A DNA stretch of 64,000 nt from a virus. The notes beneath the pieces were generated by a model. The model did no database searches, was not told where the DNA came from, and saw only the letters and a program-made list of their open reading frames with translations. Shown here piece by piece: positions 1 to 64,000 of this stretch. The position numbers were made by a program, and so were the translations under genes. Position 1 is the first letter of the stretch. Each line of letters starts with the position of its first letter. The stretch is taken from positions 1-64,000 of the IMG/VR virus record IMGVR_UViG_3300042554_002903; one strand, given 5' to 3'.

Positions 1-164
1 CTGATAAAGACGGGAGATTGTGTGCAGCTATCGGATGTCAACTCAAGACCATAGATGAGTGGTTGGAACAGTACGAACAGGTAGGTGAGGAGAATAGCTA
101 CACTCCTGAGCAGATTGAGGAGTATGGTAATGCTCTGCGTTTTATCAAAGAGACATACAAATGA
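1..164 (+). CDS. 3' end of a gene cut by the window edge
   Basis: An open frame enters from the left edge (codons start at base 3) and ends at TGA 162-164. The visible 53 residues are acidic and look helical (a TIDEWLEQYEQVGEE segment, ending FIKETYK). Its stop overlaps the next start by 4 bases (ATGA), the coupling used throughout this operon. Function unknown. Confidence 0.6.
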   Translation, partial: DKDGRLCAAIGCQLKTIDEWLEQYEQVGEENSYTPEQIEEYGNALRFIKETYK

Positions 165-433
165 GAGTATACATCCGCACAATCAATGACGGCGGTATGC
201 CGGTGCGTCAGTACATAGCTGATGACGGCGAGCCCTTCACCCTTGGTACAGAAGCAGAAGTGTTACGCCGGTTGAATGTACATCCTGCTGTGCTCAAAGA
301 GTATGCAGGTGTTAAGCTGACGAAGGAGTACGCCCAAAAGAGATTGGCCCACTGGATGGCCAAGCAGATAGGTACTGATGTTAAACAATTAAAGACCGGA
401 TGGGATGGGAGGCCCAATGATATGCGTAAGTAA
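161..433 (+). CDS. small unknown phage protein with KRLAHWM module
   Basis: 90 residues, coupled to the upstream gene by an ATGA overlap. The N-terminal half is beta-rich (MRVYIRTIND start). The C-terminal half carries the string QKRLAHWM, which recurs as EKRLAHWM in the protein at 57254-57643, so the two share a short module. It is followed by a motif hairpin and a tRNA-like gene, so it ends the first small transcription block. I do not recognise a family. Confidence 0.65.
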   Translation: MRVYIRTINDGGMPVRQYIADDGEPFTLGTEAEVLRRLNVHPAVLKEYAGVKLTKEYAQKRLAHWMAKQIGTDVKQLKTGWDGRPNDMRK

Positions 434-479
434 ATAGGTAGTTTATATTCGATTAAATAAATAATAAATAAACATTTGA

Positions 480-508
480 AATGGGTCTCATATGGTGTGA
501 GACCCATT
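480..508 (+). repeat. inverted pair of the dispersed motif, 10-bp perfect hairpin
   Basis: ATGGGTCTCA (481-490) is followed after a 7-base loop by its exact complement TGAGACCCAT (498-507), with A480/T508 extending the stem. This is the only place where two motif copies face each other closely. No T-run follows, so it is a weak terminator at best. It may instead be a double binding site or a leader hairpin 5' of the tRNA at 516. Confidence 0.7.
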
Positions 509-515
509 CTATATA

Positions 516-604
516 GGGGAGGTGATGAAATCGGTAGACAAATGGAGTAATGTCCAGGGGGTGCATTCTGTCGCCCCGTGCAGGTTCGAGTCCTGCTCTC
601 CCCG
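516..604 (+). tRNA. tRNA-like gene with long variable arm, Leu-like, isotype unresolved
   Basis: The acceptor stem GGGGAGG/TCTCCCC (one G.U) and a perfect T arm GCAGG-TTCGAGT-CCTGC are clear. The D arm (GAAATCGGTAGACA) resembles bacterial tRNA-Leu, and a long variable arm closed by GGGG/CCCC fits class II tRNAs (Leu, Ser, Tyr). The anticodon arm is odd: TGGA/TCCA closes a loop of only 6 bases (GTAATG), so the anticodon cannot be read with confidence (GTA is possible). CCA is not encoded. Confidence 0.6.
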
Positions 605-626
605 CTAACCAAATTTAAAATAAAAC

Positions 627-1184
627 ATGGGAACAAGTAATTTCTCCTACAATAATACCGACAGGTGTTACGTAGTAATGACGGACGAATTCTTTGAAGT
701 TAATGACTTAAGAGAAGAGGCTTACGCTGTAGCTAATGATGTTGTCACATTCTCTGCTAATATACAGCGTAAAGACGGATACCATGATGGTATGCGCTCA
801 TATCCTTCTCAGTTCCTGCTTCATGTGGACATGAGTGACCGCATCTTCGATGTTGATATCAGTATTTCTTCCCGGTTGATACTCACCTCGGGGTACTACG
901 AACATGCGTGTCTCGACTTCACAACACCTGAGTTCGATCTGTATTCCTCAAATGATTATACGGAAACAGACGAGGTTTATTTATCTGAGTACTTCGTTAT
1001 GGGTACTGACAAGCAGACGGAATATCGTCGACCATTTGTAGAACGCAGGATGGAGAAGATGCACGACAGACTTGTCTCGTTTATGAATGAGTTGTGTGCT
1101 AAGTTGTGTCCCGATACACAATACAGAACTTTTGGACGCTTCAGTAATGGTGAGACCGTGATGGAAAAATGTGAGACCCAATGA
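627..1184 (+). CDS. unknown protein, 185 aa
   Basis: 185 residues, acidic, with mixed alpha/beta character and no recognisable domain. The stop codon overlaps the next start (ATGA) and lies inside a copy of the dispersed motif: GTGAGACCCA ends at 1180, directly against the next ATG. A second partial copy (TGAGACCG) lies 20 bases upstream. It begins the main early plus-strand operon after the tRNA. Confidence 0.65.
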   Translation: MGTSNFSYNNTDRCYVVMTDEFFEVNDLREEAYAVANDVVTFSANIQRKDGYHDGMRSYPSQFLLHVDMSDRIFDVDISISSRLILTSGYYEHACLDFTTPEFDLYSSNDYTETDEVYLSEYFVMGTDKQTEYRRPFVERRMEKMHDRLVSFMNELCAKLCPDTQYRTFGRFSNGETVMEKCETQ

Positions 1185-1426
1185 ATACAGAAAAATATGC
1201 AAGGACATGCTCGTGCTGCGGTGCGGGTATGAATGCCGGCTATGTAATCTTTGATGATTACGCATGCTCGGAAGGCTGCGCAGATAAGATAGCGATGCAG
1301 CACGACTGGTCATCGTACATGGCGATGTGTCTCGCACACGGAAGCCATGACGAAGACAGTGACGAAATCCTACCGGGTGATGACGTCTATTATACAGAGT
1401 GGGACCCCGAAGATAATAAAAATTAA
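1181..1426 (+). CDS. small Cys-rich protein, possible zinc knuckle
   Basis: 81 residues. Four cysteines in the first half (C..C near residues 10-13, then a C..C pair in ACSEGCADK) could bind zinc. The C-terminal third is acidic and ends in Asp/Glu. ATGA overlap with the gene upstream. Family not recognised. Confidence 0.6.
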   Translation: MNTEKYARTCSCCGAGMNAGYVIFDDYACSEGCADKIAMQHDWSSYMAMCLAHGSHDEDSDEILPGDDVYYTEWDPEDNKN

Positions 1427-1428
1427 AC

Positions 1429-1902
1429 ATGGAAATAGCAGCAGGTTACGAGTTGTGCCGTAGTTACATGAATTCCTACGGCCTTGGTTATTGGAAAATT
1501 GAATTAGACCGTAGTAAAAGAAGACTCGGTCGATGTAATCACACCCATAAGACAATCAGTTTGTCCATCCCGTTCATAGAATTGAATGATAAGGACGAGG
1601 TGCTTGATGTCATCTTACATGAGATAGCTCATGCCCTTGCCGGTCCCGGTCATGGTCACGACAGTGTATGGCGGCAGATATGTATCGACATAGGTGCGAG
1701 ACCCCAGGTGTACAATATCACCGCTTTGGTTCCGGCAGGTGTATGGCAAGCACAGTGCGGTATGTGCGGTAATGTATTCCATAAGCACAGACTTGTTAAA
1801 AACATAAGTCGGTGGTGTGGTAGGTGCGGTAGACAACACGGTATGATTGACGCCTGTAAGTTGACATTCAAAAAGGAAAAAATAATTGAAGTAACACGAT
1901 GA
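1429..1902 (+). CDS. SprT-like zinc metalloprotein
   Basis: 157 residues. A zincin helix LHEIAHALAG (HExxH) lies near residue 64 and a third histidine in GPGHGH follows. The C-terminal part has paired cysteines (CGMC and CGRC) of a zinc ribbon. This HExxH plus zinc-ribbon layout is that of the SprT/SprT-like family, whose eukaryotic member SPRTN cleaves DNA-protein crosslinks; the phage role is not established. Length fits SprT-like proteins. Coupled to the next gene by ATGA. Confidence 0.8.
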   Translation: MEIAAGYELCRSYMNSYGLGYWKIELDRSKRRLGRCNHTHKTISLSIPFIELNDKDEVLDVILHEIAHALAGPGHGHDSVWRQICIDIGARPQVYNITALVPAGVWQAQCGMCGNVFHKHRLVKNISRWCGRCGRQHGMIDACKLTFKKEKIIEVTR

Positions 1903-2507
1903 GAAGAGTAAGGAAGCCAGCAACGTGGAATGTATCACGTCTGCGCACGAATTTACGTAAGCTGTACGATGAGTATGTCAATGAGGACATACACTACAGC
2001 GGGTACTACTGGTACAGGGCGGCACATGAGTGGACACACGAGGTAGCGCATCGCTATGGTGTGAGACCCGATGTCGTTGCCGGTATCGTTGCAGCCCTGT
2101 CTCCCGGGGTTACATGGGATGTTAACAAAAAAGATGCGGTTGCGCTTATCGAATACTTCAAAGGTGTGAGGGAGACCGAACCGACTGTGTCTACCTACTA
2201 CCACAATGTACGTAAGGCGGGTTGGATATGGAACGGACAACCCATCGAAGGCGTACTCGGTGGTAATAAGACACGCAACTTCTACTTAAACATCCTCAAC
2301 CCTTATGATAATCATGCCGTAACTATCGACAGACATGCAGTTAAGGCGGCCCGGGGTATGAGTAAGGGGGGTGCTGTTGCTATAACAGATGCACAGTATA
2401 GTATTGTAGCCCATGCCTACCGGATGGAAGCATCGCGGTTGGGCCTCACACCATGTCAGTTCCAGGCTATAACATGGGAAGCCTATAAAACAAAACACAA
2501 TCGTTAA
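1899..2507 (+). CDS. HhH/glycosylase-like phage protein (tentative)
   Basis: 202 residues. The segment from about 50 to 150 (VAGIVAALSPGVTW, a GNKTRNFYLN stretch, then TIDRHAVKAARG) resembles phage proteins with a helix-hairpin-helix glycosylase-like fold: the small/aromatic 'ALSP' loop and the 'IDRHA' aspartate-histidine stretch. Catalysis is not shown. A GGGCCTCAC motif copy lies near its end. Follows the SprT-like gene by ATGA overlap, which may hint at a shared DNA-repair role. Confidence 0.5.
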   Translation: MRRVRKPATWNVSRLRTNLRKLYDEYVNEDIHYSGYYWYRAAHEWTHEVAHRYGVRPDVVAGIVAALSPGVTWDVNKKDAVALIEYFKGVRETEPTVSTYYHNVRKAGWIWNGQPIEGVLGGNKTRNFYLNILNPYDNHAVTIDRHAVKAARGMSKGGAVAITDAQYSIVAHAYRMEASRLGLTPCQFQAITWEAYKTKHNR

Positions 2508-2512
2508 ATAAA

Positions 2513-2544
2513 TTTGCACAATTAAAAAATAAGAAATAAATTTG
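2513..2544 (+). promoter_or_regulatory. Bacteroidota-type promoter
   Basis: TTTG (2513-2516), 20 bp, TAAATTTG (2537-2544), with the start codon at 2552. AATTTGCACA is duplicated, so the -33 of this promoter is the TTTG of the first copy. It drives the small-gene block from 2552. Confidence 0.7.
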
Positions 2545-2551
2545 CACACCC

Positions 2552-2893
2552 ATGTTTAAAATTAAAATCGAAATCGAGGTACCTCAGCGCGTAGTTGAGG
2601 ACATCCTGGTCACAGCCTTTGAAGGTGGTATCAACTACTGGTGCTATAAGGTAACAGGTCATAAAGTAGGTTTTGCATCTGATTGGCTTACCAAAGGGGA
2701 TGGGACTCCCTTAAATTTGCACACAGAGGAAGGTGTTAAGACATTACACATCTCTCATCTTCTTGATGGCTTGAGTAAAGCTATCGCTCAGGGTATGTGT
2801 GAGGCCGATCTCAATGAGGACTGGCACGTCGATGCCGAGCAAGCCGATTGTATTATGCAGCTCGCAGTGTTTGATGAAATAATGTATGGATGA
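2552..2893 (+). CDS. unknown conserved-type phage protein, 113 aa
   Basis: 113 residues. The N-terminal beta segment is followed by a VEDILVTAFEGGINYWCY stretch. Similar 'LVTAxEGGxNYW' segments occur in many small phage proteins of unknown function, which is knowledge of the family and not a function call. Overlaps the next start by 8 bases. The promoter ends 7 bases upstream, so the 5' leader must be very short or absent. Confidence 0.65.
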   Translation: MFKIKIEIEVPQRVVEDILVTAFEGGINYWCYKVTGHKVGFASDWLTKGDGTPLNLHTEEGVKTLHISHLLDGLSKAIAQGMCEADLNEDWHVDAEQADCIMQLAVFDEIMYG

Positions 2894-3161
2894 TATGACA
2901 CAGAAGAATTTTCCCAACGGTTTCACCTCATGGTATGAGACCCATTTCGAAATCTCGGTAGCGATTCATAAGCTATTCGACAGCGAGCACTACCCGGATA
3001 AGATCAGAGAGAGATATGAGGAGAGCGGATACGGTGCACTGTATGAACTGAGCGAGGAGTTGACCGACAAGTTTGAAAAGAAGTACGAGCACAGGGTGTG
3101 GGAAGGTTGCGACTACTACGAAACCCTTAACGAATTCATTGCTGAAGAATTTACACAATAA
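2886..3161 (+). CDS. small acidic helical protein
   Basis: 91 residues, strongly acidic (runs such as LYELSEELTDKFEKKYEHR), likely helical, no recognised domain. Contains a TGAGACCCA motif copy at 2936-2944 in an in-frame position (YETHF). Confidence 0.6.
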   Translation: MDDMTQKNFPNGFTSWYETHFEISVAIHKLFDSEHYPDKIRERYEESGYGALYELSEELTDKFEKKYEHRVWEGCDYYETLNEFIAEEFTQ

Positions 3162-3167
3162 AAAAGT

Positions 3168-3734
3168 ATGAACAGAAAACAAATGCAGGATTACATCAGC
3201 ATGTACAATACGTACCTGTCTGATAACGAACTCATCTCTATAGTGGGTATGATCGCAAGCGAGAAGTTAAGACGTGACGGTATACACCTATATCAAGGTG
3301 TCCCCGCCGGCTTGCGTAATTTTCACCTCAGTACCAAAGAGGGATATGCAGCAGCGATTGATCAACTCGAGGAGCAGTTGGATAAGATGGGCCTCACACT
3401 TGATGAGTACGTGCTATACAGCAGGTATTATGGTCTCTTCGACTCCCACTTCTTCCAGGTCACCGAGCCAGGTAAGGCAAGGGTAAGTGAGTACGGAGTG
3501 AGGACTACGGTAGACTTCCTTCTGTATCTCGTGACGGGTAAGTCGAATGAGGACATGTATGAGGCCGTCTCGATTCTGAAGGACCAACCCAAGTGGCCCA
3601 AGGATCTGGATGTAATGGGCCTCACTGTCAACTTCTACCAGAACGGTAACGTAAAGATCAAGGGATGGAACGATGACATGCAGCGCAGATACCTCGAGTT
3701 CATGGAGATAAGAAGAAAGGTTAAAGCAGTATGA
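3168..3734 (+). CDS. unknown protein, 188 aa
   Basis: 188 residues of mixed helices. Two GGGCCTCAC motif copies (3386 and 3615) both encode Gly-Leu-Thr. Coupled by ATGA to the next gene. No family recognised. Confidence 0.6.
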   Translation: MNRKQMQDYISMYNTYLSDNELISIVGMIASEKLRRDGIHLYQGVPAGLRNFHLSTKEGYAAAIDQLEEQLDKMGLTLDEYVLYSRYYGLFDSHFFQVTEPGKARVSEYGVRTTVDFLLYLVTGKSNEDMYEAVSILKDQPKWPKDLDVMGLTVNFYQNGNVKIKGWNDDMQRRYLEFMEIRRKVKAV

Positions 3735-3916
3735 TAAACCAAAGAGTTACATTCGTCCGCTTCCGTTCTCAGTTGAGAATGACAGGCGTTATCGTAGAGC
3801 AAAAGCACGACAACCATACCGGTCGGCTCTACTACAAGATCAAGGGAGACGATGGCATCTCCTACTTCAGGTACCCTAACGAAATAACAACAGATGATAA
3901 AGTACGTGTTCAGTAA
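3731..3916 (+). CDS. small SH3-like basic protein
   Basis: 61 residues, beta-rich, with a pattern (VTFVRFRSQLRMTGVIVEQ, then YYKIKGDDGISYFRYPNEI) typical of small SH3-like barrels that bind nucleic acid or protein. Function unknown. Overlaps the next gene by 23 bases. Confidence 0.55.
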   Translation: MINQRVTFVRFRSQLRMTGVIVEQKHDNHTGRLYYKIKGDDGISYFRYPNEITTDDKVRVQ

Positions 3917-4166
3917 GAAGAGGGATGAGGCCCATCAGTTTGAGACGGTCTCACACCTACCCGATGAGCAAGTCTTACGAGGCTTGGTACCGGATGGTCA
4001 CTACTCAGACATTCAAAAGATCATGCATAAAGATGACGGTACCCGCTACTTCTGCTCCAGTCAGGAAGAAGTAAGGGACACACCTGAGTTGTATGCTGCC
4101 ATCAATTCCCACCCCTACGGGAAGCTTGCTTTCCATAATGTAACCTTTATACCGCAGGAACTATGA
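3894..4166 (+). CDS. unknown small protein, 90 aa
   Basis: 90 residues, start inside the previous gene. A GATGAGGCCCAT motif copy and a TGAGACGGTCTCA palindrome fall at 3924-3955. ATGA overlap with the following gene. Confidence 0.55.
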   Translation: MIKYVFSKKRDEAHQFETVSHLPDEQVLRGLVPDGHYSDIQKIMHKDDGTRYFCSSQEEVRDTPELYAAINSHPYGKLAFHNVTFIPQEL

Positions 4167-4444
4167 CACCACAGGAAATATTGCACAGCATCTTACTTGA
4201 TGCTAAGGCAAGGATTAAGGATGGGGAGTTGAGAGATGATTATGGTGGGCTAAGTATTGGGATATGCTCGTTCTGTCATTATCATAAAAATAGAACAAAA
4301 CTTTCTCATTTTTTGCTTCTTGAATTGATGGACGAACACAGAGAACTAAAGCAATGGGGAGAGTTTATCGCAGATGAATACGACTTCACAGACCCCAAAC
4401 GCCTCGCACTACTCGACTGGCTCATTGAAAGGACTAAGCCATGA
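4163..4444 (+). CDS. unknown small protein, 93 aa
   Basis: 93 residues with a CSFCHYHKN stretch that could bind metal. From here to about 5.2 kb the DNA is more A/T-rich, and I see none of the dispersed motif copies that are common on both sides. Read with the YopX gene next door, this looks like a cassette acquired later. Confidence 0.55.
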   Translation: MTPQEILHSILLDAKARIKDGELRDDYGGLSIGICSFCHYHKNRTKLSHFLLLELMDEHRELKQWGEFIADEYDFTDPKRLALLDWLIERTKP

Positions 4445-4965
4445 GAGAGATAATATTTCGCGGTAAGCGTGTAGATAACGGTGAGTGGGTGTATGGGCAG
4501 TATGTATTTGCGAATGGTAATTCAAAAATGCTTATTGACAGAACGTCATCAAAACCAAGTGAATGGGTTTATGAAGATATTTGTATAAACAACCACTTAA
4601 TAGTAGTATTCACCCCACCTGACAGACAAGGTTGGGATTACGGAACTCAATTTGACTTTTATAAATGCGACCCAGACACCATAGGACAGTTCACCGGACT
4701 GCTCGACAAGAACGGCACAAAGATTTTTGAGGGGGATATAGTGTTTAATTCAAATAGAACACTGCTTACACTAAAAGAAGACACAAGAACTTATTTGGTT
4801 AGATGGCTCAATGGTAAATACGACAAAGAAAACACTTGGTTGCAAACTAAACCGTCCTTTGAGTTTGAGAAAATTAATCCCGATGGTAAAAACTATATGA
4901 GCCTAATTTTCAATCAGTCTCAAATCGAAGTCATCGGCAACATACACGAAGGAGGTCATCCATGA
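4441..4965 (+). CDS. YopX family protein
   Basis: 174 residues. The N-terminus MREIIFRGKRVDNGEWVYG and the later IGQFTGLLDKNGTKIFEGDI are hallmarks of the YopX family, common in phages and prophages of Firmicutes and Bacteroidota. Function unknown. It sits in the motif-free, A/T-richer 4.2-5.2 kb block and is coupled to both neighbours by ATGA. Confidence 0.85.
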   Translation: MREIIFRGKRVDNGEWVYGQYVFANGNSKMLIDRTSSKPSEWVYEDICINNHLIVVFTPPDRQGWDYGTQFDFYKCDPDTIGQFTGLLDKNGTKIFEGDIVFNSNRTLLTLKEDTRTYLVRWLNGKYDKENTWLQTKPSFEFEKINPDGKNYMSLIFNQSQIEVIGNIHEGGHP

Positions 4966-5156
4966 AACAGATAACAGATAAAACAAAATTAAAACAAGGT
5001 GATATTGACATCTACATCTTGTTGTTGTATATTTGCATCGCGTCTGCCGGTTGTGCTACCCGTGTGATCTCACACGACGGACCCATCAAGAAGGTTAAGC
5101 ACAGAGGTAAGGTGTACACAACCGATTCACCACGAACAATTAAAAGGGATATATGA
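4962..5156 (+). CDS. small putative lipoprotein or membrane protein
   Basis: 64 residues. A hydrophobic stretch (residues 17-31, IYILLLYICIASAGC) ends in a lipobox-like SAGC, but about 16 polar residues precede it, which is long for a signal peptide. It may start later or be a single-pass membrane protein. ATGA-coupled on both sides. Confidence 0.5.
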   Translation: MKQITDKTKLKQGDIDIYILLLYICIASAGCATRVISHDGPIKKVKHRGKVYTTDSPRTIKRDI

Positions 5157-5521
5157 ATACTAAACACACACCGGAACCGTGGATAATTAGCCCTATGGAC
5201 CCATACTGCGTCACAACACAAGACCAGAATGAAGATATTTGCACAGTATTACTAAAGGAAGACGCAGCCCGCATCGTCGCCTGCGTGAACGCCTGTGCAG
5301 GGCTTACAGATGAACATCTGTCCAATATTGCACGCGAAATAAATCTCGGCACAGCAGCTATGATGGAACGCGACCGGCTGCTTAAGCTGCGCGACGAACT
5401 GCTGGCAGCCTTAGAAGAATATCAGCGCATGTATATTACCATTGAGCCAGCCGGTGGATGGCAGGGCGTTTACGAGCAGGGAAAAGCCGCCATCACCAAA
5501 GCGAAAGGAGGTCAGTCATGA
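5153..5521 (+). CDS. unknown phage protein, 122 aa
   Basis: 122 residues. The N-terminus (HTPEPW, then DAARIVACVNACAG) matches a widespread family of small phage/prophage proteins of unknown function. The codons are G/C-richer than those of its left neighbour. Ends with AKGGQS just before a 6-codon ORF that I do not call. Confidence 0.65.
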   Translation: MNTKHTPEPWIISPMDPYCVTTQDQNEDICTVLLKEDAARIVACVNACAGLTDEHLSNIAREINLGTAAMMERDRLLKLRDELLAALEEYQRMYITIEPAGGWQGVYEQGKAAITKAKGGQS

Positions 5522-5545
5522 GCAACACAACAAAATAAAACAGGG

Positions 5546-6040
5546 ATGAACAATAAACTGAGAGACATCAAGGAGATCCGGGGTGACGAGAGCAGGGTGA
5601 TCGTACCCACTACTATGGTCGTGCACCATCGCCTTCTCGGTCGCAAGATGGACCACCGCTTCGCCGGCTTCATCGTCACGGGTCAGAACAAACACGGTGA
5701 TTACGTCACGCTACCGATCATACCCGAACATCAGAGAGGTGTACCGGCACGCAGGTTGAAATGCCTGGAGATGGAAGTCACGTTCTCACCACAGGATGTA
5801 GACGGTAAGCACTACGTATGGGGCAGGGCCTTTCCGGAATTAAATTATCCACCGGGATGGGACTACGACCTCGAGAAATTGGTGATGCCCGATGGGTCTC
5901 ACATCGAGATCGAGAAGATTAAAGAAGACCGGTACATGTACAGCTACGATTCTCTTCTATTCTACCACAGAACTTCGGCACTATTTTATTTGTATGACAA
6001 AAAGAAAGCAGTCCAAACCGGAGGAATCGTTTATATCTGA
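5546..6040 (+). CDS. unknown protein, 164 aa
   Basis: 164 residues, basic at the N-terminus and beta-rich. A full motif copy GATGGGTCTCACATC at 5891-5905 encodes Asp-Gly-Ser-His-Ile. Overlaps the next gene by 47 bases. No recognised domain. Confidence 0.55.
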   Translation: MNNKLRDIKEIRGDESRVIVPTTMVVHHRLLGRKMDHRFAGFIVTGQNKHGDYVTLPIIPEHQRGVPARRLKCLEMEVTFSPQDVDGKHYVWGRAFPELNYPPGWDYDLEKLVMPDGSHIEIEKIKEDRYMYSYDSLLFYHRTSALFYLYDKKKAVQTGGIVYI

Positions 6041-6188
6041 GCACGGCTTCGAGCTACTCACACTGGTATCAGTCATAGGCTTCTGTATCTTCCTGCATTA
6101 CTTCTATGCATGGAGCGAGAAGAAGATGTTGAAAGACATACTCGGACCCTATCATTACGAAAGGCAGTACGGTAGATATGAGAAATAA
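5994..6188 (+). CDS. small single-pass membrane protein
   Basis: 64 residues from ATG 5994; an upstream in-frame extension lies wholly inside the previous gene and is less likely. One transmembrane helix (LLTLVSVIGFCIFLHYFYAW, about residues 20-39) follows a polar Lys/Ser-rich N-terminus, and a charged tail follows. Function unknown. Confidence 0.6.
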   Translation: MTKRKQSKPEESFISEHGFELLTLVSVIGFCIFLHYFYAWSEKKMLKDILGPYHYERQYGRYEK

Positions 6189-6573
6189 AAATTTCAACAA
6201 GAGGGAGAAGTTGAATAAGGAAGGGCTTGATGTCCACACTTTTCAGGTCGGTCTCCCTCAATCAGCTATGAAATTCTACCGGGCCATGATAGAAGAGGAA
6301 GGGCTTGACAGAGTAGAGGATGTCATCGAGATCTATCTTGATGAGTATCTCAAGTCCATGGCTAACCAGGTACGTAAGAGGGTGAGTGGTACAGGTGAGG
6401 TCAACGTAACCATCAACGTACTCGGTACCAAGTATAAGACACTCAAGTTTGTGTGCAATATGCTGGGTATGAGTGAGCCCCAATTCATCCAGTACGTAGC
6501 AATCAATATCGCCAGGCGTTATCGCAGTAAGAAAAGACTGCCGGCCAGAATCTATTTAGCTAAGGACAGATGA
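6178..6573 (+). CDS. double ribbon-helix-helix-like DNA-binding candidate
   Basis: 131 residues. Two segments each look like a ribbon-helix-helix unit: residues about 19-62 (HTFQVGLPQSAMKFYRAMIE, then a long helix) and about 77-117 (NVTINVLGTKYKTLKFVCNM, then GMSEPQFIQYVAINIARRY). A tandem RHH in one chain could recognise an asymmetric site. It is coupled by ATGA to the serine recombinase, so it could be an accessory or regulator. The fold is inferred from sequence pattern only. Confidence 0.5.
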   Translation: MRNKNFNKREKLNKEGLDVHTFQVGLPQSAMKFYRAMIEEEGLDRVEDVIEIYLDEYLKSMANQVRKRVSGTGEVNVTINVLGTKYKTLKFVCNMLGMSEPQFIQYVAINIARRYRSKKRLPARIYLAKDR

Positions 6574-7262
6574 GAGCAGTAATTTATACCCGGGTTTCCT
6601 CTGCAGAACAGGCAGACAATGGTCACTCCCTTACGGTACAGCTTGATAAGTGCAGGTCGTACTGCGTAAGTCGGGGTTGGAAAGAGGTAAGGCATTACTG
6701 CGATGCAGGTATATCTGGCCGGCGCTTCGACAACAGACCCGAGTTGCAACGCATGTTATCCGATACGGATTACGACGTCATCGTTGTGGCCTCGCTATCC
6801 CGCTTCGGTAGGAATACCAGAGAGATACTCAACTCCGTAACCAGTAAGAAGGGTACCGACTTTGTCTTCCTCGACCTGCAGATCGATACCTCAACACCGA
6901 TGGGTAAAGTGATACTCACTATGATGTCAGCACTGGCCGAGCTCGAGAGTGATCAGATCGGTATCCGAACTAAGGAAGTGATTAAGTACCGGAAGGGTAA
7001 TAAGCAGAGCTACTGCGGCAATACTCCACTGGGTTACCGCAACAATGGGAACGGAGATATGGTAGTCATACCTGCAGAGATGTTCACGGTCCAGTCCATC
7101 TTCCAGATGTACAAGGATGGCAGGACATTAACCAATATAGCAACCACGCTGAACCGTAAGGGTTTGAAAGGTAAGAATGGCGGACGCTTTGCCGCCGCAA
7201 CAATTAAACAAATAATTAACAATCCAATTTATGCAAACGATATCAGGGAACAATCTGAGTAA
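6570..7262 (+). CDS. short serine recombinase (resolvase plus recombinase domains)
   Basis: 230 residues. The N-terminal resolvase fold has YTRVSS with the nucleophile serine near residue 10, the QLDKCRSYC helix and SLSRFGRNTREI. It is followed by a 'Recombinase' domain (NTPLGYR, IFQMYKDGRTLTNIATTLNRKG, NNPIYAN). It stops there and lacks the zinc ribbon and coiled coil of large serine integrases (usually 450-600 residues). It could be a phage integrase of unusual size, an invertase-like enzyme or a truncated relic. The frame is intact and the catalytic motifs are kept. Overlaps the next gene by 32 bases. Confidence 0.85.
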   Translation: MRAVIYTRVSSAEQADNGHSLTVQLDKCRSYCVSRGWKEVRHYCDAGISGRRFDNRPELQRMLSDTDYDVIVVASLSRFGRNTREILNSVTSKKGTDFVFLDLQIDTSTPMGKVILTMMSALAELESDQIGIRTKEVIKYRKGNKQSYCGNTPLGYRNNGNGDMVVIPAEMFTVQSIFQMYKDGRTLTNIATTLNRKGLKGKNGGRFAAATIKQIINNPIYANDIREQSE

Positions 7263-7641
7263 ATTAATTCCCTCTCTCAGGAGAGGTGACAGGAAGGCCA
7301 TCTACCTCGGTAGTGGCGAGATCATGAAAATATTTGAGGAGCATGGACGGGAAGTCCTTGAGGAATTCTGCTTCCTTGCCGACGTCACGACATCACCAGC
7401 CGGTGCTAAATATCTGTCGGACTTCGGTATAAATGTTGGTGTCATGGAACGTAAGGTTGGTTACATCGGTATTGTCCTGCGCTACGCTGATGGTACCAAG
7501 AGTGAGGCCATCCGTACTAAGGAGTGGGACAGGGTAGGACAGACCCTGCGAATCAAAGGTGTGGATGATGACATACAGCATGTCTCTCTTTCCGGTGTTG
7601 TATCCATTGTTGAAAACAAAACGATATACTACACCTTATGA
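7231..7641 (+). CDS. unknown protein, 136 aa
   Basis: 136 residues, beginning inside the end of the recombinase gene in another frame. Mixed alpha/beta, no motif recognised. The long overlap makes the exact start uncertain. ATGA-coupled to the DnaA-like gene. Confidence 0.55.
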   Translation: MQTISGNNLSKLIPSLRRGDRKAIYLGSGEIMKIFEEHGREVLEEFCFLADVTTSPAGAKYLSDFGINVGVMERKVGYIGIVLRYADGTKSEAIRTKEWDRVGQTLRIKGVDDDIQHVSLSGVVSIVENKTIYYTL

Positions 7642-8153
7642 GCGAGATAGAAGCAGCAATGCAGACCCTGGCCCAGAAGGACAGGATTATAAGCAGCCTC
7701 AAGGTTGCCAACCGGAAGCTGAGAGAAGAGATCGAGAGGTTGAACATTACCATCAAGCAGGAGAGGAAGGCTCATGTCCGTGAGATAACCGAGCTCAAGA
7801 GTATTAAGATGGGAGAGTATAACCCGGAAGATCTGCACACCCTATTGCTTGTACTGTTCTCCCATACCTATGGTATTGGAGTGGAAGACATACGGTCTAA
7901 AAGCAGGAAGAGACCCATCCCGCAGATCCGGTTCTCAATTGGTCACTACATGGTTACGTCATACCCCCTTGTCGCACTTAAAAAATTAGCCAAGATCCTT
8001 GGCTATAAAGATCACACAAGTGTGATGCATGCCAGAGACAGGGTCAATGAATGGTTCGACATGCCGGTGATGTACAGAGAAGAGCTGGTCAGTTACAATA
8101 AAGTAAAGAAGCACATTGAAAACATGATTCAAACAGGAGAAATAAAGATATGA
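7638..8153 (+). CDS. DnaA domain IV-like replication protein with coiled coil
   Basis: 171 residues. Residues about 1-55 form a coiled coil. From about 80 on the sequence follows the DnaA C-terminal DNA-binding domain: VEDIRSKSRKRPIPQIRFS, then LAKILGYKDHTSVMHARDRVNE, which matches the DnaA signature around DHTTVLHA. The AAA+ ATPase part is missing. It probably binds DnaA-box DNA to direct phage replication. An exact DnaA box, TTATCCACA, occurs at 44062-44070. Confidence 0.85.
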   Translation: MSEIEAAMQTLAQKDRIISSLKVANRKLREEIERLNITIKQERKAHVREITELKSIKMGEYNPEDLHTLLLVLFSHTYGIGVEDIRSKSRKRPIPQIRFSIGHYMVTSYPLVALKKLAKILGYKDHTSVMHARDRVNEWFDMPVMYREELVSYNKVKKHIENMIQTGEIKI

Positions 8154-8377
8154 TAGGTCAAGAAGTAATCGGCCTCGTGCCCTCAATTGTTCTCAGTGGT
8201 AAAGTCAGGGAGGACTATCGTAACATTGCAGCAGTCATTGTAATGGTGCACCACAGAATGTGTATAGTCAAATGGCCATGTGGTACAACAGATGTTAAGC
8301 TGGTAGATAATATCGGCAAGTATTTAGTTGATAAACCCGGTCGTGCGCCGAGAGAGGAGATGCAGAATGGCAGATAA
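8150..8377 (+). CDS. small unknown protein in the replication block
   Basis: 75 residues, beta-rich first half (IGLVPSIVLSGKVREDY), basic C-terminus. ATGA-coupled to the DnaA-like gene and overlapping the loader-like gene by 11 bases. Function unknown. Confidence 0.5.
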   Translation: MIGQEVIGLVPSIVLSGKVREDYRNIAAVIVMVHHRMCIVKWPCGTTDVKLVDNIGKYLVDKPGRAPREEMQNGR

Positions 8378-8741
8378 AAATGGCAATGGTGTCAAGCATG
8401 GCGTTCTTCAGGCTCTCTTCCTACGTATCTGTGAGGATATGTATGGAGGAGATGTCCCGGAGGATATCGTCTTGATGATTGAAAATATAGAAGAGGTTGC
8501 GCTACGTAAGTTTCGCATACCCTCACACCAGGAAGTTAAGGAGTATATGGAGTCCCGCTCCTTCCTTGATGCCGGTACCATGGCTTCCAAGTTTCTTAAC
8601 CACTATCAAGCAAGAGGTTGGAAGTATGCAGGTAATACCTCACTGAAAGACTGGAAGGCAGCGGTTAGAACGTGGGAAGATAAGGGAGCCCCAAAGAAAA
8701 TGGAAGTTAAACAAGAACAAGAAAGTAAAAGATACATATGA
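8367..8741 (+). CDS. helicase-loader / replisome-organizer-like protein
   Basis: 124 residues from ATG 8367, preceded by a purine-rich ribosome site. The C-terminal segment FLNHYQARGWKYAGN...LKDWKAAVRTWED matches the 'FYNHYxxxGWxxGxxxMKDWKAAVRxW' ending of phage replisome organizers and DnaT/DnaD-like loaders. It lies between the DnaA-domain gene and the primase-helicase, where a loader would be expected. Only the C-terminal half is recognisable. Confidence 0.65.
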   Translation: MADKNGNGVKHGVLQALFLRICEDMYGGDVPEDIVLMIENIEEVALRKFRIPSHQEVKEYMESRSFLDAGTMASKFLNHYQARGWKYAGNTSLKDWKAAVRTWEDKGAPKKMEVKQEQESKRYI

Positions 8742-9229
8742 CACAAGAAAATAAAGATTATACTTACCTGATTGGTAAGAAGATGAAAGCCTTTAAGTTT
8801 TACCCGGACATCCACGATTGCGGTTTCGTAGAAGAGATGGAAGCACTTGCCTTAAACCAAGAAGTAGGTGTGATAAAAAGGATTCTTACAACTAAGGTTC
8901 TTGCGTCTTTTCCTGAACTTGGAACTTGGTGGTATCCCTTAGAACAAGCTATTGAACATCTGGTAGAAGAAGAACAGGTAGAAGAAATCGAGATACCGGA
9001 GTTGGGAGAAGGGGTGTTGATGGAAGTAAGTAACTTTCAAGACTTCCGTGTTGTTTATAAACGAATGGTGTATGGTAAGCTCCCTAATGATACATTTGTA
9101 GCATCTAATACCTTCGGCGGAATTTGTGCCTGGCAATGTGCCAGACCAATACAACACAAGGAGATCAGTAAGGAAGAAGCCGAGCAGAAGTTAGCGGAGT
9201 TAACCAAGGAGAAATGGAAGATCGTATGA
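8738..9229 (+). CDS. unknown acidic protein, 163 aa
   Basis: 163 residues. Central acidic stretch (LVEEEQVEEIEIPELGEG) and an aromatic middle. The N-terminus DYTYLIGKKMKAFKF suggests an SH3-like opening. ATGA-coupled to the loader-like gene. Not recognised. Confidence 0.55.
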   Translation: MTQENKDYTYLIGKKMKAFKFYPDIHDCGFVEEMEALALNQEVGVIKRILTTKVLASFPELGTWWYPLEQAIEHLVEEEQVEEIEIPELGEGVLMEVSNFQDFRVVYKRMVYGKLPNDTFVASNTFGGICAWQCARPIQHKEISKEEAEQKLAELTKEKWKIV

Positions 9230-9423
9230 AAGCGTTCTCACCGGACGAAGAGGAGTTGAGTCAACCCTTGAGCTTACAAAAAGAGAGGGATCGTCAGCCC
9301 ATACCCTCACTACCTGATTGGGGATGGCAGCACATGGTCATAACAGCCATGATTTCTTTCGGTGCCCTCTTGTTTTTGCTACTGGCTTGCCTTATATTTG
9401 CACTCTTTTATGTACTCTACTGA
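9214..9423 (+). CDS. small membrane protein
   Basis: 69 residues. The polar N-terminus is followed by one C-terminal transmembrane segment (about residues 43-69, MVITAMISFGALLFLLLACLIFALFYVLY). Overlaps the primase gene by 14 bases. Function unknown. Confidence 0.55.
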   Translation: MEDRMKAFSPDEEELSQPLSLQKERDRQPIPSLPDWGWQHMVITAMISFGALLFLLLACLIFALFYVLY

Positions 9424-11110
9424 ACTAATTAAACTCGGAATCGACCTCAAAGGTAAATTTAGTGGTAAGTTAAAAACGACTTGCCCTAAATGTTCCCCGA
9501 GTAGGAAGAAAACCAAGGAACCCTGCATGCTTGTGGATATCGACAACGGTATCTACAAGTGTTGGAATAGTCCTTGTACCTTTAAGGGTACGGTTGCGCA
9601 TCAGGACGCCTTGAAATATAAGAGACCCAACCCCAACGATAGAGTAGAGGAAGGCAAGCATGAAGGCGTGTTCTCGTACTTCGAGTCACGTAAGATAGAC
9701 CGCTCAACTGTGATCTCTTTTGGGGCTCAGATAGGTTACACAAAAAGTATCTTCTTCCCGAACTGTGCACAGAAGAAACCGGCGGTGTGTTTCAATTATA
9801 TGCTTGGTGGTGAACACGTCAGGACCAAGTATAAATCCAGGGAGAAAGATTTTACGTCAGACAGCGGAGGTATGAACATACCTTTCAATGTTGATAGCTG
9901 CATCTACTCGCCTTACGTCATCATCACCGAGGGTGAGGAAGAATGTATGGTCTGGCATCAGTGCGGTAAGACAGCCGTTATCTCCGCACCCAACGGAGCC
10001 AATGAGAATCTCGAGTGGTTGGATAACGTGTATGAATTACTCGAGGACAAATTGATCTACATCGCAGTGGATATGGATGAGCCCGGTTTGAAATTAAAGA
10101 ATGCACTGAGTCGGCGCTTCGACCGCGACCGTACCTTTATAATCTCCTTCCCTTTTAAGGACGCCAATGATACCCTTAAGGAGAACGGAGAGGAGTACTT
10201 GGTACATCTGTTTGATACAGCAACACCGGTACCCATACCTGAGATCGCCGATCTCGATAACCAATTCGCTTTGGTTCGCTACTACCAGCAGAATGGTTTC
10301 CCTTCTGGAGCCAGGACGGGATTACAATACACCGATGACTACATTCAGATCGCTCACCGGGATCTTGTTGCGCTTGTTGCCACACCGGGAGCAGGTAAGA
10401 CAACATGGTTGAGGTGGTACATGATGAATCTCGCAGCATATACCGGCTGGAAGTTCGGCATCTTTACCTTTGAGAATCCGGTTGAGCTATGGATTGCGGA
10501 AGCAGTTGAAGTACTCAGCGGTAAATCATTGGACCGATGCAATCAAATGGAGATGGAATCAGCCGAGGCTTTCATTCGGGCTCACTTCCTGTTCTTTGAT
10601 ATAGCAGTTGACACCGACTACTCCCTATCCTCTATTTTCAATATCAGCAAGAGCATGATCAAGAGGAAAGGGGTTGACTGTATCGTACTGGACCCATGGA
10701 ATTATGTCTCAATAGAACAGGGGGAGTCGACTACTGAAAGCATAGGTGAGGCCCTTCGTAATACCAAGAAGTTCTGCAACCTCAACGATGTCGCAGTCAT
10801 TGCCGTGGCCCACCCCAGGAAGATGGATAAGGATGGTAATGGTAATTACAAAATACCTACACCCTATGACATACAAGGTAGTAATGCCTGGTTTAACACC
10901 CCGGATTTCTGTATCGCGCTGGGTAGGAATTATATGGATGATCACGCACCTGTTGACATGTACGTGCAGAAGGCTAAGTACAAATTCAGAGGTAAGCTCG
11001 GGAGTGTGCAATACACCTTTGACCCCTTGACCTCAAGATACACAGAGCTGGGCCAGAAGGCCGGTGGTAGTATGTTAGCGGCATCGGTACAGGAGAGTCT
11101 TGCCTTATGA
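9410..11110 (+). CDS. T7 gp4-like primase-helicase
   Basis: 566 residues from ATG 9410 (MYSTELIKLG). An upstream in-frame start would only add hydrophobic residues read from the previous gene. N-terminal zinc ribbon with Cys 25, 28, 51 and 56. TOPRIM centre near residue 173 (ITEGEEECMVW, then VDMDEPG). RecA-like DnaB helicase with Walker A ATPGAGKTT near residue 325 and Walker B CIVLDPW. It should unwind DNA at the fork and prime lagging-strand synthesis, working with the polymerase at 13682. Confidence 0.93.
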   Translation: MYSTELIKLGIDLKGKFSGKLKTTCPKCSPSRKKTKEPCMLVDIDNGIYKCWNSPCTFKGTVAHQDALKYKRPNPNDRVEEGKHEGVFSYFESRKIDRSTVISFGAQIGYTKSIFFPNCAQKKPAVCFNYMLGGEHVRTKYKSREKDFTSDSGGMNIPFNVDSCIYSPYVIITEGEEECMVWHQCGKTAVISAPNGANENLEWLDNVYELLEDKLIYIAVDMDEPGLKLKNALSRRFDRDRTFIISFPFKDANDTLKENGEEYLVHLFDTATPVPIPEIADLDNQFALVRYYQQNGFPSGARTGLQYTDDYIQIAHRDLVALVATPGAGKTTWLRWYMMNLAAYTGWKFGIFTFENPVELWIAEAVEVLSGKSLDRCNQMEMESAEAFIRAHFLFFDIAVDTDYSLSSIFNISKSMIKRKGVDCIVLDPWNYVSIEQGESTTESIGEALRNTKKFCNLNDVAVIAVAHPRKMDKDGNGNYKIPTPYDIQGSNAWFNTPDFCIALGRNYMDDHAPVDMYVQKAKYKFRGKLGSVQYTFDPLTSRYTELGQKAGGSMLAASVQESLAL

Positions 11111-11358
11111 TATCCTTCGCTCGTTCAATAGCTGAGATCAGAGTTGTTGTATCAGCAATGCATAACGCAGGTAAGACCGTGAGGGTTAACGTATGTCCGG
11201 AGATCTATGCCTTACTTAAGAACAAGAGGGTGTATGATACACACAGCGGAGCATCTGCAGAATTGTATAGTCAGGGCTGGGTACTCTATGGGCCTCGCCA
11301 CGTATACATACAGAACGGAATGATAATTAACGGATACTATTTTGAGGAAGTAATATGA
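11107..11358 (+). CDS. unknown small protein, 83 aa
   Basis: 83 residues, alpha/beta, ATGA-coupled to the primase-helicase. A GGGCCTCGCC variant of the dispersed motif occurs near 11290. Not recognised. Confidence 0.55.
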   Translation: MISFARSIAEIRVVVSAMHNAGKTVRVNVCPEIYALLKNKRVYDTHSGASAELYSQGWVLYGPRHVYIQNGMIINGYYFEEVI

Positions 11359-11801
11359 TAGGAAAGAAAGTACAATACGAAGAAGGTAGAGCGTACCATA
11401 TCGGTACCATAGTTGATAAGATACGTGTCGGCAATATAGAAAATGTGCGACAACCTTATGCTCACCAGGATCACAGCAGACAAGATGACTGGAATGTAAA
11501 GCTGACTCCGGTATCCTACAGCGAAGACTGGTATTTAATAGCGGATGAGAAGGGGAAACTTGCAAGTGTACCTTGTCGTTTTGTTATCAGGATAGTCGAG
11601 GGTGAGGCCGAACCGGCAGGTCATCTTATTTATATGACCGTACCCGATATTGTAGAAAAATTTGGAGAACAACTTTCATCTGAGCAGATTGATGAGTTAA
11701 AAAAACTGACTCATTATGAGAAGCAGGAGTATGAAGTACCCCAGGAAGAAGAGAAGGAGTACAGGCCGGCAGAGTTGCTGAAAGAAAGGGGTGTGATATG
11801 A
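11355..11801 (+). CDS. unknown protein, 148 aa
   Basis: 148 residues. The beta-rich first half is SH3-like (MIGKKVQYEEGRAYHIGTIVDKI). The tail is charged and helical (LKKLTHYEKQEYEVPQEEEKE). Coupled to the next small membrane protein by an ATGA overlap. Confidence 0.55.
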   Translation: MIGKKVQYEEGRAYHIGTIVDKIRVGNIENVRQPYAHQDHSRQDDWNVKLTPVSYSEDWYLIADEKGKLASVPCRFVIRIVEGEAEPAGHLIYMTVPDIVEKFGEQLSSEQIDELKKLTHYEKQEYEVPQEEEKEYRPAELLKERGVI

Positions 11802-11908
11802 GCGCAACAGACTGGTGGATAATAGGTGTTTCAATCTTTGTCTTTATGATATCCCTTGCACAAGACAACGAACCCATGGATGGTCCACCGCCTGTTCATC
11901 CCGATTAG
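11798..11908 (+). CDS. 36-residue membrane peptide
   Basis: ATG 11798 overlaps the previous stop (ATGA) and runs to TAG 11906-11908. One transmembrane stretch (WWIIGVSIFVFMISLA, residues 6-21) is followed by an acidic, proline-rich tail (MDGPPPVHPD). The coupling and hydrophobic pattern suggest a real micro-protein. Role unknown. Confidence 0.55.
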   Translation: MSATDWWIIGVSIFVFMISLAQDNEPMDGPPPVHPD

Positions 11909-11962
11909 GTTTTAACCTGATAGTGGATGATTATTAGGTCTGAGACCGTTTGAAAAAAAGAG

Positions 11963-11993
11963 TTGACAACAAAAAGAAAAAAGAGTACATTTG
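11963..11993 (+). promoter_or_regulatory. early-type promoter, no operator copy in spacer
   Basis: TTGAC (11963-11967), 18 bp, TACATTTG (11986-11993), with ATG at 11999. The spacer is A-rich and lacks the dispersed motif, but a TGAGACCGTTT variant lies about 20 bases upstream (11941). Confidence 0.75.
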
Positions 11994-11998
11994 CAGAC

Positions 11999-12289
11999 AT
12001 GAACGGAATATACTTAACCGAACAAGGTAAAGAGGAGATTGAAGCTAAGATACAAGAGCTTAAAAAAGGATTTGCTCTTCTTGGTGACAACGAAGAATTA
12101 ACCAAGGTACTGTTTAATACTACTCACGGTATTTATCATAGAATACTATCATCAGCAACAGTACTACCAGTTGAAGAAACTTGGGAATTAATATGTAACT
12201 CAAGCTTTGTAGATAAAATTAGTCCTATTACAATAAATAATTTTGATACTGCATATTCAAATGGAGTAATCATTCAACCTAAACAATAA
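11999..12289 (+). CDS. unknown protein, 96 aa
   Basis: 96 residues from ATG 11999, just behind its own promoter. Helical N-terminus (GIYLTEQGKEEIEAKIQELKKG). From here to about 13.6 kb the DNA is more A/T-rich than the replication genes on both sides. Not recognised. Confidence 0.6.
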   Translation: MNGIYLTEQGKEEIEAKIQELKKGFALLGDNEELTKVLFNTTHGIYHRILSSATVLPVEETWELICNSSFVDKISPITINNFDTAYSNGVIIQPKQ

Positions 12290-12293
12290 AATT

Positions 12294-12371
12294 ATGTGGA
12301 TAAGAACAATTAACGGTATAGAATTTATACCAGTAAAACAAACATTACAAGGATTATTGATAAAACTATGA
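12294..12371 (+). CDS. 25-residue peptide (tentative)
   Basis: ATG 12294 to TGA 12369-12371. Starts MWIRTINGIEFIPVKQ and overlaps the next start (ATGA), which supports translation. Its start resembles the opening MRVYIRTIND of the protein at 161. Too short for a function call. Confidence 0.4.
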   Translation: MWIRTINGIEFIPVKQTLQGLLIKL

Positions 12372-12622
12372 CAACAGAACATATAACAGTACTCTCTATT
12401 TTTCTTATAGGAGTTTTCCTTATAGGAATATATTGTATTTTTAAAACTGCAACAACTAAAGATTACGATATCAAATCTGCTTATGGCGGGTTTGCTACAA
12501 TTTTGTACGGAATAGTTTGTGGTCTTTTATTCATAATACTTAACGACTTTGCTGAACTAAAGAAATCTAAAAACTGTCCTGAGTATGAAAAAGTTGAAAA
12601 TGTTTATCGCTTAAAGAAATAA
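12368..12622 (+). CDS. two-helix membrane protein
   Basis: 84 residues with two transmembrane segments (about 8-27, VLSIFLIGVFLIGIYCIF, and about 40-62). Located in the A/T-rich accessory block. Function unknown. Confidence 0.55.
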   Translation: MTTEHITVLSIFLIGVFLIGIYCIFKTATTKDYDIKSAYGGFATILYGIVCGLLFIILNDFAELKKSKNCPEYEKVENVYRLKK

Positions 12623-12628
12623 AAAACT

Positions 12629-12847
12629 ATGAAGAAGATAGCTATAATAATTGCATTGGGTCTCACATCATGTGGAATACCCAAGAAACCCTGGGTAGTA
12701 ACCCAGAAGTATGTAGGTACGGGAGACACATGTGGTCTATCCCTACCTTTTGGAACCGCACTATACGTGTATAAAACCAAGAGAGGTAAACAGGTTGAGT
12801 TCATTGACCTCTATGATCGTTATGAAATAGGAGATACACTGCGATGA
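12629..12847 (+). CDS. small lipoprotein
   Basis: 72 residues. Signal peptide MKKIAIIIALGLTSCG with lipobox LTSC, cleavage before Cys 15. The motif copy TTGGGTCTCACATC (12657-12670) encodes part of this signal. The mature part is beta-rich. Likely an exported membrane-anchored protein, for example in superinfection exclusion, but that is a guess. ATGA overlap with the next gene. Confidence 0.65.
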   Translation: MKKIAIIIALGLTSCGIPKKPWVVTQKYVGTGDTCGLSLPFGTALYVYKTKRGKQVEFIDLYDRYEIGDTLR

Positions 12848-13278
12848 AAGACTGGGTAAAAGGCTGCGACATGGGGTTCTATGTCGGGCAGAAGGTGAAT
12901 TCAGCAAGAGGTAATGGGGTAGTTATTAAAATATGTAGTGAAAATAATTATCCTGTTCATGTAATGTTTAGAGGATTTGAAGAAACTTATATGATTGACG
13001 GTAGGTTATTTCTTGAACACGAACTACCTTCCGTCTACCCCATAGAACTAACCCCCAAATTCTATCAACCTGAATGGCAGCCGAAAGAGGGGGAGTGGTG
13101 CTGGTTTTGGGACAATACACATGAAAATCACATACGAGTAGTAGCAAAGTATTTAGGTATGACAAGGGATAAAAGGTACATCTGTAAAGTAAAAGATGAC
13201 GATGATCTTTTCTATGAGAACTGCGCCCCCTTTGACGGAAAGATGACCCCACCTTGGGAGAGAGGAGAGGAGAAATGA
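12844..13278 (+). CDS. unknown protein, 144 aa
   Basis: 144 residues, two beta-rich halves, many aromatic residues (WCWFWDNTHENH). The pattern suggests repeated SH3-like barrels (GFYVGQKVNSARGNGVVIKI). Not recognised. Confidence 0.5.
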   Translation: MKDWVKGCDMGFYVGQKVNSARGNGVVIKICSENNYPVHVMFRGFEETYMIDGRLFLEHELPSVYPIELTPKFYQPEWQPKEGEWCWFWDNTHENHIRVVAKYLGMTRDKRYICKVKDDDDLFYENCAPFDGKMTPPWERGEEK

Positions 13279-13685
13279 ACAAGTGGGTAAGATTATACAT
13301 CCAGATATTTGTGGTGTTTATCGTGATGTTCTTGGTCTCCTTTATTCCGGAGTTATACCCGGAGGTTTTCGGGGACTGGAAATGTGGCGGGTACTATAAA
13401 GAGTACATTAACGGTGTGTACAGGATTGTTAATGACAAATGTCTATACACAGAGGGTAATCATAATCCCACATACCATTGGGGCTGGAGGCACTGGTTAC
13501 TCTTTGTTTCAGGTTGGGTCTATACTATTGTTTCAATTACCAAAATGATAGAAGACTTTGATAAGAAAGAAGAGGAGAAAGCTCCGCTGAAATGGTACGA
13601 GAAACCGGCAGCTGATGTTCCTATCAGGGTGTCGCATACCGATCCGGAACCAAGGCGCTACGTAACGGGACCAATGGGGGAATGA
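13275..13685 (+). CDS. two-helix membrane protein
   Basis: 136 residues from ATG 13275, after a GGAGAGGAG ribosome site. Transmembrane helix near residues 8-25, a Cys-containing exposed loop (CGGYYKEY...CLYTEGN), a second helix near 74-92, then an acidic cytoplasmic tail. ATGA-coupled to the polymerase gene. Confidence 0.6.
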   Translation: MNKWVRLYIQIFVVFIVMFLVSFIPELYPEVFGDWKCGGYYKEYINGVYRIVNDKCLYTEGNHNPTYHWGWRHWLLFVSGWVYTIVSITKMIEDFDKKEEEKAPLKWYEKPAADVPIRVSHTDPEPRRYVTGPMGE

Positions 13686-15793
13686 GTATGACGAAGTTTG
13701 AAGATATAGTAAGCAAGGATAAAGTAAGTGGTTTCTGGGAGACCGAAAGAAAGAGGCAGGAGATCGAGAGCAAGAAAGGGTTGTGGGTATATGACGTCGA
13801 GTCCTACCCGAACTTCTTTTCCTACACCGCAATTCGTACCGACTCGCATCAGTACGTATGCTTCGAGTTATCTCCTTGGAAGGATGACAAAGAAGCGATG
13901 CTGGTACATCTTAAGACACAGGTCAGCGGTATGGTTGGTTTCAACAACGTGCACTACGACCAGTACTTGATCCAGGCTTTCATGGAGGAATTTGTCATGC
14001 CTGGTATTCAAGTCAGCCCCGGCGATATGATCGCACGTAGACTGTATGGTGTTTCGCAGGGTGTGATAAATACCAGGAAACATCCTTACAGTGCGTGCTC
14101 GATACCGCAGATGGACCTGAGACTACTCAACCACTTCGACAACAAATCCAAGATGACTTCTTTGAAAAGTTTAATGGTTCGTTTCAAGTGGAAGAATGTA
14201 GAGGATCTACCCTACCACTGGTCCACCGAATTAACAAAGGAACAGGTGGATAAAGTAATGGAGTACAACCTCAACGATGTCCTGTTCACAAAACATTTCT
14301 ACATTCTTTGTAGTGAGAGGATAAAGATGAGGAAGGATATCGGTAAGCGAATCGGTAAGAATCTGATTAACTTCTCCGATGTAAGGATAGGTGAGACAAT
14401 TGTATTGAAGTACCTTGCCGACAACATGAATGTACCAGTTGGTGCATTGACATCGCCGGGTTACTCCAAGATAAATATACCTCTCAAGGAAATAATATTT
14501 CCGAACATCGAGTTCACCACACCTGAGTTTAAAGATCTCCTTCGTAGATTGAACGATACCCAGGTTGGCCCAGAAGTAATCAAAGAATATCTTGAGAACG
14601 CTGCTGATATAGCAGGTGAGATGGATACCAACACTCTAATCGAAATGCTTGAGGACAAGGGTCTGGGTAATAATCGTTCAGCTAAGAAAGGTAAGAAGAA
14701 AAAAGGTGGAGCCAAGAAAGGATTTTCGTACCGTGTTATGTGGGGTGACTTCGCTTTCGAGTACGGTATAGGTGGTATACACGGATGTATAAAGCCGGGG
14801 GTATATGACAGCGATGATCAATGGATCATTGTCGATACCGATGGTACATCATTCTACCCTATGATTATATTCAACGGTGAGTTGCATCCAAGACAATTCC
14901 CGAAAGAAGTATTTATTAAAACGGTTGAACAGATGGTTGATGAAAGGGTGGAGGCTAAGGATAGTGGTGTTATAACCATATCCGATGGTTTGAAACTCGG
15001 TCTTAATGGGGGTATTTTTGGTAAGAGTGGAGAACAATGGAGCCCCATGTATGACCCACGTTACTTCACTTCCATTACGATCAACGGTCAACTCTTATTG
15101 ACAATGTTTGCTGAAAGGATTCTGACTCACATAAAGGACGCTCAGATCCTGCAGATAAATACCGATGGTGTTACATTCCGGGTGCGTAGATCTGATTACC
15201 ATGAGTACATGCAGCACGCCGACTGGTGGACTGAGAAGACAGGTATCCGCCTTGAACATGTTGAGTACAAGAGAATGGCGATACGCGATGTCAACACATA
15301 CATTGCGGTTAAACCAGATGGAAAAGTAAAACCGAAGGGTTTCTTCGAGAGTGATAATAACCCAATGACATGGCATAAGGATAACTCTTTTGCTATTGTC
15401 AGAAAGGCTGCTCTCAATTATCTGGCTTTCGATAAACCTATCCTTGAAACATTCGCCGAAGAGCAGGACCTTCATGACTACTGCGGTAGATACAAGGCGA
15501 CATCCGGATGGCATCCCCAGTACGTTTATCTTTCAGAAGATGAGCATGGTAATGCTGTTGAGAAGAGATCTGAGTTTGGTAAAACACTACGCTTCATACC
15601 GGTTAAGAAAGGCGGGGTATGTGTTAAGAAGCACGACGACGGCAGACAAATAGAATTACTTGCTGGCTGGAGAACGATGCCGTACAATAAAGCTGTGGGT
15701 ATATCTCATAGTGATATCGATATGAATTTCTTCTATGCTCGCACGATTGCAAAAATAGAAGAGGTACTCGTACCACAGACTTCTTTGTTCTGA
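13682..15793 (+). CDS. family B DNA polymerase
   Basis: 703 residues. N-terminal 3'-5' exonuclease (VYDVESYPNFF near residue 38; GFNNVHYDQY near 84; a later NLNDVLFTKHF). Polymerase motif A DTDGTSFYPM near residue 384, motif B LKLGLNGGIFGKSG near 437, motif C QINTDGV near 492. The motif-A serine/tyrosine and the N-x-x-[YF]-G of motif B fit family B better than family A. A lysine-rich insertion (about 335-348) separates the exonuclease and polymerase parts. Replicative polymerase, partner of the primase-helicase. Confidence 0.9.
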   Translation: MSMTKFEDIVSKDKVSGFWETERKRQEIESKKGLWVYDVESYPNFFSYTAIRTDSHQYVCFELSPWKDDKEAMLVHLKTQVSGMVGFNNVHYDQYLIQAFMEEFVMPGIQVSPGDMIARRLYGVSQGVINTRKHPYSACSIPQMDLRLLNHFDNKSKMTSLKSLMVRFKWKNVEDLPYHWSTELTKEQVDKVMEYNLNDVLFTKHFYILCSERIKMRKDIGKRIGKNLINFSDVRIGETIVLKYLADNMNVPVGALTSPGYSKINIPLKEIIFPNIEFTTPEFKDLLRRLNDTQVGPEVIKEYLENAADIAGEMDTNTLIEMLEDKGLGNNRSAKKGKKKKGGAKKGFSYRVMWGDFAFEYGIGGIHGCIKPGVYDSDDQWIIVDTDGTSFYPMIIFNGELHPRQFPKEVFIKTVEQMVDERVEAKDSGVITISDGLKLGLNGGIFGKSGEQWSPMYDPRYFTSITINGQLLLTMFAERILTHIKDAQILQINTDGVTFRVRRSDYHEYMQHADWWTEKTGIRLEHVEYKRMAIRDVNTYIAVKPDGKVKPKGFFESDNNPMTWHKDNSFAIVRKAALNYLAFDKPILETFAEEQDLHDYCGRYKATSGWHPQYVYLSEDEHGNAVEKRSEFGKTLRFIPVKKGGVCVKKHDDGRQIELLAGWRTMPYNKAVGISHSDIDMNFFYARTIAKIEEVLVPQTSLF

Positions 15794-16257
15794 TGAAGAA
15801 ACATATCCTATTCACCAATTACAACAAGAAAGAAGTAAAGAAAAAGAAGGAGGACGTGTGGGACAGGCTTGCTGAATTTATCGAGCGCAGCTCAGATCAT
15901 TTCGGCCAGCACCCACACTTCTTCACTTTCAGAGAGGAGAAGGTGGACACCAGAAATTATTGTTTCAAGGTGTATTCACCACTCCTCCCTCTGGAGTTTT
16001 CCATCCCGAGATCCAGGGGTTCATACCTGAGCATCATACTCTCGGCTACCCTGGGTTATAAGATAAATAATTGGAAAGGTAAGGATGGTAAGGTGAGTAA
16101 GGCCACGCTTAAATTAATCATACTCATACTCAAGAAGCATTGCTATCGTAAGGACTATCGTTTAAAACAATCCGAGGAAAAGGTGTTAAACACTATCCGG
16201 TTTATGTACGACAATCCTTTCTACGATACGGACATATCTTCCGTTACGGAACTCTAA
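15793..16257 (+). CDS. unknown basic protein at the end of the replication operon
   Basis: 154 residues, lysine-rich (KEVKKKKEDVW; SKATLKLIILILKKH), probably helical and nucleic-acid binding. Overlaps the polymerase stop by one base and overlaps the convergent terminase gene by 72 bases at its 3' end, so no room is left for a terminator between the two operons. Confidence 0.6.
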   Translation: MKKHILFTNYNKKEVKKKKEDVWDRLAEFIERSSDHFGQHPHFFTFREEKVDTRNYCFKVYSPLLPLEFSIPRSRGSYLSIILSATLGYKINNWKGKDGKVSKATLKLIILILKKHCYRKDYRLKQSEEKVLNTIRFMYDNPFYDTDISSVTEL

Positions 16258-18048
16258 GCGGACCATCTCTTTGGTTTCGTAGCTCGTCTTGGTATTGGTA
16301 TCCTTCTTCTGCTTCTCGACGATCTGCTTGTTAAAGATTTCACAACAGATAACGGCATCTACCAAGTCGGTGTTGTCCACCAGGAATTGTTTACTCTCTT
16401 CGATCAGCTCTATGAAATAGATTTCGTCTGAGAAGTTGCGCAGATACTGGAAGAAATATTCGTTACCCCTTTCACCGGTTGCATCGTTCTTGTAGTAACC
16501 GTAGGATTCACTGCCGCTCTTTTTAAAATCACGGGTGAGCAGAGATGGTTTCTTAGCCAGCAGATCCAGCCGGCCGGCGCTCTTATACTTATCGTATATC
16601 ACACCGCCCCTGTTTATCTCAAGCATGGCCGGCGCTTTGTTATACCAGTCCTGTAGAGCTATGCTCTGGTTAACTATATTAACGGGGTCATCATCTCTGT
16701 CCATGTAGAACGCGACATAACGCTGCAGGTCCAGATCTTTGATAGCTATACAGTTTTTAGAACCGGTTGCCAGCTCCTTACTTATGAAAGGGATGGGGTC
16801 TATACCGGCTATATAGGTATGACCTGGGATGGGACGGTGTAAAATGTGTACCAATCCTTCCTTATCTGGTCGGAATATGGGAGACCCATCGGCGTCGCGG
16901 TCCATTCTTCCACGTTCACGTGGTAATTTTTGGGAGACAATCACTCTCTCCCTGGCTTGTATCTTCTGTTTGATATCCTCGGGAAGAGAACCCTTGGGAT
17001 TAGCACTCACGACTTCCTGTACGGTCAGCGGATATTGCTTAACAAATACGTCAAGATAACTTTTATCTTCCAGGCGGTCCAACTTCTCTCTGGTCTTCTC
17101 AATCCATTCGGTCGCGGCTTTCTTATCGCTGTGACCATTGGGACAGAAGTTCAGTATTTTACCTGTAGGTTTACCCTTACTATCGAGTTCAGGTGCTTCC
17201 ATCACGCCTTTCCAACCCGGGATGAATACACATATAATACCTAAGTCCTCGGCATTCTCCCACAATTTAGTACCGACACGCTGTCCTTCCATGCTTGACT
17301 CACCGGCACTACCACCGAGTACGATAGGTGCGAGCTTACGGAAACCAGCTTTAACACTGGCCTGAGCAGAACGCAATACCCTATCTGCTTTGGGGTGCAG
17401 GAAGAATTCATCTATGAAGATATGCATGGCACGATACGCCTCGAATGCTGTGGGTTGATCCACTGTCTCCTTGGTTATGATCTGGGAATCCTTACCGGAA
17501 TAAGATCCATCAGGATTCTTCTTACCTAAGTGCAGATAACCAGTCTGTCTGTCTGCAATATTTGAGGGTCGGTAATCCGGATTTAAATTATCATAGATGG
17601 GACGCAGCTTATCCTTGAACATAGCCTCGAGCCTGGGTTTATCAGCAGAGGTCATCAGAGATGTACTGCCTTCCATTGTCAATGCCGTACACATAGGTAT
17701 TATACCACCGAAGACAGCGGATAAACCTATCTCACGACGTTTAAATATAAGCATGTCCAGGGATTTATCCTTAGCGTACTCATAGGAGCCGTATATATCT
17801 TCTTCGTCCACGTCACGCCATACCGGTCTTATCTTCTTACCGGTAGCATGTTTCATGTGGGCTTGAGTAAGTGCGAAGTAGTGAGGCCCAACCAATCCGA
17901 ATCGACCAGTGCGCCAGTAATCCTCTTCTTGTTTCCACCACTTTTTCTTTTCTTCCTTGGTGGCGTTCTCAGACAACAGATATTTAGCAGCCCAGTCTTC
18001 GTAAACGAATTTGGGAGCTCTGTCCTTTTTACTTTTAAGAATCTCCAA
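16186..18048 (-). CDS. terL: terminase large subunit
   Basis: 620 residues. The ATPase has a Walker A-like loop FKRREIGLS (residues 102-110) and Walker B HIFIDEFF (209-216). The RNase H-like nuclease begins at YIAGIDPIP (about 410) and ends with a VDAVICCEIF segment. The Walker A loop lacks GKS/T, as in several phage terminases that use a variant loop. It cuts and pumps DNA into the prohead through the portal, whose gene is 30 kb away at the other end of the late operon. The 3' end overlaps the plus-strand operon. Confidence 0.9.
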   Translation of the reverse strand: MEILKSKKDRAPKFVYEDWAAKYLLSENATKEEKKKWWKQEEDYWRTGRFGLVGPHYFALTQAHMKHATGKKIRPVWRDVDEEDIYGSYEYAKDKSLDMLIFKRREIGLSAVFGGIIPMCTALTMEGSTSLMTSADKPRLEAMFKDKLRPIYDNLNPDYRPSNIADRQTGYLHLGKKNPDGSYSGKDSQIITKETVDQPTAFEAYRAMHIFIDEFFLHPKADRVLRSAQASVKAGFRKLAPIVLGGSAGESSMEGQRVGTKLWENAEDLGIICVFIPGWKGVMEAPELDSKGKPTGKILNFCPNGHSDKKAATEWIEKTREKLDRLEDKSYLDVFVKQYPLTVQEVVSANPKGSLPEDIKQKIQARERVIVSQKLPRERGRMDRDADGSPIFRPDKEGLVHILHRPIPGHTYIAGIDPIPFISKELATGSKNCIAIKDLDLQRYVAFYMDRDDDPVNIVNQSIALQDWYNKAPAMLEINRGGVIYDKYKSAGRLDLLAKKPSLLTRDFKKSGSESYGYYKNDATGERGNEYFFQYLRNFSDEIYFIELIEESKQFLVDNTDLVDAVICCEIFNKQIVEKQKKDTNTKTSYETKEMVRLEFRNGRYVRIVERIVVHKPDSV

Positions 18049-18463
18049 TTGGTCCGTCCACTACTGGGACGCTAAATTCCTGCGGATATGCCTCGAGCTT
18101 GGCCTGACGTACAGATTTTACAACCTTGTCGCCGCTCTCGAGTAGTCTCAGTATCGCTTTGGTATAGGGATCCTCAGCGTTTAAAGTTCTATTCCTTATT
18201 TCCTCATTGATCTGGGCTGCAGCCATGACAATCGTTGCGTATAAATCCTTAGCAGGATCAGCAAACTGAGCTTCGATACGGGCGATTGCCTCATCCTGTG
18301 TGATCTCACGTGCAAGTAATACTTTATGCAGTCTTGTCAGATCGCAAGGCGTTGATGGCAGACCTGATGTCACGCTGTTTTCGCTTGAGTTCTTTGGCTT
18401 TTTTCCAGGATTCATGTGCTTTCTCTTTGTTATTTTGCCACGTGAAGAATTCGGCATCGGCAA
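18035..18463 (-). CDS. probable terminase small subunit, start uncertain
   Basis: The last about 100 residues (LHKVLLAREITQDEAIARIEAQFADPAKDL, then AQINEEIRNR and ILRLLESGDKVVKS) are helical and overlap terL by 14 bases, as small terminase subunits do. The first about 42 residues of the 142-residue frame are low-complexity and lie wholly over the 67-residue gene in another frame. No ATG occurs near the end of that gene, so translation may start at a non-ATG codon around 18330, or by frameshift from the upstream gene. Confidence 0.5.
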   Translation of the reverse strand: MPMPNSSRGKITKRKHMNPGKKPKNSSENSVTSGLPSTPCDLTRLHKVLLAREITQDEAIARIEAQFADPAKDLYATIVMAAAQINEEIRNRTLNAEDPYTKAILRLLESGDKVVKSVRQAKLEAYPQEFSVPVVDGPIGDS

Positions 18464-18527
18464 TTGTCTTGCGCCTTACCTCAGTTACTTCAATTAATTG
18501 TTTAAGTAAGTCTTGTATCTTGCTCAT
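18324..18527 (-). CDS. small coiled-coil protein upstream of terminase
   Basis: 67 residues, highly charged and helical (KEKAHESWKKAKELKRKQRDIRSA is its core). It follows the amidase-like gene by a short overlap. It may be the N-terminal part of the small terminase or a separate packaging factor. The next frame begins within it at an offset of +1. Confidence 0.55.
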   Translation of the reverse strand: MSKIQDLLKQLIEVTEVRRKTIADAEFFTWQNNKEKAHESWKKAKELKRKQRDIRSAINALRSDKTA

Positions 18528-18994
18528 TTTATTTTAGTTATAAATCCACGACCTGCTTTGATTGCTATCAACCAGGCTTCGAAAGAGTGGAGCATTTTAC
18601 GACTGTCGGCGGGATCGGGTACGAGTACACCGAATTGGTGCAATGCCGTGGCATCAATGATTACTTCCGGGTTTAAATTAATCAGGGAACGGATATCATT
18701 TGTCAAGCATCTCAACTGCTCAAACGTACCGGTGTTGGTGTAGCGGTAGTCTCCGTTGACACCGCCGACCAATCCGATATTAACTGTGTCCTTCTCGGGT
18801 TGCAGTACGAAGAGCTGACCGTCCGGAGTGATGGTGCGGGTAAAGAGTTCCTCTCTGTAACCAAGGCCGCCAATGTGGTAGGACCTACCGTCTCCGGATC
18901 TGGCTTTGCGTAACTGGTGGGTACGTACGCTGTCGGGTCCTCGATAGTCCTCGATGCGCTGCAGTGTCCAGTATAAATTAATCTCTTTTACCAT
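18524..18994 (-). CDS. degenerate Amidase_2-like (T7 lysozyme-fold) protein
   Basis: 156 residues. The order ITPDGQLFVLQPEKDTVNIGLVGGVNG, then TFEQLRCLTNDIRSLI, then VIIDATALHQFG parallels the T7 lysozyme core (IKRDGTVE...IGVCLVGG...TPAQMQSLRSLL...AHHE). The zinc-binding cysteine near the end is replaced (VPDPADSRKM) and the first HCS motif is reduced to THQ. Probably not an active amidase. It could be a structural or regulatory relic. A separate intact amidase lies at 55902. Family call by eye. Confidence 0.5.
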   Translation of the reverse strand: MVKEINLYWTLQRIEDYRGPDSVRTHQLRKARSGDGRSYHIGGLGYREELFTRTITPDGQLFVLQPEKDTVNIGLVGGVNGDYRYTNTGTFEQLRCLTNDIRSLINLNPEVIIDATALHQFGVLVPDPADSRKMLHSFEAWLIAIKAGRGFITKIK

Positions 18995-19572
18995 TTGATC
19001 TGATCATAGAATTCCTGACAGGTAAACAGTTTTTTCTCTGTCTTGCCGTCTTTTGTTATAGAAGCGGTGACCTGAACGCCATCGTTGACGATAACCACAG
19101 CTCGAGAGCCGTCTTTCAAATCACAAGGTAAACCCTCGGGTATGAAATTCATCCACTCATCCGGAGTTTTAATCTTCTGTGGAGACTTGGCGTACATCTC
19201 GGGATTGGTTCTGGTATTCTTCTGTTCAAGAACAACAGGTTCCTGATCAGGTAAGGCAGGATCAATACCGACCACATATTTACTGAATGATTTGTCGGGT
19301 TCGCTTTCAAATATACGGAGCAATTCTTCTGTCTCGGCTCTCTTACGTGCGATGGCTTGCTGCTCCACACTCTCGATCATCCAGTTCATGTACACCTGGG
19401 CCTTCTTCAAGTCCTCAGCCGGCTTACCTTTGTGTTCGTAACGCCAGAGATACTTCATGACATTACCTTTACAATACCCCTGAAACGCAGAGGGTGAGAG
19501 TGAGGCCCGAATCGCCTCGATACATTCAATACCACCTTGGGTATAGTGCTGTGGTTTATTTACGCTGTCCAT
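18988..19572 (-). CDS. DUF3310 protein
   Basis: 194 residues. The N-terminus NKPQHYTQGGIECIEAIRAS...GNVMKYLWRYEHKGKPAEDLKKAQVY is the DUF3310 signature, common in phages and sometimes labelled nucleotide-kinase-associated. Residues after 90 form a poorly conserved tail. ATG directly adjoins the phosphoesterase stop. Biochemical function is not established. Confidence 0.85.
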   Translation of the reverse strand: MDSVNKPQHYTQGGIECIEAIRASLSPSAFQGYCKGNVMKYLWRYEHKGKPAEDLKKAQVYMNWMIESVEQQAIARKRAETEELLRIFESEPDKSFSKYVVGIDPALPDQEPVVLEQKNTRTNPEMYAKSPQKIKTPDEWMNFIPEGLPCDLKDGSRAVVIVNDGVQVTASITKDGKTEKKLFTCQEFYDQIKW

Positions 19573-20594
19573 TAATATACTTCTCCGTCAATTATTTCGT
19601 GATTTCTTACAACAAAGAGACCACCGTCTTTAACATCCACCATTGCGAAACCGAGATTCCATTTGGTGTAACCATAAGGTGCGTACTCAGGGCGTAATGT
19701 ACAGAGCGCACCGGTAGAATAAGCTACGATCTTGTCACCTTTCAGATTACCTTCGCGGTGCTCACTCTTCTGGTGATGATGACCGATGAGGATAGACGAC
19801 TTAGCTCTGAGGAATGCACCACGAGCGGGGTTAACCGGAGCCATGATTGAATGGCCGAACTCATGACCATGCAGGATGGCCAACTTACCGGCCCAGATTA
19901 TCTCCCGGCCAACCACTTTAATCTTGTACTCGTTGCAACGCAGTTGTTCTTCAAGTTTCAAGCCGTGCATACCTTCGATCTCTCTGGCGTTACGCAGTAT
20001 GAACCGGCGCAAACGCTCTTCATGATTACCGAATTTGAAATAGATCGGGATATCACCGAACTGTTCACGCAATAGAGCAAAAAAGTTGCGAGCCATCTCG
20101 ATCTCTTCCATAATGGTAGGTCTTTGAGTCTCGCGATCAAAAGAGGCGACGCCGTACATATCCAAAAGATCACCGTTAAGTACGATACCGGTTATGTTCT
20201 GCTCCTTACCGTACTCCAGCGCAGCAGTTAAAGCTACGGCATCGTGTTCCGGGAAGTGGATATCAGATAAGATCAACCACTTACCCTTACCAAGACGCAC
20301 CTCTTTCTGCTTAGGTAAACTGGTCATCAACTTGTACTTCTCGAGTCCTTCTTTGATAGTGGATTTCTGAGGTACGAAATTCTCTGACTGTTTCAATTTC
20401 GTCCCACCTTTTGTTGCACCAGTAAGATTACGTATGTAGAGGCGGACCGCATCCATCGTAGGAAAGAGACCTACTTCTTTTTGAAAGATTATACGAGCCA
20501 GTGTTTGCTTTGCAATGATCATCTTACCGTCTTTGTCAATGTATTCCGACAAATAGGTAGCTACGATGTCCGCTTTGGTTGTCTTCTTTGTCAT
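19572..20594 (-). CDS. calcineurin-like metallophosphoesterase
   Basis: 340 residues. The motifs of the metallophosphoesterase fold appear in order: LSDIHFPEHD (D-x-H), NGDLLDMYG (GD), FGNHEERLR (GNHE), LHGHEFG (H) and IGHHHQKSEH (GHxH). An N-terminal helical domain of about 75 residues precedes it. Substrate unknown; phage members may act on nucleic acid ends or cyclic nucleotides. It has its own promoter at 20604-20635. Confidence 0.88.
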   Translation of the reverse strand: MTKKTTKADIVATYLSEYIDKDGKMIIAKQTLARIIFQKEVGLFPTMDAVRLYIRNLTGATKGGTKLKQSENFVPQKSTIKEGLEKYKLMTSLPKQKEVRLGKGKWLILSDIHFPEHDAVALTAALEYGKEQNITGIVLNGDLLDMYGVASFDRETQRPTIMEEIEMARNFFALLREQFGDIPIYFKFGNHEERLRRFILRNAREIEGMHGLKLEEQLRCNEYKIKVVGREIIWAGKLAILHGHEFGHSIMAPVNPARGAFLRAKSSILIGHHHQKSEHREGNLKGDKIVAYSTGALCTLRPEYAPYGYTKWNLGFAMVDVKDGGLFVVRNHEIIDGEVY

Positions 20595-20603
20595 AATTTT
20601 GTG

Positions 20604-20635
20604 CGAATATAAACTATTTAAACTCGTTTTGCAAA
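20604..20635 (-). promoter_or_regulatory. TTTG-N20-TATATTCG promoter
   Basis: On the minus strand TTTG (20635-20632), 20 bp, TATATTCG (20611-20604). The same -7 variant occurs before 21768 and 43790, which suggests a common temporal class. No dispersed motif copy lies in the spacer. Confidence 0.65.
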
Positions 20636-21768
20636 TCAGGGAAGAATTGCAGGTCGCTCCGGTAGGCTTCGATACCGTATTTTTTTATCAGCATACGTAA
20701 CGTGAAGGATGCCGTTGACATATCACCAGTATAGTAGTCGATAAGGTAACTCCACTCCATCACTACCTTATCTGAATACAGAGAACGCTGGTTCATGTAG
20801 AAGTCCCGGTATTTGACCGAATTAAGAGCCGCAAGAATGGGTTCCATATCCTGCCACTTGTTCTGTTCCCTCATTACTTCGAGTACACGAAGCCATGTCT
20901 CCCTTCTATTAGGTGCGGCGTTGACTGCAAGGAAAGCATGTGCAAGCCTGTATCTCGGAATCTGTATTATTTTTGATAATAAGATAAGGCTCTCAGATAC
21001 TTCCATGTCCCAGGCTTCCGGTTGGTCTACGTGCTGCTCAAGTACAGCACGAGCGGCGTGGTTGTATCCGCTGTAGTACAACTCACGACCGAGGTAATAC
21101 AGCGTGCGGGTATCGCACTCACTATTCACGTAATCCCGGAGCATACCTGTGAGGTAATTACTCCTGTCGGTCTCGTGATTCTGACCGTGCTCCAGTAGGA
21201 CAGCATCTATCGTATGGGTTTGGGTCTCACACTCCGATACCAGTGCTTCATGTACTGTACCCTTCCATCTGAACTTGTGCTTGTTATAGAATTTATGATG
21301 ACGGAATTGTAGGTTGGGAGACCCATCATCATTCCTGGCGTATACAAATTCGTACTCAATCCTGTCCACACCGCCTGCGATTATTCTATTCAACTCGTCA
21401 ATACAGAACTCCGTGGTAACGAATTCATCACAGTCCGGCATGAATACAAAAGGTTCCCGGACGTACTCATCAACAATGTAATTACGAGCAGCAGCGAAAT
21501 CAAAATAGGTCTGGCCTTCTTTGAGTATGTGGTCACCGAGTACATTATTACAAACCTCTTCCTCTCTTTCTGTTATTGTTTTCCGGAAGGATGTGTTCTC
21601 GACAACATGGGTAGCACCGGCTTTAAACGCTGCACCTACTGTATCATCTGTTGAACCCGTATCGAGTACGTATATGTTTCCGGTAAAGCCTTGGTTGCGT
21701 AAGGACTTGATTAAACGAGGTAGAGTCTTCTCCTCATTGCGTGCGATTACTGCGACTGCAAAATTCAT
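20614..21768 (-). CDS. family 2 glycosyltransferase
   Basis: 384 residues. GT-A fold of family 2: AVIARNEEKTLPRLIKSLRNQ at the N-terminus, VLDTGSTDDTV (nucleotide site) and MPDCDEFV (metal-binding DxD-like), with a helical tetratricopeptide-like C-terminal part. It may glycosylate a virion or host surface component. Two motif copies (21220 plus, 21315 minus) lie inside. Own promoter upstream. Confidence 0.88.
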   Translation of the reverse strand: MNFAVAVIARNEEKTLPRLIKSLRNQGFTGNIYVLDTGSTDDTVGAAFKAGATHVVENTSFRKTITEREEEVCNNVLGDHILKEGQTYFDFAAARNYIVDEYVREPFVFMPDCDEFVTTEFCIDELNRIIAGGVDRIEYEFVYARNDDGSPNLQFRHHKFYNKHKFRWKGTVHEALVSECETQTHTIDAVLLEHGQNHETDRSNYLTGMLRDYVNSECDTRTLYYLGRELYYSGYNHAARAVLEQHVDQPEAWDMEVSESLILLSKIIQIPRYRLAHAFLAVNAAPNRRETWLRVLEVMREQNKWQDMEPILAALNSVKYRDFYMNQRSLYSDKVVMEWSYLIDYYTGDMSTASFTLRMLIKKYGIEAYRSDLQFFPDLQNEFK

Positions 21769-21773
21769 AGCCG

Positions 21774-21805
21774 CGAATATACGACACTAAAACAAAGAAA
21801 TCAAA
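21774..21805 (-). promoter_or_regulatory. TTTG-N20-TATATTCG promoter
   Basis: Minus strand TTTG (21805-21802), 20 bp, TATATTCG (21781-21774), six bases before the glycosyltransferase start. The -33 lies in the last codons of the spanin gene. Confidence 0.65.
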
Positions 21806-22253
21806 TATTTTTTATAGTGAAGCGGTGCTTTAAAGCAAGAACAAGTAAGAGGAAGAGTGCGATAATACCCCCGATCAGGTACGAATCTACCTTATTCTTC
21901 TCGGTATATACCCGCACGGGTACTGTTGTCTCTATCTTTATTGTATCTCTCTGCAGGAAGGTGTCTGTTTTAGTATGTGCTGAGACCCATCCGTTACGGG
22001 AAGTAATTGTTATCCTACCTTGCTTGAAAACGGTATCTCTCTTGATGACGTCGACCGGGAATAAGAGGGTGTCACCAGGTACAATAAATGTATCGATCTC
22101 GGTATGAGTAAGAGTAAAGGTGTCAACAACCGTAGTTAAATATTTAGATAAATATTCCGGATGTTTCTTAACTACACGGTCGAATGTACGCTGGGAATTA
22201 CACGCCAGCAGAATCAGGGGGAGTAGGAGTATTGCTATCTTTTTCATGTCCAA
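21801..22253 (-). CDS. candidate unimolecular spanin
   Basis: 150 residues. N-terminal lipoprotein signal (KKIAILLLPLILLAC, lipobox LLAC, Cys 18), a periplasmic beta-rich/polar region of about 105 residues with repeated Thr/Asp (DTFTLTHTEIDTF), and one C-terminal transmembrane helix (YLIGGIIALFLLLVLAL, about 127-143). An outer-membrane lipid anchor plus an inner-membrane helix in one chain is the layout of T1 gp11-type u-spanins, which fuse the two membranes at lysis. It ends the small membrane-protein cassette. Sequence homology to known spanins is not claimed. Confidence 0.6.
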   Translation of the reverse strand: MDMKKIAILLLPLILLACNSQRTFDRVVKKHPEYLSKYLTTVVDTFTLTHTEIDTFIVPGDTLLFPVDVIKRDTVFKQGRITITSRNGWVSAHTKTDTFLQRDTIKIETTVPVRVYTEKNKVDSYLIGGIIALFLLLVLALKHRFTIKNI

Positions 22254-22449
22254 AAAATGAGGTGATCAATTTACCAGCGAAGCCGACATACATAAATATC
22301 TCAGCAGTCTTGGCGTCATTCTGCAGGACAAATGTCCAGGTTGCCGCCATGGCTGCACTGGCTGTGAATAGGGCGTAACCCAAGAGGCGCAAACGCCGGG
22401 GTGTCTCTGCCCAGAATTGTGAGGTTCCGAATTTAATTTTCTTCTGCAT
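22198..22449 (-). CDS. small membrane protein of the lysis cassette
   Basis: 83 residues, two transmembrane segments (about 22-40 and 51-66, the latter containing GFAGKLITSFFG). Overlaps the spanin by 56 bases. The size and two-helix layout fit a holin or antiholin, but this is inference from position. Confidence 0.5.
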   Translation of the reverse strand: MQKKIKFGTSQFWAETPRRLRLLGYALFTASAAMAATWTFVLQNDAKTAEIFMYVGFAGKLITSFFGHEKDSNTPTPPDSAGV

Positions 22450-22741
22450 AGGGTGAGTTGTAATACGAGCTTATCTTCTTGTCCCAGAACGCTACCACCC
22501 CCATAACTATAATAGCACCGACAAGAAACATGTTCAAATGGAAAAATGAGAAAGCCTTACTGAAATAAATATTCAGAGCGGATACCTCAATCCACATCAG
22601 ACCCAGCATGTAAGGCCAGCGATGCGCTCTGGGTAATTTGTAAATTATATTATTGTGATGGGAAAAGGAAACGATCCAGTATATTGCTGTTGCCAGGAAT
22701 ACAAAGAAGAAGAACAGGCGTGTGACGACAAAACTATCCAT
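22433..22741 (-). CDS. three-helix membrane protein, holin candidate
   Basis: 102 residues with hydrophobic segments near 7-26 (RLFFFFVFLATAIYWIVSF), 44-62 and 71-86. Stop and start of neighbours overlap. Within a run of four small membrane proteins next to the spanin, so a role in lysis is likely. Which of them is the holin is unclear. Confidence 0.5.
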   Translation of the reverse strand: MDSFVVTRLFFFFVFLATAIYWIVSFSHHNNIIYKLPRAHRWPYMLGLMWIEVSALNIYFSKAFSFFHLNMFLVGAIIVMGVVAFWDKKISSYYNSPYAEEN

Positions 22742-23085
22742 TACTTTTCGTCTACTTTTTTGTTGATTATTTTTTGGATGAGTTCCGGGGAGTAGTCAAT
22801 CAACCACGGTATTATTTTGTATCCGCCCATGGTACCGATAGGTACGATGTAGCCCATCTGATTCCACCAACCCAGACTTTTACATATATGGAAAGTCAGG
22901 AAGCCACTGATGAGACCGAATGCGGTTGTTATCACCGCTTTCTTAAAGCTTAGTTCATTCTTCCTGTAGAGATCTACAAGCACGGCTCCGAGTCCCATCA
23001 GGGAGTACGCTATCCAGATCGCGATGTCGTGCAATCTTTCATCAAGCCATAATAACCACCCGGGAACTTCGTGTTGAGAAGGCAT
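22741..23085 (-). CDS. holin-like membrane protein
   Basis: 114 residues. Amphipathic N-terminus, then two or three membrane helices (IAIWIAYSLMGLGAVLVDLY; AVITTAFGLISGFLTFHI; a weaker third) and a lysine-rich tail. This is typical of class II/III phage holins. A -7-like TATCTTTG lies at 23090-23097 on the minus strand, without a clear -33. Confidence 0.55.
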   Translation of the reverse strand: MPSQHEVPGWLLWLDERLHDIAIWIAYSLMGLGAVLVDLYRKNELSFKKAVITTAFGLISGFLTFHICKSLGWWNQMGYIVPIGTMGGYKIIPWLIDYSPELIQKIINKKVDEK

Positions 23086-23108
23086 ATTACAAAGATAAGA
23101 AAATTTTT

Positions 23109-23459
23109 CTAAAACGGTTTCTTAGGTTTAGGTGCACTAACTTCCTGTAAGCCGTTGGGCACGAGCTCTAATACGTTAGCGGATCCCGTCCTTAATTGCC
23201 GACCTATCCTATTACCTTCCTCTTGTGTTAAATACCCGTTTAATGTTGCTGCGAGCTGGTTTAGTATTTCTTCAAAGTTAGCCTTAAAGAAAACAGGTAT
23301 AACAATATCGGGAACCTGAATTTTAAAGATACCGTCCTCGATGCAATCAAATAGTCGTTCTGTGCCAACTTCCACACCATCGGGGTAGCACAATTGCCAC
23401 AGTTCGCATCCCAAATCTTCGCCCTGCTGTTTGCTATCGACCTTAAAATATTTATACAT
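23109..23459 (-). CDS. unknown protein between fibres and lysis genes
   Basis: 116 residues, acidic, beginning [21 protein letters not shown] and ending in a basic PKPKKPF tail. Overlaps the adhesin gene by 8 bases. Could be a fibre chaperone by position. Not recognised. Confidence 0.5.
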   Translation of the reverse strand: MYKYFKVDSKQQGEDLGCELWQLCYPDGVEVGTERLFDCIEDGIFKIQVPDIVIPVFFKANFEEILNQLAATLNGYLTQEEGNRIGRQLRTGSANVLELVPNGLQEVSAPKPKKPF

Positions 23460-24254
23460 TAGCGTAATAAGATTGTATATTCCCTTCTATTGCCGAAATG
23501 TTTGCACTTTGGTCACTGTCATAACATACCCACTCCAACAAGTCACCACCAAACGTATCACCGAAGTCACCACCGCCGAGATAAAAAGAACCCGTAGGCG
23601 TTATCATCGAACTGTTTGTTCCTGAATATGTTTGTGTTCCATTTAAACGAATGGTTAAATCACTATCTGATTTACGACAAAGTGTAATCAATACAGTATT
23701 GGTGGAATACGCACCCGTTCCGAAATCTGCAACACCTCTATTGAATGGTTTCCATTGACCGCCTTGCGTGTATAGTCCGTAACCGCTGGCTGTTCCATTT
23801 AGATGCAGTACATAGTTATCCTGTGCTGTTGCTAATTTACACACAGCGAAAATAGTGTAGACCTTACTTGTAGAGAGAATGTTGCCGGTCATTATATCGG
23901 CGTCTGTCTTAACAAAGTTAACAGCGTAATCAGACCCGTCCGTTTCAATACTACCGGATGTAACTATTCGCGGCTGTTTACTTGCTGTGGATTGGCTTAC
24001 ATCGTTACTGCCAATTTGATTGAACCACGTTTTTACATCACCGTTTGTACCGCTGGTGAATGAGGTAAGTGCACTCGCATCTATTATATTGCTTGAAAAA
24101 CCAAATGTCTGCTCTGTGTTATCGCTTGCACGTCTGACCGTTACACAGTTAGTCTGTGCCGTCCGTAGTTGACGAAGTGAAAACGCACCTACTGCACCAG
24201 GGTAGGCGTCAAGAAGTAATCCTCCAGGAGAGGGTGCTTTGACGAATATCCAAA

Positions 24255-24258
<4 letters not shown>
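23452..24258 (-). CDS. receptor-binding / adhesin protein with LamG-like domain
   Basis: 268 residues. The opening [21 protein letters not shown], then [25 protein letters not shown], is a module seen in Bacteroidota surface proteins and phage adhesins (arabinofuranosidase-B-like/concanavalin fold). The rest has the pattern of a LamG jelly roll ([43 protein letters not shown]). Located at the tip end of the fibre block, so likely host binding. Confidence 0.6.
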
Positions 24259-25426
<1,168 letters not shown>

Positions 25427-25427
<1 letters not shown>

Positions 25428-25771
25428 TACGCTGTTACGTCTGGGGTTACAACTATCTTACCTGTTACCACGGTGGTTACCGCACTACCTACGGTGTACT
25501 GCAAATCAAAGAAGTACACACCTGAGAGTGTAGCTGTATCGGAAGCCGGGACAGTTATGGTTGCTGTGGTTGTACTGATGGAAATTCCGGAAGACGGGGT
25601 TTGATACGTGAACATGAGATTACCCTCGGCGTCACGTATCTGCATTTTAAAATTGTTACCTGTGAAGTCTGTGTATACTCCGAGGCTGTTTTTTATTCTG
25701 TACTGCCACTGCCAGGTGTCTCCCTGTACTATGCGACTTAATCTGTTGGGGAATTTTGCTGGGAAGGTCAT
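25427..25771 (-). CDS. BppU-like fibre attachment protein
   Basis: 114 residues, beta-rich: [25 protein letters not shown], then [12 protein letters not shown] and [11 protein letters not shown]. This resembles the N-terminal domain of baseplate upper proteins (BppU) that link fibres to the virion. ATG adjoins the collagen gene at one base. Confidence 0.6.
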
Positions 25772-26127
25772 GTAATAGATGCGATTAAGTGAGCCCCATC
25801 CGAAGTCGCCAGGTAGGCTGATGCATCGGAATCACTCACGGTTGAAGGTAGTACCCCGTTGGAAGCCCAACGCGATAGACGAGATAGTACAGTATTCTTA
25901 TCATCGTCGTTGTCGAAGAGGTCGAGATTGGCGGACACGAATAACAGGAAGAGACCTTTGGATTCAGCCGTGTCGTACTTCGAGCAGGGCTTGTCGTACT
26001 TCTGCTTATTCAACTTCTCCTGTTCCAGATCTACAACGTAGCGCTCTGAAGCCAGGATTATTTTAGCAGCGGCGGTAGTCGTGTACTTAACAGCCACAGT
26101 CCAGACCGTAGATATTGGTATCACCAC
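25768..26127 (-). CDS. unknown tail-fibre-cluster protein
   Basis: 119 residues. Helical centre with lysines (VVDLEQEKLNKQKYDKPCSKY). Overlaps its upstream neighbour by 41 bases and the next gene by 4. A GTGAGCCCCATC motif copy lies near its 3' end. Role unknown; likely structural by position. Confidence 0.5.
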   Translation of the reverse strand: MVIPISTVWTVAVKYTTTAAAKIILASERYVVDLEQEKLNKQKYDKPCSKYDTAESKGLFLLFVSANLDLFDNDDDKNTVLSRLSRWASNGVLPSTVSDSDASAYLATSDGAHLIASIT

Positions 26128-26638
26128 TCAGACAGTCATCGAGATCAGAAGATAAGTCTTCCATGATTTCCTGTACTGTGGTGTACTCACCTTGTTCAAA
26201 GGCCAGGAGTAGAATCCTGTATCGTCTGTCGTATTCTGCAAAGTCGTTACTCTCGAGATCACCAAGTGCGAGCTGCGCAAGCTTGGTCTTGAGTTCGATA
26301 TCGCGCAAGCCGTAAGCAGTAGCTGCTGTATCTGATACTCCGGTAAGGGAGAACTGAAACTTCCATACGCCATCACTCAGTGTCGATTCTGTTTCGATGT
26401 AAGTGGTTAAGTCGAAGGTAGTACCTGGGTTAAACAGAGTTACTACATCTTCGGGGTTAGCCAATACACTACCGTCAGGACTCGTTACCGTTACGGTAGA
26501 TGCTGATACGCTTGATCTCAGACTGTTGGGTGAGCCCCATCCGCCAGGATTTGATATCGCATTGTACACACCGGTGGTATCCTCAAGGATTACAGAATCT
26601 TTGGTGTTGGTTATACTTACTGAAATTTCGAGTGCCAT
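26087..26638 (-). CDS. Ig-like structural protein
   Basis: 183 residues. The first about 110 residues are beta-rich with an immunoglobulin-like rhythm (VSASTVTVTSPDGSVLANP; WKFQFSLTG) and the rest is helical, ending with Cys pairs (YGLDCGC). Sits between the giant virion protein and the fibres. A TAACTTTG element at 26650-26657 (minus) could be a -7 but lacks a good -33. Confidence 0.5.
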   Translation of the reverse strand: MALEISVSITNTKDSVILEDTTGVYNAISNPGGWGSPNSLRSSVSASTVTVTSPDGSVLANPEDVVTLFNPGTTFDLTTYIETESTLSDGVWKFQFSLTGVSDTAATAYGLRDIELKTKLAQLALGDLESNDFAEYDRRYRILLLAFEQGEYTTVQEIMEDLSSDLDDCLSGDTNIYGLDCGC

Positions 26639-26663
26639 ACTTATTTATTCAAAGTTACGAAAT

Positions 26664-29600
26664 TTACCTGTATTTATCGATATCGACACCAGCGGCATGC
26701 AATCTGTTATTCATCTCGGTGTTGTTTGCACTAACCAGTTTGCGAATAACTTCATCACTCAACCTTTTAGCTCCGGCTTCTTGTGCGAAGTAATCCAAGG
26801 TCTTGGTGTACATCTCTGTTTTGTAAGAGTCGTATACGCGATCAAATACTTCTTTGTGCTGCATTATGATAGCGTTGTACTGATCCTTGAACTCATCAAT
26901 CTTTCTACTCTTCTGTTCCGCAGTTAAAGTAGGGTCTTTCTCTATCAGACTGATTTCATATTCGGTTCGAGTAAGCTGTGAGTCGAATGTCTCGTAGTCA
27001 AGCGAAGCCATTACTCTCTTACCGACATCTCTTTTGAATTCCAACAGAAGATCAAAAGGTACGGGAAGAGAAGCCTCGCTTTCGTTATCGATAATCATCT
27101 CACGTTTTGAACCAGAAGCTATTGCAAACTTAGGATCTGGTCTCATCAGTGTGAGGAATGACATATTAGGAATTACCTGAAGGGTACGGGTACCAAGGCG
27201 TGCTGCATCCTCAAGTCTTGACGCATACTTAACCGCACGACTTCTCTCGTCCTCATTGTCTCTTCTGATTCCGAAACCAAATGGGTCAATAGCGGCTTGA
27301 AGTATAGCCAGAGCTGAAGCAGTTTTTGGGTCAGCAAATGTTCTGCCGGTGTATCCGTTGGGAGCCCCAAAGTTATTGTACATCTCTTTGTAATACTTGC
27401 TCTCAAGGAAACCAAAAGGAGTTTTAACACTCATCTTCAACCTGGCCTGTTCTGCGTTACGACTGAACCAGTCACCACCGTAGTTGATGAATACCTCACG
27501 CAACTCCGTTGTAGTAGGTGATCTCTCACCCTCTGCTCTCTTACCTGCAGACAAAGTGTTGTTGTAAATCGGAGACATCATAGACGAGAAGAATTGTGTG
27601 AGTACGGGGTCAAGTGGTCTCTCTTCCCCCTGTGCCATAAGTCTGAGGGTTTCCAAAACGTCACCTGTGGATTGCAGGAATGCGAGGTTATCACCAGCGG
27701 TACCGACAGCAGAGACCGCAAGTTGAGACCAGGTTATAGCATCGTCAAGCGATTTTTGAAATACGGACTGGTTACCGTTAAGGTTATACATACGAGCATT
27801 TTCTCTATGACTCTTATGTAAAGCAAATACGTAACCGAGCATACCCATGTTGGTAGTGCTGAAACCAAAACCGGTTTTCCTGTCTTCAACCCTACCGAGA
27901 CTACCTATGATACCCTTAAGTTGTCCCTGCTTAACCAGTTTTCTATTGTAACCCTCGTTAAACATAATACCTTTTTGTACACGCACAAGTTTATCGCCTT
28001 GATTTGGATCCACATAGTATTCATCCTCGTCGTCGTCAAATGCATTTAACATCACACGACTGATGGTACCGAGAATAACAGAGATAGCCAATAGGTTAAC
28101 CCTTTTCTCCAGCATGCTATTACTATAGAACAGGTCCTCTTCTGCTTTCTGTATTCTCTTTTCAAGTACTTCATTACGTTTACCTGGAACCCTTTCGGCG
28201 TACAATGACTTCAGTTTCTTATTACCTGTAGCCACACCTACTGATCTATGTACTACTTCAGCCAGAGCGAAAGAAGGGTGTGCATATAGGAGACCCTTGT
28301 AAATCACGTTGGTCGGTACGGTTACGAAAGGTGACAGGCTGAATACAAACATATCAAGCATACCGGTAACGTGCTGCATTGCGAAGTCGAGTTGTGCTTT
28401 AAGCCTGTGATGGAATTTATCACCGGATTTAACTGACATCAGAGCTTGTCTTCTTTGCTCATTAGCCATGTTGTAATAATTACGAGGTAATTTGTCAGCA
28501 CTGGTGCGTAATTTAAGTGCGGCTTTCTGTACCATGTTCTCACCCATGAAGATGGCTTCCTGTCCTAATTTGTGCCAGGGTTTATCTGAGTCCGTTCCGA
28601 CAGCAGTTAACGCCATTATGCGGAAAGCTTCTTCGGGTTTCAACCCTTTAGCTGATGCATAATCACTGATGGCCTGATAAATCACGGCGTTCTCAATTTG
28701 ACGGTCGAGTGAAAAAGCCAAGGCTCTGATGTTGACTTGAGACATACCCATTATAATTGGGTTGGCTGCAATTAATGTACTCAGGAAGTCTTTCCATTTC
28801 GGATCTTGCAATCCAATTACAGTACCGTCTTCATCAACCATGAGTACCCGATCTATTTCCTCAGCCCATTGTTCAAAGCTGACATTGCGCAAACCAATCA
28901 TTTTAAATAAGCGATGTGCATCTTTGAGTGGCTGGTTGGCCATGTTCAAGTCCTGCATCTTACTTATGTCAGTAGCTGCTGTGCTGTGACCATCTCTGAT
29001 AATCTGCTTAGTTTGTTGCCATGATGATTTCCAAGCCAGGGCGTCACCGAATGATTCAACGGTACCCTTACTCTTATTGACCATTTTGGATATCTCGTTT
29101 ATGAGATTCTTCTTTGTCTTGGTCACCATGTTAACACCAATCTTCTTAAGTAGGTAACGGGTTGCATCTGTGAGACCCAACCAATCCCCTATCTTAGCCA
29201 AATATTTATTCTCAAGGTTACCCCAAGCACCAACCGGAGTAGATCGTGTCGATAACAGGGCCCCGATTATAGCCGTCTTGTACCTATCACTCCATATCCA
29301 GTTCCCACCTTTGTAACGCATAGCCAGATCGGCATACTTCTGCTTGTATCTGTTATGTTTAGCCTGGGCGTCGAGTACGGTAGTGATGAATTGTTTATCA
29401 TTTATAAGGCCGGGATCTGCTTTGAGTCGGTCGAGTATGTTCCGATAAGCCAATGCGCTATCCGCTACATCTTTCGCCAGTGCACGCAACACGCGCTTGA
29501 CTCCCTCTGGTATACGCATACCTTTAGGTAATGTCTTTTCAAGGGCAGCTACCGCCAGGTCTTCGAGTACACCTTGAGGTCTGCTCTCTGCAAGTACTCT

Positions 29601-32600
29601 GTTGTACGCGAGTATGCGACCGGCAAATGAGGCCATACCTTTAACCGCAGCCAGTGCGTTCACCTGCTGTGAATCAGCCGTGGTGGGATCAAAATTAGTC
29701 AAGGCTATGATAGCTGAGGCATAGTACTCCGTCAGTCTGGCGTCGAGTATGTTCTGTGAAAAGTATTCAATTACTGTTTTCGCGTCTATACCTAAGCCGG
29801 CGCTGTCAACAAGTTCTGCAGCCTCAGCCAGGGTATAGGTAACGGAGTAGCTACGACTGTCTGCATTAACTGCAGCTCTGAGGTGAGCCGGAGTGTTGGG
29901 GTTCTCAGCTATCTTACCCATGGCTTTAGCGTAGGGTTCACCAAATGCTGTAGTCAGTTCGTCAATATCTATACTGTCAAGTAGGGTATCGAAGATGACG
30001 TAATCAGAAAAAACCTCACCACTTGGTGTGTTACCTTTTTGTAAGTCCTCGATGTATTGTTCAAGTGGTACGCTCGGAGAGGCTTGTTGTAATAACTGGA
30101 ACTCCTTCCTCAGTCTTACCTGGAGGTCGTGATAGACTTGAGGAGCAGTAGTGGTAGCAGTCATTACCTTCGTGTACTCCGCATCAATGTGAGCTTCAAT
30201 GAAAGGTTTAAAGGATGGGTCTCCTATGAAAGCCTGAGTCATTACACCTCTAAGATATCCTTTGTCGAGCATGCTCTTCCAGACATCTTCTTTGGTTTTC
30301 TTTGGATCATTCTTTAATTCGGTATCGAGCTCCTGGGTAATGTCTACCGGGTTTTGGTTGGCGAGAGTCTGGTAACGTATATCAGGATTCTGTGAGGTAG
30401 TGGGAGACCCATCCGTATTCACTCCTGTCACACCCACGGCTTCCGGACTTAACATCGCACCGGCTACCAGAGCTGTGTACTTCTCGAGTGTCAGGGACCG
30501 GAGTGCTTCCGGGTCCATAGTGAGACCCAATGTATTGCCGATAATTTTCCACAAATCCTTCAGCCATTTCATCAGCGGAGAAGTTTCACGAGCAAGTAAT
30601 TTCTCACCTTTGTCCGAGATCGCCCAAGTCAGAGCTTCTTCAAGCAGGGCTTCACCTTCCAGGTTGGGATAATTTTTCTTGACCTCATCAATGTAAGCCT
30701 GACCTTCTTGTTCAATCAATTCTAAACCGCGAGCATAGAACTCAGGGTTGGTCTGTTTAATGAATGAGTTCCAGATGTGACCGAACTCGTGGATCGGGGT
30801 ATCCGGACGTGCAGTGCGGGGGTCGATGTATACCTTACCGTCCTTTACGAAACCGAGTACTTTGTTTTCACCTGTGGTTTGAGTCAGACCGGCCTCACTC
30901 AGTACTCTATCTATCTCAGCAGTATCAGTAATAACTTCTGTGGGAGACCCAAAGAGAGTCTGGAAATTAGTACGCAATCTGTCAATGAGGGGTTGGAGAG
31001 GAGTGGGTCGAGCAGGTTCGGCAACCTGATACATTGTATTCCTATCGGTATCACCGTACTCTTTTTTCAAACTACGACTCTCGTTGTAGATCTGTCTGAA
31101 CTCCGGGTCGGATAAATTCTTAACACCTTTGTAGTCGTTTATCATAGCCTCACCGGTAAACGTACCGGCATCGGTATGTAAAGCTTTACCGTCTTTGTAT
31201 CCCCAGTTTCTATTTGCCGTAAAATCGTTCCAGAGAACATTATAAGAACGAATATCATCGAAGCCATATTTCCTAAGAGTATCTTGTAGCGCTGAATTGT
31301 TGTTGTCAAAATCTATAGGAGAGAATCTGGACAACTCCTTCAACATAACACCGAAAGTAGTAGTCCCGATTTCATCGCCTGTTTCGAGATCGAACACGGG
31401 AACAACATCAGAAGACTTAGCTCTGGGTACGTTATCAACAACCACATAGTTGAGACCGACTTCGTGTGATTCAGGGATAATCGACCCCGCGATGTAGTTG
31501 TCACCTTCTGCGGAGTTCTGTCTCAAACCCCTTGCGGTCTTGGCAACCTTCAATACTTTTCCATCGCCGATATCATACACATCTCTATCACTTCCGCTTC
31601 CTATCTTCTGTAGATTTGAGAAGTCGAAACGCTCACGAGCTACTTGTTCGGTATCGTAACGGAAGCCTATCTTCTCATCTGTTCTAAGACCGAAGATAGG
31701 TTTTACATCTTCTGCTACATCAGTAGTTGAAACAGGTTGAGCTGCTAACTGGAACCTTATTTCTTCTTGCTTTTGTTCGGCAGTTTTTTCAGGTCCTGCT
31801 TGGGGCTGTCCTTCCTGATTTGCTTGGCCACTTCTGGTTTCTGGCTGTACAGGTACTTCTGTTGTTTCTTGCTTTTGAATGGCATTATTTTGAGGGCTTG
31901 TTTGTTCTATTGTGGGAGGCCCAATGACAGGGCCTTCACCAGGAGCTTCTGCACTCGGCTCTTCTGTCATGGCTCCACCGGTAGCAGGAGGTTCTTCTGC
32001 AGGAGGTTCGTTTGAGGGAGGCCGTTTCAAATCGGGTTCAGCCGGGTTGGCGGCATCTATATTCTGCAACTCAACCAGAGCTTGATCCTGCATGTTAACC
32101 GCACCTCGCGCTGCTTCTCTAACCGCTACGGGTTGACGAGGGTCTTCAGCTACACGCTCGAGTAGTGAGCGTACTTCATCATATCTGGTACCTTGTTTGA
32201 ATAGTTCGGGTGTGTTAAACGCAGATGACATGAGACCCGATGTGGTTGCAATAACCAACAACTGCCTGATGCCCTGGTCGGTATTCTCACCGAATGTTGT
32301 ACGCGATGCCTTGTCCCAATCGAATCCGGATTCAACAAGTGCGTCAAGATACATACCGGAATATTCTTCAAAGGTTTCACCGGTTGTACCGAGAGCTACC
32401 TTAGTAAGGAATGTTCCGAGCTTACCCCACTTACCTGTGAATTTGTCAAGACCGAGCTTATCAAATACCATACCGCTACCCAGGGTTTCACCCACACCGG
32501 TAGCCGCACTCTCAGATGTCGGCGCATAGACCATGGCTCCGTGAACAGCATGTGCTGTAAAGTCGGTAGCGAATGAGGCAACAGATCTACTACCTGTTAA

Positions 32601-34367
32601 CTTCAATACACCGCGAGTCAGAGGGCGCAGATATTTACTTGAACGAATTGCTTCTACACCACCTATAATATTACGGCTCACCATGATCTCAGCCATGATG
32701 GGTACCATAGCTACCATACTACTGGCTACTTCTTCACCGAGAGTTGCTTCCTGTTTGTCTATCTCTTCTTGTTTGAGTTCGATATCGGTACTACCTACAG
32801 CATCAACATATGCACGGAACATCTCCCTGCTATTGTTATACTTACTTACGAAATCCGAGCCCGGTAATATATTCTTAGCAGAACTCATAGCCGCTCCGGC
32901 TATATCGTTTTCTTCCGGTTCGATATCCACGTTAGCCATCAGCCTGATGTTCAGGGCCGTGAGCTGTGCTCTGTATTTATCAAGCAGGGTGAATACATCT
33001 TTATATGCTTCTTTCTGTTCAGGAGTTATGTTACCCTCGAGACCCTGCAGGTACACGTTGCGGGTTTTACCATACACCTTCTCCAGGTGTTCTACTTTCT
33101 TAAACAGTTTGTCGCGGACCTGATACAATTTTTCAACAGGTTCTTTACCGTACATCTGCAGGGCGTCATCAACTTGTTTCTTGTAGGCGACAGCCTCTTT
33201 GGGTGCATCTTTTGCATCGCTCAACTTACCGGTAGCTGGGTTGTATAACATGCGAGACCCACCCACTTTGCGCATCAATTCAAAGCGCATTGATAGGGCC
33301 TCATCTCCACTTACCTTACCGGTGTTCAGTTTATTAATCATCTCAGCTACTTCATAGCCGTACTGATCGGTGATGAGGTCCATCCCTTTCTTGTCGTACT
33401 GACCACGTAACTCAGATATCTTCTCGAATTTGGTAACCCCTTTTGCTGTTTGAATATCCTGGTTTGTCAGTTCATCAGCCACATAGTCCAACCACTTCTC
33501 TTTGTACTTGAGTATTTCAGCGTCGGCTCCTTCCTCACTCATACCTTTGTACATAAGGTACTGTTTGAAGTTATCTTTATTTAAAACAAAGGTACGACCG
33601 TTAACCAGACTCTGAGCCTGATTCTTTGTAACTCCATTGCTCATTGTTACGCCGCCAGCAAAGACGGGGTCGAATAGTATTCGAGAAAAGAATATGGGAT
33701 CGCTACCGTCAACTTCTCGTACAACAGGATTACCCTGCATGTCGAGTTCTGCTGTTGGTATTGTATACCGTTGACCGGTTATGAAAGGGTTCTGTTCTTC
33801 TATGCTCTTAGCAAGATAAGCTTCCTTAGCAGAAGGAGATGTAGCAGCAGTAAAGATCTCTTTAGTCTGTTTAGCATCAACAGCTTTCTGAGCAGGAGTA
33901 CGGGTATCTGCGTAATTAGAGAAACGAATAGGTTCGGGTTGCTTGATGGGAGACCCAACCGAACCCGTGGTTATTGCTTTCTTTACGTCATCAAGTGAGC
34001 GCAGGTTGTACTTTGTAGATAGTACTTCTACATTCTCGGGAGTGAATATAAATTTCTCCAACATGGGCATGGCTACGAATTGATCGTAGGACAAACCCTT
34101 TATCTTACCAGCTACCTGCTCGTCATAGAAACGCTTAAGGAAGGGGGCGGGATCAGATCCAGATGTGGATTCTAAACCGGTAGATGCTAAGGTAGAATTC
34201 GAAAAGCTTTCTGGTTCTAACTTTTTTTTTTCGGTGAGATCAACACCGAGATTACTTAGTTCTTCCTGGTTGGCTTCATCTGCTGCCCAGGTTTCAAAGA
34301 AATCTGCACTCGGGAAAATCTCTTTAAGATTCTCGTTGTTCTCGTATACGTCGCGGTAATTCGCCAT
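26664..34367 (-). CDS. giant polyvalent virion protein with kinase-like and zincin domains
   Basis: 2,567 residues, about 12% of the window. The N-terminal part to about 770 is helical. A Pro/Gln/Glu-rich linker follows (about 780-890). A protein-kinase-like segment begins near 920: glycine loop KIGSGSDRDVYDIG, lysine strand KVLKVAKT, and a later NVLWNDFTANRNW...LHTDAGTF resembling the catalytic and DFG regions. A zincin helix HEFGHIWN lies near 1190. Long helical regions and a short hydrophobic patch (about 2090-2105) follow. Multi-enzyme giant proteins of this kind ('polyvalent proteins') are thought to be injected with the DNA. At least ten motif copies lie inside. Catalytic activity is inference. 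Confidence 0.7.
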   Translation of the reverse strand: MANYRDVYENNENLKEIFPSADFFETWAADEANQEELSNLGVDLTEKKKLEPESFSNSTLASTGLESTSGSDPAPFLKRFYDEQVAGKIKGLSYDQFVAMPMLEKFIFTPENVEVLSTKYNLRSLDDVKKAITTGSVGSPIKQPEPIRFSNYADTRTPAQKAVDAKQTKEIFTAATSPSAKEAYLAKSIEEQNPFITGQRYTIPTAELDMQGNPVVREVDGSDPIFFSRILFDPVFAGGVTMSNGVTKNQAQSLVNGRTFVLNKDNFKQYLMYKGMSEEGADAEILKYKEKWLDYVADELTNQDIQTAKGVTKFEKISELRGQYDKKGMDLITDQYGYEVAEMINKLNTGKVSGDEALSMRFELMRKVGGSRMLYNPATGKLSDAKDAPKEAVAYKKQVDDALQMYGKEPVEKLYQVRDKLFKKVEHLEKVYGKTRNVYLQGLEGNITPEQKEAYKDVFTLLDKYRAQLTALNIRLMANVDIEPEENDIAGAAMSSAKNILPGSDFVSKYNNSREMFRAYVDAVGSTDIELKQEEIDKQEATLGEEVASSMVAMVPIMAEIMVSRNIIGGVEAIRSSKYLRPLTRGVLKLTGSRSVASFATDFTAHAVHGAMVYAPTSESAATGVGETLGSGMVFDKLGLDKFTGKWGKLGTFLTKVALGTTGETFEEYSGMYLDALVESGFDWDKASRTTFGENTDQGIRQLLVIATTSGLMSSAFNTPELFKQGTRYDEVRSLLERVAEDPRQPVAVREAARGAVNMQDQALVELQNIDAANPAEPDLKRPPSNEPPAEEPPATGGAMTEEPSAEAPGEGPVIGPPTIEQTSPQNNAIQKQETTEVPVQPETRSGQANQEGQPQAGPEKTAEQKQEEIRFQLAAQPVSTTDVAEDVKPIFGLRTDEKIGFRYDTEQVARERFDFSNLQKIGSGSDRDVYDIGDGKVLKVAKTARGLRQNSAEGDNYIAGSIIPESHEVGLNYVVVDNVPRAKSSDVVPVFDLETGDEIGTTTFGVMLKELSRFSPIDFDNNNSALQDTLRKYGFDDIRSYNVLWNDFTANRNWGYKDGKALHTDAGTFTGEAMINDYKGVKNLSDPEFRQIYNESRSLKKEYGDTDRNTMYQVAEPARPTPLQPLIDRLRTNFQTLFGSPTEVITDTAEIDRVLSEAGLTQTTGENKVLGFVKDGKVYIDPRTARPDTPIHEFGHIWNSFIKQTNPEFYARGLELIEQEGQAYIDEVKKNYPNLEGEALLEEALTWAISDKGEKLLARETSPLMKWLKDLWKIIGNTLGLTMDPEALRSLTLEKYTALVAGAMLSPEAVGVTGVNTDGSPTTSQNPDIRYQTLANQNPVDITQELDTELKNDPKKTKEDVWKSMLDKGYLRGVMTQAFIGDPSFKPFIEAHIDAEYTKVMTATTTAPQVYHDLQVRLRKEFQLLQQASPSVPLEQYIEDLQKGNTPSGEVFSDYVIFDTLLDSIDIDELTTAFGEPYAKAMGKIAENPNTPAHLRAAVNADSRSYSVTYTLAEAAELVDSAGLGIDAKTVIEYFSQNILDARLTEYYASAIIALTNFDPTTADSQQVNALAAVKGMASFAGRILAYNRVLAESRPQGVLEDLAVAALEKTLPKGMRIPEGVKRVLRALAKDVADSALAYRNILDRLKADPGLINDKQFITTVLDAQAKHNRYKQKYADLAMRYKGGNWIWSDRYKTAIIGALLSTRSTPVGAWGNLENKYLAKIGDWLGLTDATRYLLKKIGVNMVTKTKKNLINEISKMVNKSKGTVESFGDALAWKSSWQQTKQIIRDGHSTAATDISKMQDLNMANQPLKDAHRLFKMIGLRNVSFEQWAEEIDRVLMVDEDGTVIGLQDPKWKDFLSTLIAANPIIMGMSQVNIRALAFSLDRQIENAVIYQAISDYASAKGLKPEEAFRIMALTAVGTDSDKPWHKLGQEAIFMGENMVQKAALKLRTSADKLPRNYYNMANEQRRQALMSVKSGDKFHHRLKAQLDFAMQHVTGMLDMFVFSLSPFVTVPTNVIYKGLLYAHPSFALAEVVHRSVGVATGNKKLKSLYAERVPGKRNEVLEKRIQKAEEDLFYSNSMLEKRVNLLAISVILGTISRVMLNAFDDDEDEYYVDPNQGDKLVRVQKGIMFNEGYNRKLVKQGQLKGIIGSLGRVEDRKTGFGFSTTNMGMLGYVFALHKSHRENARMYNLNGNQSVFQKSLDDAITWSQLAVSAVGTAGDNLAFLQSTGDVLETLRLMAQGEERPLDPVLTQFFSSMMSPIYNNTLSAGKRAEGERSPTTTELREVFINYGGDWFSRNAEQARLKMSVKTPFGFLESKYYKEMYNNFGAPNGYTGRTFADPKTASALAILQAAIDPFGFGIRRDNEDERSRAVKYASRLEDAARLGTRTLQVIPNMSFLTLMRPDPKFAIASGSKREMIIDNESEASLPVPFDLLLEFKRDVGKRVMASLDYETFDSQLTRTEYEISLIEKDPTLTAEQKSRKIDEFKDQYNAIIMQHKEVFDRVYDSYKTEMYTKTLDYFAQEAGAKRLSDEVIRKLVSANNTEMNNRLHAAGVDIDKYR

Positions 34368-34375
34368 CTTGTTTT

Positions 34376-35803
34376 TTACTTTCCTTTATTTAATTCGTCT
34401 GCTTTTTTCTGCAACTCCTCTACACCTTTTTCTACGGCTTCGAGTACCTTTGTTCCCCCTTCGAAATCACCAACACCGGGTACGTACTTTGTCTTCTCAA
34501 TATAGTACCCGTTTAAACCTGTCTCATCGGTTATGTAATAAAATACCCGATAAGTAGGTTTCAGAGAATAGTAATTTGATTTAACGCCGTTGCTCATGAA
34601 TTTACCTTCCTCATTTATACGAAGTGGTAATCCAGCTACATCAGACGGAAGAACAACCAGCTTTTGTATGAGAGGTTTTGTAATGGTATTTTTTGGTTGA
34701 CCGGCTTCCCACGTACTTGCGTTCATAGTTGATGCTCCAAGTTGTACACTTTTGGGACTCACTGCTACATTGTACTCGTACTCTGTCTTAATCTTAGCAG
34801 TAGGATGAGATGCTATCTTGTACTGGTCACCTTCTACAATACGATTGGTCTGAGACCCAACCTCAAGGCCGGTGTTTACGTTAACGTAATTATTATTTAC
34901 CCGCTGTAAGTAGAAACGCTGTGCACTCCTGGCTCTTGTGTATTGAGCCATCTCTTCCATCAGGGTCTTCTTTAATTTTTCGGTATCTTCAAACGGTATA
35001 TTTCTTACAGCGGCGTATTGTTCTCTAAAGTCTTCATAAGCCAATGTCTGATCAGCAGAAGCCTCTATAGATGCAGGAGTATCTCTAAGACCTTTAGCTA
35101 AAGCATAAGCTTCTGCGTCTTTTATGGTTACAAAAGGAAGTAGACTTTCTTCCGTAACCTTGCCCCCATTTTTATCTGTAACCTCGAAGCGCTGCGAGAA
35201 ATTGGGAAGACTGCTTCCTGTCTTCATGATCTGAGCCTGTAGTGCTATCTTAGGTGGCATGTATAAATGCACATCGCCGGTATCAGCAACAGCCACATAA
35301 GGACTCTCAATACCCTTGGCTCTTGTTTTCTCAACAAGATCTTTATAAGTACTGGCTGTATTGTAAATATTCTGAAACTCCCTCACCTCTGGAGCTACGT
35401 ACATTGTACGTTCTGCAGCGGGGGTAAGCATCTTATCGATCTCGGCAAAGCGCATACTCTTAGCTGTGAGTTCGGCCATCTTTGTATTGTAGGTAGTGCG
35501 TATATCCCAGAGTTTATTTTTCCAATTGGGATCACCACTGTTCCTTGCTTCCATTGCGGCGTCCTTTGCTTCAACACTTAATCTCATGGCTTCATCGACA
35601 ACAAGACGGTGTTGTTTAAACTTACCGTTCAAAGCAAAGTCTTCCATTGTCTTGCGATACTCTTCCTCGTCTCTCTGTGCTTTCTCTGCACCTATCTTCT
35701 GCCTGTTGAGGTCCGCTTGCATGTTCATGCGACCGAGAGTGGCTGCATCATTTAGCTGTGCACTGAGGCCCGTTCCAAGTCCTACGTCAATACTGTTTTC
35801 CAT
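34376..35803 (-). CDS. internal/ejected virion protein, coiled coil
   Basis: 475 residues. The first 170 are charged helices (LNRQKIGAEKAQRDEEEYRKTMEDF) and the rest mixed, ending in a lysine-rich helix. Its position between the giant protein and another internal protein, overlapping the latter by one base, fits a DNA-ejection protein. Function not shown. Confidence 0.55.
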   Translation of the reverse strand: MENSIDVGLGTGLSAQLNDAATLGRMNMQADLNRQKIGAEKAQRDEEEYRKTMEDFALNGKFKQHRLVVDEAMRLSVEAKDAAMEARNSGDPNWKNKLWDIRTTYNTKMAELTAKSMRFAEIDKMLTPAAERTMYVAPEVREFQNIYNTASTYKDLVEKTRAKGIESPYVAVADTGDVHLYMPPKIALQAQIMKTGSSLPNFSQRFEVTDKNGGKVTEESLLPFVTIKDAEAYALAKGLRDTPASIEASADQTLAYEDFREQYAAVRNIPFEDTEKLKKTLMEEMAQYTRARSAQRFYLQRVNNNYVNVNTGLEVGSQTNRIVEGDQYKIASHPTAKIKTEYEYNVAVSPKSVQLGASTMNASTWEAGQPKNTITKPLIQKLVVLPSDVAGLPLRINEEGKFMSNGVKSNYYSLKPTYRVFYYITDETGLNGYYIEKTKYVPGVGDFEGGTKVLEAVEKGVEELQKKADELNKGK

Positions 35804-36690
35804 TATTTAAAATTGTAAGAACTGGGCTGCATACCATAGAAACCATCAGCTCCTTTAACCATACCTTTCCTTGAACCATAGAAACCATCGGCTCCTTGCG
35901 TTAATCCCGGCATCTTGTTGGGGTCAACCGAAGCGTCGTAACCATAAGGTACATTCCTACCTTGTTCCATACCTTCAAATATCGGAGCCATTCCTTGCTG
36001 ATTGTACGGGTCTAATGTAGAAACAGGGTAGTCCATAGTAGGTTGTGCACCACCGGAATTACCACCGGAGTAACCACCGGAGTAACCACCGGAACCGCCA
36101 AACATTTTGCGGACTGCCGGCATACCGTAGTCGATAGCCTGAGCCATATTTCCTGTGCCGGCACGCAGTGCCCCACCAAGGGCTTGTTCCTGCATGAGTC
36201 TGTACTGACGACGAGCCTGGGTATCCATATTCATTTGAGACACCAGAGAGCGACGAGCTGATTCTAATTGTCCCATGGCTGTTCTCCTTTCCTGATCACT
36301 CATCTGAGCCAGGCGGAGTCCAAGGTTTGCTGTGTCGACAGATGCTGCACGGGCCAGGTATGAACCCATCCCGGAACTGCTGTCTGCTATATTACGATAA
36401 CGGGCGGCCTGTTGTGATTGTGCGGTATTAGTTGCCAGATCGAGATAGGATTGAGGTACTCCTTGTTCCATTCTTTCCTGGAACATACTCACGTTCTGTT
36501 TTAAAGGGTCTAAGTTGTCGCTGAACTGAGCCATCCTTTGTTTGCGTAGCTGATTCAGTCTGTATAGTGATACACCAGATTGAACGAGGCCCAATCCAAA
36601 CTGGGCTGCAGCAAAGGCTGGGTTTGCCATACCTGCAGCAGAGGCAAGGTATCCCATGTTGGCGGCATTATTTAAAGGTGTAGCCATCAA
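35803..36690 (-). CDS. internal virion protein with Gly-rich repeat
   Basis: 295 residues. Hydrophobic Ala/Gly N-terminus (ANMGYLASAAGMANPAFAAAQFGLGLV) that could enter a membrane, a Gln-rich helical middle, a GGYSGG repeat near 205-217 and a duplicated GADGFYG near the end. This is the usual character of an ejection protein. Own promoter at 36694-36725. Confidence 0.55.
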   Translation of the reverse strand: MMATPLNNAANMGYLASAAGMANPAFAAAQFGLGLVQSGVSLYRLNQLRKQRMAQFSDNLDPLKQNVSMFQERMEQGVPQSYLDLATNTAQSQQAARYRNIADSSSGMGSYLARAASVDTANLGLRLAQMSDQERRTAMGQLESARRSLVSQMNMDTQARRQYRLMQEQALGGALRAGTGNMAQAIDYGMPAVRKMFGGSGGYSGGYSGGNSGGAQPTMDYPVSTLDPYNQQGMAPIFEGMEQGRNVPYGYDASVDPNKMPGLTQGADGFYGSRKGMVKGADGFYGMQPSSYNFK

Positions 36691-36693
36691 CTA

Positions 36694-36725
36694 CAAATAT
36701 ACAACCGTTTTAACGATTATACAAA
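36694..36725 (-). promoter_or_regulatory. TTTG-N20-TATATTTG promoter
   Basis: Minus strand TTTG (36725-36722), 20 bp, TATATTTG (36701-36694), four bases before the start of the internal protein gene and inside the last codons of the 1,399-residue gene. Internal late promoter. Confidence 0.65.
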
Positions 36726-39700
36726 CGAGGGCTTGGTCGGACTTTAACTATGTAATTGTTTAATCTCTGATACACATTGTTCTCGAATACGAATGTACTC
36801 AATAAATATCTACCGAATAGACGTGAGGTATCACCTGTTGTTGATCCCGGTACTCCTGTATTCTGGATGGCAGCGTAGTGGTAGTCCTCGCGTGTTTCAA
36901 AATCTGTATCTTCCAAATCACTCTGATGCGCAGAGGTTGCGAATAAGATTTTGTAGGGTGCAAGGTCTGAGACCGATTGAACGGCTTCGTAATACTTGGT
37001 AACATTCGGCTCCCAGTTTAACACCGAGGTAACAAATGGTTCATACGTATTACCATAGTACGTGGCATAACCTGTCTTGTCGTGTACGTATATCTGCTTC
37101 TGGTTTGCCGGGTTAGGACTTAAGAAGTTGTTGATATGGGAGATGTACATGTCGGGCCAGTATGAATGCTGAGATCTCCAGCGGTTAGCCAGTTCATCCC
37201 ATACGATTGTGATACGAGTATATATAGCAGGGTAGGATTCCACACCGAATGGACCGGTCCAGAAATCTTCCCAGTCTTCACCTACTCCGGGTTCGTATTC
37301 ATCGCCGCTTACAGTGAATGTTGACTTAGCTACGTAAATGTAAGGGAGACCGTCCGGACCCTTTGAGTTCAGGGTGTAACCGAGATCGCCCTGGTTGAAA
37401 GCACCTGCCGAGCCCCAGTGACGAACCGCATCGAAGTTGAAAGACTTCATAGTGAAGATGGCTTCGTTGTGTCTGTCATTCCACACACCGTGAACACCGT
37501 AACCCGTGATGGGTTCGCTGTACGATCTCAAGAAGTCGGCATCCTCAAGTAGGAAGGAACGTATACCCATGTCGGATATCACCTTGGTTCCATCTGCACC
37601 GAAGCGGATAATCCTGCGGAGCTGATCGTTGTACCAGTACGCAGTCGTCTTTCCGTTTGGTGTTTTACCTACTACTATACTCCACTTCTTATCGGTACCT
37701 ATGGAGCTTAACTCCTGACCTGTATTTGGGAGTATACCGCCGGTTCCCAACACTACCTCTATTCCGGAAGGATCGGTGGTCAGACTTGTTTCGTTGCTGT
37801 ACAAACGACGGAAGGAGTTTAGTTGCCAACTGTAGAGAGCCCCATTCATTGAAGCTATGTGGGATATGGCGCCATGGGTGGCATCGAGGTCTATGAAATC
37901 TGCGGGTTTGAATATGCGGTAGTTATTTTTTTCTGAGCCCGATTGCTTACGTTGAGAGTAAGCTACACGCACGGGATTGTTACCGTCGTAGTCGTCGTTC
38001 TCATCGTAACCGGCCTCACTCAGAGGAGGTTTGTTGAAATTGTATCCGGTGTCGTATGCATTCTGGTTTGTTACCTCTGGCCATTGTTCAATCCAGTATG
38101 CCAAACCGTTTCCAATTGTACCGACAACGTAAGTCTGGGTACCGCTTGTTTGCAGATTATCTACATACTGAGGGAATAAGTAACCCGGACCGGTGTGAGA
38201 CCCATCGTGTTCTTTGACTTTACGTAACTGTGTGTTCGCTACGTTCTGAGAGTAGAAAGAAGATGCTATACCCTCACCGATATAAGAGTTCTGTGCCAAT
38301 TGGGTATGTGTCTTCTGAGTATACACATCACCATATACATCCAAGGAAGAGGTGGTATAATTATCATCAACCCTAACTTGTGCATTACACGAGTGGTATT
38401 GAGTAAGCTCTTTATTCTTATTATACTTCTGATAACCACCTTTGTCGCGGAAGATAACACCGTAATAGAAACCGTTGGTCGGAGGTGTTGTTATAGCAGA
38501 TGCTAATTCAAATACAACATCGGGTCTCCACTTCAAGTTCCCATCAGCGAGTGAGATTTTATCCGCACCAGAGGTGGAGAGCTGAGATGCTCCGTCTCTT
38601 AACTTGTAATAATCCGTTATTGTTCTACGCTGTAAGGTAGGATAAGCACCATTCACTCCAAAATAACCGTACTGGTCACGATAAGAGGAAAAACCTGCTA
38701 CCTTAGAACGAAGAAAATAATGAGAAGTAGAAGAACGAGCGGGAGCCCCAAAGTAAAACAACTGGTCTCCGGATTCGAATTCATAATCTGTGCTTCCAAG
38801 CATGATATCAGGACAGAAACCAAATGCAAAGTTAGAAGAGTTTACACGGGAACCTGTAGGGAACGCATTAGTACCGCTATACGTATGAGGCCAAACAGTG
38901 TTTGGTGTACCTGGAACGCTCTCACCAGGTAGGAATACACCGGTAGCTATCACCTCTCTATCAACATCGGCTCGTACTATTTCGTAGGCGTCGATCAAGC
39001 GGAAGAGCTGCTCGCCGGTTGTGGGTTCTATGTACTGTAAATTGATACCGGCAAACCGAACAAAGAAAGAGTTGGTCTTGGTATTGGCTGCGTTTGTAAA
39101 GTTGAGCTTGACATTGTTCGCAGTCCGACGTCCGGAGTACGAACTCGCTTCGCCATCAATTGTGATATCGTCTACCCAATATGCACGGCTCCACTTACCG
39201 GTATCTTTCCAACGTACTCGTATACCGTAACGATAGGTTTCCATGAACATGTGAGACCCAAAGCGGTTCACATTAACCGGGACTTGGTACTCACCGTACT
39301 TGTAATCGGCCTCACTATTCGTTAAAGAAGTAATGGTTGAATCCAACACACCAACGGAATCAAGCTCCTTATTCTCAAGACTATGGGTAATTGTCTCAGC
39401 CCACGTAGTTAAGTCAAGGTCAGCTTGCTCCTTACAGCCGGCAACAAACATGCGACCATGATGTATAGCAAATGATTCGATCTTACTGTACTTGACCATG
39501 GCTTCGGCTATCTCATTTGTACCCAGAGGTATGTCGTCTTCACCTACACCGGTGTGCTCAAGCTGTAAAGTAGTTGTTGATTCCGTAAGGTTGTATCTCC
39601 TCACTACTTTAGCAGTGAAGGAGTCTCCTATGTACTCAACAGCTACGAGCTCAAAGAATTTATAAACACCCTGGGGTATGTTGTCAAGCAGGAGCCTGAC

Positions 39701-40909
39701 ACTTTTATCCGTTACCTCGCCGTCAATACCGCCACTTATTTTAGACGGCTTGCTTATTGTAGCGGGGTAAACCGGTACGGGATTTGTAAAAGGGATCAGT
39801 TCTGTAGCAATCAGGTCCTCAGTTATGAAACGACCTGAGTATCTTTTATTGCCGGAAGACAGACGTCCGCCGCCTTCGATAACGCTATTGAATTCCAGGA
39901 AGCATGCCGGACTTTTAAGGAAGAAGTAGGTTTCAGAATCTATACTCTGGAGATCGTAACGACCACCGTTTACAGATAGACATGAATCCTGTACGTAGTG
40001 AGACCCAGCTACAGCGGTGTCGAGTCTGTCGACTTCCACAACCCTGGGTTTAGTATTACGGTCAGTCATGTACAGGAACACTTTGTTTCCAATTCTTTCA
40101 GCACTCATCTGCACGCGAAACTCCTGGGAGAATCCGAGCTGGCGACTGCGCAGTAGACGCTTGTAAGAGTAAGCTTCTGTATTCTCGTTAAACTCTATGA
40201 CTCCGATCTCGACAACCTGAGTTGACTGATAGTAATTATTACGAGTAGCGGATACCAGGAAGATTTCTCCACCCATGTCTACACTACCTATTGGTTTCAG
40301 GTCTTCATCCTTATCGAAGTATTCCTGAATCAATTCTATCCTCTGGATTACATTACCAGTAAAGGCAAGACCCCAATCGAAATCTACGATAGCTGCCGAT
40401 GTTACATCGAAGTAACCCGAGTTGCTACCTGTAGTTGTGAGTGTGCTGTATGTAAAAGGTACAGCACCGTAGTACTGATACAATCCGTTGGTCGCATCGT
40501 CGATCAGTAATTTGATCTGAGTAAAGTAGGCCGAGATGGTTGAAAAATTAACAAGAGGTCCACCATAATCAGTGAAGTCCATTGCGAGCTGGGACGTACC
40601 TGCGAATGGTATCATACCCTCGTCTATGATCGTGAGTGTACCAGTCCTTGCATCAGGGTCAATAGCAGGAGAAGGAATTAAATCCTTCTGTATGTATATC
40701 CTGTACTTCCTACCGGTAGTTTGTGTTACTTGCGGTAGCGTGAGGCCCAACCCATTTCCTTTGACCGGTAAGACCACATTGTTATCGCTACCGGTATTAT
40801 CACGAGTGCGTATATCGAAAGCATCCGTATAAGAACCACCACCCACATTGAGCAGGTCATTGTCCATATCCAGTCCTGCGACTGGTGTTATTCTGATTGG
40901 TTGACTCAT
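36710..40909 (-). CDS. large tail protein (muzzle/nozzle-like)
   Basis: 1,399 residues, beta-rich throughout, starting IRITPVAGLDMDNDLLNVGGGSYTDAFDIR. The opening 'GLxxDxxxxxVxxGxYxDAxDIR' pattern followed by several hundred beta-rich residues is what large tail stem/muzzle proteins of crAss-like and related podoviruses look like. Adjacent to three connector-size genes, which supports a tail role. About ten motif copies lie within it. Exact homolog not verified. Confidence 0.6.
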   Translation of the reverse strand: MSQPIRITPVAGLDMDNDLLNVGGGSYTDAFDIRTRDNTGSDNNVVLPVKGNGLGLTLPQVTQTTGRKYRIYIQKDLIPSPAIDPDARTGTLTIIDEGMIPFAGTSQLAMDFTDYGGPLVNFSTISAYFTQIKLLIDDATNGLYQYYGAVPFTYSTLTTTGSNSGYFDVTSAAIVDFDWGLAFTGNVIQRIELIQEYFDKDEDLKPIGSVDMGGEIFLVSATRNNYYQSTQVVEIGVIEFNENTEAYSYKRLLRSRQLGFSQEFRVQMSAERIGNKVFLYMTDRNTKPRVVEVDRLDTAVAGSHYVQDSCLSVNGGRYDLQSIDSETYFFLKSPACFLEFNSVIEGGGRLSSGNKRYSGRFITEDLIATELIPFTNPVPVYPATISKPSKISGGIDGEVTDKSVRLLLDNIPQGVYKFFELVAVEYIGDSFTAKVVRRYNLTESTTTLQLEHTGVGEDDIPLGTNEIAEAMVKYSKIESFAIHHGRMFVAGCKEQADLDLTTWAETITHSLENKELDSVGVLDSTITSLTNSEADYKYGEYQVPVNVNRFGSHMFMETYRYGIRVRWKDTGKWSRAYWVDDITIDGEASSYSGRRTANNVKLNFTNAANTKTNSFFVRFAGINLQYIEPTTGEQLFRLIDAYEIVRADVDREVIATGVFLPGESVPGTPNTVWPHTYSGTNAFPTGSRVNSSNFAFGFCPDIMLGSTDYEFESGDQLFYFGAPARSSTSHYFLRSKVAGFSSYRDQYGYFGVNGAYPTLQRRTITDYYKLRDGASQLSTSGADKISLADGNLKWRPDVVFELASAITTPPTNGFYYGVIFRDKGGYQKYNKNKELTQYHSCNAQVRVDDNYTTSSLDVYGDVYTQKTHTQLAQNSYIGEGIASSFYSQNVANTQLRKVKEHDGSHTGPGYLFPQYVDNLQTSGTQTYVVGTIGNGLAYWIEQWPEVTNQNAYDTGYNFNKPPLSEAGYDENDDYDGNNPVRVAYSQRKQSGSEKNNYRIFKPADFIDLDATHGAISHIASMNGALYSWQLNSFRRLYSNETSLTTDPSGIEVVLGTGGILPNTGQELSSIGTDKKWSIVVGKTPNGKTTAYWYNDQLRRIIRFGADGTKVISDMGIRSFLLEDADFLRSYSEPITGYGVHGVWNDRHNEAIFTMKSFNFDAVRHWGSAGAFNQGDLGYTLNSKGPDGLPYIYVAKSTFTVSGDEYEPGVGEDWEDFWTGPFGVESYPAIYTRITIVWDELANRWRSQHSYWPDMYISHINNFLSPNPANQKQIYVHDKTGYATYYGNTYEPFVTSVLNWEPNVTKYYEAVQSVSDLAPYKILFATSAHQSDLEDTDFETREDYHYAAIQNTGVPGSTTGDTSRLFGRYLLSTFVFENNVYQRLNNYIVKVRPSPRLYNR

Positions 40910-41403
40910 TATACCAGAGCTTGTTTTTGATTGGTGTACTCACGCTTGTACTGATCAATCACGAACTGATTGAACTTGTCGAAGTGCTTGAGTGTGTACT
41001 TCCAACAGAAGTAACCAACCAGCATGCGCTCCCAGTCATCAGGTATAATCGGGTCACCATTGCTATCGGTAGCGAGAGCTTTGTATGTAACCGATACTTC
41101 GTCACCGTCTTCAAGACCGTTGTCGCTGCAGAAGGCGATGTAATTATCCATCACGTCATAATCCCTGCCTTCGCAGTACGAAGTACATTCCTCACCGCCT
41201 ACCGAAACAATAGAGATGAAGTCGTCGGGCAGCAGCGCTTTACCGTCGAACAATTCAATGTCGCGAGTCTTTGTCTTGAATACTTTATAGGACTTGAAAG
41301 TCTTGAATACCTGGCGAGAAAGGATCTCGAACCATAGGAAATTCTCCTGGTATGATGCGCCCAACTGCTCACATGCGGAAGCTATTGCGTCATTTAATCT
41401 CAT
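40909..41403 (-). CDS. head-tail connector/ring protein (probable)
   Basis: 164 residues. MRLNDAIASACEQLGASYQENFLW start, a beta-rich centre, and a C-terminal helical WERMLVGYFCWKYTLKHFDKFNQF. This looks like a small collar/ring protein of podoviral connectors. Overlaps neighbours by 1 and 4 bases. Confidence 0.5.
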   Translation of the reverse strand: MRLNDAIASACEQLGASYQENFLWFEILSRQVFKTFKSYKVFKTKTRDIELFDGKALLPDDFISIVSVGGEECTSYCEGRDYDVMDNYIAFCSDNGLEDGDEVSVTYKALATDSNGDPIIPDDWERMLVGYFCWKYTLKHFDKFNQFVIDQYKREYTNQKQALV

Positions 41404-42047
41404 TTGAGTTGTGGTTTATCTTGCGAATTTGAAATCAGATCTGCCGGCATGCGCAGTTTACTGAAGAGTGAAGTAGTAACGAGTTCAATCAATTCCCTTT
41501 CAACCGTTGAGTCAACAGGGTATCTATCGGTATCTTTCCGGTAACCCGGTACTTCTGTCGGATCGTTAAAGATGGCCTGTACTTTTATCTTCTCGAGCTT
41601 TGGATTACCGAAGCAGCGGATAAGAGAACGGTTCTGCAGTGTCACCAGGAATTCCCAGGTGATATCTTTCTTAATACGGGAACGGAATACGGAGTGCATA
41701 GTGAGGCCCGAATAAGAACCGCGATGTCTGATGAATGGTTTTATACCATTGATATGGCCGACATAAACGAAGCCGTCTATTTGTGAGTCCGTACTGATAA
41801 CAGTAGGGCATTCGAAATCAACAGCTCCGCAGTCCAGATCTCTTTCGACCTGATCGATGTCCAACTCCTGCAGCCAGGCATCGTTGATATAATCCCTTCC
41901 TTTAGAGAGGAATGTCTGTATGACGATTGCCCTGGCCTGATGTATTTTCCTCTCGAGGTATAAATCATCAAGCTTGCTTTCATCTGCATTTATACCTGAT
42001 TGCAGGTCTCGACGTACTACGTCAACTATTTGGCTTAGTGTACTCAC
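41400..42047 (-). CDS. head-tail connector/ring protein (probable)
   Basis: 215 residues. The helical opening (LSQIVDVVRRDLQSGINADESKLDDLYLERKIHQARAIVI) is typical of ring/adaptor proteins that begin with 'V..dlr..i...s...v....I..aI...R'. Overlaps both neighbours by 4 bases (ATGA type). Confidence 0.5.
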   Translation of the reverse strand: MSTLSQIVDVVRRDLQSGINADESKLDDLYLERKIHQARAIVIQTFLSKGRDYINDAWLQELDIDQVERDLDCGAVDFECPTVISTDSQIDGFVYVGHINGIKPFIRHRGSYSGLTMHSVFRSRIKKDITWEFLVTLQNRSLIRCFGNPKLEKIKVQAIFNDPTEVPGYRKDTDRYPVDSTVERELIELVTTSLFSKLRMPADLISNSQDKPQLK

Positions 42048-42847
42048 GGGTTATCTATGATTGCTTTAGTTGCTATTTGTAATGTACCCATGTCACGAGT
42101 TCTTTCACCACCCAGTCTTATGCACTCGTCCAACAGACGGTACATGAACTTGAGAGTGTAATAGTCTTCGAGCTCTTCGACGGTGTCGTCCACGTCGATG
42201 TCCACAGGGGGAGCGGATAAGTAGTCAATAAGTACATAGCTTGGTGTTGGGTATAGAACAAATGTTCTCGGGTTTATTCCCGATATATCTGCTGTTAATT
42301 CATATCTCGGACTGAACTTATCTCCGATTGTAGTAGGACCTTTCTTCCTATCGGGTTCCAGAGGAGAGGCTTCAGTCTTGGTGCGGAGGTAGAGTGCATC
42401 GGCTTCAACGTGAGTGTAACCCGTGATGTATATCTTACTTCCTCTTACCTTACCTACTGTGTACTCGGCATCCGGACTTCCGTCAACCTTGCAGATGATA
42501 GTATCACCTTTACGTACTGAGTGACCAGGTACAGTAACCACACCGTCTACAATTGTATACGAGAGCAGCTCGTCAAATACAAATGCCATTCTGAGTAGAT
42601 GCAAGTAGGTGTTAACAAGTCTCTCTACTGTCAGTTTATTTCCTGCAGGGATAGCCTTTTCATTTTTAGTGAGGCCGAATCCGAGCTCATCGGCTTCCCT
42701 TTGTGTATCTGTATTGTCGTAAATAGAAGAGACCAATCTATACATCGCCTCTTTGATGAGTCTATTCTTCTTCGTGGAATCAATGAAGGCGCTGTACGCC
42801 TTGTCCCATTTATCATCGAAGATCTTACCAAATTCTTGACCGGTCAT
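42044..42847 (-). CDS. connector-region structural protein
   Basis: 267 residues. Helical N-terminus, a central beta-domain (VVTVPGHSVRKGDTIICKVDGSPDAEYTVGKVRG) and a helical C-terminus (EDYYTLKFMYRLLDECIRLGGERTRDMG). First gene of the connector set after a terminator; a TAACTTTG -7-like element lies at 42854-42861 with a weak -33. Confidence 0.5.
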   Translation of the reverse strand: MTGQEFGKIFDDKWDKAYSAFIDSTKKNRLIKEAMYRLVSSIYDNTDTQREADELGFGLTKNEKAIPAGNKLTVERLVNTYLHLLRMAFVFDELLSYTIVDGVVTVPGHSVRKGDTIICKVDGSPDAEYTVGKVRGSKIYITGYTHVEADALYLRTKTEASPLEPDRKKGPTTIGDKFSPRYELTADISGINPRTFVLYPTPSYVLIDYLSAPPVDIDVDDTVEELEDYYTLKFMYRLLDECIRLGGERTRDMGTLQIATKAIIDNP

Positions 42848-42866
42848 ATACTACAAAGTTAATAAA

Positions 42867-42894
42867 AAAACCCGATACTTTCGCACCGGGTTTT
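42867..42894 (-). terminator. rho-independent terminator
   Basis: Minus strand AAAACCCG...CGGGTTTT stem of 8 bp ending in a run of seven T. It closes the single-gene unit 42930-43790 before the connector genes. Confidence 0.75.
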
Positions 42895-42929
42895 CTTGAA
42901 ATGAAACTATCAACAAACAAAAATGGTTT

Positions 42930-43790
42930 TCAATTTTCAGCTTCCGCTTTTTTACTCGCTGCCTTCTTGCTCCCGGATGTCGCTGGAAGAAGTTCAAGTG
43001 CCGCCTGGCTCAGATCAGATGCATCAAGCGTCTTGATCTTAACCCGGTTCTCCTTGTCGATCTTATCGACTTCCTGCGCTACGTAGTTGCGGTACAGTTC
43101 TTCATTACCCAACAACAGGTTGGCAAGTGTCTTCTCGCTTGAGCCACCGTTCTGGCCGGCGATCATGTACACACCGTGCTCGTATGTAGCCAGCCCGTAG
43201 CGGATAGCTTTGGATGCATACACAGCGGCTTGCTTTTCCTTCTCGGTCATGCGACCATAAGCGATAACATTGCCGCGATCAAGCACCGCTTTACCTTCAA
43301 GGTTGGAACCAAGGAGTTCGAGGATCATCTCTTTCTCGCTCATACCGGTAGGGTTAATACCCAGGCTCCAGCACAGGTCCAACTTCTTATCGACTTCCAT
43401 ACGCAGTACGTCGGATACGATCTCCAGTTTTTCCATGAGGTCTGAAAAGTTCGCGTTGATCTTCTCGCTCTTGTACACCACCTCAACCAAAGGATTGGTC
43501 GAATTAGCGTTGGTCACACCTTGAGCAAAGCACAACGGGTGACTCTTCAGGAAGCGCATTACCTGCTGGCCGTCTTCGGTGGTCAGGTCGAGCATGATGT
43601 CCAGACTTCTACCGCCTACGAAGTTGTGTTTGAACACGACATCGTTTGATGACAGGTTGGTAACGATGCGATAATGACCGCTACTGAGAGCGATCATATA
43701 ATTTTCTTTCCCCGAAGCCTTGTCCTTATAAGACCCGGGGAACAAAAGTCCGCCTTTGCGGCTGACAGGGGAAAGTGTTATTTTATCCAT
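42930..43790 (-). CDS. unknown abundant-type protein in its own transcription unit
   Basis: 286 residues, lysine-rich helical C-terminus (SGSKKAASKKAEAEN), beta-rich first half (MDKITLSPVSRKGGLLFPGSYKD). It has its own promoter (43800-43831) and terminator (42867-42894) inside the structural cluster, which suggests high or differently timed expression. Could be a scaffold, decoration or DNA-binding protein. Not recognised. Confidence 0.55.
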   Translation of the reverse strand: MDKITLSPVSRKGGLLFPGSYKDKASGKENYMIALSSGHYRIVTNLSSNDVVFKHNFVGGRSLDIMLDLTTEDGQQVMRFLKSHPLCFAQGVTNANSTNPLVEVVYKSEKINANFSDLMEKLEIVSDVLRMEVDKKLDLCWSLGINPTGMSEKEMILELLGSNLEGKAVLDRGNVIAYGRMTEKEKQAAVYASKAIRYGLATYEHGVYMIAGQNGGSSEKTLANLLLGNEELYRNYVAQEVDKIDKENRVKIKTLDASDLSQAALELLPATSGSKKAASKKAEAEN

Positions 43791-43799
43791 AATGGTGGG

Positions 43800-43831
43800 C
43801 GAATATAATACAAAAAATCAGAGAATGCAAA
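43800..43831 (-). promoter_or_regulatory. TTTG-N20-TATATTCG promoter
   Basis: Minus strand TTTG (43831-43828), 20 bp, TATATTCG (43807-43800), ten bases from the start of the 286-residue gene. It stands just after a strong terminator (43842-43863), so this gene is an independent unit. Confidence 0.7.
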
Positions 43832-43841
43832 TTAAACAAAT

Positions 43842-44050
43842 AACCCCGGTCGAAACCGGGGTTATTATTTTGTATATGCGGTGTAGGCGTGTAGTGACGC
43901 CTCGTTTTTAACTTGCCCAGCGACCATACAGAGCGGTGTTCATCCGCTCTGGGCAGCTCAGGACTTGCCCGCACCATCTGTAACTTACTACAAGTACCGA
44001 ACAAGCTCACCGCTTTATACATTACAAATTAACAATAATATTTCTTTTTG
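43842..44050 (-). ncRNA. candidate structured RNA between two terminators
   Basis: No convincing ORF. Between the terminator at 44079-44100 and that at 43842-43863 the minus strand can fold several perfect hairpins: AGAGCGG/CCGCTCT (43930-43950) enclosed by GCCC/GGGC (43915-43918 with 43951-43954), and AGGCGT/ACGCCT (43885-43902). ACTTGCCC occurs twice (43911 and 43963). The last stem, AACCCCGGT/ACCGGGGTT, is a strong terminator on either strand. Strand and 5' end are inferred. Confidence 0.45.
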
Positions 44051-44070
44051 TTAATCACAAGTTATCCACA
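44051..44070. promoter_or_regulatory. DnaA box pair
   Basis: TTATCCACA at 44062-44070 is an exact bacterial DnaA box. TTAATCACA at 44051-44059 is a near copy (one mismatch) 11 bp away. The phage encodes a DnaA domain-IV protein (7638), so this may be a replication or regulatory site. Two boxes alone do not make an origin. Confidence 0.5.
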
Positions 44071-44078
44071 AACAGAAA

Positions 44079-44100
44079 AGCCCCAGCAATAAGCTGGAGC
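44079..44100 (-). terminator. terminator of the capsid block
   Basis: Minus-strand stem GCTCCAGC/GCTGGGGC (one G.U) with a 5-base loop followed by TTTT. Lies 24 bases beyond the stop of the capsid-associated gene. Confidence 0.7.
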
Positions 44101-44123
44101 CTTCCTGTAGGGGGCAGATTGGG

Positions 44124-44885
44124 TTACGCCAACAGGGTAACTGCTTCCTGTAACTCCTGGCTGATAACACCGGTTCCGTCGATAGAAGTATCTACCGGGG
44201 TCTTGATGATCTTTTCCAGAGCGGTTATAGTAGCGGATTCGCCAGCGTCAATGAAGAGTTCAAACTCAACAACTTCAAAGCTACCGGTACCGGCCAGGGT
44301 TCCTGCCAGAGGTACAGACATCAATCCTTTGTAGGAAGTGTAAGTACGACCAGCAACAGGTCCGTCGTAACCGGCAGCCAGCAATTTAGCAGCAGTGTTA
44401 ACCGCTTCAACACCCGCAGTGGTGATTGCACGGCTAAGGTTTGTAGTAATTGCTTTGCTTACGATACTTGGATAACCGGCGTCAGTAGTGATAGTGAAAG
44501 TTGTGTCCGAAGCGTAAGCTGCGGTGAACTTGAAACGACCAAGTGCGTTCAGAAGTGCTACGATTCCGTCAACAACTCCGCGACCGCTTGCGCCATTCGC
44601 GTCAGATGTGTAACGAACTACAGCATTTACGAAAGCGCCGCTGAAGTCATCTACCTTCTGGCTAATGCCGAGCTGGTAGACAGCACCTGCGGCGCGAGTT
44701 ACCGTTACGGTGTGAACCGCAGCAGTCTCTGCTACAGCAGCCTGTTTGGTCAGGGTCTGAATGTTCTTCAGGACAGCTCCTTTGAAGGTGTTGTTGTAGC
44801 TGCTACCGATGGTTAATACACCACCAGCTACTGCTACAGAACCGCCAAAAGAAGCGCGGAAGAAATGTGATTGCTTTTGTGCCAT
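44124..44885 (-). CDS. capsid-associated (decoration-like) protein
   Basis: 253 residues, Ala/Thr/Val-rich and beta-rich with few Cys or Trp, typical of a surface capsid protein. Ends the portal-to-capsid block 13 bases after the major capsid gene and is followed by a terminator, so it should be made at high level. Role as decoration protein is inferred from position and composition. Confidence 0.5.
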   Translation of the reverse strand: MAQKQSHFFRASFGGSVAVAGGVLTIGSSYNNTFKGAVLKNIQTLTKQAAVAETAAVHTVTVTRAAGAVYQLGISQKVDDFSGAFVNAVVRYTSDANGASGRGVVDGIVALLNALGRFKFTAAYASDTTFTITTDAGYPSIVSKAITTNLSRAITTAGVEAVNTAAKLLAAGYDGPVAGRTYTSYKGLMSVPLAGTLAGTGSFEVVEFELFIDAGESATITALEKIIKTPVDTSIDGTGVISQELQEAVTLLA

Positions 44886-44898
44886 TGTTGTTTATTGA

Positions 44899-46239
44899 TT
44901 AAGAGGTGAACTCGATGAGACCCAATTTGTTTGGAACGCAGTACAAACCGCAGTCAGAGAGAATCTCGAACTGAGTAGAATCCACGTCACTTACAACCAT
45001 AGAAGCATTAGCACCGGCAATAGCTGCTTTAACAGAAGATGGATCAGCGTCAACAGTCAGACCAGTCATACCTGGCAGGTAGCCGGCAATCAGTTCGTCG
45101 TTGTTGAAGTGATACTTCTGAAGAGGAGACATGCTACCACCACCGCTTACGCTTGGGACAGGGCTAAGGTCCATGAAGTAGATAGAGTTGGAACGGATAG
45201 GAGTACCGTTGATAGAACTCAATTCGGCACGGAATGATTCGTCATCCAGCAAGCCCCAACGTACAAACTCTACGCTCAAGCCGAGGTAGTTGTATTTGTA
45301 AACGTCGATACCCTGAACAGCGGTTCCACCGAAAGTGTTTGTATTACCAACAGGAGTGATGTATTTATCACCTACCAGATCCTGTAAACGCCTAAGTGCA
45401 GCGAGACCCATCAGACAAACAAGACGACGACCATTCTCAGCAGACACTTGGGCCATCTGATAAAGCATATCGTTGAAGTTGTCAAGAGTCATTGCAGAGC
45501 TCAAAGGCATGTACTGACCACCGTTGTTGATGATAGACCAACGCAGACCACCGGTAGTGTATGTCTCATTGTTTGCACCGGCATTCAATACCGCACGCTC
45601 AGAGAAAGCATATTTATATTCCAGGGTTTTAGCGAAGGCACGCATAGTCAACTCATCGTAAGAGGTATACCAGTAGTCACCAGCCCACATTACACGGCTG
45701 GCAGATCTGTCCCTACGGCTCTGTGCGCCACTTTCACGAGTTACAGCAGTGTAACCGTAGTCGGTGTCAGGAGTGTAGTTCAGGCTTGCGCGACCACGAG
45801 AGCCTTTGTTAGCAGATGCATCGAACAGAACACGAACAACAGCGCCGGCAAGGAAGTGAGTACCTGCAGCCAGGGTGGTGTTAACAGACTGAACTGTTAC
45901 AGTACCTGAGCCAACAGCCACGACGTGACCTTGTACGTTGTTTGATTCAACGATGTCATTCACACGGAAACCTTCAGAAGAAGGAACAGGGATAACAAGG
46001 TTAGAACCGCTTGTGGTTGCGTTGCTTGAGATGGTCTGGTACACAGACAAGTTGCCCATGCTCGCTACTTCAAACCTTGCCAGAGGCGTAGATTCTGAAG
46101 AGCCGAGTTGAGAAATAAGCTGTGTCATAACATTGTAGCCGAAGTCGGTGGCGTAAACCATCTCGATTTTGGCTGGCGATTGAAGACCTTTTAAATAAAG
46201 GGATTTGTCAATCGGCAGGGTGGTAACTGGGGATGCCAT
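44899..46239 (-). CDS. major capsid protein
   Basis: 446 residues. It follows portal and the scaffold-like gene, has the size of HK97-fold capsid proteins, and has an N-terminal extended arm and a helix SYDELTMRAFAKTLEYKYAFSERAV in the position of the E-loop/spine region. Threonine- and alanine-rich with balanced charge. No frameshift seen. Fold inferred, not tested. Confidence 0.75.
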   Translation of the reverse strand: MASPVTTLPIDKSLYLKGLQSPAKIEMVYATDFGYNVMTQLISQLGSSESTPLARFEVASMGNLSVYQTISSNATTSGSNLVIPVPSSEGFRVNDIVESNNVQGHVVAVGSGTVTVQSVNTTLAAGTHFLAGAVVRVLFDASANKGSRGRASLNYTPDTDYGYTAVTRESGAQSRRDRSASRVMWAGDYWYTSYDELTMRAFAKTLEYKYAFSERAVLNAGANNETYTTGGLRWSIINNGGQYMPLSSAMTLDNFNDMLYQMAQVSAENGRRLVCLMGLAALRRLQDLVGDKYITPVGNTNTFGGTAVQGIDVYKYNYLGLSVEFVRWGLLDDESFRAELSSINGTPIRSNSIYFMDLSPVPSVSGGGSMSPLQKYHFNNDELIAGYLPGMTGLTVDADPSSVKAAIAGANASMVVSDVDSTQFEILSDCGLYCVPNKLGLIEFTS

Positions 46240-46267
46240 GTTTTACTTGTGTTTTTTGGTTTAGTTT

Positions 46268-47254
46268 TTAGCGACCGCTTTTCTTCTTATCAAGGTACGC
46301 TCTAACAGCATCATCAGGGGTATTTGTGGTAGGTACCACACTGGCCGGGATGTTCGGGCTCGGGTTGTGAACCTGTGCCAGTACTTCCTGCCTTCCCTGA
46401 TTCTTAGCTGCTGTAACATTGGCCCGAACAATATCTTTCAAATACCGGTTCGCGAAAACAGCATTGAATATTTTTTCGGTGTCAAATGTTCCATCGGGTC
46501 TCACAACTCCAAAGTCTTTCATGTCCTTGCGAACCTGGTCTACCATTTCAGTACTAACCTTTAGTCCATACAATTCCTGATCAACAAGAGGGGTAACAAG
46601 AGACTCGATGTCGTTATCAAAACGCTCAACTACTTTGGCGAAATTCTCCTCATTCTGCTTTCTCATCGTTTCGATGGGGTTGATAAGCTCGTTGAGTTTT
46701 TTAGAATTTTCATCCTCGTAGCGTTTGCGCAGTTGATTCTCATACTCAATCTTTTGGGTCGGGCTCAGAGTAGAGTATCTTACAATCTCTTCTTCAAGCG
46801 CATCACCTTCAAGATTGTAGAAGTCTTTCAGTGCGTTCTGTACCAGCTTCTCGCCTTCCAGTTTACTTACGTCCTTCACCTTGTACTCGCTTATCAAGTC
46901 AGCCAGGTTCTTACCTGCTTCTTTGAATTTCTTGAGTAACTGGAAGTCCGGGTCTTCTGGGAGTTGAGGTGAGACCGGTTCATTCTTTTCATTCTTCTCT
47001 ACCGGAGTAGGAGGAGTTTTGGTCGTGTCCGTGGCGTCTTCATACCACGGTTTCTGTGCCGCTGCTTCTGGGGTTTCTACCGGTTCGGCCGGTACAACAG
47101 GAGCTACTGGAGCTACTGGTTCCGGAGTCACTGGTGGAGTTGGCGCAGAATCCACGACAGGCGCAACGGGTTCCGGAGTCACCGGTTCCACGGGTACAGC
47201 CGCAGGGGTTTGATTCCCGATAAGCTGTGCGATCTGATCTGCGAATTTGCTCAT
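46268..47254 (-). CDS. scaffold-like protein
   Basis: 328 residues. The first about 75 residues are Pro/Val/Ala repeats (PVEPVTPEPVAPVV), followed by charged coiled coils (YENQLRKRYEDENSKKLNEL; METMRKQNEENFAKVVERF-like) and a C-terminal basic tail. This, between portal and capsid genes, fits a scaffolding protein. The N-terminal repeat is DNA-level repetitive and may vary in length. Own promoter at 47263. Confidence 0.65.
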   Translation of the reverse strand: MSKFADQIAQLIGNQTPAAVPVEPVTPEPVAPVVDSAPTPPVTPEPVAPVAPVVPAEPVETPEAAAQKPWYEDATDTTKTPPTPVEKNEKNEPVSPQLPEDPDFQLLKKFKEAGKNLADLISEYKVKDVSKLEGEKLVQNALKDFYNLEGDALEEEIVRYSTLSPTQKIEYENQLRKRYEDENSKKLNELINPIETMRKQNEENFAKVVERFDNDIESLVTPLVDQELYGLKVSTEMVDQVRKDMKDFGVVRPDGTFDTEKIFNAVFANRYLKDIVRANVTAAKNQGRQEVLAQVHNPSPNIPASVVPTTNTPDDAVRAYLDKKKSGR

Positions 47255-47262
47255 ATATCTTT

Positions 47263-47294
47263 CAAAGTTAGTGTATTACAATTACATCTCCAAA
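47263..47294 (-). promoter_or_regulatory. TTTG-N20-TAACTTTG promoter
   Basis: Minus strand TTTG (47294-47291), 20 bp, TAACTTTG (47270-47263), upstream of the scaffold-like gene. The -33 lies in the portal stop region. The same -7 (TAACTTTG) is used at the portal promoter. Confidence 0.7.
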
Positions 47295-49444
47295 TCAGGC
47301 TCCTGCTGCTCCTGGCCTTGGGGCGGCATCTGGCTGGCGACTTCCACTTCTTTTCGATAGTTTGCGCCTTCCTGCCTTAATTGTTCCGGAGCCACACTTG
47401 CCTGGAGTTGAGCTTCTTGCTGCATCTGCATCATCTGCATTTGCATCTGTTGCTGCTTCTCTGCATCCCTTACACGTTTGCGCACGGCATACATTAATTC
47501 TGCTCTGAGTTCTGTGAAGGTTCTGCATTGCTCTATATTTAAGTAGTCTTCGAATGTAATGGCCTGGTTCTGAGCAAATGCTTGTGCCATGTTCAGTAAC
47601 CTTTCTCTTGCCTGTTCGTCGATGAAGTCGCGTATCTTTATATACGTACCGATCTCTTCGAACTGGAAGTCCTTCATTATTTTCAGGTAGCGTATACCAT
47701 CAGTACCTACTACCGGTATGTCGTTCTCGTCTTCTGAAATGGCTCCGAGTTTATATTGGTTGAGGGCGTGCCTTAACTGGTGCTCTATGAAACCTACGAA
47801 TCCCTGGTAGAGTGAGGCCGTTCCGAGATTGGACTGAGCAATTGTGCCGGCCTGTGTTTTCGCACCGACATATCCGCTCTGTTGACCGAGTGCGATCTTG
47901 GGTATGTTCACGATCTCTTCCATCAGTCTCTCTTCTTCCCGGCGCAGCGCAATTAACTGCTGTACGTTTGGATCGAGAGTCATGTCAACGACGTCAACCA
48001 ATCTTTTATACTTGCTGTCGTCATCCTCGCCGCTGGCTGAGTTAATCGTGCTTATACCCCAGAGTTCAAAATCCTTAAGTATAGATGAAGGTGTCTTACC
48101 GCCGGCCTTGTCTTCGTTGAATACGAAGTTCTTACCCTTGGCCTTATTGACCATCTTGGTGATCTCGTTGGTGAAGTAGTCGATCCTGTCCTGGTGGATA
48201 TGCAGACGTGATACAACCGAGCGGTTATCGCCGCCGATCATGTTCGGTACGAATACCTTAATAGGTAGTTCAACCTCACCTGGATTGTCATGCTTACGAA
48301 CTATGTTCGTGTCCTCACCGTAGTTGACCAGATATTTATCTCCGATCAGCGTGCCTTTATATACGGTCTTTACCCAGTACTCGCCGGCTTTATTCTTCTT
48401 GCGAATCTTGGCGTAGTGTGTATTACCGTACTTATCATTTACCTTTTCCATGCGTAGGTCTTTCATACCTACCCAGTATACTTCAGCAGCAGCCATCAGT
48501 GGCATACCTTGGTATGTTTTGTACCAGTGAGCTGAATAAGGTACATTGGTGAGACCCAACCGATCCATCGATCCCGATCCGGTCATATTTTTCAACTCAG
48601 CTATTTCTTCCATTGAGAGTTGATGACCATGTTGTTCCATGATATCGGAAGGCGTCATCCACTTAACTTCCCCTACGAAACGGGCCTCACTGTTGAAATC
48701 ATTATCTTTCGCGTTATCCCAGATCAGAGCCCAGGGTTCAACAACCGAGAAATACTCCCGGCCATTTTCCATTCTGTTTTTAATACCGGCTTTACCGGTA
48801 ATGAGAGCATAGTGCAGGGCGAGCTTGTACTTCTGACGGGCCTCATTACGAAGTAGGATATCCTCACACATACGCTGCGCAATAATATCACCCTTCTCTT
48901 TATAGTCATACATCATGAAGCGCTCGATATCCTGCTCGCTTTCAAACTCGTCTTCCTGTCCACCCATGGGTGAGAATTCAATACCATAAGAAGACATATC
49001 GGCAAATAGCTCGGCGGCTTGTTTCTTAAGCAGCAGCTTCTCGAGCATGGTAGTCTTACGATTCACCGCAGCTTTACTATTCAACCGGACCGATGGTTCG
49101 ATATTATCTACCATCTTGACTCCGGTACCCAGCATGAAGTCAATCAAGCCGGTCACCTTCTGTCCGGATATCCACACCGTAGGTAGAGGGTCGCATCCGT
49201 CTGCTGTCTGAGTTGTGTAGTAGTAATCCCGGTTACTCTGCTTACCCATATAGTAAGAGACCATGCGGATCATTTCATCGACCGGAGTTTCGTATGCGTT
49301 TTGTGAGTTACCTTGATTCTGAGGACGGGCGTCAAGCAATGTACGTTTCGCATTGTAGTGCGAGTATACAAAGCGGACGTTCTCCTTGTACCAGTCGATG
49401 CCTTTCGCTGTGTCAAACTGGGACGGTTGAGTGTGTACTGCCAT
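47282..49444 (-). CDS. portal protein
   Basis: 720 residues, the size of podoviral portals. Central region with VWISGQKVTGLIDFMLGTG and VLNSKAAVNRKTTMLEKLLL-like helices, a stem-like EMTKMVNKAKGKNFVFNEDKAG segment, and a C-terminal Gln/Met-rich coiled coil (QQQMQMQMMQMQQEAQ) resembling a barrel extension. First gene of the late operon, followed by scaffold and capsid. Promoter overlapping a motif copy upstream. Confidence 0.8.
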   Translation of the reverse strand: MAVHTQPSQFDTAKGIDWYKENVRFVYSHYNAKRTLLDARPQNQGNSQNAYETPVDEMIRMVSYYMGKQSNRDYYYTTQTADGCDPLPTVWISGQKVTGLIDFMLGTGVKMVDNIEPSVRLNSKAAVNRKTTMLEKLLLKKQAAELFADMSSYGIEFSPMGGQEDEFESEQDIERFMMYDYKEKGDIIAQRMCEDILLRNEARQKYKLALHYALITGKAGIKNRMENGREYFSVVEPWALIWDNAKDNDFNSEARFVGEVKWMTPSDIMEQHGHQLSMEEIAELKNMTGSGSMDRLGLTNVPYSAHWYKTYQGMPLMAAAEVYWVGMKDLRMEKVNDKYGNTHYAKIRKKNKAGEYWVKTVYKGTLIGDKYLVNYGEDTNIVRKHDNPGEVELPIKVFVPNMIGGDNRSVVSRLHIHQDRIDYFTNEITKMVNKAKGKNFVFNEDKAGGKTPSSILKDFELWGISTINSASGEDDDSKYKRLVDVVDMTLDPNVQQLIALRREEERLMEEIVNIPKIALGQQSGYVGAKTQAGTIAQSNLGTASLYQGFVGFIEHQLRHALNQYKLGAISEDENDIPVVGTDGIRYLKIMKDFQFEEIGTYIKIRDFIDEQARERLLNMAQAFAQNQAITFEDYLNIEQCRTFTELRAELMYAVRKRVRDAEKQQQMQMQMMQMQQEAQLQASVAPEQLRQEGANYRKEVEVASQMPPQGQEQQEPDLEM

Positions 49445-49450
49445 TTCCTA

Positions 49451-49482
49451 CAAAGTTAGCGAAAAAATAAGTGAGGCCCAAA
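49451..49482 (-). promoter_or_regulatory. late-operon promoter with operator overlapping -33
   Basis: Minus strand TTTG (49482-49479), 20 bp, TAACTTTG (49458-49451), seven bases before the portal start. A motif copy, TGGGCCTCAC on the minus strand (49480-49471), begins inside the -33 element. A protein bound there would block the structural operon. Confidence 0.75.
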
Positions 49483-49487
49483 TCGGA

Positions 49488-49543
49488 GCGGCGGGCCTGA
49501 AGGTGTTTATACCGAGAAGTAGGTTTAATGCGGCGGGCCTGAA
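49488..49543. repeat. 14-bp direct repeat GCGGCGGGCCTGAA
   Basis: Two identical copies (49488-49501 and 49530-49543), 42 bp apart, in the 440-base leader upstream of portal. Both contain GGGCCTG, close to the dispersed motif GGGCCTC. Function unknown. Confidence 0.5.
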
Positions 49544-49689
49544 AGCCTTTTTGAATTTTTAGACCGGACTTTTGAGAATATGGACCTGCGTTTGCTGCGC
49601 TATTCTGTTCACCGGTTCGCTCGACAAAAAATTTTTGCGAAATCCGCTTAAATATATTTATTTCTGTTCTCTTGGTGGTAATGATTGAG

Positions 49690-49865
49690 GCGATCAAGCA
49701 CACTTCCTCTAATCCTAAAGGTCACTTTAAAAAAAGGCCCTTTAAGTTAGAAGTGTGCTTAATTGGTCTCCAGTACGGTTAACGACATCGGCAGACCAAG
49801 CAATCAGAGTAAGCGCTGCGTTCTCTGACCTGTGAACACCTTTGAGGAACAGCCCTCGTTTTTAC
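49690..49865 (+). ncRNA. candidate structured RNA with terminator, upstream of the portal operon
   Basis: No ORF. Stems in order: AAGCACACTTC/GAAGTGTGCTT (49696-49706 with 49750-49760, 11 bp perfect), TTGGTCT/AGACCAA (49763-49769 with 49793-49799), CAGAG/CTCTG (49805-49827), GAGG/CCTC followed by GTTTTT (49844-49862), a terminator-like end on the plus strand. It may be a small plus-strand RNA. Alternatively the stems belong to the long leader of the minus-strand late transcript. Confidence 0.45.
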
Positions 49866-49884
49866 AGCTTGTTTCACTTTACTT

Positions 49885-50082
49885 CTAAGCTTTCGGTTTA
49901 TGTAAAATCCCCCAGTAACCGACAGCTACCATATCTTTCAATGGTAACCTTTTACAATTCCAACCCTGGTGCCAACCTTCTGGTTTCTCGTCTGCTGGAA
50001 AGGGACCACCTAAGTGATCGGTGCAAAGGTACAAAGAACGAAAAGAAAAGTCAACTTCTTTTTTAAAGCAACCACCCGCCAT
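49885..50082 (-). CDS. small leader-region protein, 65 aa
   Basis: 65 residues (MAGGCFKKEVDFSFRSLYLC, then DEKPEGWHQGWNCKRL). A full promoter (50122-50153) ends 40 bases upstream, which supports it. A second promoter (50024-50054) lies inside the ORF, so a shorter transcript also begins here. Cys- and Trp-rich second half. Could be a real leader protein or an accidental ORF in the late leader. Confidence 0.45.
   Translation of the reverse strand: MAGGCFKKEVDFSFRSLYLCTDHLGGPFPADEKPEGWHQGWNCKRLPLKDMVAVGYWGILHKPKA
50024..50054 (-). promoter_or_regulatory. strong promoter toward the portal operon
   Basis: Minus strand TTGAC (50054-50050), 18 bp, TACCTTTG (50031-50024). No motif copy in its spacer, in contrast to the plus-strand early promoters. 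The transcript would run through the structured leader into portal. Confidence 0.7.
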
Positions 50083-50121
50083 CTTGCGATGACGAGTGGC
50101 CGGATTTAGGGAGAAGTATTA

Positions 50122-50153
50122 CAAAGATAATACATTTGAAAACAAAATGCAAA
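50122..50153 (-). promoter_or_regulatory. TTTG-N20-TATCTTTG promoter
   Basis: Minus strand TTTG (50153-50150), 20 bp, TATCTTTG (50129-50122), upstream of the 65-residue ORF. Lies back to back with the plus-strand early promoter at 50167, forming a divergent control region. Confidence 0.7.
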
Positions 50154-50166
50154 TTTGAAAAAGTAC

Positions 50167-50197
50167 TTGACTTCTGTTGGGTCTCACATTACCTTTG
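50167..50197 (+). promoter_or_regulatory. early promoter with operator in spacer
   Basis: TTGAC (50167-50171), 18 bp, TACCTTTG (50190-50197). The motif TGGGTCTCAC occupies 50178-50187 and ends 2 bp before the -7. Start codon of the first gene at 50212. Confidence 0.85.
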
Positions 50198-50211
50198 TAC
50201 GAATTTACAAT

Positions 50212-50403
50212 ATGCATATAAAATCAAAATACATTAATGCGGTAGAAGATGCTATTGATTTCATCCAACATAATATTGATGGGGTATCTGATGAGCAAAA
50301 CGAAAAGGAAACACTTAATGTACTTCGAGAGCTTGTTAAAAAAATGCAAGAAAGTCAGCACAAGAAATTGGTCAGTTACTTTGTCCGCAAAAACGGAAGA
50401 TAA
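50212..50403 (+). CDS. small helical early protein
   Basis: 63 residues from ATG 50212, 15 bases after the promoter; longer in-frame starts would lie inside the promoter. Helical and acidic in the middle (NIDGVSDEQNEKETLNVLREL), basic end. First gene of the right early operon. Unknown. Confidence 0.6.
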   Translation: MHIKSKYINAVEDAIDFIQHNIDGVSDEQNEKETLNVLRELVKKMQESQHKKLVSYFVRKNGR

Positions 50404-50419
50404 TTGTTTATAAAACAAA

Positions 50420-50695
50420 ATGAAAGCATACAGATTAAAACACAAACCAACTGGTTTATTTTATCAACCATCAAGAGGTAATGGTAATTTATCAAAGTTC
50501 GGTAAACCCTATGTTTCAACGAAACCGAAAATAGAATGGGCTCTATGTTTAAGGATCAGGTTCTATTCTGTAAAGTCAGAACCCAAGGGACATCACAAAA
50601 TAATTTGTGATCATTTCAACATTCCTTTTAAGAACGGGTTTGTAGACACGTACGTAAAAACACAACCTGAAGATTGGGAGATTATCGAAATATGA
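50420..50695 (+). CDS. small basic early protein, 91 aa
   Basis: 91 residues, basic and aromatic (YRLKHKPTGLFYQPSRGNGNLSKFG...). The opening 'KHKPTGLFY' pattern is known from small phage proteins of unknown role. Second gene behind the operator-bearing promoter. Confidence 0.6.
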   Translation: MKAYRLKHKPTGLFYQPSRGNGNLSKFGKPYVSTKPKIEWALCLRIRFYSVKSEPKGHHKIICDHFNIPFKNGFVDTYVKTQPEDWEIIEI

Positions 50696-50709
50696 TCTGG
50701 ATATTACAA

Positions 50710-51084
50710 TCACTCCAAAATCTTGATGGTCACGTCGACGTAATCCTCACCTTTTGGTACCAGTACTTTCTTAATATGCATGGACCATATTGACTTATCA
50801 TTGAAGCCGTACTTCTTCTGTAGTACATCCAGTGTTGGTTTAATAGGGTTGTCGATATCGGAAGCACCATTGGAGAATCCGAATTCCAACCAGACCTCAA
50901 GCTTATCTGCTTTCTTCAGGTCCTTCTTCCAGGAAGGTAGGTTGTACATCACCTCGATTTCCCAGTTTTTATACTCCGGTGTTTTAAAGCGCCGGCCCTG
51001 CCATGCTTTATTCACACTCAGTGGTTTTATATTCACCTTGCTATGCAGCAGGATTGCCGGTATCTTACTTTTTCTAAGAGTCAT
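50710..51084 (-). CDS. rusA: RusA-like Holliday junction resolvase
   Basis: 124 residues. Signature of the RusA family: PLSVNKAWQGRRFKTPEYKNW, then GASDIDNPIKPTLDVLQKKYGFNDKSIW with the catalytic aspartates in DIDN and D near the end of the helix. Cuts recombination junctions made during replication or packaging. On the opposite strand to its surroundings, together with the gene at 51074. Confidence 0.9.
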   Translation of the reverse strand: MTLRKSKIPAILLHSKVNIKPLSVNKAWQGRRFKTPEYKNWEIEVMYNLPSWKKDLKKADKLEVWLEFGFSNGASDIDNPIKPTLDVLQKKYGFNDKSIWSMHIKKVLVPKGEDYVDVTIKILE

Positions 51085-51496
51085 ATCTTAATTTCTTTAG
51101 CAATTCATTGGGTCTCACATCATCTCTCAACTCCAAATCCCTGAACATTATATCCTCAACACTCACCCCATAGAACTCAGAAGCTATTATAGCTATCTTA
51201 GTCGAGAACATAAATGTTTCGCTATCGGTAAGGAAGTCACGGACACCGACATCAATCGTGATACCCATGTGTTCGATTATATTATCGCAGGTCATCTGCC
51301 GGCCCATCACCAATTTGAGATGGTGCAGATTCTTACGTACCCTCTGGCTTATTGTTCTGAGCTGCTCTTTAACATTCTCGTTAAAGTATAATCTTTTCGC
51401 ATTTGATATCCTGGCCTTACGTACAGGTATGGACGGCTCCTTCTTTTTTATTTCGCTGATCTCTGCCAGCAGTATGTCTTCTCGTGATAACGCCAT
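51074..51496 (-). CDS. unknown helical protein, partner of RusA
   Basis: 140 residues, helical and basic (ISEIKKKEPSIPVRKARISNAKRLYF; LRTISQRVRKNLHHLKL). The middle FYGVSVEDIMFRDLELRDDV suggests a DNA-binding or DnaA-like small domain, not verified. Overlaps RusA by 11 bases. A TAACTTTG -7-like element lies upstream, and a full motif copy TTGGGTCTCACATC (51108) near its 3' end. Confidence 0.55.
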   Translation of the reverse strand: MALSREDILLAEISEIKKKEPSIPVRKARISNAKRLYFNENVKEQLRTISQRVRKNLHHLKLVMGRQMTCDNIIEHMGITIDVGVRDFLTDSETFMFSTKIAIIASEFYGVSVEDIMFRDLELRDDVRPNELLKKLRYDS

Positions 51497-51534
51497 GAGT
51501 TCTGTCTTCTGTTACAAAGTTAAATAAAAAATGC

Positions 51535-51565
51535 TTGACTTTCATTCGGTCTCACTTTATCTTTG
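51535..51565 (+). promoter_or_regulatory. early promoter with operator in spacer
   Basis: TTGAC (51535-51539), 18 bp, TATCTTTG (51558-51565). Motif copy TCGGTCTCAC at 51546-51555 ends 2 bp before the -7. Gene start at 51583. Divergent from the RusA pair. Confidence 0.85.
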
Positions 51566-51582
51566 CAGAAATACCCAATAGA

Positions 51583-51855
51583 ATGAAAAAGTTTAAACTT
51601 AGTACAGTAGCCGCTATTGTCGTATATGCGATGTTAGTGGCCGGGCTTTCGTCTTGTTCAGGTGAATTTAACGATACCGACCAGAGCAAATTTGTAGTTA
51701 AAGAAGTTTTAGAACGAAGAGGAATGTCAAAAATGACAACATATAAAGTTTTAATGTTAGACGCTTCTGGTTTAGGAGCAACGTCTTTCTGGATGGTAGA
51801 TAGTGTTGGTAAGTATAACGTTGGTGATAGGTTGTGGTTGCAGCCTTGCCGGTAA
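51583..51855 (+). CDS. early lipoprotein
   Basis: 90 residues from ATG 51583. Signal peptide STVAAIVVYAMLVAGLSSCSG with lipobox (LSSC), then an OB-like small beta domain. A strongly expressed early lipoprotein could act in superinfection exclusion; this is inference. A 7-codon ORF after it is not called. Confidence 0.7.
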   Translation: MKKFKLSTVAAIVVYAMLVAGLSSCSGEFNDTDQSKFVVKEVLERRGMSKMTTYKVLMLDASGLGATSFWMVDSVGKYNVGDRLWLQPCR

Positions 51856-51906
51856 CTAATGGCTACACGAAACAATAGATAAAACACTTTTAGAATAAAT
51901 AAAATC

Positions 51907-52278
51907 ATGAGCAATAAAAAAGAAACGGCGTTAGACTGGGTAATTGGAAACCTGGAAACACAAATCAACATGTCAATACAAATTGACGGACAAACTCAAA
52001 CAGCAGAAGAGTATCGAAGAGGGTTACTCCAAGCTATAAGTTTTTGCAAACATGCCAAGCTGATAGAAGAGGAACAAATCGAAGATGCTTATAAGCAAGG
52101 TGTTATTGATGAATACGGCGACGCTTTGGATAAAAAGAGTATAGATTGTGACTACTACATGAAGACATTTACTACAGATAGTATCAATAAAAACAATGCG
52201 ATTGCGGTAGCCGAGAGATTATACTACGAAGAAAATGCTGAAATGTTTGCTGATGCTGTTTCTCGAAATGGCTTATAA
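51907..52278 (+). CDS. unknown acidic protein, 123 aa
   Basis: 123 residues, helical, acidic. Start NKKETALDWVIGNLETQINMSI. Located in an A/T-rich block (51.9-52.6 kb) with few motif copies. Function unknown. Confidence 0.6.
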   Translation: MSNKKETALDWVIGNLETQINMSIQIDGQTQTAEEYRRGLLQAISFCKHAKLIEEEQIEDAYKQGVIDEYGDALDKKSIDCDYYMKTFTTDSINKNNAIAVAERLYYEENAEMFADAVSRNGL

Positions 52279-52328
52279 CGTTTTGCGGCTTTGCGTAGGG
52301 CGATTTTTTAACGATAAACACCGATACA

Positions 52329-52568
52329 ATGACGGAAGAAACTTTAGAAACAATACTGTTGGGTCACATAACCAAGGAATTAAAAGACGAAATAGTAATA
52401 AGCCGACAAGTAAAGTTGGCTAAAACGATAATGCAAGCCTTACGTATACACGATGTTGTAGGTCAAAGCGAACAATCATCTAAAATTATTGATGACGAAT
52501 GTATGATATGTGGTGATGTTGCAGACACAAAAGATGGTTGGATTTGCGCAGATTGTAGAAATTTTTAG
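52329..52568 (+). CDS. small protein with C-terminal zinc ribbon
   Basis: 79 residues. Helical first part (LETILLGHITKELKDEIVI), then two Cys pairs CMICGD and CADC at the end, forming a likely zinc ribbon. Phage zinc-ribbon proteins often act in transcription or DNA binding. Not recognised. Confidence 0.6.
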   Translation: MTEETLETILLGHITKELKDEIVISRQVKLAKTIMQALRIHDVVGQSEQSSKIIDDECMICGDVADTKDGWICADCRNF

Positions 52569-52574
52569 AAGATT

Positions 52575-52634
52575 ATGTATAACGTTGAATACTACTTAAA
52601 GACATTCGGAAAAAATTCTGAAAAAAAAGATTGA
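52575..52634 (+). CDS. 19-residue peptide (tentative)
   Basis: ATG 52575 to TGA 52632-52634; the stop overlaps the -33 element of the next promoter. Lys/Glu-rich. It fills the gap between genes, but evidence for translation is thin. Confidence 0.3.
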   Translation: MYNVEYYLKTFGKNSEKKD

Positions 52635-52661
52635 CTTTATTTCAAAACCACTTTATATTTG
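52631..52661 (+). promoter_or_regulatory. early promoter lacking the operator
   Basis: TTGAC (52631-52635), 18 bp, TATATTTG (52654-52661). Same architecture as the operator promoters, but the spacer reads TTTCAAAACCACTT where the motif would be. A natural control for operator function. Confidence 0.8.
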
Positions 52662-52666
52662 CAATC

Positions 52667-52960
52667 ATGAACGAAGGAGAACTGAAGATACAGTTTAAAA
52701 AAGCAACCGACTATCAAGAGGCCCTTACTATAGGATACAAGACAATAGCTCTTGGATATCCAGGTGTAGCCTTTGAGATGGCTCAGACATTACTGCAGGA
52801 GTTAGCTAATGATCCCGAGCCAGAGAAGTTCCGCCCGTCACAGTTCGGACAGACCAGACATAAGAACTGGTTTCTCCGCCGGTACTATCACAAGCCAGGT
52901 AAGAAGACCAACGATATCAACGAGTTCTACTTTATAGCTAAGGAGAGTGTTGAGAAATGA
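52667..52960 (+). CDS. unknown early protein, 97 aa
   Basis: 97 residues from ATG 52667, six bases after the -7 element. Helical first half (QEALTIGYKTIALGYPGVAFEMAQTLL) and a basic RRYYHKPGKK segment. ATGA-coupled to the next gene. Heads the recombination block (SSB, exonuclease, HNH). Confidence 0.6.
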   Translation: MNEGELKIQFKKATDYQEALTIGYKTIALGYPGVAFEMAQTLLQELANDPEPEKFRPSQFGQTRHKNWFLRRYYHKPGKKTNDINEFYFIAKESVEK

Positions 52961-53376
52961 GTACTCGTAGACAGAGAAGGGAGACCCAACAGGAAGAACT
53001 TGAGACCAATCAGCGACTTGCACGATGGGGCTCATCACCAGATGGTCAGAAGCAATTAATCCGCTACAGTAAAACATTTGCCTGGGCTCTCAGACGAAGC
53101 AGGAAAGAGCTGGAGAACACGCTGGAAAGCAAGGTGATGTGCGAGTACCCTGTTGAGTCCCGGGATCTTAAAGAAGCTATCGCTCAGATGGATGACCAGA
53201 TGTGTTTCACAAGTAGTGGTGTAAGTAATACAGACAAGTACGCCATCGAAGAAGCACTCAGACACGTAGACAAGCAGACAGCCAAAGAGCTGGTCTACAA
53301 AACAAGTGAGAAGGAGAAAACACTGTGGGATAAGATCCGCTACTTCTTCTATCTGCTATTTAGAAAAACCAATTAA
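52957..53376 (+). CDS. unknown charged protein, 139 aa
   Basis: 139 residues, Arg/Glu-rich helices (STRRQRRETQQEELETNQRLARWG). Three motif or near-motif copies cluster at 52979-53040. Between an early gene and the SSB-like gene. Not recognised. Confidence 0.55.
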   Translation: MSTRRQRRETQQEELETNQRLARWGSSPDGQKQLIRYSKTFAWALRRSRKELENTLESKVMCEYPVESRDLKEAIAQMDDQMCFTSSGVSNTDKYAIEEALRHVDKQTAKELVYKTSEKEKTLWDKIRYFFYLLFRKTN

Positions 53377-53393
53377 ACCAGAATAATAAAAAC

Positions 53394-54029
53394 ATGCCAG
53401 CTTACAAAAATTACGGTGGCGGTAACCGAGTTTACCTATCCGTGCGCAATGGAAAATTAATGCAGTCTGCAAAACAGGATACCCCTGGAGCAGAACCCGT
53501 GAAGAACAAAGAAGGTGAAGTTAAATACTTCATCGTCTATGACGCAATCGAAGGCAAGATCACTGGCTTCGGAACTAAGGAGAACGAGTACAATGGTCAG
53601 AAGATCAAATCATTCTACTTCGACGTGACCGATTCCGAAAATACGTTCCGTATTGAGATCAACCAGGACAGTGGTAACTTCGTTTCGGTAGCAACCCGTT
53701 TCCCCAACATCGATTTCGATAAGAATGTTGTTGTACAACCGGCGGTATTCCCTACTGACAAAGGTGGTAAATCCTACTTCGTCTTCCTTAAACAGAACGG
53801 AGAGAATTTGAAATCCGCTTTTGAAAAAGAAGTCATGCCGAAGTGGGAAGCCATTACGAAGAAGAACGGTGATTTTTTATCATGGGATAAGACCGAGCAG
53901 ACAACCTTCCTGCTCAACGAGATCAACAAGCTGACAGAAAAACTGCCGTCAGCCCATGGCGCCGCACTCAGTGCTGTACCGAATGAGCTTGAAGGTACAG
54001 AAGGTGGAGATGACGATTTACCATTCTGA
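53394..54029 (+). CDS. single-stranded DNA-binding protein-like
   Basis: 211 residues. Beta-rich OB-like core (YLSVRNGKLMQ, EIEGKITGFG-type strands, SFYFDVTDSENTFRIEINQ) and a disordered acidic tail ending DDDLPF, the C-terminal tip that SSB proteins use to recruit partners. Directly before the exonuclease, as in recombination modules. The fold is inferred; the tail is clear. Confidence 0.75.
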   Translation: MPAYKNYGGGNRVYLSVRNGKLMQSAKQDTPGAEPVKNKEGEVKYFIVYDAIEGKITGFGTKENEYNGQKIKSFYFDVTDSENTFRIEINQDSGNFVSVATRFPNIDFDKNVVVQPAVFPTDKGGKSYFVFLKQNGENLKSAFEKEVMPKWEAITKKNGDFLSWDKTEQTTFLLNEINKLTEKLPSAHGAALSAVPNELEGTEGGDDDLPF

Positions 54030-54286
54030 TGCCAAAGGTAGGTAATCCGGATTTGGCAAGTAAGATTGCCGGTAAGGTTAATGAGGCCAAGGATAAAACC
54101 TTGGCTTCACCACCTGTCCACATGCAGCACCACGGTAAGGAACAGCGTTCCATCATCAGACAGGTGTGTATTAAATCGGCCTCAGAAGCGGTATCGCGTA
54201 TTCGCCCTGCAGGTTATACAATCAGCTCACTATCAAAAGAAATTATTACTCTGGCCGAAGAGCTGGAGAACTGGATAACACGATGA
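54029..54286 (+). CDS. unknown small protein, 85 aa
   Basis: 85 residues, Lys/Ala-rich and helical, with no recognised motif. Shares a base with the SSB stop and overlaps the exonuclease start (ATGA), so it is translationally linked to both. Possibly an accessory recombination factor. Confidence 0.55.
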   Translation: MPKVGNPDLASKIAGKVNEAKDKTLASPPVHMQHHGKEQRSIIRQVCIKSASEAVSRIRPAGYTISSLSKEIITLAEELENWITR

Positions 54287-55314
54287 AATTACAAGTAGTA
54301 GACATAGACAAAGAGACCAGTTATCAGGACTGGTTGAATTACAGACAGAACGGTATCGGTGCTTCTGAAGTAGGAACCATACTCGGACTCAACCCGTGGA
54401 AGTGTGCGGCCGAGCTGTACTACCAGAAGATTGGCGCCATGTCCATGGGACAGGATGAGAAGGTCGCCATGCTCATGGGTAATGAATTGGAGCCGTTGGT
54501 CCGGAGTATATACTCGTACTGGAACCACGAGATCGTTGATCAGAAGGAGGCCCATCTGCAAGCCCTCATTGAACGCAAGAGCGGGATGAATCCACGTCAC
54601 TATGTCTACGAAGCAACCGGTTTCGTATTGAATCCGGAATTCCCACATTTGTTCTTCTCACCTGATGGTCTCGTGCTTAAAGATAATAAGTACAAGACCA
54701 GTGTGTTGAGGAGTGGTTTCATCAACACCGATCACATCGACCACGTAATCGAGGTCAAGACGATTTCCGGATGGGCCGCTAAACAATGGGATGGTGGAGT
54801 ACCGCCTTCCTACTACGCACAAATCACAACCTACCTGCTTGGGATGGGTCTCCCTTATTCCTACCTCGTATCTATGGAAGACGGTAGAAATATAAGCTGC
54901 CTCAGACTCGACTTCGACCAGGAGTTCGCAGACCAGATTGTACAGATGACATCTGAATTCTGGCAGAGAGTAGAAGCTGGTCGGGAAGCCATTGAAAACG
55001 GAGAGGATTACGAAGAGTATTGCCCACCACCTGACGGAACTCAGGCATACGAAAACTTCTTGAAGAAGAAGTACGCCAATCCGGAAGACACCACTATCTT
55101 CAATCCCGATCCCGTGGTTGTGGAAATGGCTCGTCGCCACATCGAAGCCCAGAAAGAAATCAAGAAGCTGGGAGAGGTTGAGCTCGAGCTTAAGAATAAG
55201 CTGCGTGACTACATGGGTAACCAGAGTACAATCGACCTCGGACCAAACGGTAAGATAACCTGGAGACAGGATTCCCGGGGTACCAGAATTTTCCGTAATG
55301 GCTACAAAGGATAA
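54283..55314 (+). CDS. YqaJ-type viral exonuclease
   Basis: 343 residues. YqaJ motifs: NGIGASEVGTILGLNPWKCAAELYYQKIG at the N-terminus, NELEPLVRSIY, FSPDGLVL (Asp) and HVIEVKTISGW (Glu-x-Lys), then YYAQITTYLLGMGLPYSYLV. PD-(D/E)XK nuclease fold, lambda-exo-like, resecting double-strand ends for annealing. Works with the SSB-like protein next door; no annealase was recognised. The motif copy GATGGGTCTCCC lies at 54843. Confidence 0.9.
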   Translation: MKLQVVDIDKETSYQDWLNYRQNGIGASEVGTILGLNPWKCAAELYYQKIGAMSMGQDEKVAMLMGNELEPLVRSIYSYWNHEIVDQKEAHLQALIERKSGMNPRHYVYEATGFVLNPEFPHLFFSPDGLVLKDNKYKTSVLRSGFINTDHIDHVIEVKTISGWAAKQWDGGVPPSYYAQITTYLLGMGLPYSYLVSMEDGRNISCLRLDFDQEFADQIVQMTSEFWQRVEAGREAIENGEDYEEYCPPPDGTQAYENFLKKKYANPEDTTIFNPDPVVVEMARRHIEAQKEIKKLGEVELELKNKLRDYMGNQSTIDLGPNGKITWRQDSRGTRIFRNGYKG

Positions 55315-55501
55315 GATATTCGATATGGACAAGTACGTCGGGATTGTCAAGTTGATCGACACCCGGGTAGTATTCCAGAAGAAGCACAAAAAGTTGCCGG
55401 TTATAGATAAGCAAGTCGAGGTAGCCTTCAAGATCAAGAGGAGCGCTCGCAATTATTTCCGATCGGTCTCAGAAAAAATATGCCTGATGGCACTACAATG
55501 A
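55298..55501 (+). CDS. small basic protein, 67 aa
   Basis: 67 residues overlapping the exonuclease end by 17 bases and the HNH gene by 4 (ATGA). Lys-rich (VVFQKKHKKLPVIDKQVEVAFKIKRSARNYF). Unknown, likely nucleic-acid associated. Confidence 0.5.
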   Translation: MATKDKIFDMDKYVGIVKLIDTRVVFQKKHKKLPVIDKQVEVAFKIKRSARNYFRSVSEKICLMALQ

Positions 55502-55905
55502 CAGAAGATAAAATACTTGACGACTTGTACAGGGCCGCAATCCGAGTGAGGGATATAGACATCCCGTTCTGCCCTATATGTAAGCGGGAGTACAACTCCT
55601 TTCGCTACCCGGAGGTTGCACACTTCCGTAAGCGCAGATACCGTAACACCAGATGGGATGTAGACAATGCAGTCCTGGCTTGTGCTTTGTGTAATCACGA
55701 GGACGACGATCACAAGATGGAAGCCGTCATGCTTTCTCGCGGGGTCGATATAGAAGCCATGAGAAAGAAGTCGCTGTCTTACGATAAGGTAGATATTGAT
55801 GAAGTACGCGACGAATTGATCGCTTTCATTCGGGCTCACTACAAAAAGAAGAACGAGTACTGCATACCCCAGAGTGTTAAACCACTTCTTAATCTTGAAC
55901 CATGA
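55498..55905 (+). CDS. HNH endonuclease-like protein
   Basis: 135 residues from ATG 55498 (ATGA overlap). A zinc-bound treble clef is visible: CPICKREY, then VAHFRKRRYRNTRWDVDNAVLACALCNHEDDDHK, giving the His, Asn and His positions of HNH together with two CxxC pairs. A stand-alone HNH beside the exonuclease may nick or cut DNA in recombination or packaging. No intron or free-standing mobile context is seen. Confidence 0.8.
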   Translation: MTEDKILDDLYRAAIRVRDIDIPFCPICKREYNSFRYPEVAHFRKRRYRNTRWDVDNAVLACALCNHEDDDHKMEAVMLSRGVDIEAMRKKSLSYDKVDIDEVRDELIAFIRAHYKKKNEYCIPQSVKPLLNLEP

Positions 55906-56450
55906 TAGGTAGAGTAATAATAAGCATCGGCCATGGAGCCGGAGATCCTGGAGCAGTTAACTCCAGAGGAGACAAAGAGAACACAGAGGTAACGCAGATC
56001 GCCGCACTGCTCATGCCTAAATTGAAAGCGGCTGGCATCAAAGCTGTACTGATTCCGGATATCGGATACGTACCGAGTATTCAGATGGTTAATCAGATGT
56101 ATCAACCCGGAGACTGGGCTATTGAATTACACAAGGATTCCTTCCCAAATTACAATCCCCACACGATGAGACGCCGGTGTGGAGCCTACTACTTCCATAA
56201 GAGTACAGTAGGTAAACAGGTGGCCGAAATTCTCAAGACCGAATTTATTCGTAATGGGGCTCACTTGACGAGCTGGGCACGACCTGACAACTTTTCAAAC
56301 CATGGCGGCTTGGGTTGGAACTCCATGACCAGACCGTTGGCTCACATCCTCGAGCTCGGCTTCATGCAGGATTCAACCGGTCCGCAGGATGACGAGTTCT
56401 ATGCCGAGGTAACCGCTCGCGGGATTATCAAGGTTGTAGAAGATTTTTAA
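55902..56450 (+). CDS. endolysin, N-acetylmuramoyl-L-alanine amidase (Amidase_3)
   Basis: 182 residues. IISIGHGAGDPGAVNSRGDKENTEV (first zinc His and the following Glu), WAIELHKDSF (the His of the SLHAD-like motif), and HILELGFMQD (catalytic Glu) match Amidase_3. Single-domain, no wall-binding part, as in Gram-negative phages. It lies about 33 kb from the holin/spanin cassette and in the early strand. Follows HNH by ATGA. Confidence 0.87.
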   Translation: MIGRVIISIGHGAGDPGAVNSRGDKENTEVTQIAALLMPKLKAAGIKAVLIPDIGYVPSIQMVNQMYQPGDWAIELHKDSFPNYNPHTMRRRCGAYYFHKSTVGKQVAEILKTEFIRNGAHLTSWARPDNFSNHGGLGWNSMTRPLAHILELGFMQDSTGPQDDEFYAEVTARGIIKVVEDF

Positions 56451-56458
56451 AAATTTAT

Positions 56459-56489
56459 TTGACTTCTGATCGGTGACGTACTATCTTTG
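56459..56489 (+). promoter_or_regulatory. early promoter with degenerate operator
   Basis: TTGAC (56459-56463), 18 bp, TATCTTTG (56482-56489). The spacer reads ATCGGTGACGTAC where the motif sits in its sisters, so the operator is lost or altered. Gene start at 56494, four bases after the -7. Confidence 0.8.
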
Positions 56490-56493
56490 CAAT

Positions 56494-56715
56494 ATGGAAA
56501 TACTAATAACCTTTTTCTTCGGCCTTGCCGTTTTATACTACATCAGCCTGAAGATTGATAACAAGATGGACCAAATGATTGGGCCTCACATCCCATACTT
56601 CCGTCTATATCCCAGACTAAAGAGGAAGATGTTACAGGAGATAGGTTTCTATCTTGCCGTTGCGTTCATCCTGGGTTCAACCATAACACACATTGGGTAT
56701 GTTATTGCCAGATAA
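56494..56715 (+). CDS. two-helix membrane protein
   Basis: 73 residues from ATG 56494. Transmembrane segments near 3-20 (ILITFFFGLAVLYYISL) and 50-70. A full TTGGGCCTCACATC motif copy lies inside (56579). Expressed from its own promoter, so strongly. Unknown. Confidence 0.6.
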   Translation: MEILITFFFGLAVLYYISLKIDNKMDQMIGPHIPYFRLYPRLKRKMLQEIGFYLAVAFILGSTITHIGYVIAR

Positions 56716-56914
56716 GGTTACACTCAGTTACGACGACGGTGATAAAAAGATCACTTTTGAATTCACTGAGGACATCAGTACCAGTACAATCGTGGAACAT
56801 GCAGCGAAATTATTGATCGCTTCCGGACATCACCACGAGAACGTAGCCAAAGGTATGAATGAATACCTGTGGGACATTGGTTTCTATAAGAATACTGAGG
56901 AGGAAGAACAATGA
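56699..56914 (+). CDS. unknown small protein, 71 aa
   Basis: 71 residues from ATG 56699, overlapping the previous gene by 17 bases. Beta strand opening and an acidic tail (NTEEEEQ). ATGA-coupled to the next. Confidence 0.5.
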   Translation: MLLPDKVTLSYDDGDKKITFEFTEDISTSTIVEHAAKLLIASGHHHENVAKGMNEYLWDIGFYKNTEEEEQ

Positions 56915-57117
56915 TAATCACAGTAGATAACTCAAACACTGAGCGTCAACAAGCAGTTGTAACCATTGACACAAAACATTGTATTTACCCTTATGCTATC
57001 CGCGAGGCAATAGAGGTAGCTCTACGTCTTGATGGTTATTCGGAAGAATGTATCGATAGTGTATTTGGTAGGGAAAGAGATGCAAAGGCCAACGGAGAGG
57101 TAACTCAATCGGGTTAA
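56911..57117 (+). CDS. unknown small protein, 68 aa
   Basis: 68 residues: a beta strand, then an ALRLDGYSEECIDSVFGRE helical segment similar in rhythm to its upstream neighbour (ASGHHHENVAKGMNEYL), so the two may be distant paralogs. Last gene before a terminator. Confidence 0.5.
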   Translation: MIITVDNSNTERQQAVVTIDTKHCIYPYAIREAIEVALRLDGYSEECIDSVFGRERDAKANGEVTQSG

Positions 57118-57174
57118 CCCATTTGTTTATTTCCAGCATATTTCATAACTTTGAAGTACCGCTGTCTTCTTCGC

Positions 57175-57208
57175 TCCCGGTATGGTTCGCCCAGCCGGGA
57201 TTTTTTTT
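57175..57208 (+). terminator. rho-independent terminator
   Basis: TCCCGG/CCGGGA stem (57175-57180 with 57195-57200), 14-base loop, then T8. It isolates the next operator promoter at 57218. Confidence 0.8.
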
Positions 57209-57217
57209 AGAAGATAT

Positions 57218-57248
57218 TTGACTTTCATTCGGTCTCACACTATCTTTG
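57218..57248 (+). promoter_or_regulatory. early promoter with operator in spacer
   Basis: TTGAC (57218-57222), 18 bp, TATCTTTG (57241-57248); motif TCGGTCTCAC at 57229-57238, 2 bp before the -7. Gene start at 57254. Confidence 0.85.
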
Positions 57249-57253
57249 CACAA

Positions 57254-57643
57254 ATGGAAAACATGTACATAGACGAACTCATTGACATGAGAGAGCAGCT
57301 CCGTAACAATAAGAACTGGAAAGCTGCAGATGAGATACGAGATTACCTCGACACCAAGGATGTTTACATATTCGATACAGTTCATGGTCAAGTAACATTA
57401 CACCTCAACAATAATTTCTTCAAAGAAAAAGACAGAAAGGAAGAAACAAAAAGTATGACCAGAAGAAAATATATTGAGTATCTTGAAAAACAAAGCATAA
57501 ACGCAGAGAAAAGATTGGCCCACTGGATGTATGTGAATACACCCAAAGAAAGGAGGGGAGAACTTGGTTCAGCAGATACATATATAAAAGGATGGGTAAA
57601 AGACATGTTCGTACCTTTTGATTTTTTTAAAAAAAATGCTTGA
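57254..57643 (+). CDS. early protein with KRLAHWM module
   Basis: 129 residues from ATG 57254. The helical first half resembles small 'IDELIDMREQLRNNKNWKAADEIRDYL' proteins, a pattern also seen at the end of cysteinyl-tRNA synthetase (the DALT-like helix pair), so a nucleic-acid or tRNA link is possible but unproven. The C-terminal EKRLAHWM is shared with the protein at 161. Behind an operator-bearing promoter. Confidence 0.6.
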   Translation: MENMYIDELIDMREQLRNNKNWKAADEIRDYLDTKDVYIFDTVHGQVTLHLNNNFFKEKDRKEETKSMTRRKYIEYLEKQSINAEKRLAHWMYVNTPKERRGELGSADTYIKGWVKDMFVPFDFFKKNA

Positions 57644-57670
57644 CTTTTTTTGGGTCTCACATTATCTTTG
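57640..57670 (+). promoter_or_regulatory. early promoter with operator in spacer
   Basis: TTGAC (57640-57644), 18 bp, TATCTTTG (57663-57670); motif TGGGTCTCAC at 57651-57660, 2 bp before the -7. The -33 overlaps the stop of the previous gene. Gene start at 57676. Confidence 0.88.
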
Positions 57671-57675
57671 CAACT

Positions 57676-57918
57676 ATGAATCCGGAATTAACAACAGGAG
57701 AAAAGATGGTAGGTATTGAATTCAATCCATCCAACAACAGCAGAGTAGCTAAAGTTAAACAACTTTATGCCGAGATCATTAACGAGCTCGAAGCCGAGTT
57801 CGAAGAAAGAGTCGAGAACGGACCGACGGCACTGAGTGAATTCTTTCACACCTTTGCAAAACAACAGGCGGTTACTGCCCAGATGGCAGCAGTTAAATTT
57901 TTTACCTGGGGTAAATGA
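57676..57918 (+). CDS. unknown early protein, 80 aa
   Basis: 80 residues from ATG 57676. Acidic helices (NELEAEFEERVENGPTALSEFF). Resembles small phage proteins of the 'virion/Acb2-like' length class, but no family is assigned. ATGA-coupled to the DUF3850 gene. Confidence 0.55.
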   Translation: MNPELTTGEKMVGIEFNPSNNSRVAKVKQLYAEIINELEAEFEERVENGPTALSEFFHTFAKQQAVTAQMAAVKFFTWGK

Positions 57919-58319
57919 ACAAGTGGGTTAATTTGTACGTGAGCGTAAAAGGAGAGGTGAAGCAAGGCGGAGCTTTCTTTGAAAGCAAAGAGGCTGCGCA
58001 GTCAAATGCTACTGACCATATCGGTCCTTCGGATGGGCCTCACTTCTACCACTCAACTATTGATGTCAAACTACATGTCCGTAGTCATGATCTCAAGATA
58101 GCGCCTGCTTATTTCGCAGCAGTAAGTAGTGGTGAGAAAACTTTTGAAGTCCGTAAGAATGACAGAGGTTTCCGTCTCGGTGATGTTCTTGTCCTGAGAG
58201 AGTACGAAGAGAAAGGTTACACCGGTAGCGTAGTGTACAGAAAAGTTGGATACATCCTTCCCGGCGGACAGCACGGCATCGATCCCGAGTACGTCGTCCT
58301 GGGTTTGAAGGAGTTGTAG
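57915..58319 (+). CDS. DUF3850 / ASCH-domain protein
   Basis: 134 residues. Residues 59-134 (HDLKIAPAYFAAVSSGEKTFEVRKNDRGFRLGDVLVLREY, then VVYRKVGYILPGG and YVVLGL) are the DUF3850 form of the ASCH/PUA-like fold, predicted to bind RNA or modified bases. Preceded by about 55 residues of another small domain. Just upstream of the tRNA cluster. Confidence 0.85.
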   Translation: MNKWVNLYVSVKGEVKQGGAFFESKEAAQSNATDHIGPSDGPHFYHSTIDVKLHVRSHDLKIAPAYFAAVSSGEKTFEVRKNDRGFRLGDVLVLREYEEKGYTGSVVYRKVGYILPGGQHGIDPEYVVLGLKEL

Positions 58320-58469
58320 CAGAAAGAGCGTACCAGATACAACAGTAAGAATGACGGACGTGTTGTATGAGATGGTTGTCCGTATCTAAACGCTACAGAT
58401 CGAAGGAGGGTTAAACAATAACTCCAGCAAGCGTAAAAAATAGTGACGATCCGGAAAGACGGGTAACAT

Positions 58470-58541
58470 ACCGGAGTGGCGGAAATGGAACGCCCAACAC
58501 GGCAAATGTTGGACATGCAGGTTCGAGTCCTGTCTCCGGTG
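58470..58541 (+). tRNA. tRNA-Cys (GCA)-like
   Basis: Acceptor ACCGGAG/CTCCGGT (7 bp), D arm with GCG...CGC, anticodon stem CAACA/TGTTG (5 bp) with loop CGGCAAA giving GCA at 34-36, and T arm GCAGG-TTCGAGT-CCTGT. Position 33 is G instead of the universal U, which is unusual and should be checked. 72 nt, no encoded CCA. Confidence 0.75.
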
Positions 58542-58752
58542 CAACGAGTAAGGAATACTCAGCAGTCTTTGATCCAAGACTCATTTAACAATGGATTCGC
58601 TTCAACCAAACAGCGTGAATGGTGGTTCGGGAGATCAATGGAGCCAGACACCTCCTCTCTCGCAGTCTGACTAATTAAGCAGTAAGATGCGCAGGGTTAT
58701 TGAATAGCAAGAAACCGGGAATATCTACTCACCTGTAATTCCAAGGTGGGGC

Positions 58753-58849
58753 GGTCATGAGCGTAATGAGGAGTGGCCATCCGAGTCCTCTATAAGGTAG
58801 AGCTCCTTATGGAGGTAGCAGATTGTGGGTTCGAATCCCACCATGACCC
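58753..58849 (+). tRNA. tRNA-like gene with irregular middle
   Basis: Acceptor GGTCATG/CATGACC is perfect and the T arm GTGGG-TTCGAAT-CCCAC is perfect. Between them 62 bases do not give a standard D and anticodon arm. A D-arm-like CTCT-ATAAGGT-AGAG occurs in the middle and is followed by CTCC-TTAT-GGAG. It may be a long-variable-arm tRNA, carry an insertion, or be decayed. Isotype not assigned. Confidence 0.45.
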
Positions 58850-58996
58850 CAACCACACAGTACGTAAGTACCTTTTGCGGGTGGACCAATACTGACATCG
58901 AATGTCCAAAGTTCACCGTCAGACTACGGAGCCGGGGAACCGAGCCGAGAGCAGTATCCGTTAAGATTGGTTGTGTGGGAGACCCAACGGGGTCGT

Positions 58997-59160
58997 ATCG
59001 GAGTGGCGGAATTGGCAGACGCTAATTGAAATGCACATTATAGAGTAAGATAGATACCAGCTAAGTAGTGTCTTATGCCTTCGGGTACTGGGTCTTAAAT
59101 AATGGAGATTGTAGAAATACAAGTATGTTACTCTTACAGGTTCAAATCCTGTCTCCGGTA
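58997..59160 (+). tRNA. tRNA-Leu-like gene with an insertion of about 80 nt
   Basis: Acceptor ATCGGAG/CTCCGGT (one T.G), Leu-type D arm GCGGAATTGGCAGACGC (59006-59022), variable-arm stem AGTA/TACT, and T arm ACAGG-TTCAAAT-CCTGT are all in place. But 164 nt separate the ends, against about 85 expected. The extra part folds on itself: CATTAT/ATAATG (59036-59041 with 59098-59103) encloses TAAGA/TCTTA and a GCC-TTCG-GGT hairpin. This suggests an intron or insert in the anticodon region. Too short for a complete group I intron. Confidence 0.6.
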
Positions 59161-59193
59161 CGATCCCAAATGGGTCTCACTTTAAAAAACAAG

Positions 59194-59631
59194 ATGATAA
59201 GAAAAGAGATACATACCAGAAGTGATTGGGCAGCTAACGAAGTCAAGCTCTGGAATCAAGTATTGGAGCAAGCATTGAAGTCCGGTAGTCTTGCCGGATA
59301 CAGAACACGCAGAGCGATTCAGAAATTGAATCAGGCCCTGCGGATATACGACCATTATGTCGCGGAGTTCGGTAAGGCAGTCCGTGCTATGAGGGGAGAA
59401 TGTCCAGTTAATGATGTAAAAAACTGGACATCGGATGGGTCTCACACCGTGCTGCACATTACTCTTCGGGAATACTGCGACAGTTGTGCTGATGACTGCT
59501 GTACTGATTATGGTACAGAAGTTAGGGTGAATGGAGAGGCGTTGGAGTGTAATAATCAAGATACCGCCACCATACTTCAAAAAGTGCTGGAGCATCTGGG
59601 CTACGATGCCGTGGTCGAGGACATCTTTTAA
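59194..59631 (+). CDS. unknown protein after the tRNA cluster
   Basis: 145 residues from ATG 59194 (MIRKEIHTRSDWAANEVKLW); a longer in-frame start would read through the tRNA. Mixed; contains CPVNDVKN and a Cys-rich DSCADDCCTDYG stretch that may bind metal. Motif copies TGGGTCTCAC stand just upstream (59170) and inside (59435). Confidence 0.6.
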   Translation: MIRKEIHTRSDWAANEVKLWNQVLEQALKSGSLAGYRTRRAIQKLNQALRIYDHYVAEFGKAVRAMRGECPVNDVKNWTSDGSHTVLHITLREYCDSCADDCCTDYGTEVRVNGEALECNNQDTATILQKVLEHLGYDAVVEDIF

Positions 59632-59665
59632 TATCGAATGGGTCTCACATAAATTAACATAATAA

Positions 59666-59902
59666 ATGATTAAGAAACTTTTTTTCACAGATCTTGGTTT
59701 TTACGAGACATCACCTGAGCCGTTGTATAAACTTCCGCTTCCCACTGTAGGTACTTATCTAATAGCGAGTGCTTACGGTTATTTATGGCTCGAGGTGTAC
59801 GACGAAGATAATGGAGATCATTACAGGCAGAGTGTTGGTTTCGGATTATTCAACGAGGAACAGATTACCGAACTCGTAGCTCTACTCACAAGTTGTCGTT
59901 GA
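59666..59902 (+). CDS. unknown small protein, 78 aa
   Basis: 78 residues, beta-rich (LPTVGTYLIASAYGYLWLEVYD), acidic. A motif copy (59639-59648, TGGGTCTCAC) sits 18 bases before the start with no clear promoter, and another (59909) directly after the stop. Function unknown. Confidence 0.6.
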   Translation: MIKKLFFTDLGFYETSPEPLYKLPLPTVGTYLIASAYGYLWLEVYDEDNGDHYRQSVGFGLFNEEQITELVALLTSCR

Positions 59903-59926
59903 TATCGGTTGGGTCTCACATCAAGT

Positions 59927-59958
59927 CTTGCAACAGCAGGACTTTTTTTGTATCTTTA
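59927..59958 (+). promoter_or_regulatory. promoter with operator copy just upstream
   Basis: CTTG (59927-59930), 20 bp, TATCTTTA (59951-59958). Motif TGGGTCTCAC at 59910-59919 lies upstream of the -33, in a different place from the other early promoters. Gene start at 59963. Confidence 0.55.
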
Positions 59959-59962
59959 CATC

Positions 59963-60223
59963 ATGTTAGAACCCGGGGACATGGCAATAACCAGAGTAGA
60001 CCTGTACAGCAGTAATCCCGTTACCGTGTTCATACCCAAGGGGACCAGAGTCAAAATATTCCGCAGACTGCATCACTACTACGAGGACGACTTTGAAGTC
60101 ATCACCTACTCCATCTCGGTGTACGATACATACGGACTTGATGTCGACTCCGTCTTTATCGAGAAGGTCGTACCGATCAGGATCTGCGATGGGGACATAG
60201 GTGAGCCCCAACAAGCAGGATAG
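59963..60223 (+). CDS. unknown small protein, 86 aa
   Basis: 86 residues from ATG 59963, beta-rich (MAITRVDLYSSNPVTVFIPKGTRVKIFRR). Likely a small barrel. Last gene of the right plus-strand operon before two terminators. Unknown. Confidence 0.55.
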   Translation: MLEPGDMAITRVDLYSSNPVTVFIPKGTRVKIFRRLHHYYEDDFEVITYSISVYDTYGLDVDSVFIEKVVPIRICDGDIGEPQQAG

Positions 60224-60286
60224 TGCGGGTTAACCCCTGATTTGATATCTAACCTGCAAGATAATGCTATATGCTATAAAATATAA

Positions 60287-60308
60287 AAGGCCGGATAAAT
60301 CCAGCCTT
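60287..60308. terminator. terminator, plus operon end
   Basis: AAGGC/GCCTT and GGAT/ATCC form a near-perfect hairpin (60287-60291, 60293-60296, 60299-60302, 60304-60308) flanked by A- and T-rich runs. It can work in both directions between the convergent operons. Confidence 0.65.
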
Positions 60309-60325
60309 ATATTGATTCGCGTATA

Positions 60326-60350
60326 AAAGTTAGGCTCGTCTAACTTTTTT
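60326..60350. terminator. bidirectional terminator
   Basis: AAAGTTAG/CTAACTTT stem with a 6-base loop and T6 on the plus strand. The stop codon of the minus-strand 55-residue gene lies in it. Confidence 0.75.
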
Positions 60351-60507
60351 CTTTAGGTGACTTATCTCTTCTACAGAACCGGATAAAGATCCAGGCGGGT
60401 CCGAGATCTATTGAGAAGATGTACTTCCAATCTACATTGTAGCTCGTCTTACTTATTCCAAAGCCTACTTCAAACTGGGACCAGTCATAACCGAAGCTGA
60501 TATTCAT
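60340..60507 (-). CDS. 55-residue protein, short gene
   Basis: ATG 60507 overlaps the stop of the gene at 60504 (ATGA) and runs to TAG 60342-60340. Begins MNISFGYDWSQFEVGFG; aromatic and beta-rich (WKYIFSIDLGPAWIFIRF) with a basic tail KSPKEKS. Perhaps membrane-associated. The coupling and the flanking terminator support it as the last gene of the minus operon. Confidence 0.65.
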   Translation of the reverse strand: MNISFGYDWSQFEVGFGISKTSYNVDWKYIFSIDLGPAWIFIRFCRRDKSPKEKS

Positions 60508-60785
60508 TGGGCCTCACTTTCATTAAACCAAGCCACGACCTGATCAAGACTGATGCCCTCAACAGTAAGAGAGCGCAGAGAGGATGGACTCACTTCAATC
60601 ACCACCCTACGAGAAGCATCTCCATGAACAGAGTAAGCCAGTACAAAGGACTGCGTCCGTACCCACACACCTCTGACCAGATTATTGGAAACGGTCTCAA
60701 TCCTTTGACCACCGGATCTGGCAATAATAGCGTTCTGCTCCTTGATCACATAGGAGACCACGTCTTCGATGTTTGAAAATTTCAT
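60504..60785 (-). CDS. unknown protein, 93 aa
   Basis: 93 residues, alpha/beta, with a basic middle (ARSGGQRIETVSNNLVRGVW) and a strand-rich VFVLAYSVHGDASRRVVIEV-like part. A TTGGGCCTCAC motif copy covers its stop. ATGA-coupled on both sides. Function unknown. Confidence 0.55.
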   Translation of the reverse strand: MKFSNIEDVVSYVIKEQNAIIARSGGQRIETVSNNLVRGVWVRTQSFVLAYSVHGDASRRVVIEVSPSSLRSLTVEGISLDQVVAWFNESEAQ

Positions 60786-60853
60786 GCAGTATTGTTTTTG
60801 ATTTTATCCTTTAACTCGTCGAGTTCACGCATTAGCTTACCAAGCTCACACAT
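60782..60853 (-). CDS. 23-residue coiled-coil peptide or frameshifted tail
   Basis: ATG 60853-60851 to TGA 60784-60782, ATGA-coupled to the next gene. Strongly amphipathic (MCELGKLMRELDELKDKIKNN). The same frame is open further upstream (PGKIRTQILFDKK) inside the 3' end of the gene at 60832. It could be a separate micro-gene or the true C-terminus of that gene reached by a -1 shift. Confidence 0.45.
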   Translation of the reverse strand: MCELGKLMRELDELKDKIKNNTA

Positions 60854-61182
60854 CTTCTTATCGAAGAGTATTTGTGTGCGGATCTTTCCTGGTTATTGCG
60901 CCTCCTGTAGTCATCGCAATATCCTTTAACATATTCCATGACTTCATCTACTTCTTTGTTATGATTGATAGTGATGAAGAACTCACAATCACCGATTATA
61001 TGAGCTATCAACATCGGTACCAGTGTACCTGGGCGATTGACTGTTAGTGTTACGAAGTCCCCGCACTTAACACTGATAGCACGCCCTTTGGCGTCTATTG
61101 TTGCCGGTAGTGATTCGGGACGGTCTTTCTTGATCATCACCAGTGTTTCCTTGATGTAGTCTAATTTTTCCTGTAATTCCAT
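60832..61182 (-). CDS. unknown protein, 116 aa, 3' end in doubt
   Basis: 116 residues. The N-terminal helix (LQEKLDYIKETLVMIKKDRPESLPATIDAKG) and a beta core are convincing. The last about 18 residues (SAHKYSSIRRCVSLVS) are unlike the rest, while another frame continues a good helix. Strong promoter at 61187. Unknown function. Confidence 0.6.
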   Translation of the reverse strand: MELQEKLDYIKETLVMIKKDRPESLPATIDAKGRAISVKCGDFVTLTVNRPGTLVPMLIAHIIGDCEFFITINHNKEVDEVMEYVKGYCDDYRRRNNQERSAHKYSSIRRCVSLVS

Positions 61183-61186
61183 TATG

Positions 61187-61217
61187 CAAAGATAAGAGCT
61201 TGCGCCCCATAAGTCAA
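61187..61217 (-). promoter_or_regulatory. early-type promoter, minus strand
   Basis: TTGAC (61217-61213), 18 bp, TATCTTTG (61194-61187), five bases before the start at 61182. The spacer holds only a partial motif (ATGGGGC). Confidence 0.8.
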
Positions 61218-61453
61218 GCTTTTTCTTCAGTTTCTTCCGGGCTTTGGATGGGCCTCACACTAAGGAGAACCGTACCTATCTCAGTAGCTGTAACTCGAGT
61301 AGACGCTATACGCTCAAGAAGAGACATAATAGCGTGGTAATGCTTCCAGCGATAGAAGTTAAAAGGGCTTACACCCAGTGTTTCCGCCACTTTCTTCGCG
61401 GTGTATCCCAGGGAGTAGAGGTGGGGGTACTCCTTTTTGCTTTTAATACGCAT
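61214..61453 (-). CDS. small HTH DNA-binding protein
   Basis: 79 residues from ATG 61453 (MRIKSKKEYPHLYSLGYTAKKVAETLGV). A helix-turn-helix is clear: SLGYTAKKVAETLGVSPFNFYRWK. A longer in-frame start upstream would lie inside the promoter. It ends in the promoter of the next gene, carries a GATGGGCCTCACAC motif copy near its 3' end, and borders the gene-poor region. A plausible phage regulator and a candidate binder of the dispersed motif. Confidence 0.7.
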   Translation of the reverse strand: MRIKSKKEYPHLYSLGYTAKKVAETLGVSPFNFYRWKHYHAIMSLLERIASTRVTATEIGTVLLSVRPIQSPEETEEKA

Positions 61454-61456
61454 ATT

Positions 61457-61488
61457 CAAATATACAAATATTGTAGGTATAATACAAA
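61457..61488 (-). promoter_or_regulatory. TTTG-N20-TATATTTG promoter of the HTH gene
   Basis: Minus strand TTTG (61488-61485), 20 bp, TATATTTG (61464-61457), three bases before the HTH start. The transcript may be leaderless or very short in its leader. Confidence 0.75.
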
Positions 61489-61545
61489 TGGGATGTCGTT
61501 TTTCCCGAGGAAACACTTTTTGGTGAGGAAGTAAGGGTGCTGCCT

Positions 61546-61588
61546 AAAAAAAGGCCCGGGGGTAGAAATGAGCCGGCCCCCTTTTTTT
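61546..61588. terminator. strong G/C hairpin, terminator-like
   Basis: A7, then GGCCCGGGGG...CCGGCCCCC, then T7. Isolates the HTH gene from the region to its right. No gene clearly ends here, so what it terminates is unclear. Confidence 0.6.
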
Positions 61589-62291
61589 ACCGGGGGGTGT
61601 GGGAAGAGGATGGCTGGGAAAGAATGCCTGGAAATAAAAAGTCCTGCGGGAGTGAGTGGTAAACGATATAGATCATGGCAGTTCGGCTCCGGTTAAAAAT
61701 AGCCCCGGCCCGATTCGTTCAGCCCGTCACACAATACGCGACGCAATACAGCGAGCCTACATACATACACATTACGAATTGAAACCCGTTAACAATCGAA
61801 CCACCATTTACATCTAATTAATTGATTTAAAACAAGTTAGCGAAGCGCAGCCAGCGAATAAAACTTAAATAATTACTGTAAGTAACCCCCTCTAACTCAT
61901 TGATTACCAACGACTTACACCAGCGATTCGATGAAAATTTTTACCCGATTTTTGAATAAAAAAAGGGAAACTACAGAAACGTTTTTTATATCCGCACCTT
62001 AAAAACCGCGCTATCATTGGCTTATAAGGAAACTCATTGAAAACCAACACTTTACATACATAGCAAAAAAAGATATAAAGCATTGAAAACCACCACTTTA
62101 CACTATTTCACATTTTACATATATAAGGAGTAAACAAAACAAGTAAACCCGAAAAAATTAAAAGCCTTGCTACCATTGGCTTTAGTCGTTTGTAAACACT
62201 TATCTTTAATTTTTTATAAAAATAATTTGCTTTACCCATTGCCATATCAATCGGCTGTATTAATATTGCAGCACCATTTAATATTTACACA
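61589..62291. other. gene-free, repeat-bearing region (possible origin or control region)
   Basis: No ORF worth calling on either strand. The left part is G/C-rich, the right part A/T-rich. A 22-bp direct repeat CATTGAAAACCAMCACTTTACA occurs at 62035-62056 and 62081-62102 (one mismatch). CTATCATTGGCTT (from 62011) and CTACCATTGGCTT (from 62170) are a second near-repeat pair, the latter within an AAAGCC/GGCTTT hairpin. The dispersed motif is absent. Such repeats beside an A/T-rich stretch can mark an iteron-type origin, but no initiator is recognised. A weak -7 (TAATATTG, 62261) precedes the gene at 62292. Confidence 0.45.
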
Positions 62292-62909
62292 ATGAAAAAT
62301 TCAAACATTCAAAAGGCGCAAAATGAGACAGCGCAAAAGTCTCAATCCATTTCGCTGATGGTATTAATCGACTGTGAAACCAATCATGAAACTAAAGAAG
62401 TTGCGCAATTCGTAGCTATTGCCAATACTACTGAAACGGTGAATCAGCAAGCGGGCAAAATCTTTACCGCTGCAAGAGTAGCGGCACGCAATGCCATTCA
62501 ATCCGGTTATAAAGTCAAGGAACTGAAAAAGGTAAAAGATAGTGAAGACAGTCAAGTAATTGCGCGCAAAGTCCGCGAATCAGATTTTCGCATCACCATT
62601 GCACTGAATTACAGTACCGATGATGAGCAAATTTTGGGTAAAATTGTATCTTTGCCCTTTGCATTCACGGACGGGCAAAAGGTGCGGAAATCGGCTATTG
62701 ACTTTATCAATGCTCTTTTATCGGCTCCCATTGACAGGGCGCACGATGAATTAATTGAATCTTCTCTATTCACTGACAACCTGAAAGTAAAAGAAGTTCC
62801 GACGGTAACAAAGGACGGTAAGCAAACGGTTCGCAAAGTGGCGGACGTGCCTCAATTGGCTGACTTCCGTCGCTTCCTTGACTCTCCTTTGTCAATTGCG
62901 CTGAATTAA
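62292..62909 (+). CDS. unknown protein, 205 aa
   Basis: 205 residues, alpha/beta, Gln-rich start (NIQKAQNETAQKSQSISLMVL), later VSLPFAFTDGQKVRKSAIDFINALLSAP. It stands alone between two long non-coding stretches. Codon choice looks different from the phage neighbours and no motif copy lies in or near it, so it may come from another element. Not recognised. Confidence 0.6.
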   Translation: MKNSNIQKAQNETAQKSQSISLMVLIDCETNHETKEVAQFVAIANTTETVNQQAGKIFTAARVAARNAIQSGYKVKELKKVKDSEDSQVIARKVRESDFRITIALNYSTDDEQILGKIVSLPFAFTDGQKVRKSAIDFINALLSAPIDRAHDELIESSLFTDNLKVKEVPTVTKDGKQTVRKVADVPQLADFRRFLDSPLSIALN

Positions 62910-62915
62910 GGCGCG

Positions 62916-62995
62916 ACGGTGCAACGTGCTGAAATAAGGCACTGACTGCGAAAGTATTGCACCGTGCAAAATTAGAGTATTTATACTCTTGTTTT
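62916..62995 (+). terminator. paired hairpins after the 205-aa gene
   Basis: ACGGTGCAA/TTGCACCGT (62916-62924 with 62957-62965) encloses a GTGC/GCAC hairpin, followed by GAGTAT/ATACTC (62975-62988) and a T-rich run. The second stem is a likely terminator; the first may be part of it or of the RNA that follows. Confidence 0.55.
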
Positions 62996-63492
62996 ACGTT
63001 CTTTACAAATACCGTTTCAGAGTGCCTGAATTAAGTTTCACGGGCAAAGAATGCACAAGGCTACAAGGTTTTAATATCTGCAAAGTGAGTTAAAGTGTAA
63101 CGGTTAAGGTAATGCCATTCTATTAATGCCATTGTAAGGAGTAAGAAAGACCGTGTGACGGGGTCTGAATCAGCGATTCGCAAACCGTAATTTATTAAAG
63201 AGTCTTATATAAGTCAGGTTGATGAAATTAGGACAGGCGAATTAAAATAGAACGCTAAAGGCATAACGGCACTGCAATACCCCGTAATAATGACAGCACG
63301 TTGAATAGGCTAACTTTTATGCCTGATTCAGTCAGCCGTCCGCCCTTAATTCATGTGACAGGGCAGCGCAAAATAAGATATAAATAAGCGCAATAAAAGC
63401 AAAAGGAGCTTTTAAAAATGTAAACAAAAAAATAAGAGTCTATATTATACCATTACATTTGGGGGCTGGCTTTAATTAGTCAGTCCCTTTTT
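62996..63492 (+). ncRNA. large structured RNA candidate with terminator
   Basis: About 500 bases without a plausible ORF, yet dense in exact complementary segments: AACGGTT/AACCGT (63099-63105 with 63183-63188) closing a multiloop that holds AGACC/GGTCT (63148-63166) and GAATC/GATTC (63167-63179); AGGCATAA/TTATGCCT (63259-63266 with 63317-63324); GCCCT/AGGGC (63342-63364); AAAAGC/GCTTTT (63395-63413). It ends in a 10-bp terminator stem with T5 (63462-63487). Phages with tRNA clusters often carry large RNAs such as GOLLD or ROOL. Identity with these is untested. Confidence 0.5.
63462..63492 (+). terminator. rho-independent terminator of the structured RNA
   Basis: GGGGCTGGCT/AGTCAGTCCC stem of 10 bp (two G.U), 6-base loop, then TTTTT. 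Confidence 0.8.
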
Positions 63493-63509
63493 GTGTGGTA
63501 TCTCTACTA

Positions 63510-63530
63510 CTCATGTGAACCATACATGAG
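63510..63530. repeat. inverted repeat CTCATG...CATGAG
   Basis: CTCATG (63510-63515) and CATGAG (63525-63530) with 9 bases between, about 10 bases before a motif copy (GTGAGACCCATCG, from 63542). Could be an operator. No strong promoter is seen; a weak TTACTTTG lies at 63578. Confidence 0.4.
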
Positions 63531-63666
63531 GTGCAATATATGTGAGACCCATCGCAAAAGTTAAAACGTGTATGCGTTTACTTTGCGCCCGTCTCATAGG
63601 TTGTGCAGGTTTGCCCGTTATGCTTGACACCATTGCGGACGGTTTCAATTGCCGTGCAGCCACTAC

Positions 63667-63696
63667 GCCCATCACTCAAATGTGGTGGGCTTTTTT
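63667..63696 (+). terminator. terminator abutting a start codon (attenuator-like)
   Basis: GCCCATCA/TGGTGGGC (63667-63674 with 63683-63690, one G.T), then T6, and the next ATG begins at 63697 right after the T-run. A transcript starting near 63590 would end before the gene unless the hairpin is opened. Confidence 0.65.
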
Positions 63697-63885
63697 ATGC
63701 AGAAAAATATAACAATCGAGATTCCAGAAAGTGTGGATATCTCACACATGGTGCAAGTCATTGCTTTTGCTTGTCTATACTCAGATCATGTTACACCTGA
63801 CGAGTATGAAGTTCTTTGTGACATACTTAAACAATTAACTGATGAGCCTGTGGAAATACCTAATGCTATGTTTGAAAATAAGTGA
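63697..63885 (+). CDS. unknown small protein, 62 aa
   Basis: 62 residues from ATG 63697 (MQKNITIEIPESVD). A longer in-frame start would read through the terminator hairpin. A beta strand then helices (MVQVIAFACLYSDHVTPDEYEVLCDIL). Its stop TGA is part of a motif copy GTGAGACCCAATG that also carries the next start. Confidence 0.6.
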   Translation: MQKNITIEIPESVDISHMVQVIAFACLYSDHVTPDEYEVLCDILKQLTDEPVEIPNAMFENK

Positions 63886-63891
63886 GACCCA

Positions 63892-64000
63892 ATGCGATTA
63901 ATAAAATTAACCAATGACGGCCCAGATAAAACATGTAATGTATGGGTCAATCCTGCTGAAATTGTGTGGATTCGTAAACATTCTGAATCCGTTACTCTTT
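63892..64000 (+). CDS. FlbD-like small protein, cut by the window end
   Basis: 36 residues visible (MRLIKLTNDG...VNPAEIVWIRKHSESVTL). The pattern 'xIKLTxxxG...xNPxxIxxIxxxxxxVxL' is that of small FlbD-like/SwrD-like proteins found in many phages; function unknown. The ATG lies in a copy of the dispersed motif shared with the previous stop. Confidence 0.55.
   Translation, partial: MRLIKLTNDGPDKTCNVWVNPAEIVWIRKHSESVTL

Follow-up and report, generated by a model that had tools for sequence, protein, structure and literature searches.

A short asymmetric motif, RWTSGGNCTCAC, is dispersed over the genome of an uncultured phage, and its copies look like binding sites of one regulatory protein. The DNA analysed was IMG/VR record IMGVR_UViG_3300042554_002903 (66,772 bases), of which the window, the whole stretch under study, comprises positions 1-64,000; the host phylum is predicted to be Bacteroidota on the basis of the promoter consensus alone. 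Scanning of the record with a weight matrix detected 119 sites versus 11.6 in third-order Markov sequence at an equal threshold, confirming the roughly one hundred copies, far above chance, that the initial annotation had claimed. The sites in the window extend over the following range:

407-63891, both strands: dispersed motif RWTSGGNCTCAC, with 110 of the 119 weight-matrix sites starting in the window.

The first of these starts at 407 and the last at 63,882, and nine further sites start at 64,080-66,339 of the record. TGGGTCTCAC occurs 20 times in the window versus 0.1 expected under a second-order Markov model; the full record of 66,772 bases has 24 copies of it and none of the reversed control pattern. 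The weight matrix was trained on the same sequence that it scans, and fixed patterns were used instead in the codon controls. In 94 called genes (gene calls were our own, from open reading frames and a hexamer score), 48 same-strand and 30 opposite-strand core matches were observed versus 6.1 and 6.0 in codon-preserving shuffles, in which the maxima over 300 runs were 12 and 13, respectively. Codon-preserving randomisation, which had been named as a possible source of similar counts, thus gave 12 genic matches on both strands together versus the 78 observed.

Among the 119 sites, GGG and CTC are separated by T in 53%, C in 29%, G in 14% and A in 4%, and the A/C position is A in 74% and C in 18%; both variable positions had been described correctly, and the 5′ flank proved nearer RWT than the GGWT first given. 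In 28% of sites the first G of GGG is replaced by C. The core is an imperfect dyad, TGGG-N-CTCA, in which all 119 sites have complementary bases at pair 4/6, 86 at pair 2/8 and none at pair 3/7, indicating that the asymmetry itself is fixed. With 119 sites and the asymmetry at pair 3/7, the motif has the 20 or more copies of an asymmetric 13-bp site that mark a system of the mycobacteriophage L5 type.

As had been claimed, the motif lies inside genes, between genes and in promoters: 95 of the 110 window sites are wholly inside called genes, and four sites occupy promoter spacers. The other 15 window sites (13.6%) are close to the non-coding share of bases (10.6%), and no concentration between genes was seen among the 110. 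Motif scores are higher at intergenic sites (21.3, 13 sites) than at genic ones (16.9, 95 sites; p=0.0003). Even spacing was tested for and found absent, the spacing being close to random, and amino-acid conservation was alike in codons under the motif and in their genes (0.290 vs 0.286, 32 sites, p=0.95). Late genes carry 39 sites in the direction of transcription and 11 opposite (p=9e-5); the replication block, with 13 same and 16 opposite, displays no co-orientation, and the excess in the 50-60 kb block (10 same, 4 opposite) is not significant (p=0.18). Three further placements are of note:

1171-1180, minus strand: motif ending directly before the ATG of the ORF 1181-1426.
63882-63891, minus strand: motif at an ORF junction that includes the stop codon (TGA) of the preceding ORF and directly abuts the next ATG (63892).
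482-506: two sites facing each other at a distance of 15 bases (plus strand at 482, minus strand at 497), close upstream of a tRNA-like gene (516-605).

The stop/start arrangement at 63882 recurs at 64080, 65156 and 65540 of the record, and all four junction sites are antisense. The tRNA-like gene is itself unusual, and Rfam gave no match within the window.

Promoter-like elements revealed a fixed geometry. Of ten strong TTGAC-N18-TANNTTTG elements, four have the motif in the spacer separating the -33 box from the -7 box, always in the same slot, with a chance of about 0.0005 calculated for one slot:

50167-50197, plus strand: promoter-like TTGAC-N18-TACCTTTG with spacer motif TGGGTCTCAC in operator position.
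51535-51565, plus strand: promoter-like TTGAC-N18-TATCTTTG with spacer motif TCGGTCTCAC, upstream of the ORF 51583-51855 and divergent from the gene 51074-51496.
57218-57248, plus strand: promoter-like TTGAC-N18-TATCTTTG with spacer motif TCGGTCTCAC.
57640-57670, plus strand: promoter-like TTGAC-N18-TATCTTTG with spacer motif TGGGTCTCAC.
61187-61217, minus strand: element of the same class, spacer without the motif, upstream of the ORF 60832-61182.
5005, 11963, 50024, 52631 and 56459: the other five promoter-like elements, without spacer motif.

Five relatives hold the motif in that same slot before an ORF, and 63 of 67 promoter-like elements of relatives, including those preceding the portal gene, are without it. 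The location of some sites within promoters, a feature of L5, is therefore matched by predicted promoters, four of ten here plus the five in relatives. A second slot, in which TANNTTTG ends in the first G of the motif (14 cases), looked like a coding coincidence and was set aside.

Uniqueness of the motif to this phage was ruled out by a DNA pattern scan, which found the CTCAG form in the same uncultured clade. The relatives found in this clade are distant ones. Together, 88 of their records or stretches carry 570 copies of the sister motif SGGNCTCAG versus 24.7 expected, and other last bases reach 1.7 to 2.6 times expected there; this phage has 65 CTCAC versus 12 CTCAG. Among the 88 entries, several cover part of a longer record and some are near copies (e.g. 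L140/L141); loci repeating an already counted record were removed before the count, and the 570 sites are not independent events, since relatives share ancestry. When the CTCAC form was sought in six portal relatives, mostly of a motif-poor branch, no motif was seen. Across 27 conserved families of 12 motif-rich relatives, 128 same-strand and 45 opposite-strand sites were counted versus 6.1 and 5.3 in codon shuffles. Three of 32 genic sites of this phage fall in the same column as a relative's site and agree with it in phase and strand; random shifts predict 0.03. The C/G difference at a shared position is clean for one of these, the portal site, and at the other two some or all relatives also have C:

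48681-48690, plus strand: motif lying over the S-E-A-R codons of the portal gene (47282-49444, minus strand).

Nineteen relatives have the motif at the same S-E-A-R codons, with TCT as the serine codon in 18; the serine codon AGT in the portal gene of this phage gives the C-type motif base. Portal sites thus recur at homologous codons between relatives, in answer to the caution that relatives might conserve no sites. Their orientation within the portal gene is mixed (6 same, 9 opposite). Summed over 69 portal loci, the bins 3-5 kb upstream contain 111 sites in minus and 18 in plus orientation, and those 7-12 kb downstream contain 73 in plus and 2 in minus orientation. The late families of relatives have same-to-opposite ratios of 43:9, 16:1, 9:0 and 8:0, and their primase family has 4 same and 12 opposite. 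The data thus establish dispersed sites in excess of what amino-acid and composition constraint explain, and also their retention at homologous codons in relatives, the promoter geometry, the late-gene bias and the C/G difference.

The fixed promoter-spacer slot, the late-gene co-orientation and the sites kept at homologous codons lead us to read the motif as the recognition site of one sequence-specific regulator acting through dispersed operators in this Bacteroidota phage clade, a reading to which we give an even chance. Under it, one DNA-binding regulator would recognise the motif at the DNA level across the clade. The spacer motif in some early-type promoters would be an operator, most likely repressing, since the motif-bearing promoters already have near-consensus boxes. 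Within operons, and chiefly in the late virion genes, where the motif is mostly co-oriented with transcription, further copies would probably impede or modulate RNA polymerase much as mycobacteriophage stoperators do, and the preference for C over G as last base in this phage probably reflects a moved specificity of the reader. Protein binding, repression, the effect on elongation and the changed reader are what we infer from these patterns.

According to two reports (PMC6550527, PMC9283540), L5-clade (cluster A) mycobacteriophages carry many short asymmetric operators and stoperators genome-wide, bound by the Rep immunity repressor; there are 20 to 30 copies, some in promoters, mostly oriented with transcription and mainly in short intergenic gaps, and the motif differs slightly between related phages. 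An L5-type system is marked further by a cognate monomeric repressor, with a helix-turn-helix (HTH) plus a Stoperator domain, and by lysogeny and superinfection immunity. The phage studied here resembles L5 in its numerous short asymmetric sites genome-wide, some of them in promoters and the late-gene ones mostly with transcription, and in the slight difference of motif between related phages. It departs from L5 in having about 119 sites rather than 20 to 30, in their mostly intragenic location (95 of 110) instead of short intergenic gaps, in the mixed orientation within replication genes, in a repressor that is here only a candidate, in a host of another phylum, and in a single motif that stays nearly the same across a diverged clade, this phage differing from it by one base. 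The dispersed operator system proposed initially is thus supported in part, by promoter slot, late-gene orientation and homologous-codon retention, and its kinship with L5 is made less certain by intragenic placement and mixed replication-gene orientation. In the analyses made here, no support emerged for the packaging or modification tag that had been suggested as another role. We tentatively suggest, as something possible rather than probable, that a Bacteroidota clade unrelated to L5 independently evolved a mostly intragenic stoperator-like code, and that in one lineage some sixty sites changed their last base along with reader specificity.

The proteins at 6178 and 61214, initially put forward as binders, had no tblastn match in the clade records or stretches searched with them (6 and 8, respectively), and are poor candidates for the reader because the motif is clade-wide. 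Two other candidates were considered:

51074-51496, minus strand: gene for a 140-aa helical protein, candidate regulator, present at 69 of 69 portal loci.
7638-8153, plus strand: gene for a protein with DnaA domain IV (Bac_DnaA_C) and without the ATPase part, second candidate DNA binder.

The middle part of the 51074 protein may adopt a lambda-repressor-like HTH, as modelled with modest scores. A profile search of solved structures gave nothing at E below 0.1, and Pfam on 50 aligned members found no consistent family, one member weakly matching a Cro/C1 HTH and nine a baculovirus gp41 family. As the reader it is weakened by a recognition-helix region that, judged by eye, varies while the motif is constant, and by the absence of a motif within 250 bases upstream of the gene in all 69 copies (one record counted twice). 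The DnaA-domain-IV proteins are weakened as readers by their presence in motif-poor relatives. A further clade-wide candidate lies at 54029-54286. No lysogeny module was recognised among about 39 of roughly 100 called genes scanned with Pfam or PHROGs; a 230-aa serine recombinase (6570-7262) matches a PHROGs integrase family.

Two alternatives to dispersed operators each seem improbable to us, and to a similar degree. One is a Chi-like or other polar recombination or replication site read by a host enzyme of the AddAB/RecBCD type, its enrichment reflecting survival of exonuclease and the C/G difference a different host. Chi sites of RecBCD and AddAB are short polar words dispersed in genes with biased orientation, as is the motif, which lies in genic and intergenic DNA at random spacing. 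A near-constant word over a diverged clade would be more in line with a conserved host reader than with an immunity repressor, which changes fast; a RecE-like exonuclease is encoded by the phage, whose G+C of 0.448, above the 0.34-0.42 of relatives (except one 6-kb stretch at 0.50), may mean another host. However, Chi is not known to be tied to promoters, whereas the motif occupies one exact slot in promoter spacers; motif orientation also reverses from one block of genes to another around the portal. Nor is the G form enriched in two Bacteroidota phages and two 50-kb Bacteroidota plasmid stretches, the latter having no SGGNCTCAG and 1-2 SGGNCTCAC each. Among the matches listed in a 15-mer scan, all 8 newly named loci with at least 5 sites (118 examined) have clade protein matches or are clade contigs. 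In two genome-collection scans only contigs of one MAG matched; this MAG, named Sphingomonadaceae and having 221 SGGNCTCAG in 3.4 Mb versus 69 for the reversed control, was probably mis-binned and gave no host.

The other, which we likewise regard as unlikely, takes the motif for the site of a phage protein that organises the chromosome or serves replication (DnaA-domain-IV, ParB-, Noc- or SMC-loading-like) and that would coat the genome so that it can be replicated, partitioned or condensed. At E up to 1, Bac_DnaA_C matches 18 of the 22 clade records (14 of the 22 exceed the curated cut-off), placement is genome-wide and near-random, and the primase family of relatives has 1.15 sites per kb. 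The CACA end of this phage's motif variant resembles the end of a DnaA box, and Pfam identifies DnaA-IV proteins encoded in the clade; the SGGNCTC core and the CAGA end of the clade's form do not make a DnaA box. Against this, the recognition segment of the DnaA-IV proteins varies between motif-rich relatives (judged by eye), the 44899 structural-protein family has no site in 16.1 kb, and the promoter slot and late-gene orientation are left unexplained.

Much less credible is an RNA-level element, UUSGGNCUCAS, to which a regulatory protein or a small RNA would bind in transcripts. The location of late-gene sites mostly on the coding strand is in keeping with it, as are 16 of 65 GTGAGNCCS matches that are followed by one base and then ATG, at least 6 of these ATGs opening an ORF. 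However, the promoter copies between -33 and -7 are untranscribed from that promoter, the four stop/start junction sites are antisense, and antisense genic sites stand far above the codon control both here and in relatives. An artefact of codon usage, composition or repeats, favoured by nothing except that most sites sit in coding DNA, has a negligible chance, as the Markov and codon-preserving controls rule out such an origin and the sister motif was found in the 88 other records or stretches.

The stoperator literature that we found deals chiefly with actinobacterial phages. Were hundreds of comparable sites to exist in a second, unrelated clade, this would point to a repeated origin of genome-wide operator codes, and the one-base difference in this phage would be a natural experiment on the joint change of a protein and its many sites. 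The 13-mer offers a ready handle to pull out a putative regulator of these Bacteroidota phages.

The initial annotation had described a dispersed, over-represented asymmetric motif in this phage, and this was borne out. The word TGGGTCTCAC is present in 20 copies in the window (0.1 expected), and an iterated weight matrix found 119 sites on both strands of the record (66,772 bases, of which the window covers bases 1-64,000) compared with 11.6 in third-order Markov sequence; 110 of these sites start within the window. Codon-preserving shuffling, suggested with that annotation as a control, gave 12 core matches in the 94 called genes versus 78 observed. Since both controls fall far below the observed counts, the enrichment is confirmed. 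The core proved to be an imperfect dyad, TGGG-N-CTCA, which refines the first description, and its asymmetry never reverts, base pair 3/7 being complementary in 0 of the 119 sites. There are 65 C-type sites (ending CTCAC) and 12 G-type sites (ending CTCAG), with 3.5 and 2.2 expected in a first count and 1.8 and 3.2 in a repeat. Site spacing is approximately random, and the weight-matrix score is 21.3 for intergenic and 16.9 for genic sites. At the following ORF junctions the motif contains the TGA stop and the next ATG follows immediately:

63882, antisense to the ORFs, ORF-junction motif
64080, antisense to the ORFs, ORF-junction motif
65156, antisense to the ORFs, ORF-junction motif
65540, antisense to the ORFs, ORF-junction motif

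A tRNA-like gene (516-605, anticodon not called) lies immediately downstream of a facing motif pair at 482 and 497.

Among 50,697 phage records, neither megablast with the first 25 kb nor tblastn with the portal protein (47282-49444) gave a match, and the polymerase had distant matches only (<60% identity, in 951 records). Portal profile searches revealed first six loci and then 84 relatives on viral contigs, the best 80 of which were retained (portal identity 47-57%); this phage is a member of a large uncultured clade. Absence of the motif from relatives, suggested by the first six portal loci, was overturned by clade members with a G-ending sister motif, which were reached by scanning viral contigs with one long motif version. 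In 88 clade records or stretches (1.46 Mb, this phage left out), whose shared ancestry means that their counts are not independent, SGGNCTCAG occurs 570 times versus 24.7 expected, SGGNCTCAA 77 versus 45.8, SGGNCTCAC 46 versus 17.5 and SGGNCTCAT 54 versus 29.8. A motif-poor branch (records or stretches G001, G003 to G006, G027, L125, L140 and L141) has few or zero sites per kb, and still exceeds expectation in G003 (9 versus 1.4), G005 (13 versus 1.8), G006 (11 versus 1.8) and G027 (10 versus 0.8). Words of the ACCNAAGGT type, perhaps terminator hairpins, are enriched in G001, G003, G004 and G006. The primase-helicase gene of the relative G009 is split by an apparent intein with an HNH-type ORF (L067 39-2681; by eye), and a MAG named Sphingomonadaceae WB4_6_108 includes clade contigs (L144 and L145), probably through mis-binning. 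In this phage, a terminase-like gene (16186-18048; called by eye and position, PHROGs and Pfam searches giving no match) is located about 30 kb from the portal gene, at the opposite end of the late block.

Same-strand and opposite-strand sites in 27 conserved gene families were compared with codon shuffles: the counts were 128 and 45 versus 6.1 and 5.3 for 12 relatives rich in the motif, 24 and 8 versus 2.5 and 2.0 for this phage, and 12 and 4 versus 2.6 and 2.7 for five motif-poor records. The 69 sites in 69 portal loci are concentrated mainly at a few codon positions. Alignment of 70 portals placed the motif at codons S-E-A/S-R in 19 relatives and this phage, the serine codon being TCT in 18 of the 19 relatives and AGT here, as demanded by the C-type base. 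Retention of sites in homologous genes, a check proposed initially, was found in part: it is seen at these portal codons and at 3 genic sites, out of 32 in this phage, that coincide exactly with a relative's site (0.03 by random shift), but most sites do not coincide, indicating high turnover. At the shared portal site this phage has C and each of the five relatives compared has G; the shared site in 26087-26638 has C in its single relative too, and the one in 16186-18048 has C in two relatives and G in one. The C/G switch is therefore seen across the genome as a whole and, cleanly, at a single shared site, that in the portal gene.

Ten TTGAC-N18-TANNTTTG elements were found in this phage and none in 30 shuffled windows. 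TAnnTTTG is given as the -7 consensus for the Bacteroidota primary sigma factor in PMC7366714, and this promoter consensus, as sole basis, points to Bacteroidota as the host phylum. Four of the ten elements (50167, 51535, 57218 and 57640) hold the motif at the same spacer position, the chance at one slot in a random genome 18-mer being 0.0005. Five relatives (G009, G017, G023, G029 and G030) have it in the same slot, with the ATG 26-27 bases past the motif's first G/C, and three of these five ORFs resemble one MazG-type family by eye; the motif is absent from 63 of 67 promoter-like elements of relatives, including those ahead of portal. This fixed place in promoter spacers favours binding at the DNA level, with control of initiation.

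Late genes of this phage have 39 sites with transcription and 11 against (p=9e-5), a bias arguing for an effect coupled to transcription; the counts are 13 and 16 in the replication block and 10 and 4 in the 50-60 kb block. Relatives agree in part, with:against ratios being 43:9, 16:1, 9:0 and 8:0 in the families of genes 26664, 36710, 25768 and 35803, 4:12 in primase-helicase and 6:9 in portal. The bias reverses between the blocks upstream and downstream of portal. In motif-rich relatives, the 42930, 44124 and 44899 families (window 42930-46239) have zero sites over 34.3 kb and several neighbouring late families have many; the 44899 family accounts for zero over 16.1 kb in relatives.

No reader protein was established among the candidates considered, namely 51074-51496, the DnaA-domain-IV proteins, 6178 and 61214. 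The last two, originally put forward as binders, have no match among the clade records searched and were not upheld. All 69 portal loci, and likewise all 18 larger records, carry gene 51074-51496. Most matches to the middle domain of its structure model (mean pLDDT 86.3) are HTH proteins of the lambda-repressor type; the scores are modest (best VIA Z 5.7, at 3.1 A over 76 residues; best Foldseek E 0.4), making such a fold likely but not certain. It fits poorly as the reader because its recognition-helix region is variable and the motif constant; in the 69 copies examined, zero motif sites lie within 250 bases upstream. DnaA-domain-IV matches are present in 18 of 22 clade records, including motif-poor ones, and short proteins with this domain are common in the clade (here 7638-8153). 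A serine recombinase (6570-7262, 230 aa, Resolvase plus part of a Recombinase domain) sits in the replication block, and 16 of the 18 larger clade records encode a member of its family.

A Chi-like site is a possible explanation. The Bacteroidota sequences examined, namely two plasmid stretches and two phages, contain zero G forms and 0 to 2 C forms each. The other comparison is with the stoperators of mycobacteriophage L5, of which the initial annotation proposed an analogue. PMC6550527 and PMC9283540 describe 20-30 stoperators in promoters and short intergenic gaps, oriented with transcription and losing repression on reversal. Unlike these, the sites of this phage are mostly intragenic and mixed in orientation in the replication block, and no repressor was found, so we do not place the motif in the L5 stoperator family. 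A literature search, with subscription journals mostly outside its coverage, returned no report of such a dispersed motif system in Bacteroidota phages. What stands of the proposal is the motif's presence in promoters and its late-gene orientation, which together resemble L5 stoperators: a candidate regulator would bind the motif as DNA in the promoter spacer, controlling initiation, and the late-gene copies may exert a transcription-linked effect.
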